Virus record (IMG/VR): IMGVR_UViG_3300011128_000298 | Coordinates: 1-31,067 of that record | Reading direction: 5' to 3' (one strand) | Source: a virus | DNA: 31,067 bases | Shown here: positions 1-31,067 of the stretch, piece by piece | Position numbering within the stretch: position 1 is the stretch's first letter | How the letters are laid out: the number at the start of each line of letters is the position of its first letter | Program-made: the position numbers and the translations under genes | The notes under the pieces: generated by a model | Told to the model about the DNA's origin: nothing | Databases searched by the model: none | What the model saw: only the letters and a program-made list of their open reading frames with translations

Positions 1-61
1 TAAAGCCTCCGCTGCTTGCTTCTGTTCGCAGACGGGCGGCTGATTCTTGGGGTGTGGTCAT
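1..61 (-). CDS. Partial hypothetical protein (5' end only)
   Basis: A minus-strand gene begins at ATG 61-59 and runs off the left edge, with about 20 visible codons (MTTPQESAARLR...). Its ATG overlaps the TGA of the upstream small membrane gene in an ATGA junction, the same coupling used through this leftward operon. That coupling is the main reason to believe it. Too little is visible to assign a function. Confidence 0.55.
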   Translation of the reverse strand, partial: MTTPQESAARLRTEASSGGF

Positions 62-273
62 TTCTTCATAAACCTTCCTTTAGGGCCGCGCTTGGGCTTT
101 AACCTATCTATCTCGCTAAGCAGGAACCTATTCTGCTTCGATAGGAGGTTATGCAGGCGCTTACTGGCTTTTAATTTACCCTCCAACTCGCCGCACTCTA
201 GTTCTGTCCAAACCCCTATGAGGGCCACGATGGTCACGAATATGGCTGCTAATAATGGGACTAATTCTAACAT
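58..273 (-). CDS. Small membrane-anchored protein with basic tail
   Basis: This is a 71-residue protein. Residues about 3-22 (LVPLLAAIFVTIVALIGVW) form one hydrophobic segment, followed by a charged, probably helical stretch and a basic C-terminus (KPKRGPKGRFMKK). The ATG at 273 is preceded by AGGAG at good spacing. It overlaps the upstream gene by 7 bp and the downstream gene by 4 bp, so it sits inside the leftward early operon. An N-terminal anchor plus a coiled-coil-like tail could be an inner-membrane protein facing either side. I do not recognise the family. Confidence 0.6.
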   Translation of the reverse strand: MLELVPLLAAIFVTIVALIGVWTELECGELEGKLKASKRLHNLLSKQNRFLLSEIDRLKPKRGPKGRFMKK

Positions 274-548
274 TCTGTTTCTCCTAATATTTCATCAAAA
301 CGGTGTTCAAACGTTCCTTGGCTCACAACTGAAACGTGGCCGAATTCATCCCTGCAAACCCAATCACCTGTGAAAGCCTTGTACTTCCCTCGTTTGTTTT
401 CTAGGAACACGTAGCTTTTCTTGTGTTTATTAATGACGGGGAAAGCTCTGCCTAATTCTATCTGCTCCTTAAACCACTCTGGATAATCACAAGCAGGAGA
501 GAACTGGAAAGCCTCTATTGGCAGCGGGCTATAGACGTAAGTTTTCAT
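267..548 (-). CDS. Hypothetical phage protein with GDW motif
   Basis: This is a 93-residue soluble protein. The start at 548 (MKTYVYSPLP) is chosen over the in-frame ATG at 566 because it has GGAG upstream and forms an ATGA overlap with the HTH gene ending at 545. The pattern VxAFQF near the N-terminus, then TGDWVCR and a final TFEHRFDEIL, resembles a common small phage protein family with a V.GDWIVR...F...Y layout (recalled, not searched). Function unknown. It is translated between an HTH protein and a small membrane protein. Confidence 0.6.
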   Translation of the reverse strand: MKTYVYSPLPIEAFQFSPACDYPEWFKEQIELGRAFPVINKHKKSYVFLENKRGKYKAFTGDWVCRDEFGHVSVVSQGTFEHRFDEILGETEC

Positions 549-712
549 TCGCTTTTCTCCACCCATTCCACCAGCTCTTCATACTTGTAGAGAACCGAGC
601 TTCCAGCCTTATAATATGGTGGCCCTTTCTTAGTGCTTCTCCAGTTGGCAAGCGTTCCTGTCTTTTGCCTGAGCAGCTCAGCGGCTTCCTCTGTGTTTAA
701 AAACTCACTCAT
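545..712 (-). CDS. Small helix-turn-helix protein (excisionase/AlpA-like)
   Basis: This 55-residue gene reads MSEFLNTEEAAELLRQK, then TLANWRS and GPPYYKAGSSVLYKYEELVEWV. That is the typical winged-helix layout of HTH_17/excisionase-family proteins: L-T-x-x-E-A-A-x-x-L, W/R in the recognition helix, G-P-x-x-x-K, then Y-x-x-x-D/E-L-x-x-W. It is joined by ATGA overlaps to genes on both sides, and GGAG lies upstream of ATG 712. It could be the excisionase partner of the integrase at 29009-30148 or a regulator. It is about 1.7 kb from the window edge and not adjacent to the integrase, so the Xis role is inference. Confidence 0.75.
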   Translation of the reverse strand: MSEFLNTEEAAELLRQKTGTLANWRSTKKGPPYYKAGSSVLYKYEELVEWVEKSE

Positions 713-1128
713 TTCATCATCTCCATAGCTTTTTTCTCTATAGTCTCAACTCTTTGTTTAACTCTGGGGTTGGGGTTCTCGTTTGCCAGCTCCTTGACCC
801 TTAGAAAGACTGGCTCGTTATTGGTCACGAAGGATTTCACATCCCCTGTTCGAGCAAGGGCTGCGTCAAAAAGCTTTAGCCACTCATGCGGATGCTCTAA
901 GACCTCCATAATCTGGCCGGAGTAGTTCTTTATAAAAAAACCATCCAGAGACTGGTCAGCAGAAGGGGCCGTATCAACACAAACTCTCCCACAGACCAGC
1001 TCTTTCAGGTTACTCAGTACTTCCGAAGGGTCGTCTCCATCGGAAAGGCACGCAGTGTACTCAATCCGTTCATTCTCATAGTTCCCTAGGTTGAAAACTC
1101 TGGCGTATGTAATTTCTTTAATTTGCAT
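709..1128 (-). CDS. Conserved hypothetical phage protein
   Basis: This 139-residue protein starts MQIKEITYARVFNLGNYEN and includes ACLSDGDDPSEVLSNLKELV. This N-terminal pattern (FNLGNYE, then E-x-x, then GDDP) is common in small proteins of proteobacterial phages and mobile elements, usually without assigned function. The C-terminal third is helical and charged. The stop overlaps the HTH gene start as ATGA, and the upstream 44-codon gene overlaps its first 11 bases. Probably part of the early recombination/regulation operon. The specific role is unknown. Confidence 0.65.
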   Translation of the reverse strand: MQIKEITYARVFNLGNYENERIEYTACLSDGDDPSEVLSNLKELVCGRVCVDTAPSADQSLDGFFIKNYSGQIMEVLEHPHEWLKLFDAALARTGDVKSFVTNNEPVFLRVKELANENPNPRVKQRVETIEKKAMEMMK

Positions 1129-1252
1129 CAGGCACCCCCATTTGTTTTTCTATAAGAGCAACCACCCGGTCTAAGATTTCCTTAAGCTTGGTCATTCTTT
1201 GGTTTTGGTTTGATTGCAAAAGGTCGATAGTTAATCTTTCGTGTTCTGTCAT
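1118..1252 (-). CDS. Small helical hypothetical protein, 44 aa
   Basis: This short gene encodes MTEHERLTIDLLQSNQNQRM followed by TKLKEILDRVVALIEKQ. It starts at ATG 1252 with GGAG eight bases upstream and is ATGA-coupled to the zinc-ribbon gene. The spacing of hydrophobic residues (L, I, L, V, L, I) suggests one amphipathic or coiled-coil helix. No family is recognised. Support comes from the ribosome-binding site and the overlap pattern, not from homology. Confidence 0.5.
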   Translation of the reverse strand: MTEHERLTIDLLQSNQNQRMTKLKEILDRVVALIEKQMGVPDAN

Positions 1253-1386
1253 GATCTCTTCTCCGTATTTGAGGCTACTGTAGAGGGCGTATTGATCTTC
1301 CTTACAAAGCCGTGGCGCTTACAGTGGTAAGACATAGTACTTTTCCTCTTTGTTAGCTTCGTTGTGCATTTCGGACAATATGGCAT
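1249..1386 (-). CDS. Small zinc-ribbon protein, 45 aa
   Basis: The product begins MPYCPKCTTKLTKRKSTMSY and continues HCKRHGFVRK. CPKC and the downstream CKRH supply a Cys2 plus Cys/His metal-binding set about 15 residues apart, typical of a mini zinc ribbon. The ribosome-binding site is weak (AAGAAAG). The stop overlaps the next start as ATGA. It lies just downstream of the structured intergenic region 1410-1553 on the same transcript, so its translation could be affected by that RNA (inference). The function may be nucleic-acid or protein binding. Confidence 0.55.
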   Translation of the reverse strand: MPYCPKCTTKLTKRKSTMSYHCKRHGFVRKINTPSTVASNTEKRS

Positions 1387-1409
1387 TTCAAATCTTTCTT
1401 AAGAGTTTT

Positions 1410-1553
1410 GGGGGCGGTCTGCTAAGCCCTTAAGCCTCACCGCTTTTCGCCCCCTCGACCCTTTCTTTCTTACTGCGTTAGCAGAGTAGCGAGCGTATGC
1501 GAGCTACTGACAGGTTGCTCTGTGAGGTTAAGGGCACCAGTCTCACAACCTGT
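1410..1553 (-). other. Highly structured intergenic RNA, possible kissing loops
   Basis: This stretch lies between the genes ending at 1561 and starting at 1386 in the leftward operon. Four stem-loops can be drawn: 1410-1416 with 1448-1454 (GGGGGCG/CGCCCCC), 1473-1476 with 1481-1484, an AGTAGC/GCTACT stem in about 1485-1508, and about 1510-1517 with 1546-1553, whose inner part is CTCAC/GTGAG. The loop of the first (1427-1440, CCCTTAAGCCTCAC) is complementary over 13 pairs, with one bulge, to 1522-1534 in the last. The two hairpins could therefore kiss or refold. No known RNA family is recognised. Confidence 0.5.
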
Positions 1554-1560
1554 AATTCAA

Positions 1561-2019
1561 TTATTTCTTTTTGCTATCCTCTATAGCCTCTACAGCCTTT
1601 TCGCTCTGCATGTTGGTGATAGGGAGAGCTTCAATACCGGAATCTTTGTACATCTCCAGCATGTTCTTTTTAATTTCCTCTCTCTTGCGGCGTTTTTCGG
1701 ATGCCTTAAGTTGCTCAATCCATTTTTTCTCTTCGTCAAGGACATGTTTATATTCGCTGGTCTGTACCTTACTCACGATCCACTTGATTTCTGTATCGTC
1801 ATCGGGGTCAATATCTATATCGACCTCTTCAACCTTCACGACTGTCATGCCGTGCCTCGTGTCTGTAGCGACAACCACCAAATCTTCAGCTTTGATGGTT
1901 TCATCAAGTGTCTTAAAGTTATACCGCTTGGGCTGCTGCTGGGGCTGGTCAGGTTCGTAGGTAACTTTTATCGCTCTAATGTTAGTGTTGAAAAGCATAA
2001 CTGCTGTTGAATAGTTCAT
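1561..2019 (-). CDS. Hypothetical phage protein (DLVVVxTDTRHGMTVVKV)
   Basis: This 152-residue protein starts at ATG 2019 with AGGAGG upstream. The N-terminal half is beta-rich and contains AEDLVVVATDTRHGMTVVKV, followed by an acidic patch (VDIDIDPDDDTEIKW). The C-terminal half is a highly charged helix (EKKWIEQLKASEKRRKREEI). I have the impression that similar proteins accompany RecE/RecT-type recombination genes in podoviruses, but I cannot name a family. It follows the nuclease gene directly, in the place where a RecT-like annealing protein might be expected, but shows no RecT features. Confidence 0.65.
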   Translation of the reverse strand: MNYSTAVMLFNTNIRAIKVTYEPDQPQQQPKRYNFKTLDETIKAEDLVVVATDTRHGMTVVKVEEVDIDIDPDDDTEIKWIVSKVQTSEYKHVLDEEKKWIEQLKASEKRRKREEIKKNMLEMYKDSGIEALPITNMQSEKAVEAIEDSKKK

Positions 2020-2070
2020 TTAGTGGCCTCCTTTGGCTTGGTTTTTAGGTTGTGTTGTTAAGTTACTCAT
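2020..2070 (-). CDS. 16-codon mini-ORF coupled to nuclease gene
   Basis: ATG 2070 overlaps the TGA of the nuclease gene (ATGA), with GAGGAGG five bases upstream. The frame MSNLTTQPKNQAKGGH then stops with TAA directly abutting the next ATG at 2019. The strong translation signals are out of proportion to a 16-residue product. It could be a leader or coupling peptide, or the remnant of a deleted gene. Its second half also encodes the AGGAGG of the next gene, so it may serve only to deliver ribosomes there. Confidence 0.4.
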   Translation of the reverse strand: MSNLTTQPKNQAKGGH

Positions 2071-2897
2071 GCTGCCTCCTCGCAAAGCTTCTTTTTGTAT
2101 GAAGGCACTCCAAGCTGGAAAACCTTGTCTTGGTTATAGGATGGCCAATAGTTTGACTCCTGCGACTCTCTGAAGGCCTTTAGGTTAGTTATGGCATCTA
2201 CCCTACCTGCATCCAGAAACTCCTCTGTAGAGTCTGCTATGGTCACACAATATGGGGATGTTTTTTCAACAACCACGAAGGCAAACCCCTTTGGTTTTTC
2301 TCCGTAGCAAGCCTCAAAGCCCATAGAGTAAAAAGCTGCTTGAACGTGGTAGCGGAAATCGAATGCTTTATTTTGAAATGCGTTAGGGTTTGCGCTTTGA
2401 GCGGTCTTAACGTCTACAATTAAGCCGTCAGGGCGGATATAATCTGGACGGCATCTACACTCAACGCCTTCTTGCTCCCAGAACATAGACACCTCAGCCT
2501 CTCCGAAGCCATCAAGATATTCATCTGAAAGAGGGTGGTTTTGGATTGAGTTTACCAGTTTCTCGCAAAGAGCTACTTGATCTTCGTCTATTACAATCTT
2601 GCCTTCAGCAAGCTCTGCGAAGGAGGCGTTATATTCTTTGCCCGCTTTAGTTCTAGCGTCCACTTTATCTTTAACAGCAAAATCGCGTTCAAAGTTCTGA
2701 GGCTCTAATACAAGAGCATGTAGGGCGGAGCCTATAGTAAAGGCATCAGTCCATTTGACTGGAGGGGCTTCACCTGAGAGATATTTTAGCCAGTAGTGAT
2801 ATGGTGACTTGTTAAACTCATCCAAGCTCGATTTAGAAAGAGCCGGATGAGCATGATAGTCCTCATTCGTCATATCCTTGATGATTTGTACTGGCAT
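2067..2897 (-). CDS. RecE/Cas4-type PD-(D/E)XK exonuclease
   Basis: The 276-residue protein resembles the C-terminal nuclease domain of RecE/exonuclease VIII and phage YqaJ/Cas4-like proteins. Visible signatures are ALSKSSLDEFNKSPYHYWLKY near residues 19-39, GSALHALVLEP (His60), an acidic E133/E135, RPDYI (Asp152), IVDVKT (Asp162, Lys164) and the QAAFYSMG helix (Gln186, Tyr190). These match metal- and DNA-binding positions of the fold. It should resect double-strand ends to give 3' overhangs for annealing-type recombination during phage replication. It is the first gene of the leftward operon, behind the promoter at 2931-2959. Confidence 0.85.
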   Translation of the reverse strand: MPVQIIKDMTNEDYHAHPALSKSSLDEFNKSPYHYWLKYLSGEAPPVKWTDAFTIGSALHALVLEPQNFERDFAVKDKVDARTKAGKEYNASFAELAEGKIVIDEDQVALCEKLVNSIQNHPLSDEYLDGFGEAEVSMFWEQEGVECRCRPDYIRPDGLIVDVKTAQSANPNAFQNKAFDFRYHVQAAFYSMGFEACYGEKPKGFAFVVVEKTSPYCVTIADSTEEFLDAGRVDAITNLKAFRESQESNYWPSYNQDKVFQLGVPSYKKKLCEEAA

Positions 2898-2930
2898 TTA
2901 AGTAGCTCCCGTTAATGAACGTTAGCTACC

Positions 2931-2959
2931 TTTATAGTTACTTATAAGTAACGTGTCAA
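2931..2959 (-). promoter_or_regulatory. Leftward early promoter with operator in spacer
   Basis: Reading the minus strand, TTGACA (2959-2954) and TATAAA (2936-2931) are separated by exactly 17 bp. The perfect palindrome GTTACTTATAAGTAAC (2937-2952) occupies 16 of those 17 bases. The start codon of the nuclease gene lies about 34 bp downstream of the -10 box. A protein bound here would exclude RNA polymerase, so this is probably the phage's main lysis-lysogeny promoter for the left operon. Confidence 0.8.
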
Positions 2960-2969
2960 CAAGGTATTT

Positions 2970-3227
2970 TTAAGTTTTTTGCAGTTGCTGTAAAACATCA
3001 GACGGAAACTGCGGTGTGGGCAAGTCTATGCCTGCCGCACCAGCTAATCGGGATAAATCCACATAGCTTGGTCTTTGCCCGGCAGCTATCTTATTTTTGA
3101 CGTTTCTATCTATGCCAGCCCTTTTGGCCCACTCGTAGAAACTCCAGCCTGTGCGTTGTGCGCCGGATTCAAACCATTCTAAAACTGTGCGCTGTATCAC
3201 TTTTTCAACAGGGCTTTGTTCTCGCAT
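2970..3227 (-). CDS. Small HTH regulator (repressor candidate)
   Basis: This is an 85-residue protein. The segment GWSFYEWAKRAGIDRNVKNK (about residues 27-46), continuing into RPSYVDLSRLAGAAGI, has the layout of a Cro/CI-type (XRE) helix-turn-helix. There is no room for a dimerisation or peptidase domain. The ATG at 3227 has AAGGAG upstream. It is transcribed divergently from the HTH gene at 3328, across a 100-bp region carrying two operators, and its transcript runs toward the promoter at 2931-2959. It could be a Cro-like or CI-like protein. Which of the two HTH proteins keeps lysogeny cannot be told from sequence. Confidence 0.75.
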   Translation of the reverse strand: MREQSPVEKVIQRTVLEWFESGAQRTGWSFYEWAKRAGIDRNVKNKIAAGQRPSYVDLSRLAGAAGIDLPTPQFPSDVLQQLQKT

Positions 3228-3237
3228 TTTATTCTCC

Positions 3238-3267
3238 TTGACTAGTTACTTATAAGTAACGTATCGT
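3238..3267 (+). promoter_or_regulatory. Operator 2 with possible rightward promoter
   Basis: A perfect GTTACTTATAAGTAAC lies at 3245-3260. On the plus strand TTGACT (3238-3243) is followed at 18 bp by TATCGT (3262-3267), a weak promoter toward the gene at 3328. The site is also 17 bp upstream of the 3227 start codon of the divergent gene, so one bound protein could influence both directions. Confidence 0.6.
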
Positions 3268-3301
3268 GGGCTCGTTAGTTTTTTCATCTAATGTCAATTT
3301 G

Positions 3302-3317
3302 GTTCCTTATAGGTAAC
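3302..3317. promoter_or_regulatory. Operator 3 (GTTCCTTATAGGTAAC)
   Basis: This is a variant of the 16-bp palindrome, ending 10 bp before the ATG at 3328. It lies 57 bp from operator 2. A protein bound here would sit over the transcription or translation start of the HTH gene, consistent with autoregulation. Confidence 0.65.
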
Positions 3318-3327
3318 AGGCAGGGTC

Positions 3328-3630
3328 ATGTCAAAGAAAATCGGTACAAATCAGCAGGTAATGGAATTTTTATCGGAGCATGAACTCCCGATACGCAAAG
3401 ATTTCCTTCACGAGGTAGTAAAAGTTCTAGCTGCCCGTAGGCGTGAATTGGGCATGACACAAGAGACGCTTAATAGAAGATTAGGGATGGCTGATCGCCT
3501 TCTCAACAAGTGGGAGTGCGGGCTTAAGAGCCCCACAGGTTTTAATCTCTACTGCTGGGCGCAAGCGCTTGGCTACAAATTAAAGGTTGTTCCAGAAGAT
3601 GGCGGGCAAAAGCAAAAGAAAAGGCGATAG
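3328..3630 (+). CDS. XRE-family HTH regulator
   Basis: This is a 100-residue protein. After about 30 N-terminal residues comes VKVLAARRRELGMTQETLNR and then NKWECGLKSPTGFNLYCWAQALGY, a clear XRE/Cro-type helix-turn-helix (M-T-Q-E-x-L recognition of helix 2, N-K-W-E turn). The C-terminus is short and basic (GGQKQKKRR). The start ATG is 10 bp downstream of operator 3, and divergence from the gene at 2970 makes a classical switch arrangement. Its 3' end overlaps the next gene. It is a candidate for binding GTTACTTATAAGTAAC. Confidence 0.8.
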   Translation: MSKKIGTNQQVMEFLSEHELPIRKDFLHEVVKVLAARRRELGMTQETLNRRLGMADRLLNKWECGLKSPTGFNLYCWAQALGYKLKVVPEDGGQKQKKRR

Positions 3631-3937
3631 CGAAGAGCGGGCGATAGTTAACTATCACAGAGAGCTTGGGTTTAAATGCGAAAGAACACTTGAGGGAGGT
3701 GCCAGATCAGACGGCAGCCATACCTACGATATAGACCTCTACGCAAGAGGGGACGAAGAAGCGCCTTTAATAGGCGAGTGCAAGATAAGAGCGTCTGGGT
3801 TTAAGCAAATCTATGACTTCTTAGGTGAGAACGATTTCCTAACAATTCGGCATGACAGAGGCGAACGCCTTTATGTTTTGCGTGAGGAGATTTGGGAAGA
3901 GTTCTTAAAAGCAACCAGTTGGAGGAGGAACAAATGA
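3599..3937 (+). CDS. Hjc-like PD-(D/E)XK endonuclease
   Basis: The start is taken at ATG 3599 (MAGKSKRKGDSEERAIVNYH); a TTG at 3587 is the alternative. The 112-residue product has an acidic helix (Glu12/Glu13), TYDIDLYAR (Asp44, Asp46) and IGECKIR (Glu60, Lys62). This is the E...D...ExK order of small archaeal-type Holliday junction resolvases and related phage nucleases. It could resolve replication or recombination junctions. Its stop overlaps the next ATG (ATGA) and it sits directly before the SSB-like and DnaB genes, fitting a replication role. Confidence 0.65.
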   Translation: MAGKSKRKGDSEERAIVNYHRELGFKCERTLEGGARSDGSHTYDIDLYARGDEEAPLIGECKIRASGFKQIYDFLGENDFLTIRHDRGERLYVLREEIWEEFLKATSWRRNK

Positions 3938-4332
3938 ACTATCCAGCACCAAACCAAGGGCAGCCTCAAGGCGGCCAATACGAAAAGAACCCGAATGGTG
4001 GTTACCTTAACCAAAATCAATATGGTCTGTTTGGCCACGTTGATATTACCCCTGAGCTTCTAGCTGAAATTCAGCGGACAGGTAAAGTTAACATTAGTGT
4101 TAGCAAGCCTGAGCAAAGAGGCGCTGGTGGTGACACTTGGGTGTCAGCTAGAACTGTGCTTAAGCCCTATGCACCTAAAGAAGGCTATGGGACCAACCAA
4201 CCACAAGGTGGACAACCTCAGTATGCTTATGCACCTGAGCAAATCCAGCAAGCTCCTGTAGCACAGCCACAGCAAGTAGCTTCGGCTCCTGCTCAAGGCG
4301 CTCCTTTAGTGCAAGACGAGATTCCTTGGTAG
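3934..4332 (+). CDS. SSB-like DNA-binding protein with DEIPW tail
   Basis: The start at 3934 is preceded by GGAGGAGG and forms an ATGA overlap with the nuclease gene. The 132-residue protein has a glycine/glutamine-rich N-terminus, a small beta-rich core (LFGHVDITPELLAEIQRTGK, then NISVSKPEQ and DTWVSARTVLKPY) and a long Q/P/A-rich linker. It ends QDEIPW. The linker plus an acidic tip ending in an aromatic residue copies the architecture of bacterial SSB (DDDIPF tip), which recruits host replication and repair proteins. The core is not an obvious OB fold by eye, so SSB function is inferred from architecture and position before dnaB. Confidence 0.6.
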   Translation: MNYPAPNQGQPQGGQYEKNPNGGYLNQNQYGLFGHVDITPELLAEIQRTGKVNISVSKPEQRGAGGDTWVSARTVLKPYAPKEGYGTNQPQGGQPQYAYAPEQIQQAPVAQPQQVASAPAQGAPLVQDEIPW

Positions 4333-4353
4333 GCAGTATCCACTACTAAGGCC

Positions 4354-4392
4354 GGGGGCGGGGTGTTTTCTTTTCCTTTTTATCCCGCCCCC
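4354..4392. terminator. GC-rich hairpin between SSB-like gene and dnaB
   Basis: GGGGGCGGG (4354-4362) pairs perfectly with CCCGCCCCC (4384-4392) around a T-rich 21-nt loop. There is no T run after the stem, so it is not a standard intrinsic terminator. It may attenuate transcription or protect the upstream mRNA end. It occupies most of the 89-bp gap before the helicase gene. Confidence 0.4.
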
Positions 4393-4421
4393 ATCTCTTC
4401 TCACTCCTAGGGTCTCCCCAA

Positions 4422-5852
4422 ATGTCTAAAAACAACAAAAACACGATTAAAGAGCTTCCAAATAATAACCTTCCTGTTGTTATTGAGGATTATGATTTAG
4501 AGGCTGCTTTCTTAGGCGGGTGCCTTAACTGCACAGATTTTTTAAGTGATGCAGTAGAGATACTAGAGCCACATCATTTTTATTCTGAAGTGCATCCAAA
4601 CATCTGGGAGAAGATTAAAAAAGCTTATATTGCCGGAGAAGAAGTGAATGTCATCTCAATCCGCAGCGCCTACAGCAATCAAGATGTAAAAGATTATATT
4701 ACCGGGCTAGCCCATACCTTCTGCCATAAAGACGAGGGTGGCTCTAAGCCAAAAGTTATCAAACTTGTGAACTTATGGAAGCTGAGAGAGCTTAAGTGGG
4801 AGTTTGAAGACCTTCTAATTGATTTAGAGGGGGATGAGGCCGCCAGCTTGGATGCAAAAGATATGCAGGACAAGGTAGAGGGCATCTTTTCAGGTTTGAA
4901 CGGAACAGAGCAAGAAGCGTCCCCCAGTCTTGAGGGGAGAGCTTTAGCCCTTAAAGAGATTGAAGCCGCTATGGTCGGAGGCAAGCTTGCTGGCGTAACT
5001 TCTGGCTTCCCATCTATTGATAAGATTATTGGCGGTCTTGGTAATTCAGACCTGATTATTCTTGCGGGCAGGCCCTCTATGGGCAAAACAGCTCTTGCTT
5101 TGGCTATGGCTGAAGCGACAGCGAAAGATGCGCCTGTGTTGTTTTGCAGCCTTGAGATGAGCAAGCAACAGATAGAGAAGCGCAGACTTTCTATGGAGAC
5201 TGGGGTTCAAGTCACCCGTATGAGAGAAGGAACGCTTACTAAGGAACAGTCCCGCACCATATTTGCGAGCCCTACAGAGACGCAGTTCTGGATTGATGAC
5301 ACTCCAGCGCTGTCTTGTGACCAATTGCTGAGCAGAGCAAGACGTTTGAAGAGAAGCCACGGTTTAAAGATGATTGTGGTTGATTACTTACAGCTTATGT
5401 CTGCCAGCCAGCATGCAACCAAACAAAGTACAGTCGCAGCCACTACAGAGATTTCAAAGAAGCTTAAATGTATAGCTAAGGAGCTGGATATCCCTGTTTT
5501 AGCGCTTTCCCAGCTTTCTAGGGCTTTGGAGAGCAGGGAGGATAAACGACCTCAGCTATCAGATTTACGAGATTCAGGTTCTATCGAGCAAGATGCCGAC
5601 ATAGTGATGTTCACGTTTAGAGAGGAATATTACCTAGAGCGGGAGACAGCGCAAAAGAGGGATCGAGAGAGCGAAGAGAATTATCAGCGCAGAGCAGTTG
5701 ATAGAACGGAGCGTCTTAATGCGTGTGCAAATAAGGCAGAAGTAATAGTGGCGAAAAACCGCCACGGGCCAATTGGAAGCTGTTTATTACGGTTTACAGG
5801 CGAAACAACAAAGTTTGAGGAATTAAATGGGGCTAGCAGTGGAATTATTTAG
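4422..5852 (+). CDS. dnaB: Replicative DNA helicase, DnaB family
   Basis: The 476-residue protein has an N-terminal helical domain (DLEAAFLGGCLN...HHFYSEVHPNIWEKI) and a RecA-type motor. Walker A is GRPSMGKT near residues 216-223, followed by CSLEMSK, Walker B IVVDYLQLM, LALSQLSRALESR and RPQLSDLRDSGSIEQDADIV. The order matches DnaB throughout. It unwinds DNA at the phage fork and indicates theta-type or host-primase-dependent replication, unlike T7, which uses a gp4 primase-helicase. The start at 4422 has only a weak ribosome-binding site (TAGGG). The 3' end overlaps the next gene by 26 bp. Confidence 0.95.
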   Translation: MSKNNKNTIKELPNNNLPVVIEDYDLEAAFLGGCLNCTDFLSDAVEILEPHHFYSEVHPNIWEKIKKAYIAGEEVNVISIRSAYSNQDVKDYITGLAHTFCHKDEGGSKPKVIKLVNLWKLRELKWEFEDLLIDLEGDEAASLDAKDMQDKVEGIFSGLNGTEQEASPSLEGRALALKEIEAAMVGGKLAGVTSGFPSIDKIIGGLGNSDLIILAGRPSMGKTALALAMAEATAKDAPVLFCSLEMSKQQIEKRRLSMETGVQVTRMREGTLTKEQSRTIFASPTETQFWIDDTPALSCDQLLSRARRLKRSHGLKMIVVDYLQLMSASQHATKQSTVAATTEISKKLKCIAKELDIPVLALSQLSRALESREDKRPQLSDLRDSGSIEQDADIVMFTFREEYYLERETAQKRDRESEENYQRRAVDRTERLNACANKAEVIVAKNRHGPIGSCLLRFTGETTKFEELNGASSGII

Positions 5853-6414
5853 TGAGGGCGAGGTGGTGAGCTTTGATACCGATAGAATTTATCGGAATAA
5901 GGTTAACTCGCTTAAGGGCAAGGCTTGCGATAGTTTTCGTAGGGCTGTCAACCAGAAGGCTATAGCCTATGTGATCGAAGGTGACGACTATGAGCCTTTG
6001 TATCAAGAGGTGTTTTACCCTGTTGCTGGTGTCATCCCGAATGCAGCGCTAAGCCTTATTGGCGATCTTGCAGACAATAACTTTGGTAAAGAGTACCGAT
6101 TGGTTGAAAGAGATAGCGGGCATGTTCTTAGAACTGCAAAGCTTACTTATGCTTGGGATGACCCGGTGTGGGAGGCGTCTCCTAGCAGCGCAGAGGCTGA
6201 GAGGTTCTGGAGAGCAATTGTTTTAAGAGCCGCTTATGACGCGACAAGAGGAGAGCTGGTCAGCTTTAACTTTGGAAGCAAACCTACGCCCAAGGAAGCG
6301 GAAGAGGGCAGAAGATACATTTACCACAAGCATTCGCATTTCATAGAAGATTGCAACCTTGCAAGTCTTGACGCTGGGCATATCAGAGAAAAGGTTTCGG
6401 AGTTTTTGGCATGA
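5827..6414 (+). CDS. Conserved hypothetical protein after dnaB
   Basis: The 195-residue protein starts at 5827 with GAGG upstream, inside the dnaB 3' end. The C-terminal half reads AERFWRAIVLRAAYDATRGE, then RRYIYHKHSHFIEDCNLASLDAGHIREKVSEF. This resembles a phage protein pattern FW..V..RAL.DA......AR.W......F..VC...GLDP..VR that I recall as common but uncharacterised. The position after dnaB would suit a helicase loader or replication accessory, but no AAA+ motif is visible, so that is speculation. The stop overlaps the next ATG. Confidence 0.65.
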   Translation: MGLAVELFSEGEVVSFDTDRIYRNKVNSLKGKACDSFRRAVNQKAIAYVIEGDDYEPLYQEVFYPVAGVIPNAALSLIGDLADNNFGKEYRLVERDSGHVLRTAKLTYAWDDPVWEASPSSAEAERFWRAIVLRAAYDATRGELVSFNFGSKPTPKEAEEGRRYIYHKHSHFIEDCNLASLDAGHIREKVSEFLA

Positions 6415-6539
6415 AAGAACGCGAAGCTTTAAAAGATATTCTGGCGGAAATTAACGAAACGCCGAAAGAAGTTAACCCAGGAGTTGTTCTTAAGGTGGTC
6501 AGGCATATGGCTATGAAAGGGCTTGAGGCTGATGAGTAA
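6411..6539 (+). CDS. Small hypothetical protein, 42 aa
   Basis: ATG 6411 overlaps the preceding TGA (ATGA). The product starts MKEREALKDILAEINETPKE and continues VNPGVVLKVVRHMAMKGLEA. It is probably two helices. Its 3' end overlaps the start of the next gene at 6532. No family is recognised. Evidence is the tight coupling and uninterrupted operon. Confidence 0.5.
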   Translation: MKEREALKDILAEINETPKEVNPGVVLKVVRHMAMKGLEADE

Positions 6540-6729
6540 AGAGAGGGCCATCAAAGCGATTGAAGCTTTAGATAATCTTTATGGAGAAATCCTAGCCACG
6601 ATAGCTGCTGAGTATCCAGAAAGAGATAAGTGGCCTGATAGCATGAGGAGATACAACAGAGATGTCTCTTGGCTTGATGAACAAGCAAACGAAGTTCTAA
6701 CAGTATTACGAGAGGCATATAATGACTAA
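6532..6729 (+). CDS. Small hypothetical protein, 65 aa
   Basis: The start at ATG 6532 (MSKERAIKAIEALDNLYGEI) is preferred to an in-frame TTG at 6523. The protein is helical and acidic, with DVSWLDEQANEVLTVLREAY at its end. It overlaps both neighbours and belongs to the rightward replication operon. Function unknown. Confidence 0.55.
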   Translation: MSKERAIKAIEALDNLYGEILATIAAEYPERDKWPDSMRRYNRDVSWLDEQANEVLTVLREAYND

Positions 6730-6955
6730 AGAAAAGGTTTACAGCTTTGAAGGGCATGTGATTAGGCTGACAGAGGATGATTATAACAGATGGTATGAAA
6801 GCTTTGCCGATCTTGCCTCTGAGGAAGTATTTTATAATAAGCTTGTTAACCTTGACGACTGGCTTAAGAAGAAGGGGATTACTGAGTGGTTCTTTGTTGT
6901 CAGCTCTATGCTGGCCAAGTGGCGCAACGAGCTACATACAAAAAGACCGAGCTAG
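6722..6955 (+). CDS. Small conserved phage protein (FEGHVIRLTEDDY)
   Basis: This 77-residue protein has GAGAGG eight bases before ATG 6722. It reads YSFEGHVIRLTEDDYNRWY, then LDDWLKKKG and WFFVVSSMLAKW. I recall similar small proteins (VIRLT..DY..W, LDxWL, WFFxVSxML) beside replication genes of phages with diverse tails. Their role is unknown. It is the last gene of the rightward early operon. The stop codon lies within the stem of a terminator that serves the opposite strand. Confidence 0.65.
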   Translation: MTKEKVYSFEGHVIRLTEDDYNRWYESFADLASEEVFYNKLVNLDDWLKKKGITEWFFVVSSMLAKWRNELHTKRPS

Positions 6956-6968
6956 TTTCCTAGCCCGG
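6940..6968 (-). terminator. Intrinsic terminator of the 7054-7420 unit
   Basis: On the minus strand CCGGGCTAG-GAAA-CTAGCTCGG forms a nine-position stem with one mismatch and a GAAA tetraloop, followed by TCTTTTTG. This is a standard intrinsic terminator for leftward transcription. It is embedded in the last codons of the oppositely oriented gene ending at 6955. Confidence 0.75.
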
Positions 6969-7053
6969 CTTAGTTTGTGTGTCTACAGGGAAACGTAGAA
7001 CTCTTAGTAAAAACTCGCTTGCCTCCAGAATATGTATGAAAGCTTGTTAAACA

Positions 7054-7248
7054 TTATAGAAGCTCCTCTATGTCTTTGATTGTAAGACGCTTGAGGCCAA
7101 CATCATCTGAACTACAGGTTTCAATCATTTGCTCTGTATGGACAAAGACGATATCAGGCTCTGGCGGCTCTACTGCCTCTACAGGAATGCTATGCATAAG
7201 CAGGATAAAAGCATTCAAGAGGGTTATAGCGATTGCGAAGGCTCTCAT
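7054..7248 (-). CDS. Small protein with N-terminal signal/anchor
   Basis: The start is taken at ATG 7248 (MRAFAIAITLLNAFILLMHS), because the upstream gene stops at 7250, one base before. The 64-residue product has a hydrophobic N-terminus of about 16 residues, then a proline/acidic segment (PVEAVEPPEPDIVF) with one Cys and an acidic C-terminus. It is probably inserted in or exported across the inner membrane. It is the second gene of a two-gene unit with its own terminator and two operators upstream, so it may be a lysogen-regulated or early function. Family unknown. Confidence 0.55.
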   Translation of the reverse strand: MRAFAIAITLLNAFILLMHSIPVEAVEPPEPDIVFVHTEQMIETCSSDDVGLKRLTIKDIEELL

Positions 7249-7249
7249 C

Positions 7250-7420
7250 TTAGGCCACATTCTGGTTAGCTGCTGCATAGCCATTAAACCAAGCTGATTG
7301 CATTATGCTTTCGATATAGAGCTTTGCATTCAGGTAGTCGCTAAAGGTCTTGATACGGCCTCCATAACGAACCTGATATAGCCCGGCTGAATACCAAACG
7401 TTTAAAGTATCTTGTGTCAT
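7250..7420 (-). CDS. Small hypothetical protein, 56 aa
   Basis: ATG 7420 has AAGGAAA at good spacing. The product starts MTQDTLNVWYSAGLYQVRYG and continues GRIKTFSDYLNAKLYIESIM. Aromatic-rich beta strands followed by a helix are suggested. It is the first gene behind the operator pair at 7451-7501. Not recognised. The clean start, stop and coupling to the next gene make it credible. Confidence 0.55.
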   Translation of the reverse strand: MTQDTLNVWYSAGLYQVRYGGRIKTFSDYLNAKLYIESIMQSAWFNGYAAANQNVA

Positions 7421-7450
7421 AGTAGTTTCCTTTTGTTGTCGTTCACTAAC

Positions 7451-7466
7451 GTTACTTATAAGTAAC
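7451..7466. promoter_or_regulatory. Operator 4 (perfect GTTACTTATAAGTAAC)
   Basis: This is a perfect copy of the 16-bp palindrome, 31 bp upstream of ATG 7420. With operator 5, centred 35 bp away, it covers the probable promoter region of the leftward two-gene unit. A weak minus-strand promoter TTGTTA...TACAAC (18-bp spacing) starts within operator 5. Confidence 0.75.
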
Positions 7467-7485
7467 TAGACTAGTTGTACCATTA

Positions 7486-7501
7486 GTTACTTATAGGTAA
7501 C
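7486..7501. promoter_or_regulatory. Operator 5 (GTTACTTATAGGTAAC)
   Basis: This copy has one substitution relative to the perfect palindrome. It pairs with operator 4. Two sites three to four helical turns apart suggest cooperative binding, though this is inference. Confidence 0.75.
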
Positions 7502-7568
7502 AAGAGGAACATATTCCTATTAGTCATAAGGTAAGCTGGAGCTGTCTTTTAGAGGATAAAAAAGATAG

Positions 7569-7931
7569 TTATAGCTGCTCTTCTTCTTTCAGGGCTTTGT
7601 ATTCTTCTGGAGTTAAACGCTGCTTAGTCTCTTTGTTCTCGTAAGCAATTAGGGTTAGGCCGTCATATATGCGGGAGTAAAGCTCGTGCTTATGCATCGG
7701 AGGTTTCTTTAGGTGATACTCAGAGCAGGGAATAGCCTCCCCTATGAAGTGGATTGACTTGAACTCGGTAAGCCCCTGCATCTTCATCCAAACAAGTAGG
7801 CGCTTAGCTGCGTTAATACTGCTGTAAGCCTCTGCATATGTATGTACTCGCTTATCCTGACCATCGCTGCCAACCTCGTGTAAGCGTATCTTGAAGTTGT
7901 AGCGGTGCTTGATCCTGTCTTTAGATGGCAT
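7569..7931 (-). CDS. Hypothetical protein, 120 aa
   Basis: This is a soluble basic protein starting MPSKDRIKHRYNFKIRLHEV. It contains an alternating strand/helix region (RVHTYAEAYSSINAAKRLLV) and an acidic C-terminal helix (LTPEEYKALKEEEQL). The ATG at 7931 lacks a strong ribosome-binding site. A palindrome, GGTAT-N4-ATACC, lies about 40 bp upstream at 7970-7983 and may regulate it. I do not recognise the family. The long open frame and amino-acid composition favour real coding. Confidence 0.6.
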   Translation of the reverse strand: MPSKDRIKHRYNFKIRLHEVGSDGQDKRVHTYAEAYSSINAAKRLLVWMKMQGLTEFKSIHFIGEAIPCSEYHLKKPPMHKHELYSRIYDGLTLIAYENKETKQRLTPEEYKALKEEEQL

Positions 7932-8337
7932 AACTTAAGGGGCCTCACTTATAATAGCAACTTGACTAGGGTATTATGATACCTTGGTTTTAAGCGGGGG
8001 GGATTAGCACCGGGGATTTAGCGGGGGGATGCTGGTAAGCCGAGGGTTGAGGTAGCTCTTGAGTGGCCTTTGAGATACGTTAACCTCTCAGCAAAAACAT
8101 ATAGCACGTTATAGCAATAGATATAGGTGATCTAATGATTGTTAGTCATCTGGTCACTATTATGTAGGGCAAAGTAGCCTTGGTTTCTGGCTCTAGGCTG
8201 TGGGATTTAGTCGCTCATTAGTCGCATAGGGGGTGGGGGGTTAATATTTCCAGACCCCCACTTCGGAGATCGGCTCCTTCCCCATAGGTAATACTATACC
8301 TCATAAATACTTCAGTAGCGTGAGGGCCGCCGGGGGC
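7932..8337. other. 406-bp non-coding stretch, palindrome and G-runs
   Basis: No convincing gene is seen on either strand. It holds GGTAT-TATG-ATACC (7970-7983), runs of G (around 7997-8003 and 8024-8030), the TTAGTCGC repeat pair at 8207-8227 and, just after it, a G-rich hairpin in which TGGGGG (8234-8239) pairs with CCCCCA (8255-8260). The combination of an isolated integrase-type repeat and G-rich structure is unusual for the middle of a phage genome. Confidence 0.5.
8207..8227 (+). repeat. TTAGTCGC repeat pair, orphan copy
   Basis: Two TTAGTCGC units spaced 11 bp apart, the second followed by AT. The same arrangement and orientation occur at 30207-30227 and 30422-30442 around the att core. 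This copy is 22 kb from the integrase. Confidence 0.8.
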
Positions 8338-8709
8338 TTAATGCTGCTTGACGAAGCTGGTGTCGCCGTAGACGAAGGTAAATTTTTGGCCGTTAGTCAT
8401 GCGTCCGAAGCCTTGGCCTTTTTGCATAGTTCCTGTGAAGGAGAAGCTTCCTGCTCTTCCGTCTTCACAAGTAAAGGTGCCATCTGCTGAAGCCCCTTGT
8501 GTTTCTGTCCAGACGAGTGGGGCTTGGTATTGCCCTGTGCATTTGGAACCTGAGTCGAAGGTCATGCTTAGGGTGGATGGGCCACTTAGAACGCTGGTAG
8601 CTGTTCCTATGAAGGCTTCTCCTGTTTGGGTAACTTTGCCTGAGACTGGTTGTGTGTTTGCACAAGCTGTCAGGCTGAGGGCCGCTATAGATAGTATTAA
8701 GTGTTTCAT
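8338..8709 (-). CDS. Small secreted lipoprotein (moron candidate)
   Basis: The 123-residue protein has a lipoprotein signal MKHLILSIAALSLTACANTQ with lipobox LTAC (Cys16). It is followed by a beta-rich domain with regularly spaced glycines (GEAFIGTATS...GSGKCTGQY-like segments) and a Cys pair (KCTGQ and TFTCEDG). It should be lipidated and face the periplasm or cell surface. It lies alone between the early and late blocks on the opposite strand, the usual place for lysogenic-conversion genes such as exclusion lipoproteins. A weak TTGACT-N17-TAGAAA promoter directly precedes it. Function unproven. Confidence 0.7.
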   Translation of the reverse strand: MKHLILSIAALSLTACANTQPVSGKVTQTGEAFIGTATSVLSGPSTLSMTFDSGSKCTGQYQAPLVWTETQGASADGTFTCEDGRAGSFSFTGTMQKGQGFGRMTNGQKFTFVYGDTSFVKQH

Positions 8710-8747
8710 ATTTTTTTCTACAATTTAGATGGGCCACAGTCAAGCTT

Positions 8748-8918
8748 TTAGAGGTCGTAGGCTGCTTTATCTGTTGTGTGGAGATAGTCGCATAGGACTT
8801 GAAGGCTGGCTTCTAGTCCTTCTACTGTTTTGTGTTCAGCTTCTAGGATTTGTTTTGTCATGTCGTGAGCGTAGGTGCAGCGTAGGACGAGTTTTGCGAG
8901 TTGTTCTTGATGGTCCAT
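8748..8918 (-). CDS. Small hypothetical protein, 56 aa
   Basis: ATG 8918 has AAGGGAG about nine bases upstream. The product starts MDHQEQLAKLVLRCTYAHDM and continues TKQILEAEHKTVEGLEASLQ. It is almost entirely helical, with heptad-like hydrophobics, and has two cysteines. It is the first gene after the promoter at 9239-9268 and its 310-nt leader, upstream of the lipoprotein gene. No family is recognised. Confidence 0.55.
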   Translation of the reverse strand: MDHQEQLAKLVLRCTYAHDMTKQILEAEHKTVEGLEASLQVLCDYLHTTDKAAYDL

Positions 8919-9232
8919 TTGGTAGTCTCCCTTTTGATATAGATGGCCAAAGTTTGGCCCTTTGGTAGCGGGAGCTTAGTGCACAGACAACAGAAAGGTT
9001 CTGGTTATGTGTCTACATATTTCCTGTAAACAGGTGTTGCATTTTGTAGAACTCCCGCCCTATAAGTGGGGTTAGGGATTGGAAGCGCTGTTGGAGGCAC
9101 TTCCTGTTTCTGTTGTCGAGCCACTAAACTCTGCCACCATACTCAGGCTAAAGTTTACTTTAGTCAACCCTGTTTCCTGTCTTACACAAAGGTAAATATT
9201 CCTACGCTTACCAAGTTTTTGTTGGTCTTGAT
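8919..9232 (-). other. Long structured 5' leader of the lipoprotein unit
   Basis: Between the promoter at 9239-9268 and ATG 8918 lies about 310 nt without a convincing gene. It contains a 10-bp inverted repeat GACAACAGAA (8986-8995) / TTCTGTTGTC (9108-9117). Inside that is a hairpin TCTACA (9012-9017) / TGTAGA (9045-9050) with an inner CCTG/CAGG stem (9023-9034). A palindrome CTAAAGTTTACTTTAG lies at 9148-9163. These nested elements suggest a folded regulatory leader or a small RNA. Confidence 0.45.
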
Positions 9233-9238
9233 TTGGGT

Positions 9239-9268
9239 ATATTAGTTCTTGTTTTGTTCTAGTGTCAA
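9239..9268 (-). promoter_or_regulatory. Strong leftward sigma70-type promoter
   Basis: On the minus strand TTGACA (9268-9263) and TAATAT (9244-9239) are separated by 18 bp. Both boxes are close to consensus. It would start transcription near 9232 toward the genes at 8918 and 8709. No copy of the 16-bp operator overlaps it, so it may be constitutive in a lysogen. Confidence 0.7.
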
Positions 9269-9454
9269 ACAAAATTTTTTAAAGGGGGTTAGCCCTTAAA
9301 ATTGCAACGCAGCTACCTATGTGTGTTTATTCTTTATCACTAGTGTGATTCGCAAGGCGATTCAAGTAGGGGTTGTAATTTTTTTTGGGGGGTGATGGGT
9401 TTATGGCTGAAAGCAAGGGCGGGCCAAATTTTTTTTGGTTGTCTATAGAATAGG

Positions 9455-9482
9455 TAACTTTAGCTAAGTAACTTTAGCTAAG
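9455..9482. repeat. Perfect tandem 14-bp repeat
   Basis: TAACTTTAGCTAAG occurs twice head to tail (9455-9468 and 9469-9482). Each unit contains ACTTTAG, which is also the arm of the palindrome at 9148-9163. It may be a second protein-binding motif or recent slippage. The stretch 9269-9473 otherwise holds no gene I can support; it has T-runs and G-runs. Confidence 0.7.
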
Positions 9483-9674
9483 CTGCTTTAGGCTTAGGCT
9501 TCTTAAGGCTAGAAGCTTAGGAGAATTTTCCCTGAACCTAGATTTAGAGAATAGGAAATAGCTTAATCCCCCCGCCAATATTACAGCAACAACAAACACT
9601 ACTAAATACCAGCGGGGGAATCTGAACCTGAGTTCTTCGAATGAGGTTTTCTTGCTTGTGTTATCGTAGCTCAA
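9474..9674 (-). CDS. Possible small single-span membrane protein
   Basis: The 66-residue frame starts at TTG 9674 without a visible ribosome-binding site. It has a strong hydrophobic span (WYLVVFVVAVILAGGLSYFLF) between basic flanks, which is unlikely by chance. The frame is open about 32 codons further upstream, but that part overlaps the structured element at 9656-9793 and has no standard start. Either a small membrane protein is read from an unusual start, or only the structured DNA matters here. Confidence 0.35.
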   Translation of the reverse strand: MSYDNTSKKTSFEELRFRFPRWYLVVFVVAVILAGGLSYFLFSKSRFRENSPKLLALRSLSLKQLS

Positions 9675-9832
9675 ACGGCTGAGGGCAGTACCCGAGGTTC
9701 CCTGTCCAATCGCTACGCAATCCCGGCCCGAAGGCCATACGGTTACACCAATCTAAATTTGTTGGTGAGCATGACTGGTAAGCTATAACACAAACCTACA
9801 AGTCATAGATGCATTTCAGCATCTTTTCTTTC
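9656..9832 (+). ncRNA. Candidate structured RNA followed by terminator
   Basis: A closing stem TTGTGTTAT (9656-9664) / ATAACACAA (9785-9793) encloses several nested stems. They are CGTAGC (9665-9670) / GCTACG (9712-9717), GGGCAG (9683-9688) / CTGTCC (9702-9707), GGCC-CGAA-GGCC (9725-9736; cUUCGg on the other strand) and CACCAA (9746-9751) / TTGGTG (9762-9767). A hairpin with a T-rich tail follows at 9807-9832. The part TAGCTCAAACGGCTGAGG resembles a tRNA D-arm, but no complete tRNA can be folded. The RNA strand, promoter and function are unknown. Confidence 0.4.
9807..9832 (+). terminator. Intrinsic terminator-like hairpin
   Basis: AGATGC (9807-9812) pairs with GCATCT (9819-9824) around ATTTCA, followed by TTTCTTTC. 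It would end any rightward transcript from the structured element before the terminase operon. The stem is short, so efficiency may be modest. Downstream, GAGTGCG (9850-9856) / CGCACTC (9898-9904) with an inner GTTGG/CCAAC hairpin is also present. Confidence 0.55.
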
Positions 9833-9927
9833 TCCAGCTATTTGTCGTCGAGTGCGTGTTGGTTTGTACCCAACTCCCTATAATTTATCTGGCGGTTCGC
9901 ACTCTGCCAAGGACATATTTCAAAAAC

Positions 9928-9956
9928 ACTATACGTTACTTATGAGTAACACGCAA
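9928..9956 (-). promoter_or_regulatory. Operator 6 in spacer of a leftward promoter
   Basis: GTTACTTATGAGTAAC lies at 9935-9950. On the minus strand TTGCGT (9956-9951) and TATAGT (9933-9928) are exactly 17 bp apart, so the operator fills the spacer just as at 2931-2959. Transcription would run leftward into the structured element and the 9674 frame. The same site is upstream of the terminase operon on the other strand. Confidence 0.6.
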
Positions 9957-9978
9957 CATGAAAATATTCCTATTTAAT

Positions 9979-9994
9979 GTTACTCATAGGTAGC
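9979..9994. promoter_or_regulatory. Operator 7 (GTTACTCATAGGTAGC)
   Basis: This is a degenerate copy of the palindrome, 17 bp before the terminase start at 10012 and 44 bp from operator 6. A pair of sites here suggests the late packaging and virion operon is under the same repressor. No clear rightward promoter boxes are seen. Confidence 0.55.
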
Positions 9995-10011
9995 AGCTTG
10001 GGAGGAGCTAA

Positions 10012-10554
10012 ATGGCCGAGGAAGATAACACTAAAAGCAAACAGGTTGTAAGGAAGGTTGGGAAGAACCCGCTTCCTAGTTCTGATGTGTATGCACAAGT
10101 AGAACAGTTCTACCCCCTTAATAAGAAGGAGATAGAGTTCCTGCATGAATACAACAAGGACTTAGATATTGGCCGAGCTTTAAAGGCGGCTGGGCTTACT
10201 AAGAAGGCTTTGGATACTCATAGCAAGCAGGGCCAAGCAATACTTCTTGAGATGCGAGAGATTAACGAGATGTGGCACAGGGCCATTCGTATGAATTCTC
10301 AAGCTGCTGCTACCAAGCATTTGGAGCTGATGGAGAAGTTTGAGGCTGATTACGACACTGCTGACATAAAGAACCAGAATAAGGGGAGTTTATCTGGGAC
10401 GCTTGCGAGAATGTCAGATGCCAATCTCAAGGCAACTGGTCACTACGCAAAAGAGGGTGGCCCTAGCGGAACTAAGGTTGAAATTAATATTGATCTGTCT
10501 GGCAAGAAAGACGAGCCCGAAATCAAAATAACAGGTGAGGACACTAGTGAGTAA
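10012..10554 (+). CDS. terS: Terminase small subunit
   Basis: The 180-residue protein begins at ATG 10012 with GGGAGGAG upstream. After a charged N-terminus it has FLHEYNKDLDIGRALKAAGL followed by KKALDTHSKQGQAILLEM, the helix-turn-helix pattern of small terminases. A helical oligomerisation region and an acidic/lysine tail follow. It should recognise phage DNA and hand it to the large subunit. It overlaps terL by a few bases. Terminase genes come first here, whereas in T7 they come last (genes 18 and 19). Confidence 0.8.
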   Translation: MAEEDNTKSKQVVRKVGKNPLPSSDVYAQVEQFYPLNKKEIEFLHEYNKDLDIGRALKAAGLTKKALDTHSKQGQAILLEMREINEMWHRAIRMNSQAAATKHLELMEKFEADYDTADIKNQNKGSLSGTLARMSDANLKATGHYAKEGGPSGTKVEINIDLSGKKDEPEIKITGEDTSE

Positions 10555-12034
10555 CACAGTTCTCGCGTATAAGGCCTCGCCTACTGGAGTTTTGTTTCAT
10601 CAAAGTGATGCTTTTGTCAAAGGTATTATGGGGCCGTTTGGGTCTGGTAAGTCGGTAGCGGTTTGCTGGGATATCTTTATGCGGATGCGGAAGCAAGCTC
10701 CGGGTAATGATGGCATACGCCGCACCCGCTGGATTATCGCCAGAAACACGTTTAACGAGCTTGAAACCACGACTATGGAGACGTGGAAGGATTGGTTCCC
10801 TGAGCACATCTTTGGGGCTATATCGAGAAAACCGCCATACAGGCAGGTGCTGAAGTATGATGATGTCGAGGCTGAAATTATATTTTTGGCCCTTGATAAG
10901 CCGGAAGACCAGAAGAAGCTGTTATCTTTTGAGGTGACTGGTGTCTGGTTTAACGAGGCTAGGCAAATCCCCCAAGAGTTGATTAATGCGGCCTTGGGAA
11001 GAGTAGGGCGGTATCCTTCTAAGAAGAGTAAGCCAGAGCATGTCCCTAATGATGAATGGCCTACGTGGTCAGGTATCTTGCTTGATACCAACCCTCCTGA
11101 TGATGAGCACTGGTATTACAAAGCAGCCGAGGAGAACGCGTGGGCTATTAATGAGTTTGGCGAGCCAGTGGACCCCGATAGTATCCCGTCTAAGCGCCAG
11201 TGGCATTTCTTTAGACAGCCTAGCGGACTTAAGCCAGAAGCTGAGAATATAGAGAACCTTCCGGGAGGCCAAGAGTATTACAAGCGAATGCTTGGGGGGA
11301 GCAATACAAAGGAATGGGTGGCAGTCCACGTCCACGGCGAATACGGCTTTATTAGGCACGGCAACCCTGTTTTCGAGGGATATTGGAACCCAGATTTGAT
11401 GGTTGCCAAACATGTGCTGCAAGAGGCCCCCAATAGGGAAATATATGTTGGGGTTGATAGCTCTGGCCGCCACCCGGCAGCTATATTTTGCCAAAGAACA
11501 CAGCTTGGGCAGTGGCAGATATTCCACGAACTTTGCTACACAGACCAGAGTATTGGGGCTGTAGATTTTTCTAAGGTGTTGGCTCAGGAATGCGCCAGTA
11601 GATACCCTAATAATACCCTTCATTTCTGGGGCGATCCTGCTGGAGACTGGAAAACTCAAACTGATGAGCGGACTTACTTTGATATCTTGAGAGCAAACGG
11701 GATTGATATAAAAGCTTCCCCCGGCCTCAGAATACCAGAGCGGCTAGAGACGGTTAAGTCTGTTATGGGACGGATGACCCAAGGGCAGCCCAGTATTGTT
11801 GTAAGCCCTGCCTGCAAAATACTCATAAGAGGGTTTGATGGTGGCTACACATTCAAAGAATATAACTCCGCCCAGCCCGAACAAAGCAAACCAATCAAGA
11901 ATAGATACTCTGATGTGCAAGACGCTTTGCAGTATGTGCTGTGTGGCGGCGGTGAGATGAAGAAAATGTACGGTAGAAACAAAAAATATCATGCCCCAAT
12001 CAAAGCTGACACATCTTTCTCAATCTACAACTAG
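10547..12034 (+). CDS. terL: Terminase large subunit (ATPase/nuclease)
   Basis: The start is taken at GTG 10547 (MSNTVLAYKASPTGVL), which has AGGTGAGG upstream; GTG 10535 is the alternative. The 495-residue protein has Walker A GPFGSGKS (residues 29-36), an acidic Walker B-like VTGVWFNEARQIP, and an RNase H-type nuclease domain with VGVDSSGRHPAAIF, FWGDPAGDW and NRYSDVQDALQYVL supplying the acidic metal ligands. It powers DNA packaging and cuts the DNA. Its 3' end overlaps the next gene. Confidence 0.92.
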   Translation: MSNTVLAYKASPTGVLFHQSDAFVKGIMGPFGSGKSVAVCWDIFMRMRKQAPGNDGIRRTRWIIARNTFNELETTTMETWKDWFPEHIFGAISRKPPYRQVLKYDDVEAEIIFLALDKPEDQKKLLSFEVTGVWFNEARQIPQELINAALGRVGRYPSKKSKPEHVPNDEWPTWSGILLDTNPPDDEHWYYKAAEENAWAINEFGEPVDPDSIPSKRQWHFFRQPSGLKPEAENIENLPGGQEYYKRMLGGSNTKEWVAVHVHGEYGFIRHGNPVFEGYWNPDLMVAKHVLQEAPNREIYVGVDSSGRHPAAIFCQRTQLGQWQIFHELCYTDQSIGAVDFSKVLAQECASRYPNNTLHFWGDPAGDWKTQTDERTYFDILRANGIDIKASPGLRIPERLETVKSVMGRMTQGQPSIVVSPACKILIRGFDGGYTFKEYNSAQPEQSKPIKNRYSDVQDALQYVLCGGGEMKKMYGRNKKYHAPIKADTSFSIYN

Positions 12035-12431
12035 GCTCTGGTATGTAATCTTTAGCCCCTTGCAAGAAGGCTGCCCTTGGTGGATGAGGTTGGGTGCAGG
12101 GGGGCAAAGAGATACAATCGGGCACGTAAGTTTGCTCACGCCAGTTACTGAGAGACACGCCATTAGGATAGACCCTTTAAGAAATTATTGTGAAAGCGAC
12201 CTTTGGGTTGCGGATACAACGGTAGCCTCTATGGCTGCCCAGCTTGCACAAGACTACAAGGTGCTGGCTTTGATGCATGAAAAACAGCCTTGCTGGAACC
12301 TCAGCCTCTTGGCTCCTACCTGTGTGAGTGTCTGCAAATACCATATAGGGCTCCCTTCAAGGGCTTTAACTCCATACCAGCTCTACCAAGACCTTATTCA
12401 AAACTATGATGCGACAGAGCTTGGTGCGTAA
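11991..12431 (+). CDS. Hypothetical protein, possible permuted papain-like fold
   Basis: ATG 11991 lies inside the terL 3' end and has no clear ribosome-binding site; the true start may be later or non-ATG. The core reads WYVIFSPLQEGCPWWMRLGA, DTIGHVSLLTPV, IRIDPL and, near the C-terminus, CVSVCKYHIGLPSRALTPYQ. The order His (GHVSLL) then Cys (TCVSVCK), ending in LTPYQLYQDL, resembles a phage family located beside terminase or portal genes. It could be a circularly permuted NlpC/LRAT-type cysteine enzyme; that assignment is tentative. Confidence 0.55.
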   Translation: MPQSKLTHLSQSTTRLWYVIFSPLQEGCPWWMRLGAGGQRDTIGHVSLLTPVTERHAIRIDPLRNYCESDLWVADTTVASMAAQLAQDYKVLALMHEKQPCWNLSLLAPTCVSVCKYHIGLPSRALTPYQLYQDLIQNYDATELGA

Positions 12432-12479
12432 GGCTCACAGCAAATCTCTCCTAATCTGAGGGTTAGAGGAGTGTTTCTT

Positions 12480-12707
12480 ATGGGCGGCTTAGTAAGCAAA
12501 CCAAAAAAACCAGACACATCAAGGCAGCAAGCTTTAATAGCGCAGCAACAGGCTGATCTCGCTAAGCAGCGACAAGCTGCTGAGGCTGAGGCTGAATCTT
12601 TGCGTAACGCAAGGATATCACAGCAAAAACGCCTAAGAGGCCGCTTATCAGGCCGACAATCCCTCATAGCAACAAGTGAACTCGGAGTGACGGAGAAACT
12701 AGGATAA
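12480..12707 (+). CDS. Small conserved virion-region protein
   Basis: The start at 12480 (MGGLVSKPKKPDTSRQQALI) has GAGGAG nine bases upstream. The 75-residue product is a charged helix rich in Q/A/E, followed by RLRGRLSGRQSLIATSELGV. Short proteins with a Q/A-rich helix and an RGRxSLIxT.xxGV tail are common between terminase and portal in podoviruses. Their function is unknown, perhaps head assembly. The stop overlaps the next ATG. Confidence 0.65.
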   Translation: MGGLVSKPKKPDTSRQQALIAQQQADLAKQRQAAEAEAESLRNARISQQKRLRGRLSGRQSLIATSELGVTEKLG

Positions 12708-13003
12708 TGCCTACACTTTATATTGAATATTACAACAACACAGTTGAGGGCGGCAAGTCGCAGGTTGCCGATAAGCTTTTGGGAAATGACAAGCTTGCTA
12801 TCGGGGGCAGCTCAGTCAGAACGTCTTCCGATATTCCTGATGGCACAGATTTTATTGTTCTGAAGACTGACACAGCTTGCCAGTACGCTCTAGGGACTTC
12901 TTCTGTAACAGCCACGGCTACTAGTCAATTCCTTCCAGCAAACGCTATCTGGCCACAAGGCACAGCGGGTAATGCTCGTATAGCGGTAATTCAGCAGCAA
13001 TAA
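12707..13003 (+). CDS. Small beta-rich virion-region protein
   Basis: This 98-residue protein starts at ATG 12707, overlapping the previous TAA. It is beta-rich: MPTLYIEYYNNTVEGGKSQV, GGSSVRTSSDIPDGTDFIVL, then TATSQFLPANAIWPQG. It sits between small head-region genes and the portal, so it may be a minor head or decoration component. No named family is recognised. It ends with TAATG shared with the portal start. Confidence 0.6.
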   Translation: MPTLYIEYYNNTVEGGKSQVADKLLGNDKLAIGGSSVRTSSDIPDGTDFIVLKTDTACQYALGTSSVTATATSQFLPANAIWPQGTAGNARIAVIQQQ

Positions 13004-14556
13004 TGGACGCACAGGCAGAAAAAGTATTAAAGCGCTTCAATAAAGCAAAGAAGCGTAAAGCTAATTGGGCAACTCTTTACGAAGATGCTCAAGAATATGT
13101 CTGCCCCCACAGAGAGTCCTTTAACGAAGGTGACAACCCCGGCCAAGAAAAAACAGGGCAAGGGAAAGTCTTTGACTCTACGGCTATTGATGCTGTCCAG
13201 AAGTTCGCTTCTAACCTACAAAGCTCTCTTGTCCCGCCTATGCGTAAGTGGATTGAACTTAAAGCCGGACCGCAGTTTAAAGACAATAAAGAAGATATGA
13301 ACAAGGTACTTTCTGATGCCTCTGATGTTCTGTTTTCTCATCTGCAAAACTCAAACTTCGACACACAAATAGCTGAAAGCTTCCAAGACCTAGCAATAGG
13401 TACTGGCGCTTTGCTCGTTATGAAAGGCACTACCACATCACCTTTCCGATTTATAAATGTTCCTCTCTCGCAACTTTATGTTCTCGAGGGGCCAGATGGC
13501 AGACCAGACACAGCTTATAGAGAGTGGAAGCTGGCTGCCAGAAATATCGAGCAGCAATGGCCTGATGCTAAGTTGCCTAAAGAAATCAAAGAGCAAGTTG
13601 CAGAAGACCCGGAGAGGCTTATAGAGCTTATCGAAGAGATTTACCCTGATGAGGTTTCGCTGCAAACGGTATCCGGGAAGAAGAAGCAGGGGGGCTTTCG
13701 CTACTCTGTAGTCGCTAAAAAAGGCAAGCACCAAATCGTATCACGCGAACAGAAGTCCAGTCCTTGGATTATCTTCCGTTGGTCTACTCTTCCCGGAGAA
13801 ATATATGGGAGAGGCCCAGCGCTTATAGCCTTGCCTGATGTTAAGACGCTGAACAAAACTAAAGAGCTGCTTTTGCAGTCCGCTAGTATTTCCATCTTTG
13901 GAATGTGGCTTGGGGACAGTGACAGCGTAGTTAATCTTGAGAATATTAAGTTCTCTCCGGGGACCATTATTCCTCAAGATCGTCTCGTGAATGGAAGCCC
14001 AGCTTTGGTTCCTTTGAACTCGTCTAGTGACTTAAACCTAGCCCAGATTGTTATTCAGGACTTGCAGAACTCAGTTCGCAATATGCTCTTTGCCGACCCC
14101 TTAGGCCCGATTGATTTGCCTGTTAAGTCAGCAACTGAAGTGTCACTAAGGCAGCAAGAGCTTGCTAAGCGTATTGGCTCAGCCTTTGGCCGCTTGCAGT
14201 TCGAGCTTATCCAGCCTCTGGTAAACAGATGTTTAGATATCTTGGAGGAGCTTGGGCTGGTTGATCTTGCTGAGCTGAGAGTAGACGGGACTAACCTTGC
14301 TATTGAGCATGTAAGCCCTCTAGCTCAGGCGCAGGCCGAGGAAGAAACCTTAGCTATTATGCGCTACCTAGAAATGCTTGCAGGTCTTTATGGCCCAGAG
14401 GCTCTCCAGATAGCAGCCCCTCTTGATAAGACAATTACTGAAGTCGGCCCTCGTTTGAATGTCCCGACTAGCATGATTCCGTCATCTACCGAGATCAAGG
14501 ACGCTCAAGCTAAAGCGCAACTCGCTCAGTTAGCCCAAGCTGGTGGACAGGTTTAA
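13003..14556 (+). CDS. Head-tail connector/portal protein, T7 gp8-like
   Basis: At 517 residues it is close to T7 gp8 (536). N-terminal KRFNKAKKRKANWATLYEDA then QEYVCPHRE, TGQGKVFDSTAIDAVQKFAS and SSLVPPMRKWIEL are typical of podovirus connectors. Further on come ALLVMKG, SPWIIFRWSTLPGEIYGRGP and FADPLGPIDLPVKSATEVSL. It forms the dodecameric ring through which DNA is packaged and to which the tail attaches. The start is fixed by overlap with the previous stop. Confidence 0.9.
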   Translation: MDAQAEKVLKRFNKAKKRKANWATLYEDAQEYVCPHRESFNEGDNPGQEKTGQGKVFDSTAIDAVQKFASNLQSSLVPPMRKWIELKAGPQFKDNKEDMNKVLSDASDVLFSHLQNSNFDTQIAESFQDLAIGTGALLVMKGTTTSPFRFINVPLSQLYVLEGPDGRPDTAYREWKLAARNIEQQWPDAKLPKEIKEQVAEDPERLIELIEEIYPDEVSLQTVSGKKKQGGFRYSVVAKKGKHQIVSREQKSSPWIIFRWSTLPGEIYGRGPALIALPDVKTLNKTKELLLQSASISIFGMWLGDSDSVVNLENIKFSPGTIIPQDRLVNGSPALVPLNSSSDLNLAQIVIQDLQNSVRNMLFADPLGPIDLPVKSATEVSLRQQELAKRIGSAFGRLQFELIQPLVNRCLDILEELGLVDLAELRVDGTNLAIEHVSPLAQAQAEEETLAIMRYLEMLAGLYGPEALQIAAPLDKTITEVGPRLNVPTSMIPSSTEIKDAQAKAQLAQLAQAGGQV

Positions 14557-14777
14557 TGACCGAAGAAGAGGCGATCTTCATTAATAGGTTTCTCGGTACG
14601 ACTGAAGGGCAGCGCTTTTTAGGGATACTGGAAAAGAAGTTTCGTGAAGAGACTGATCTGCCTGATGGCAAATACCGGGTTTATTACGAAAGAGGCCAGC
14701 GGAATGTCATCAACACAATCTTACGTGCAATAACCAGAGGAGGAAACGTAAATGACACAGGAAGCAACACTACTTAA
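14556..14777 (+). CDS. Small hypothetical protein between portal and scaffold
   Basis: The 73-residue product starts at ATG 14556 (TAATG junction) with MTEEEAIFINRFLGTTEGQR, then FLGILEKKFREETDLPDGKY. Two helices and a short C-terminal strand are likely. It overlaps the scaffold start by 26 bases. Position suggests a head-assembly accessory. No family is recognised. Confidence 0.6.
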   Translation: MTEEEAIFINRFLGTTEGQRFLGILEKKFREETDLPDGKYRVYYERGQRNVINTILRAITRGGNVNDTGSNTT

Positions 14778-15498
14778 TGAAGCCCCAGCCGCAGAAGCGG
14801 AAGATACAAACACTGAAGAAGCAGCCCCTGTTGAGGGAGCTGAAGCTGGAGAGGGCAAAGATGATGGGTATAAATATGCTAACAAGTTTGGAAGTGTAGA
14901 TGAGTTGGAAAAAGGGTACAAAGAGCTTACGCAAAAGCTTCGAGAAAAGCTGCCAGAAGCCCCCGAAGAATACAAACTTGACCTCGGAGAAATCGAAGGT
15001 CTGGCTGATTTTAAAGAGAAGCTTGACGGTTTAGACATCTCGGAAGACCCTATGTTCAAGGCCGCTCTTCCTGCGTTTAAGAAGCATAATCTTTCTCAGG
15101 ACGCTGTAAACGACATCATAGCTGATGTTTTGAAATCAGATATCGAGGGCGCTGTCGATAAAGAAGCTGAGCTTGCAAAGCTTGGTGATGATGGTGATAA
15201 GATATTGTCTGAGGTTGCTCGTTTTAATGCAAAGCTTCCAGAAGAAGAGCAAGCATTCATCAACTCAATAGCGACAACTGCTGAAGGTGTTAAGTTTGCT
15301 CACAAGCTTATTGGCCTGATGGGAGAGAAGCCAGTACCGACTGAAGAGGCTAATGCCCCAGAGCTTGATCCTAACGAGATATTAAACGAAGCAGCTAAGC
15401 TTAAAAGAGAAACACCTAACTTTGACCTGAACACAAAAGCTCAAGCTAGGTACGAAGCTCTTATGACCGAAGCCTCTAAGATACAGCTTAAAAAGTAA
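14752..15498 (+). CDS. Capsid scaffolding protein
   Basis: This 248-residue, very acidic protein (start AGAGGAGG upstream of ATG 14752) has a low-complexity Glu/Ala N-terminus. Then come KYANKFGSVDELEKGYKELT, LREKLPEAPEEYKLDL, and a long charged helical region ending in KAQARYEALMTEASKIQLKK. Acidic N-terminus, coiled middle, basic tail and position between connector and major capsid genes match T7 gp9-type scaffolds. It should guide procapsid assembly and leave the mature head. An intrinsic terminator follows. Confidence 0.85.
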   Translation: MTQEATLLNEAPAAEAEDTNTEEAAPVEGAEAGEGKDDGYKYANKFGSVDELEKGYKELTQKLREKLPEAPEEYKLDLGEIEGLADFKEKLDGLDISEDPMFKAALPAFKKHNLSQDAVNDIIADVLKSDIEGAVDKEAELAKLGDDGDKILSEVARFNAKLPEEEQAFINSIATTAEGVKFAHKLIGLMGEKPVPTEEANAPELDPNEILNEAAKLKRETPNFDLNTKAQARYEALMTEASKIQLKK

Positions 15499-15522
15499 AC
15501 GGTCTCTCTCGCTCGACCAAGG

Positions 15523-15553
15523 AAAAGGCCTCCTTAACTGGGGGTCTTTTTTT
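15523..15553 (+). terminator. Intrinsic terminator after scaffold gene
   Basis: AAAGGCCTCC pairs with GGGGGTCTTT across TTAACT, with two G-T wobbles, and the stem runs into TTTTTTT. It separates the packaging/scaffold transcript from the capsid gene. Confidence 0.75.
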
Positions 15554-15559
15554 GCCTAA

Positions 15560-15769
15560 GTCCCGCTCAGTCTAACAAAGCTGGTGCGTTAGGGTGGGAC
15601 ATAATTCCTATTAACGTAATAGTTGAATAACTTTGGCTTACCTGCTTATGCAGCCCCTCTGTCTATTCCGACCCCGGCGTTAGTCGACAGCAAAACGCAA
15701 GTCTCGGCCCTCGATTATGAGCTTACCCGAACGTCTTTCTCAAAACACAACAACTTTTAGGAGACTTTA
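15560..15769 (+). other. Structured leader of the major capsid gene
   Basis: About 210 nt between the terminator and the capsid ATG contain no gene. GTCCC (15560-15564) with CTAAC (15572-15576) pairs with GTTAG (15588-15592) and GGGAC (15596-15600). TATTA-ACG-TAATA and CTGC-TTAT-GCAG (15642-15653) follow. The AGGAGA ribosome-binding site lies just before ATG 15770. Capsid genes usually have their own strong promoter or stable leader. I see no clear sigma70 boxes. Confidence 0.4.
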
Positions 15770-16618
15770 ATGTCGGTTAATCTCGATCAAGTCCTCGTTA
15801 AAACATTTGAAAACGAGGCAATTCAAGCGTTTCAAGAGCCCGGCTCTAGCTTGCGTTCAGCCGTAAAGGTTAAGGACGCTGGTGGCGCATCTCAGGTGCA
15901 GTTCAACGTATACGGAGAAGTTATCGCTAATGAGCGTAACGGTGTCCATACGCCAATCCCTGCACAAGACCCTTCTTTGACACCAGCTACTGCGACTGTC
16001 AAGAACTACACGCCTTCAATCATGACGGATATATTCCTCAATAACCAAGTTGGCTTTGACGCCCGTCAAGAAGCTGTCGAGGGTATTGTGAATGCTCTTA
16101 ATCGCCGTCTTGACCAGATTGTTATTGATGCTCTGGACACAGCCACAGGCAATACTGTTGCCGCTGGTGGTAACAACCTGAACGTAGGTCATTTCGCTGA
16201 TATGGCGAAGGCTCTCGGTTCTAAGGTTTCAGATATGGATCGTCATTTCATCTGTCACGACAACGGCTTCTATCACTTCATTCAAGAGGGTGATGTGAAG
16301 ACGATTGATAGCAATCTTCGTAAGCCACTTACAGACGGCAAGTTGCCTGAGTATATGGGCTTCACAATCCATAAGATTGGTGATCGCGACAACGTAAGTG
16401 TCGGTGATGGTTCTGGTGGTCTGGCTCTTTCAGGCTCTAACCGTACCAACTACGGCTGGCAAAAGAACTCAATCGGTTTGGCTATGAATATGGAGCCCAA
16501 GATCAGAATTGATTGGGAACCTAGCTACGGCGCTCACCGTATCACAGGCTACATGTCTGCTGGTGCTGTCCTGATTCAGGACGCTGGCGTTGTAACCCTC
16601 ACAACTGATGAATCTTAA
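15770..16618 (+). CDS. Major capsid protein
   Basis: The 282-residue protein starts MSVNLDQVLVKTFENEAIQA with a good AGGAGA upstream. It has an N-terminal helix, GGASQVQFNVYGEVIANERN, FDARQEAVEGIVNALNRRLDQ, HFICHDNGFYHFI and an IRIDWEPSYGAHRITGYMSA strand near the C-terminus, as seen in many podovirus major capsid proteins of the HK97 fold. It is shorter than T7 gp10A (345). It forms the icosahedral shell. The gene stands alone between two terminator hairpins, consistent with separate high expression. Confidence 0.88.
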   Translation: MSVNLDQVLVKTFENEAIQAFQEPGSSLRSAVKVKDAGGASQVQFNVYGEVIANERNGVHTPIPAQDPSLTPATATVKNYTPSIMTDIFLNNQVGFDARQEAVEGIVNALNRRLDQIVIDALDTATGNTVAAGGNNLNVGHFADMAKALGSKVSDMDRHFICHDNGFYHFIQEGDVKTIDSNLRKPLTDGKLPEYMGFTIHKIGDRDNVSVGDGSGGLALSGSNRTNYGWQKNSIGLAMNMEPKIRIDWEPSYGAHRITGYMSAGAVLIQDAGVVTLTTDES

Positions 16619-16631
16619 GGAGAACTAAGAT

Positions 16632-16916
16632 ATGGCTTTTGACCGTACAAACCTAGCACTCAGCTCAGCAAGTTTAAACTCTGGCCTTGGCCCACGCCGT
16701 TGGACATACACAACTGCCGACACCACTGCCACAGTAGACACTGCTGGTTACTTTGATAACGCTGCCGATCTTTTGACCGTAGGCGATATTGTTGAGGCAA
16801 TCACAAGCTCAGGCGGAACCCCTTCCTACGACAGTTACCTCGTAAACAGCAACACAGGTGGTGTTGTGGATGTTGCGAACTCTGCTCCTTTGGATGGCGC
16901 TTCTGACTCTGACTAA
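16632..16916 (+). CDS. Small capsid-associated protein (decoration candidate)
   Basis: The 94-residue protein starts MAFDRTNLALSSASLNSGLG and continues RRWTYTTADTTATVDTAGYF with DNAADLLTVGDIVEA. The pattern MAFxRxxLxL...W.Y.T.D..A.V...GYF..A...L..GD.I is frequent in small proteins next to major capsid genes and is generally taken as a head or decoration protein. It is 13 bp downstream of the capsid gene, so it is co-expressed, and a strong hairpin follows. Confidence 0.7.
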   Translation: MAFDRTNLALSSASLNSGLGPRRWTYTTADTTATVDTAGYFDNAADLLTVGDIVEAITSSGGTPSYDSYLVNSNTGGVVDVANSAPLDGASDSD

Positions 16917-16926
16917 TCTTTTCGAC

Positions 16927-16950
16927 GGCTCCCCTTACCCAAGGGGGGCT
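16927..16950 (+). terminator. Strong hairpin after capsid genes
   Basis: GGCTCCCCTT (16927-16936) pairs over ten positions with AAGGGGGGCT (16941-16950) around ACCC. The downstream sequence GTCTCTACTT is only moderately T-rich. The placement between capsid and tail genes is the same as the T7 late terminator after gene 10, which lowers tail-gene transcription relative to capsid. Confidence 0.65.
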
Positions 16951-16974
16951 GTCTCTACTTAATGGAGAGCATTA

Positions 16975-17547
16975 ATGGCTACAGACTTAGGCATATGTAA
17001 TACGGCGCTTTATTTAGTAGGGGCAGACGAAATCGAGAGCTTCTCTGACGACAGTCGGGAGGCTAAAATTTGTTCTCATATCTACGAGACAACTAAGAAC
17101 GCTCTTCTCCAGACCCACTTTTGGAATTTCTCTTTGGCTATGGCAGAGCTTGCTGGCACTGCGCTAGCGTCAACAGATGCGGAATACAAGTTCGGCTTCA
17201 CCTACAGATACCAGCTCCCGATAGATTACCTTCGGATGGTCCGCAAAAATATCCCCACTAATGATTACACTATATCTCAGGACAAGCTTTATACGAATGA
17301 CACTCCGGTAGAGGTTTTATACCAATACCGCGTCTCTGAAACTGAATTCCCTGAATATTTCACAAGAGCGTTAGAGTTTGAGATGGCAAGGCTTCTGGCA
17401 GCCGCGCTTATCCAAGACGAAACGCAGGTCCAAATTTGGACGACTATAGCCGGGGACACTCTGCGGAAGGCAAAGTTAGTCGATTCCCAAAGCGCTCCCC
17501 CGGCAGAAATTGACCCCACTAACTATGTTTTAACGAGTATTCGTTAA
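16975..17547 (+). CDS. Tail tubular protein A (T7 gp11-like)
   Basis: The 190-residue protein is nearly the size of T7 gp11 (196). It starts MATDLGICNTALYLVGADEI and includes KICSHIYETTKNALLQTHFW, RYQLPIDYLRMVR and EMARLLAAALIQDE, all characteristic of this gatekeeper family. It forms the ring joining the connector to the tail nozzle. It overlaps the next gene start by one base (TTAATGG). Confidence 0.9.
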   Translation: MATDLGICNTALYLVGADEIESFSDDSREAKICSHIYETTKNALLQTHFWNFSLAMAELAGTALASTDAEYKFGFTYRYQLPIDYLRMVRKNIPTNDYTISQDKLYTNDTPVEVLYQYRVSETEFPEYFTRALEFEMARLLAAALIQDETQVQIWTTIAGDTLRKAKLVDSQSAPPAEIDPTNYVLTSIR

Positions 17548-19538
17548 TGGCTAATTTCAAAGTTCTCAAATCATCCTTCGTGAGTGGAGAGCTTGACCCG
17601 GCTGCTATTGGCCGGGTGGATACGGCTATCTACGCCAAGAGTGCTGACAAGCTTAGAAATGTTTATGTGCGGCCACAAGGCGGAGCCTTTAGACGCGAGG
17701 GGCTTGAGTACATAGATAGCATTACTGGTTTTAACGAAGGTCGTTTAGTTCCTTTCGAATTTAATGACGAGCAGACCTATATGCTTGTATTTACTGCTGG
17801 TGAATTCAAGGTTTACCGGACAGATCAGAACAGCGTTCAGGCCACAGTTTCTTCCTCCCCGGTTAGTGGTCTGAGCGCTGACATTATTAAGGAGATGAAC
17901 TGGACGCAAAGCGCAGACACTTTAGTCTTGGTGCATAAAGACATACAGCCGATATCAATAACAAGAACGTCTGATACGTCTTGGACGGCGGCAAATATTA
18001 GTCTGACCAATATACCGACATTCGCCTTTGGGTCTTTGACTACCTCCACACCTGCTGGGAGTGTCACACCAGATGTAAAAACAGGCCGAGTAACAGTAAC
18101 CGGCTCAGGGACAACCTTCACTAGTTTGGCTGTGGGGCAGTACATCAACATGCCTAAGGGCGGTAGAATCTTTATTCGCTCTATTGCGAGCGATACTGAG
18201 CTTGAGGGAGATGTGATTGTAGAACTCGCAGCCACTTCTTCAGTTTCTTCGGGCGTCTGGGAATATGAAAGCGGCTACGAGGATGTTATATCCTCTTCAA
18301 GGGGTTGGGCGCGTTCAGTTACCTTTTATAAATCACGTCTGGTTTTTGGTGGTTTAGGCTCCCGGCCTTCAACTTTACTGTTTAGCAAGATTGGTGAGTT
18401 CTTTGATTTTGACAGGGGCACTGGCTTAGATGATGAAGCTATCGACATCACTTTGGACGACAACAAGGTTAATATTATTAATGGCCTTTTCCCCGGCAGA
18501 GCCTTGCAGATTTTCACGACTGGTGGTGAATACACAATTAGAAGCGCTATTAATGACGCTTTAACGCCAGCGAATGTTTCATCTCAGCTTAACAGTGACA
18601 CCAGCCACGGCTCAGGAAACGCTGATAGCTCTATTATCAAGAGAACGCCGAGGCCAGTATCGGTAGATGGGGCTACAGTGTTTGCTGAGAAGAATGGGGC
18701 TGTAGTCAGGCAGTTTGTGTACAACGACTCAGAGCAATCTTTCGCGGCCCCGAACATTAGTATCCTTTCCTCTCAGCTTATTAGCAGCCCAGTGGCTCAA
18801 GATATCCGTAGAGCAAGCGCAACTAACCCGGCAGACTTTCTGTATCTTGTGAATGATGACGGCACTATAGCGGTCTTAAGCAGTTTGAGAGAGCAAGACC
18901 TTCTAGCGTGGTCGCTCTTTGATACGCAGGGGTCTTTTGAAGATGTGGCTGTTTCTGGTAACGAGGCTTATTTCATCGTTAAACGGACAATCAATTCTAG
19001 CGAAGTTCGGTTTTTGGAGCGATTGAATGCTCTTTGTTTTGTGGATGCTGCTTTCTCTGACAGCTCTGTAAGTCCCAAGACTAGCTGGTCAGGCTTCTCT
19101 CATCTTGATGGGGAGTTGTGCAAAATCAGAGGTGACGGCTTTATTCTGGATGACGGAACCCCAGCTTCTGGTGCTGTTACTACAACGGAGTCGATTAGAA
19201 CATTTGAGATAGGCCTTAACTTTTCGGCGAGAGTTAAAGATTTGCCAATAGAACTTGTGGTGCAGGGGCAGTCTTTTGCTGGCGAGTACAAAACACCAAT
19301 TTTTGCGAATATTCTTTTGCACGAAAGCAGAAATATAGAGGTTGTTTACAACAACAAAACCTTTAAGCCGCCATTCAGACAGTTCGGCTCTGGTGTATTA
19401 GACCAGCCAATCTCTCTTTTTTCTGGTTGGAAGAAGGTTTATTTGGGCGCAATCAAACGTGACCCAAGCGTGGAAACTACACAGAGCGAACCTTTAGAGA
19501 TGAACGTGTTGGCAGTTCATTATGGAGTGAAAATATAA
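17547..19538 (+). CDS. Tail tubular protein B (T7 gp12-like nozzle)
   Basis: The 663-residue protein opens MANFKVLKSSFVSGELDPAA, then GRVDTAIYAKSADKLRNVYV and RPQGGAFRREGLEYI, the standard N-terminal signature of tail tube B/nozzle proteins. Later segments SRGWARSVTFYKSRLVFGG and FFDFDRGTGLDDEAIDITL fit the same family. It is somewhat shorter than T7 gp12 (794). It builds the tail nozzle with gp11-like protein. The stop overlaps the next ATG. Confidence 0.92.
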   Translation: MANFKVLKSSFVSGELDPAAIGRVDTAIYAKSADKLRNVYVRPQGGAFRREGLEYIDSITGFNEGRLVPFEFNDEQTYMLVFTAGEFKVYRTDQNSVQATVSSSPVSGLSADIIKEMNWTQSADTLVLVHKDIQPISITRTSDTSWTAANISLTNIPTFAFGSLTTSTPAGSVTPDVKTGRVTVTGSGTTFTSLAVGQYINMPKGGRIFIRSIASDTELEGDVIVELAATSSVSSGVWEYESGYEDVISSSRGWARSVTFYKSRLVFGGLGSRPSTLLFSKIGEFFDFDRGTGLDDEAIDITLDDNKVNIINGLFPGRALQIFTTGGEYTIRSAINDALTPANVSSQLNSDTSHGSGNADSSIIKRTPRPVSVDGATVFAEKNGAVVRQFVYNDSEQSFAAPNISILSSQLISSPVAQDIRRASATNPADFLYLVNDDGTIAVLSSLREQDLLAWSLFDTQGSFEDVAVSGNEAYFIVKRTINSSEVRFLERLNALCFVDAAFSDSSVSPKTSWSGFSHLDGELCKIRGDGFILDDGTPASGAVTTTESIRTFEIGLNFSARVKDLPIELVVQGQSFAGEYKTPIFANILLHESRNIEVVYNNKTFKPPFRQFGSGVLDQPISLFSGWKKVYLGAIKRDPSVETTQSEPLEMNVLAVHYGVKI

Positions 19539-20044
19539 TGGGAGCAGTAGGTGGGGCCACAGGCCTTTTATCGTTAGTTTCGACTGGAGCAAGTATTGTT
19601 CAGGGGGTTAAGCAATTTACATCCGCTGGCGCTGAAGCAGACTTTGCTCAGCAGAAAGCTGACTTCGATACTCAGCAGTTGCAGCTTCAAATCGACAGAG
19701 AGAAGACTGAGGCGGCCATTCAAGCCAGAACCAGAGAAGAGAAGCTGAGAGCTAATCTTGCTCGTCAGAGGGCTGTATTTGGCAGCTCAGGTGTAGATCC
19801 TAACAGCGGCACTCCATTCAGATTGCAAGAGGTCGCTATTGGTTCAATCAACCGGGAGCAGTCTCTTTCGGACTTTGCCAGTAGCCAGAATATTTTGAAC
19901 CTTAATGTCCAAGGCGAACAGGTGAGAATTGGTAACGCAGCCACTCAGAGTGCTCTTGACGGCAAAAAGACTAGTGCCGTCTTTGGGACGGTTACTGGGG
20001 CCAGCAAGATTTTAAAAGGCAGCAGCCTACTGGATAGGTTCTAA
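19538..20044 (+). CDS. Internal virion protein (T7 gp14-like)
   Basis: The 168-residue protein has a hydrophobic N-terminus MGAVGGATGLLSLVSTGASI and a long Gln/Arg-rich helix (DFAQQKADFDTQQLQLQIDR), then RAVFGSSGVDPNSGTPFRLQ. The size and layout match gp14-type core proteins (T7 gp14 is 196), which form the outer-membrane part of the ejection channel. The order after tail tubular protein B supports this. Confidence 0.75.
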   Translation: MGAVGGATGLLSLVSTGASIVQGVKQFTSAGAEADFAQQKADFDTQQLQLQIDREKTEAAIQARTREEKLRANLARQRAVFGSSGVDPNSGTPFRLQEVAIGSINREQSLSDFASSQNILNLNVQGEQVRIGNAATQSALDGKKTSAVFGTVTGASKILKGSSLLDRF

Positions 20045-20045
20045 A

Positions 20046-21854
20046 ATGGTTAGTGATGTAACTTTAAATCCTCAAAGAACACCGCAAGGGCAGACTAGAG
20101 ATGTCCCCACGATCCGGCCTGAGCAGATTCAAGCTCCCTCGCTTCGTGGCATCCCAAGTGTGAGAGCTACTGGCTTTGAGCAAGGCGCTCAGGCTTACTC
20201 GTCTATAGGCGCACAGGCGAGACAGACAGCCTCTGATATTGTCAGTTTCGCCACTGGCTTGCAGGCTGAAAGAGCAAGAGAGCAGGAGCAGGAGGCTCAA
20301 GAGGCTCGTAGAGAGCTAGAGATTGCTGCGAAGCTTCAAGAGATGGGGATCGAGATAGGGTCGCTGTCGTCTGTTAATATGGATTTAGCGGCCAATCTGG
20401 ATAATATCACTACCGAGAATGACGGCAACCCTGAGCTTATTGCTCAAAGGTTCCAAATACAGCTAGACGAAAAAACCAAGCATATGGATGAGGATGTCGC
20501 TGCCGCTGTTAAGACAGTTCAGGCAGCAAGAGCTAATCCTTTACTTGAGGCCCAGCGGGCGCAAGCGGCCCAAAGAGCGGCTATAGAGGCTCAAGGTGAA
20601 ACGGCTCAATACCAAGACTTCCTAGAAGAGGAGATGGTTAAGTATGCTGTCCCTGAGACAGATGAGGAGGCTGTAGCGCTTAAGTCTTCTACTGACCAGT
20701 ATATGCAGAGCTTAATGGCAAGGGCTGATCTATCTCCTTTAGAAAAAGAGATGTACCGGGCCAGAGCCTTGCAGGCCACACAGCAAAGAGTTGGTGTAGA
20801 TTTTATTGCCAATAGCGGTTCTCCCACGGTGGCTGCTGTGAATCTTTTTACTGGTAATACCGGTATTCCAGAGATTGACAATATCCCGATTACTCAGCGG
20901 GCTAAGATATTCTCCCAAAGCCAAGGCTTGTTGAATGTTTTAAACCAGCAGGCTAATCAGGCGCAAGCCGCAGCTAATAGAGCAAGAGAAGCAGGCAGGG
21001 TAGCCCAGAGAAAGCAGGCTTTGGCTAATGCTCGTTCTGAAAACCCTGAAATTGCAGCTCATGCTGCTGAGCAGTTATTTAATACAGCTCAAACTCAGGG
21101 TGAGGTTAATCAGGCAATCGGTTTGATAGAGTATGTTGAGGGCAAAGAAAAGCAGCCTTGGGTGGAGAGTGACCCAGAGCTTAAGTTTGTCTTTGAGCAG
21201 TTTGCGGCTTCTGGGGCCATAACACCAGATAGATTGCAGGAGCTGGCTTCTGATGCTGCTGGTAATGGCCTTTCTGGTGATGACGCCTTTAAAATCATTC
21301 AGGAAGCTGAAGAGATAAAAGACACGCTCGTCACGTCTCCTGAATACAAAACAGCTATGATACAGGCGAAGACTGTATTCCCAGAGGCTTTGCTCCCAGA
21401 TGCAGATACCAATCCCTTTGCCCTTTTGCAGTCAGGGCAATTCGGGGCTAACGCTTCTGATGAAGGCCGTAGGCAGCAAGAGCTATTTAACGCATTCGCA
21501 GCCGACCTCAGAACCAAAGCGACTACAGGACAATTTACTGATGGCGAATCTTTGCAGAACTATGCTGAGAAGCAGCTTGCGCGTTATGGGCAGCTTTTAA
21601 ACACCAATATCCCCAGAGTACCCAACGCGGTTAAGTCTGATGTGAGAGAATTTGATGCAAGTAAGTTAGAGGCCTCTGAAAGGGCGGCTTACACCAAAGC
21701 TGTTAAGGATGAAAAGATAGTGAGTTTAGCGAATAAACGGTATCTCGATAACCCGCGCCAGATAGCGCAGGACTGGAAAGACGGCCTTATTGATGATGCA
21801 ACTGCGAGAAAGCTACAGGCGGTTCTTATGCCTAAAGCGAGAGAGGCCAAGTAA
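20046..21854 (+). CDS. Internal virion protein (T7 gp15-like)
   Basis: The 602-residue protein is Ala/Gln-rich and mostly helical, starting MVSDVTLNPQRTPQGQTRDV and containing long amphipathic stretches such as QQANQAQAAANRAREAGRVA. It shows no enzymatic motif. T7 gp15 (747) is likewise a helical ejection protein forming the periplasmic conduit. Assignment is by position and composition. It overlaps the next gene by one base (TAATGG). Confidence 0.7.
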   Translation: MVSDVTLNPQRTPQGQTRDVPTIRPEQIQAPSLRGIPSVRATGFEQGAQAYSSIGAQARQTASDIVSFATGLQAERAREQEQEAQEARRELEIAAKLQEMGIEIGSLSSVNMDLAANLDNITTENDGNPELIAQRFQIQLDEKTKHMDEDVAAAVKTVQAARANPLLEAQRAQAAQRAAIEAQGETAQYQDFLEEEMVKYAVPETDEEAVALKSSTDQYMQSLMARADLSPLEKEMYRARALQATQQRVGVDFIANSGSPTVAAVNLFTGNTGIPEIDNIPITQRAKIFSQSQGLLNVLNQQANQAQAAANRAREAGRVAQRKQALANARSENPEIAAHAAEQLFNTAQTQGEVNQAIGLIEYVEGKEKQPWVESDPELKFVFEQFAASGAITPDRLQELASDAAGNGLSGDDAFKIIQEAEEIKDTLVTSPEYKTAMIQAKTVFPEALLPDADTNPFALLQSGQFGANASDEGRRQQELFNAFAADLRTKATTGQFTDGESLQNYAEKQLARYGQLLNTNIPRVPNAVKSDVREFDASKLEASERAAYTKAVKDEKIVSLANKRYLDNPRQIAQDWKDGLIDDATARKLQAVLMPKAREAK

Positions 21855-24800
21855 TGGAAGATGAATTTAAATTAGAGCCTAATGATAGAATTGAAGCTCA
21901 AGCCCGACAAGCTAAAGATACTGAGCTTGACGGGTTGCCTGAATTCAACCCTGATTTATTTGATCCACCCAGTGCTGATTTAACCCCAGAGGATACAGAT
22001 GCTATTAAGAAAGCAGAAGAGCTTCAGGACGACAAGCAACTCTCTATATTCTTAGACATCCCTTTGCAGGCAGTCGGTGGGATGAGAGATGCTGCAAATG
22101 CTTTTAAAGATTTACCTATCGATATTGGGGTAGCTTCTGCTCAGCTTTTCTCAGGTGAAGAGGGCGACCAGAATATCGAGGCTAGTGGGGAGGCTTTGAA
22201 AGAGGCCACTGATCTACCTGATGTCCCTGAGAGCGATAGAACAGCTCTAAAACTCCAAAGAGGGTTAACCCAATTCGTTGCCCCATTTGCGGCGATTAGT
22301 AAGCTTAATCAAACGACAAAGCTCAATAAGACTGCTCAAGCAGCGACAGCTATGTTTAACGGCGCTATCACTGACCTTGCTTTCTTTGATAGCTCTGAAA
22401 AGCGCTTAGCCGATTTGGCAGAAGAGTTTGGCTTTGAGAACCCTTTGGCGGCAGATGATGATGACAGCGCTATTGAGGCTCGGCTTAAAACTACGATAGA
22501 GGGTGCTGGTTTAGGATACGCAACAGATGGTATCGTAAAGTCAGTCAGGTTCTTGAGAGAAGTCAAGCGTGGTAAGACTTTTGCTTCTGACGCTGCTGAG
22601 AGAGCTACGGTTCGTAGGCAAGATATTGTGAAAGCTAAAACTGCTGTTGAGGGGCTTGCTGACGGCAGAACGACTAAGGTTGATGTAGGTGACTTTAGGC
22701 CAGATAAAGAAGTTATTGATATTACTACACAAAGGCGATTAGCAGAAGCTGTCGGTACTACAGTAGAAGAAATACAGAATGGTGAGGCTTTTAAGGGGCT
22801 TGCCCTTGGGAAATTAAGAAACAAGCTTAACTCGTATACTCTTGCGGAAGAGTCGGCTTTTGAGGCCTTCCAAGATGAGGCCGCTGAACATGCTTTCAGA
22901 GCCTCACAGGGTGACAAAGGGGCTAGAGAAGATTTCGTGTCAGGCTTGTTTGATGTGCTTGAAGTGCACGGCGCAGTTCAGGACGCTACTCAGGATATCG
23001 CAAGAGCCCAAGGCTTCAGAGGTAATGTAGGGGCTATTCAGGACATTAATACTATTCGTGATTTATTCGCAAGATCAAAGCCGGATGAGATTGATGATCT
23101 TATGCAGGCGGTAGGGCAGGCCAAGACAACTGACGAGCTTCGTTCTTTTTTAAAGCAAATAAGAGCTGGCAAGCAGGTCACAGCAGAATCTACTTTGCGA
23201 GAGGTAACTGAGCGCTGGTTTATGAACTCAATCCTTTCAAGCCCTGTCACCTTGTATTCAGACACGATTTCTAACGTGACTTTCACTGCTTACAATAAAC
23301 TGGTTGAAAAACCTGTTGCTGCTGCTATCGGTGGGCTCCGGTCTTTAAGAGGTGGCAACGTCACAGACAAGGTTCGCCTTAGAGAAAGTGCTGTGTTCTT
23401 TCAAAACATGATGGATGACGCGATTGACGGCGTTCGCCTGATAGGCAGAGGTTACAATAAGGGTGGTATTAAAGGAGTTAAGCAGGAGCTTGGTGAGGCT
23501 TTAGAGGCTACACGCGTAGAAAATTTCTCACGGTTTGGCAAGCGCTCACGTAAAGCATTCTTGACTGACGAACGTCTTGAAACGATCCCAGCTCATCTTC
23601 AGGGGCCAGCTCAGTTTATTTCTAACATAGCCAACTTCCCAACCAATTTTATGCAGTCAAAAGATGATGTGGTTAAAGGGATGCTTTACCGCTCTGCTGT
23701 TAGAGAGAGAAGCTACCGTCATGCTTTAAACGAAGGCTTAGAGCCGGGGACTGACGCTTTCGCCTCAAGAATAAAAGAACTGCAAATATCTCCTGTAGAT
23801 AATGTGGTTGAGAATATGGACAGCTTCAGCAAGGCAGGGGCCGCTCAGTTTGATGCCGCTGTGAGAGAGTTTGGCGGAGACGAGGCCGCCAAGAGATTGC
23901 AGGTGCAAACAGGTTCTATAGACGAAGCGAGAAAGCTGACCTTCACAGACCAGCCGCACAAGATATCTGAAGGCGTTAATATGATCGCTGACAATCTTCC
24001 GGGCGGGCGTTTTATCGTTCCCTTCGTCACAACAATTGACAACCTTACACGCAGAGGTTTTGAGCGTTCACCGTTAGCTGGGTTGTCCCCGCAAGTAAGA
24101 GAGCTGATAGCAAGCGGCACTGCTGAAGGTGACGAGGCTTTGGCCAGAATACTGACAGGAACAACATTCTCTATGGCGGCTTATGGCCTTGCCACACAAG
24201 GCTATATCACAGGTGACGGGCCGAAGGACAAAAACTCAAGAGACGCTGCTCTACAAGCAGGCTTTAGACCTAGGTCGTTTTTGATTAACGGGAGCTATAT
24301 GGACTTCTCTCGTCAGATTGGCCCCCTAGCTCTTATGTTCCAGATACCTGCAAATATCGCAGAGATAGCGAAGCACAGAGACGGAGACCTTGACGGCGAT
24401 TTAGAGAAAGACATATCACAGTACATCCTTCTTGGTGGCTCTGCTTTCTTGAACACAACACTCTCCCAGAGTTGGGCTAGAGGTATATCTGATCTCTTCG
24501 AGGCGGTTAATGCTCAGGACGAAAAGGGTGCAAAGCGTATGGTGGAAAACCTAGCAGCTTCTTTAGCTGTTCCAAACGCAGCAACCTTCGTAGCAAATCA
24601 GTTGAACCCTATCCTGCAAGAAGCGGATAGCTTATGGGAGCGTATACAGATTAAGTCTGGGATGGATGTTCGACCCAAGCGTGATGTGTTTGGCGAGCCG
24701 ATTACCAGAGACCAATACGCCTCGGTCTTCCTGCCAGCAAACAAGAGTGATCTTACTGAAGTTCCAGAATGGAAGGTCAGACTTTATAACGCAGGAGCTT

Positions 24801-25207
24801 TCCCGTCTAAGCCTAGCCGTAGAATTTCTGTCGGGCCAGTTTCAGGCATACAGCTTAATGCGAACCAATATGAAAGACTGTTAGAGATCGTAGGCACAGA
24901 GCCTTTGGCTGGCGGCCAAACGTTCAAAGAATTCGCTGAGTCTTTTGCTATGTCTCCGGCATTCACAGAAATACCAGCAGTCCAAACTATTGACGGTAGA
25001 GGCAAGTCTCAAGCGGAGCTTGTGAAGTCAGCTTACTCAGACGTTTTAAAGCAGGCGACACAAATCCTTATATCTGAAAACCCCGATCTACAGGAAAGAG
25101 CAATTAGCAAAGGACTGCTTGAGAGAACCACAACAGGGATGTCACCCTTGTCTCACGCGATAGGCAAGAGATTGAATGAAGTGCGCTCTGAGCAGGGCAT
25201 CCAATAG
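21854..25207 (+). CDS. Large internal virion protein (T7 gp16-like)
   Basis: At 1117 residues this is the largest gene, placed as gp16 in T7 (1318). It contains TDLAFFDSSEKRLADLAEEF and GAGLGYATDGIVKSVRFLRE, a central SILSSPVTLYSDTISNVTF segment like other giant phage internal proteins, and hydrophobic patches near residues 760-830. Unlike T7 gp16, no N-terminal lytic transglycosylase motif is visible. It should be ejected into the cell and help pull in the DNA. The C-terminus is helical. Confidence 0.8.
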   Translation: MEDEFKLEPNDRIEAQARQAKDTELDGLPEFNPDLFDPPSADLTPEDTDAIKKAEELQDDKQLSIFLDIPLQAVGGMRDAANAFKDLPIDIGVASAQLFSGEEGDQNIEASGEALKEATDLPDVPESDRTALKLQRGLTQFVAPFAAISKLNQTTKLNKTAQAATAMFNGAITDLAFFDSSEKRLADLAEEFGFENPLAADDDDSAIEARLKTTIEGAGLGYATDGIVKSVRFLREVKRGKTFASDAAERATVRRQDIVKAKTAVEGLADGRTTKVDVGDFRPDKEVIDITTQRRLAEAVGTTVEEIQNGEAFKGLALGKLRNKLNSYTLAEESAFEAFQDEAAEHAFRASQGDKGAREDFVSGLFDVLEVHGAVQDATQDIARAQGFRGNVGAIQDINTIRDLFARSKPDEIDDLMQAVGQAKTTDELRSFLKQIRAGKQVTAESTLREVTERWFMNSILSSPVTLYSDTISNVTFTAYNKLVEKPVAAAIGGLRSLRGGNVTDKVRLRESAVFFQNMMDDAIDGVRLIGRGYNKGGIKGVKQELGEALEATRVENFSRFGKRSRKAFLTDERLETIPAHLQGPAQFISNIANFPTNFMQSKDDVVKGMLYRSAVRERSYRHALNEGLEPGTDAFASRIKELQISPVDNVVENMDSFSKAGAAQFDAAVREFGGDEAAKRLQVQTGSIDEARKLTFTDQPHKISEGVNMIADNLPGGRFIVPFVTTIDNLTRRGFERSPLAGLSPQVRELIASGTAEGDEALARILTGTTFSMAAYGLATQGYITGDGPKDKNSRDAALQAGFRPRSFLINGSYMDFSRQIGPLALMFQIPANIAEIAKHRDGDLDGDLEKDISQYILLGGSAFLNTTLSQSWARGISDLFEAVNAQDEKGAKRMVENLAASLAVPNAATFVANQLNPILQEADSLWERIQIKSGMDVRPKRDVFGEPITRDQYASVFLPANKSDLTEVPEWKVRLYNAGAFPSKPSRRISVGPVSGIQLNANQYERLLEIVGTEPLAGGQTFKEFAESFAMSPAFTEIPAVQTIDGRGKSQAELVKSAYSDVLKQATQILISENPDLQERAISKGLLERTTTGMSPLSHAIGKRLNEVRSEQGIQ

Positions 25208-25237
25208 GTAAGTTATAAAGCAATAGAGGTAATATAG

Positions 25238-26467
25238 ATGGCTACAGTACCAATTAGTGACACACAGACCCGGAATGACTACACAGCTACGGCTAGTCAA
25301 ACAACCTTCCCTTACACGTTTTGGGTGAAGGACGAAGATCATTTGGATGTGTATGTTAATTCTGTTCTGAAAACAATAACCTCTGATTACACAGTGTCTG
25401 CTGTGCAGAGTGTGACTGGTGCAAACGTCGTTTTCAATAGTGGTCTGTCAGCTTCTGACGCTGTAGCTATCGTTTTGAATCCTGATGTTGAGCGCCAAAC
25501 AGAGTTTCAGACCTCTGGGAGCTTAACCGCTTCTGCAATCAATTTAGAGCTGACATATCTGGTAAGCCTTATGCAGTGGATTAAGACACAGTTTAGCAGG
25601 AAGTTCGGTTTATCTGATTCTGCTACTGGTGTTAGTGACCTTACTCTTACTCCTGCTGCCAGCACTGTTTTAGGCTGGAACTCTGCGGGGACTGGTGTGC
25701 AGAACTATAGCTTCGCAAGCGTGTCTTCTTCTATCGATACGAGTTTTACCAGCTTGAGTGACAACGACTTTCTCCAGTATAATTCGAGCACGCAGCTATG
25801 GGAGAACACAGCCGCACCTGCTGCTTCTGTTGCAGACAACAGTATCACTTTAGCAAAGATGGCTCACGGCACTGATGGGAACTTGATTACTTATGACGCT
25901 GCTGGAGCGCCAGCTTATGTTTCTACTGGTACTTCAGGGCAGATACTAACCTCTAATGGTGCAGGAGCAGCCCCTACTTTCCAAACCCCGGCATCTGTCA
26001 CGCCTCAAGGTGTTGTCCTGCAATACGAAACAACTGTAAGCACAACAACTGTAAGTACAACTAGCGGCACATTTGCTGACACAACAATCTCTGCAACGCT
26101 AGGAAACGATCTCGCCAGCTCTTCTAATAAGGTAAAGATAACTGTAAGCGGTGTTGGCGGCTTTACAGACCACAGCGCAGTAATGGGGATTACTCTATTC
26201 AGAGATTCAACAGAGCTGACCCCTGCGACCACAGAGGGTATGACGGCAGTCTCTACAGGCGCTGCTGCTGGCTCCTCTTCGGTTATTGACGGGATGGCTA
26301 TGCCTTGGTCTTTCACTTATATAGACACCCCCGGCAGCACAACCCCTGCCGAGTATAGTATTTATATCAATCGTCAGCTTGGCTCTGCTACAGCTTGGCT
26401 TGGTCGCTCAGGTGACAACGCTAGACAGCTCCCGACAATTATAACTGTAGAAGAGTTGAGCGCATAG
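25238..26467 (+). CDS. Tail fibre with T7 gp17-like N-terminus
   Basis: The 409-residue protein starts with the virion-attachment domain: TQTRNDYTATASQTTFPYTF, LDVYVNSVLKT and NLELTYLVSLMQWIKTQFSR (residues about 10-125). A shaft-like middle includes LTSNGAGAAPTFQTP, then a TTVSTTTVSTT repeat. The last 140 residues are beta-rich, with FRDSTELTP and YSIYINRQ. It binds the host surface receptor. No chaperone or peptidase tail domain is seen. GAGG precedes ATG 25238. Confidence 0.85.
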   Translation: MATVPISDTQTRNDYTATASQTTFPYTFWVKDEDHLDVYVNSVLKTITSDYTVSAVQSVTGANVVFNSGLSASDAVAIVLNPDVERQTEFQTSGSLTASAINLELTYLVSLMQWIKTQFSRKFGLSDSATGVSDLTLTPAASTVLGWNSAGTGVQNYSFASVSSSIDTSFTSLSDNDFLQYNSSTQLWENTAAPAASVADNSITLAKMAHGTDGNLITYDAAGAPAYVSTGTSGQILTSNGAGAAPTFQTPASVTPQGVVLQYETTVSTTTVSTTSGTFADTTISATLGNDLASSSNKVKITVSGVGGFTDHSAVMGITLFRDSTELTPATTEGMTAVSTGAAAGSSSVIDGMAMPWSFTYIDTPGSTTPAEYSIYINRQLGSATAWLGRSGDNARQLPTIITVEELSA

Positions 26468-26477
26468 GCGGGGGATT

Positions 26478-26771
26478 ATGACAGTGGATTGGTTAACATT
26501 TTGGTCTGTGTTGACGGTATTTATCTCGGCTGTTGGTGTTGTTTCGGCAATCGCAAGGATAATTATTATTAGGCGCGCGGAGGGGGAGTTGGCCAAAAGG
26601 CTGAAGGCGGTTTTCGCTACTGATATAACTATATACGGCGTGACGATAGCATTCGGTTTAGCAACATTTATGGCTATAGAGGTTGATTATCTTCTCTACC
26701 CGTCCCGGGCGCTGTTTCTTGTTTGTAATATTTATTATACGTGGCGGTTAGTAGCGCCGCTAAGGATGTAG
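26478..26771 (+). CDS. Three-span membrane protein A (tandem paralogue)
   Basis: This 97-residue protein has three hydrophobic segments (about 8-30, 48-66, 70-90). Between the first and second is a basic RRAEGELAKRLKAVFATD motif. The next gene has the same layout with RRSNAEISKRMRRVFFTD, so the two are duplicated genes. The position after the fibre suggests a holin or other lysis role, but this is not a recognised holin family. GGGGGA precedes ATG 26478. Confidence 0.65.
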   Translation: MTVDWLTFWSVLTVFISAVGVVSAIARIIIIRRAEGELAKRLKAVFATDITIYGVTIAFGLATFMAIEVDYLLYPSRALFLVCNIYYTWRLVAPLRM

Positions 26772-26773
26772 GA

Positions 26774-27073
26774 ATGTTAGAGGTTCTCGCTGGGTTATTA
26801 ACTATAGGTATAAGCGCGTGCGGCGCGGGTTTCGCATTTAGGCACTGGCTTTTCTATCGCCGCAGTAACGCTGAAATATCCAAAAGAATGCGCCGAGTGT
26901 TTTTCACAGATGGTCTAATATACACCATCACATTATTTTTTGGAGTTTGGGCTTATTACCGCTGGTCATTCGACATAGCGATAATCGCACACTGGGTAAG
27001 AATACCTATTCTGATTGCGAATATATGGGCTTCTTACAGGCTTTATAGTTACTACAAAATGTTTAAGGGGTAG
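26774..27073 (+). CDS. Three-span membrane protein B (tandem paralogue)
   Basis: The start is taken at ATG 26774 (MLEVLAGLLTIGISACGAGF), three bases after the previous stop and with AAGGA upstream. The 99-residue protein aligns with its neighbour: FYRRSNAEISKRMRRVFFTD matches IIRRAEGELAKRLKAVFATD, and both end in IWASYRLY or IYYTWRLV after the last span. The paralogues may form a hetero-oligomer, for instance holin and antiholin (inference). Confidence 0.65.
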   Translation: MLEVLAGLLTIGISACGAGFAFRHWLFYRRSNAEISKRMRRVFFTDGLIYTITLFFGVWAYYRWSFDIAIIAHWVRIPILIANIWASYRLYSYYKMFKG

Positions 27074-27076
27074 GGG

Positions 27077-27283
27077 ATGTCACCTGAGATTATTCAGCTA
27101 ATAGCAGACGCAGGTATAGCAGGGCTTAGCCTTGGGGCTATGGGGTATTTATTTTTGCAAATGATGAAAGCACACAGGAGTGAACGAGATGAATTTAGGG
27201 AAGATATTAAAGGGGATAGAGCTAGGTCAGACGAAGTTTTGTCTAATCTTACTGACGTTATCCGCGACATTAATCGGGACTAG
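27077..27283 (+). CDS. Small anchored coiled-coil protein (i-spanin-like)
   Basis: The 68-residue protein has an N-terminal hydrophobic segment (IADAGIAGLSLGAMGYLFLQ), followed by a charged helix HRSERDEFREDIKGDRARSD. ATG 27077 follows AAGGGGTAGGGG. A second gene starts inside it in another frame and encodes a secreted product. This Rz/Rz1-like nested arrangement suggests an inner-membrane spanin subunit, though it is shorter than usual. Confidence 0.55.
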   Translation: MSPEIIQLIADAGIAGLSLGAMGYLFLQMMKAHRSERDEFREDIKGDRARSDEVLSNLTDVIRDINRD

Positions 27284-27443
27284 TTGCTCTGGTGGCCCTA
27301 GCTATAAATCAAGCTCCGCAAAGCAGGTGATGTACTGCAAGCCTAGAGTTGCTGTCACAGATGATCTTAGATATTCCAACCCCCACAGAGTAGCCTTTAC
27401 AGGCGAGTGCGGTGTAAATTACGAGATCCCTATCTGGAAGTAG
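27189..27443 (+). CDS. Nested exported protein (o-spanin-like)
   Basis: The start is taken at ATG 27189, which has GGAG eight bases upstream, inside the previous gene in the +1 frame. The 84-residue product has a basic N-region, a hydrophobic stretch FCLILLTLSATLIGTSC, and further cysteines (MYCKPR, GECGVNY). The lipobox GTSC is imperfect, so it may be lipidated or cleaved by signal peptidase I. Nested position and export signal point to an outer spanin partner. Confidence 0.55.
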   Translation: MNLGKILKGIELGQTKFCLILLTLSATLIGTSCSGGPSYKSSSAKQVMYCKPRVAVTDDLRYSNPHRVAFTGECGVNYEIPIWK

Positions 27444-27484
27444 GGGCGTTAGAACTCTGCCCAACCACACATATTATCTCCGTT

Positions 27485-27901
27485 ATGGTTAGCTCCCACT
27501 CTCACCAGCAGATCGGTCAAATGGCTGAGTTGCTTGTGATGTACAGACTTTCGCGCTGGGGGCATAAATTGGCACAAGCAGGGCCGGGTATTCCGTATGA
27601 CTTACTTGTCGACACCGGGGAGAGGTTATTGCGAGTTCAGGTTAAGGGAACACTTTCACCTGTACGCCGAACAACAAGCCAGCTTTTGTATGAGCCCTTT
27701 CTCGTGGCGAAGGGGGCTTCTTCTAAAACTAACTATAGGGTTGATGATTATGACGTTCTTGCTCTCGTTTCTCTTACCGTTGAAAGAATTCTTTTTAAGC
27801 CTTGGCAAACCAAAGTCAGACATAGAATTAAACAATCAGAATTTACCGAAGAAGCTGAACGGCTCAGTTGGGAACAAACTATCAGGGAAGTGGGAGAGTG
27901 A
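27485..27901 (+). CDS. PD-(D/E)XK endonuclease-like protein in lysis region
   Basis: The start is taken at ATG 27485 (MVSSHSHQQIGQMAELLVMY). The 138-residue product shows the family order Glu15 (AELLV), Asp39 (PYDLLVDTG) and RVQVKGT (Gln52, Lys54), as in small phage and intron-type PD-(D/E)XK proteins. A helical C-terminal half with YDVLALVSLTVERILF follows. It may cut competing or host DNA. The last 150 bp overlap the endolysin frame. No ribosome-binding site is obvious, so its expression is uncertain. Confidence 0.65.
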   Translation: MVSSHSHQQIGQMAELLVMYRLSRWGHKLAQAGPGIPYDLLVDTGERLLRVQVKGTLSPVRRTTSQLLYEPFLVAKGASSKTNYRVDDYDVLALVSLTVERILFKPWQTKVRHRIKQSEFTEEAERLSWEQTIREVGE

Positions 27902-28406
27902 CTCCCTGTTTGTAGAGGCTGTCGCAGAGCTGCTTAAGCACGAGGGCGGCTATGTGGATCATCCAAACGACAGAGGAGGAGCCACTAACTGGGGTATAAG
28001 TTTCCGCTTTTACAAGAGCTTAAAGCCGGATGCCACTAAGAGAGATATCAGAGAACTAACGTTAGACGCTGCTAAGCAGATTTACTACGAACACTGGTGG
28101 GTACGCTACGGATACCGGGCTCTCCCCTTTAGTATTGGGAAGAGGGTGTTTTCTTTCGCTGTCAATATGCCATCGCAATCTGCACATAAATTATTACAAA
28201 GGGCAATTAGGGCAGCTACAGGGGAACAACTTTTAGAAGATGGTGTGCTTGGAGAAAAGACCATCGCTGCGGCTAAGGCGGCAGACACAGGCAAACTACT
28301 AGGGGCTCTGCGTTCTGAAGCTGCTGGTTACTACAGGTCACTGGCGGCCAAGAACCCAAGCCAGAAAGTATTTCTAAAAGGATGGCTTAATCGTGCCTAC
28401 GCCTAA
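27750..28406 (+). CDS. Endolysin, glycoside hydrolase 108-type
   Basis: The catalytic part (from about residue 54) reads FVEAVAELLKHEGGYVDHPN, then DRGGATNWGIS, with Glu65 as the expected acid in the HEGGY motif, and ends in a helical peptidoglycan-binding region (LLEDGVLGEKTIAAAKA). The start is taken at ATG 27750, nine bases after AGGG. This gives an N-terminus MTFLLSFLLPLKEFFLSLGK that could be a signal or signal-arrest anchor. That extension lies wholly within the nuclease gene in another frame. It degrades the cell wall during lysis. Confidence 0.85.
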   Translation: MTFLLSFLLPLKEFFLSLGKPKSDIELNNQNLPKKLNGSVGNKLSGKWESDSLFVEAVAELLKHEGGYVDHPNDRGGATNWGISFRFYKSLKPDATKRDIRELTLDAAKQIYYEHWWVRYGYRALPFSIGKRVFSFAVNMPSQSAHKLLQRAIRAATGEQLLEDGVLGEKTIAAAKAADTGKLLGALRSEAAGYYRSLAAKNPSQKVFLKGWLNRAYA

Positions 28407-28497
28407 GATACCTGAAGTATTTACTACCCCCAGAGAGCCAACCATCTGGGAGAAGTTTTCTGAGTGGTTGGAAACATTAGGAGAAGAAAATGCTTAA
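28393..28497 (+). CDS. Small hypothetical protein, 34 aa
   Basis: A GTG-initiated frame with AAAGGA upstream overlaps the endolysin stop and the next ATG. It encodes MPTPKIPEVFTTPREPTIWE followed by KFSEWLETLGEENA. A proline-rich N-terminus and one amphipathic helix are visible. It fills the only gap in the lysis operon, and the overlaps at both ends support translation. Function unknown. Confidence 0.4.
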   Translation: MPTPKIPEVFTTPREPTIWEKFSEWLETLGEENA

Positions 28498-28678
28498 AGG
28501 CTGGAAAACATTTATAGTTGCGTTATTGGTGTCCATATTTGGCGCATTAGAAAGCTTTAATTTCACAGAGTTTTTGAATGCAGATACTGCTGGATATGTA
28601 ACTACTGGTATCGGTATTGTAATCTTTATTCTGCGTGCATTAACCAGTACACCGCTCTTTCAAGACGAAGCTGAGTAA
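28490..28678 (+). CDS. Holin-like two-span membrane protein
   Basis: The 62-residue protein starts at ATG 28490 with AGGAG upstream. MLKGWKTFIVALLVSIFGAL provides the first span and AGYVTTGIGIVIFILRALTS the second, followed by TPLFQ. Small proteins starting W-K-T with two spans and ending RALT.TP are common next to endolysins. A holin or accessory lysis function is likely but not proven. Confidence 0.6.
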   Translation: MLKGWKTFIVALLVSIFGALESFNFTEFLNADTAGYVTTGIGIVIFILRALTSTPLFQDEAE

Positions 28679-28911
28679 TGCCAGTAGAACTACTAGGACT
28701 CGCTGCTGCTATCCTTGGCTTTGTCGGGGTAGTGGCGCGAGTATTTTTTTACTTCAAGGGGGTAGGGGATGAAAAGCAAAGAGTTGAATCAGAGCTTAAC
28801 AAAGATGCGATTGAAGAGGTTGCGCGTAAGAATAAGCGCCGCCCTTTTCTTCTTAAGCCTAGTGTTCTTAGGCGGCTGCGCTCAATCTACAATCCAAAAC
28901 CCAAAGATTGA
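28678..28911 (+). CDS. Inner-membrane spanin-like protein
   Basis: The 77-residue protein starts at TAATG junction 28678. It has one N-terminal span (LLGLAAAILGFVGVVARVFF), followed by a charged helix with DEKQRVESELNKDAIEEVAR and a basic tail. The lipoprotein gene at 28769 begins inside it in another frame. N-terminal anchor, periplasmic coil and nested lipoprotein gene match two-component spanins. It is short for an i-spanin. Confidence 0.6.
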   Translation: MPVELLGLAAAILGFVGVVARVFFYFKGVGDEKQRVESELNKDAIEEVARKNKRRPFLLKPSVLRRLRSIYNPKPKD

Positions 28912-29023
28912 TTGCTTGCTCTATGAGCCGCCATTCAGCAACCCGACCAACCAAGCAACATATTTCTGTAGGTGTGAGCCTGAGCTTGATGCCGACTTAG
29001 CTAAAGAGCTATGTGTTTCCTAA
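28769..29023 (+). CDS. Outer-membrane spanin-like lipoprotein
   Basis: The lipobox is textbook: ISAALFFLSLVFLGGC followed by AQS. Translation may start at 28769 (AAGGGGG upstream) or at ATG 28805 (MRLKRLRVRIS), which gives a more normal signal length. The mature part is short, with five further cysteines (CLLY, FCRC, LCVS counted loosely), resembling Rz1-type outer spanins. It would link with the 28678 product to fuse inner and outer membranes in the last lysis step. Its end overlaps the convergent integrase gene by 15 bp. Confidence 0.65.
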   Translation: MKSKELNQSLTKMRLKRLRVRISAALFFLSLVFLGGCAQSTIQNPKIDCLLYEPPFSNPTNQATYFCRCEPELDADLAKELCVS

Positions 29024-30148
29024 GCGTCTCATCAGCACGTCACTAACTTGGTTGCCCTTGTCTGCTTTCACATCATCTTTCAAGAATGCGTAAGACCTCT
29101 CCGTAGTTTGGCTGGAAGCGTGACCTAATAGCTTACCTATATCTCCTAAGCCTATTCCTGCTGAGCGGGCATATGTGGCGTAAGAACGTCTAAGGTCGTG
29201 TATTCTCAAATCAGAACCAACACCACAGTCCTCCTTAAAGGCTTTCCACATCTTGCTTGAAACTTCATAGGGTTGCACTAATGCAGACTGCTGGAAGAGA
29301 AACTCTCTGGAACTAGATATGTTACGCCTGACAATATCAATTGCTGGTAGCGGCAGATGTATATCTTTCGCCCCAGTCTTACTGTCTGGTAGTGAAAGTT
29401 TCCCTCTCTCCAAATCATACCATTCATTCTTACTGCCTGTTATTTCAGTTTTTCTTGCTCCGGTGAGGATGAGAAGGGCAAGTATATCCGCGAGTTGTCG
29501 TTCCCTATAACTGGCTCGTCTGCTCCAGCGTCGTATTCCATCTCCGACGGCTCTAAGTTCTCGCTCATCAGCATACCTTCTTCTTGCAAGTTCGGGGTTT
29601 CGTTCGACTCCTCTAGCAGGATTAAATCCGCCCCGAACGTAATCGCAGGAAGCGGCATACGTGTAGAGTCTTCCAAGCAGCGCCATAGCTCTGTTAGCTG
29701 CGTAAGGCGGAGCTGCTCTATGCAGCTTAACCAACTCTGAAGTTCGTATATCTGTAATACGCCTTCCTTCAAGTGTTCTAAGGTATCCACTGTAGAGGCC
29801 TTCGTAGGATTGAATGGTTTTGGGTTTTCGTTTGCGGGCGCAAAAGTCGATAAATTCTTCCCAAAGTTCTCCAAGAGTTGGCGCGTTATCTTCTTCTCTT
29901 CTTGCGGGGTCATTTCCTTTGGCTACCTCCAATAGTTTTTCTTTGGCTATATCTCTTGCTTGCGACAAACTTATTGTAGGGTAGTAACCTATCTTCAGCC
30001 TACGCTCTTTCCTTTCGCTTTTTGTCCTGTAGTACACCCGCCACGTTTGGGTATTAACACCTATGTATATTTCAAGCCCTTTGACGATAGAGTCCTTCAG
30101 GACTGTATGCGGTTTGGCAGCGTTAATTGTGTGCTTGGTAATCGGCAT
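29009..30148 (-). CDS. int: Tyrosine-recombinase integrase
   Basis: The 379-residue protein begins at ATG 30148 with AAGGAGG upstream. The N-terminus (GLEIYIGVNTQTWRVYYRTK, then KIGYYPTISLSQARDIAKEK) is the arm-type DNA-binding fold of P4/HP1-like integrases. A core-binding domain follows (TIQSYEGLYSGYL). The catalytic residues are Arg232 (LTGARKTEI), His317 and Arg320 (HDLRRSYAT), His343 (LGHAS) and Tyr353 (ERSYAF). All needed residues are present. It should integrate the phage into a tRNA-Arg gene via the site at 30331-30378. An operator at 30163-30178 sits just upstream. Confidence 0.95.
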   Translation of the reverse strand: MPITKHTINAAKPHTVLKDSIVKGLEIYIGVNTQTWRVYYRTKSERKERRLKIGYYPTISLSQARDIAKEKLLEVAKGNDPARREEDNAPTLGELWEEFIDFCARKRKPKTIQSYEGLYSGYLRTLEGRRITDIRTSELVKLHRAAPPYAANRAMALLGRLYTYAASCDYVRGGFNPARGVERNPELARRRYADERELRAVGDGIRRWSRRASYRERQLADILALLILTGARKTEITGSKNEWYDLERGKLSLPDSKTGAKDIHLPLPAIDIVRRNISSSREFLFQQSALVQPYEVSSKMWKAFKEDCGVGSDLRIHDLRRSYATYARSAGIGLGDIGKLLGHASSQTTERSYAFLKDDVKADKGNQVSDVLMRRLGNT

Positions 30149-30162
30149 CCTTTTCCTCCTTG

Positions 30163-30178
30163 GTTACTTATTAGTAAC
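30163..30178. promoter_or_regulatory. Operator 8 upstream of integrase
   Basis: GTTACTTATTAGTAAC is a perfect-armed variant, 14 bp upstream of the integrase ATG and touching its ribosome-binding site. It would allow the phage repressor to shut off the integrase. A clear promoter is not seen here. Confidence 0.7.
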
Positions 30179-30206
30179 ATCATAGAAAAAAAATACAAGA
30201 GAAAAT

Positions 30207-30227
30207 TTAGTCGCCTATTAGTCGCAT
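30207..30227 (+). repeat. TTAGTCGC repeat pair, left of att core
   Basis: Two TTAGTCGC units 11 bp apart, about 104 bp from the att core. The position between integrase gene and core, and a matching pair on the other side, fits integrase arm-type sites. Confidence 0.8.
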
Positions 30228-30306
30228 TTTTCCCCTCGGTTAAGCTATTGAACAGAAAGAAGGTTTTTTTGAAAGGCCAAAAGAGGAGCGCTGTATAGAT
30301 AAATAA

Positions 30307-30322
30307 GTTACTTATAGGTAAC
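30307..30322. promoter_or_regulatory. Operator 9 adjacent to att core
   Basis: GTTACTTATAGGTAAC lies 8 bp before the tRNA-derived att core. Binding here could affect the integration complex directly as well as transcription. Confidence 0.65.
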
Positions 30323-30330
30323 GTTTTAGA

Positions 30331-30378
30331 TGACTACGGATCAGGAGGTCAGGAGTTCGAATCTTCTCGGGCGCGCCA
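30331..30378 (+). other. att core: 3' half of tRNA-Arg(ACG)
   Basis: The sequence starts within the anticodon arm (TGACTACGGATCA, loop CUACGGA, anticodon ACG). It continues through the variable region, the T arm AGGAG-TTCGAAT-CTTCT and the 3' acceptor strand CGGGCGC, and ends GCCA. The bases before it do not match the 5' half of a tRNA, so this is not a functional gene. It is the identity block that restores a host tRNA-Arg on integration. Repeats on both sides argue for an intact attP. Confidence 0.85.
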
Positions 30379-30421
30379 TTCACCAAGGGTTACAGGGTTT
30401 GCCATATTTTTTGGTAGCTGC

Positions 30422-30442
30422 TTAGTCGCACCTTAGTCGCAT
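30422..30442 (+). repeat. TTAGTCGC repeat pair, right of att core
   Basis: Same pair and orientation as at 30207, starting 44 bp after the CCA. The second unit contains the stop codon of the minus-strand gene that ends at 30433. Confidence 0.8.
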
Positions 30443-30846
30443 ATTTTTTTGAAGGCATCCAAGCTCATCTCCACCATAGGTCCGTATCGGTAACTATCTA
30501 CCCTATCGTTCCTCCCAGCAATCGTTACAAAAAACGGGACATCCATAGCGTTGCAAAAACGTGTCTGGTCGTCCCATTCTATAAAGATATAGAAGGGAAT
30601 ATTAAGCTCTCTTGCCCAGCTTCTGCACTTAGCAAATTTCTGCGCTGGAAAGTAGGTAGTAGGGAAGGCTCCAAAGGCGTGAGTGCGCTTCTTGTATTCG
30701 ATAAAGCAATTAACGTTTCCCTTGGAGGCAAAGAAATCAAAAGGGTAGTACTGCACAAGCGGGTACATACTCCAGTTTCTTGCTGCCATAAAGCCTGCGA
30801 AGTTAGCTTCTGCGTCTCTGTCTGCTTGTGTTTCGTGGGTAGGCAC
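30433..30846 (-). CDS. PD-(D/E)XK nuclease-like protein beyond att
   Basis: A GTG start at 30846 (MPTHETQADRDAEANFAGFM) is chosen because the longer frame would overlap the divergent gene's start. The 137-residue product has Glu13, PFDFFA (Asp37) and NCFIEYKKRTHAFG (Glu50, Lys52), the D...ExK order of a PD-(D/E)XK fold, followed by SWARELNIPFYIFIEW. It could be a small endonuclease or a packaging/recombination factor. It is separated from the rest of the phage by the att core. Confidence 0.6.
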   Translation of the reverse strand: MPTHETQADRDAEANFAGFMAARNWSMYPLVQYYPFDFFASKGNVNCFIEYKKRTHAFGAFPTTYFPAQKFAKCRSWARELNIPFYIFIEWDDQTRFCNAMDVPFFVTIAGRNDRVDSYRYGPMVEMSLDAFKKICD

Positions 30847-30927
30847 GGTGCGTGATAACTCCCCCTTAGTTTCCCTAGAATTGTACTGGGTGTAAAGCCC
30901 GGCAACCCACGCACTCGAGGTACTAAG

Positions 30928-31067
30928 ATGGCAACATTTACTAAATTTCACTGCTTCGCTGAGGATGTGGCCGAGAAGGTCCACGGCTTAGGGAGTGACA
31001 CACTAAAGTTAGTGCTTTCAAACACAGCACCAACCGCATCCACAGATCATGAGCTTGCAGACATTAC
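30928..31067 (+). CDS. Partial phage structural-type protein
   Basis: The frame starts at ATG 30928 with GAGG eight bases upstream and runs off the right edge. It reads MATFTKFHCFAEDVAEKVHG followed by LGSDTLKLVLSNTAPTASTD. This N-terminus (FxxF...A...HNLGSDTLKVALSNTAP) is typical of a protein found near head or tail genes of many phages, of unproven function. Its presence beyond the att core means the sequence stays phage-like there. Confidence 0.65.
   Translation, partial: MATFTKFHCFAEDVAEKVHGLGSDTLKLVLSNTAPTASTDHELADI

Follow-up and report, generated by a model that had tools for sequence, protein, structure and literature searches.

A third, core-less pair of putative integrase arm-type repeats outside the attachment site of a temperate marine phage

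We have analysed a 31,067-base IMG/VR viral record (the window, by which we mean this whole stretch of DNA) in which a pair of direct repeats of the form TTAGTCGC-NNN-TTAGTCGCA is present in three copies, at 8207, 30207 and 30422, all on the + strand. The copies at 30207 and 30422 lie around a tRNA-derived core next to an integrase gene and form an intact, ordinary attP, while the copy at 8207 is core-less; it is both real and unusual. Judging from its sequence and setting, we think it about an even call that the 8207 copy is a genuine integrase-docking pair outside attP with a regulatory or titrating role. The features concerned are listed in Table 1.

Table 1. Features of the window, and elements from the integrase survey, that bear on the repeat pairs (window coordinates)
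Feature	Position	Strand	Remarks
HTH_17 protein, 55 aa, candidate excisionase/RDF	545..712	-	HTH_17 match, E 2e-10
Leftward gene, no family or relative found	7569..7931	-	start 276 bp from orphan pair
Orphan pair TTAGTCGCTCATTAGTCGCA	8207..8226	+	exact pair in intergenic gap 7932-8337
G-rich sequence, hairpin possible with next C run	8229..8265	+	directly 3' of orphan pair; z = -1.7, weak
Leftward short gene, lipoprotein-like N-terminus	8338..8709	-	end 112 bp from orphan pair; PHROG matches weak only
Tyrosine integrase, 379 aa	29009..30148	-	Arm-DNA-bind_3 PF13356 (E 9.5e-15) and Phage_integrase PF00589 (E 6.3e-11)
Predicted integrase-proximal arm pair (P' side)	30207..30226	+	exact pair, 59-78 bp 5' of int start codon
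attP core TGACTACGGATCAGGAGGTCAGGAGTTCGAATCTTCTCGGGCGCGCCA	30331..30378	+	alphaproteobacterial tRNA-Arg(ACG) 3' half, one mismatch over 48 bp
Predicted core-distal arm pair (P side)	30422..30441	+	exact pair; second unit overlaps stop codon of the 30433-30984 gene
Putative PDDEXK_14 endonuclease gene	30433..30984	-	adjoins attP
Co-oriented distant copies with duplicated core			elements G116, G014, G048, L217, L230 and L247

The phage is temperate and of marine type, and its closest relatives among isolates are marine podoviruses such as MEP301. The window encodes an exonuclease, a DnaB-like helicase, a terminase, a T7-type head-tail adaptor, tail and internal virion proteins, an endolysin and the integrase; an Rfam scan of the window gave no match and a search of it for tRNA genes found none. 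A second contig of 21,326 bases is identical to the window at 11956-31067 and extends 2,214 bp beyond its right end, showing that the window record is a fragment, probably part of a circular map. The separation of 22 kb between the third copy and attP that was put forward in an earlier, sequence-only reading is correct along the record; on a circular map the distance the other way is about 11 kb plus a gap of unknown size.

Exact matches to TTAGTCGC occur in the window only at 8207, 8218, 30207, 30218, 30422 and 30433, all on the + strand, and the start-to-start spacing in each of the three pairs is 11 bp, in full agreement with the earlier description of paired units one helical turn apart in the same orientation. 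Shuffled sequences contain a mean of 0.86 single matches and never attain six, and the exact pair has no match in 385 alphaproteobacterial genomes, which together argue that the pair is not a chance effect; the latter result also disposes of the concern, raised with the original observation, that the motif might prove common in the host. Allowing up to two mismatches adds a single match in the window, a register-shifted overlap at 30411, and the next-best pair elsewhere in the window has five mismatches over 18 positions. A search of the literature for this repeat turned up no record.

The near copies have the attributes expected of an attP: an adjoining integrase with both arm-binding and catalytic domains, a core derived from the end of a tRNA, and pairs on both sides of that core. 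The location of the int-side pair fits the position of direct repeats across the Arm-DNA-bind_3 family, and the same layout is seen in an independent phage (see below). The proposal that these two copies are integrase arm-type sites is thus well supported as a prediction from sequence. Each 20-bp pair would dock the N-terminal arm-binding domain of the integrase, presumably as two protomers arranged head to tail and one helical turn apart, and in the prophage state the 30207 and 30422 pairs would be placed at opposite ends. Because the int promoter has to lie at the 30207 pair, the integrase probably represses its own gene, by analogy with the IntS proteins of KplE1 and ICEMlSym.

A second repeated element in the window is a 16-bp palindrome, GTTACTTATAAGTAAC, with nine copies carrying zero to three mismatches (at 2937, 3245, 3302, 7451, 7486, 9935, 9979, 30163 and 30307). 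Copies are found in the early control region, in front of a leftward gene, in front of the terminase genes, and near attP, where one lies 15 bp upstream of int and another precedes the att core by 9 bp. The palindrome is probably the phage repressor operator, and its placement suggests that the repressor controls int too, and perhaps also access to attP.

The independent phage is represented by a different contig of 31,874 bases (L010/G003) whose Arm-DNA-bind_3 integrase is 23% identical to that of the window. It has TTAGTCTC-N3-TTAGTCTC (TTAGTCTCATTTTAGTCTC) at the int start, followed by a tRNA 3'-half core and then by TTAGTCGC-N3-TTAGTCGCA (TTAGTCGCTGGTTAGTCGCA). The orientation is identical to that in the window, the distances are similar and the repeats nearly alike. 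We searched this contig for a third pair and found none, and an HTH_17 search of the record, which may be a fragment, gave no match. Since the layout is present there without an HTH_17 match, the factor common to the two phages would be the integrase.

To place these pairs in context we surveyed alphaproteobacterial Arm-DNA-bind_3 integrases for an exact 8-mer pair with 10-12 bp spacing no more than 160 bp upstream of the integrase gene. Fourteen of 30 have such a pair compared to 6 of 424 control windows, mostly at 40-76 bp from the gene, and each has its own repeat sequence; in an extended set 22 of 48 regions have an upstream pair. Distant copies of an element's own pair were found in eight cases, 8-17 kb away. 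Six of them are co-oriented, and in each a duplicated core (17-51 bp) accompanies both copies, indicating that these distant copies mark where the integrated elements end. One of the remaining two is inverted with a C-rich unit, and the other (G072) has two mismatches and no core was found. A co-oriented distant copy is therefore normal for an integrated element, but not where both pairs still flank the core. No clear co-oriented, core-less copy is present among the 22 related elements, with G072 ambiguous, and as L010/G003 also has no third pair, 8207 stands as a single case. The survey provides a simple rule for locating the ends of integrated elements: a direct-repeat pair some 40-100 bp ahead of an Arm-DNA-bind_3 integrase gene, with a co-oriented copy by a duplicated core at the far end. 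The same rule makes genuine orphans, 8207 among them, easy to recognise.

The 8207 copy lies in a gene-poor gap (7932-8337) between the early/replication and late/packaging modules. The longest ORF wholly within the gap is 29 aa and runs of G adjoin the pair, bearing out its earlier description as sitting in a non-coding, G-rich stretch. All 17 consensus positions of the orphan pair are intact, and its closest match is the int-proximal copy, with 21 of 23 positions alike between 8205-8227 and 30205-30227. No core copy was found within about 500 bp of 8207 and no tRNA T-arm was seen, comparison of its flanks with both attP arms revealed no similarity, and no promoter-like site was found in 7932-8337. 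Searches of viral contigs for homologues of the two flanking leftward genes found none, and no DNA similarity to phage records was detected for 7000-10600. We also sought relatives covering 8207 and found none; the window contig alone spans this position, as the overlapping contig begins only at 11956, and the contig of a TerL relative (L016, 58%) ends 1.7 kb upstream of its TerL, short of the position equivalent to 8207. A non-coding GGGGG-T-GGGGG element is present upstream of TerS both in the window, within the G-rich sequence, and at L016:592. It may serve in packaging or as a terminator, and we dropped the former idea because the support was too thin.

Related repeats were encountered in several other viral contigs. 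Unrelated phage contigs contain TTAGTCGCAA[G/T] in three to four repeats with an 11-bp period (L006:4480-4523, L007:3085-3117 and L009:866-895), away from any recognised att core. We considered these TTAGTCGC arrays as further orphan arm arrays and rejected them, because 11-bp arrays are, by our estimate, frequent enough in a very large collection for chance to be an adequate explanation. Candidates in L005, L011 and L128-L133 were also set aside, as the pair is inside or across ORFs. Three TTAGTCGCAAG units are located at L012:1370-1538, 88 bp from a tRNA 3'-half sequence and by an Arm-DNA-bind_4 integrase; the unit is the same, and it apparently acts there as an arm site for a different integrase subfamily. 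One viral contig (L033:8615-8725) has several tandem arrays of GGCGAACAA with an 11-bp period, which look like a further set of arm or iteron repeats.

What then is the 8207 copy? The sequence-only reading had offered a relic of a former att region as one answer, and this is weakened by our findings. A core beside the pair, present for six of the eight distant copies in related elements, is missing at 8207, and because the attP pairs still flank their core and 8207 has neither a core nor attP-like flanks, a plain att relic is argued against. The other suggestions made at that time, looping and use by a different process, are possible, as is docking. With its unit positions intact and its flanks dissimilar, the pair points either to selection on binding or to recombination with breakpoints close to it, and this combination would suit binding-site selection better than the decay of a copied att region, since a neutral relic would be expected to lose unit positions as well as flanks. 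In the reading that we prefer, 8207 is an arm-type pair outside attP that would be bound by the integrase. Since there is no core by the pair, the integrase could dock there but could not recombine. The pair most likely persists since integrase binding at this position is useful, perhaps in control of the leftward gene 7569-7931 or in holding part of the integrase pool. That the integrase acts at 8207 as a sequence-specific regulator or loop anchor, coupling the integration decision to remote gene expression, is a more specific idea that we put forward tentatively. If the integrase does bind 8207, this would be a phage integrase with a dedicated target outside its attachment site, something that is rarely looked for.

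The main alternative, which we find somewhat doubtful, is that 8207 is a recombination scar. The gap would once have housed an attachment region, from this phage itself or from a relative whose integrase had the same specificity, and deletion or module exchange would have removed core and int but spared one arm pair. A gene-poor gap between early and late modules is a plausible place for such an event, the close agreement of the orphan with the int-proximal copy is consistent with it, and in Arm-DNA-bind_3 elements a co-oriented arm copy at a distance is normally the sign of an att end. However, neither a core nor a tRNA fragment is found at the expected distances and the flanks are not similar, yet both units are perfect; a scar requires breakpoints near the pair on both sides, or the flanks of another phage plus loss of the core.

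Alternatively, a different phage protein might recognise the pairs, both at attP and at a control region elsewhere, as do RDFs with a second role in transcription; the HTH_17 protein is a candidate. Its gene belongs to a leftward operon of the early region and lies some 3 kb or more away from int on a circular map, and the product is the likely excisionase and a candidate RDF. The winged-helix RDF RdfS attaches to promoters at a distance as well as to attP, and for the related BldC the target is 22 bp long and contains 9-bp direct repeats (PMC11963761), a geometry nearly as here, so the pairs could be sites of the HTH_17 protein. This is nonetheless improbable, because the pairs are on both sides of the core with one at the family-wide position of integrase repeats, L010/G003 shares the layout without an HTH_17 match, and RdfS itself has no consensus motif (PMC11963761). 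Finally, a single contig covers 8207, and 11-bp tandem arrays of the same unit are present elsewhere in viral contigs at a frequency that we judge compatible with chance in a large collection, so that the orphan could be a chance resemblance or an assembly artefact. By our arithmetic the chance of a 17-position exact match in 31 kb is about 4 in a million, and with the pair absent from all 385 alphaproteobacterial genomes we regard this explanation as very unlikely.

Several known systems share parts of this arrangement. For Tn916, action of the integrase at oriT, a site other than the transposon ends, has been proposed (Rocco and Churchward 2006, as cited in PMC9371924), which gives an example of an integrase proposed to act on its own element at a distant non-att site; Tn916 differs in being a conjugative transposon, and PMC9371924 questions the role of the integrase at oriT. 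In ICEMlSym R7A the IntS attP is 283 bp with five arm motifs, and the integrase represses its own promoter (PMC11963761). There too a recombination protein acts at promoters outside attP, but it is the RDF and not the integrase that binds at a distance, and no motif common to its sites was identified (PMC11963761). At KplE1 attL the integrase promoter overlaps the arm-type sites and int is negatively autoregulated, and the window layout predicts the same for its integrase; the repeat sequence differs, and the available part of that report describes no remote arm site (PMC2951348). The attP sites of P4-type (Arm-DNA-bind_3) phages and islands that target tRNA genes resemble the window in their integrase domains, in a core from the tRNA 3' half, and in having the core flanked on either side by direct-repeat pairs, one of them just upstream of int. 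The window departs from them in having a third, core-less pair 22 kb away while two normal pairs flank the core.
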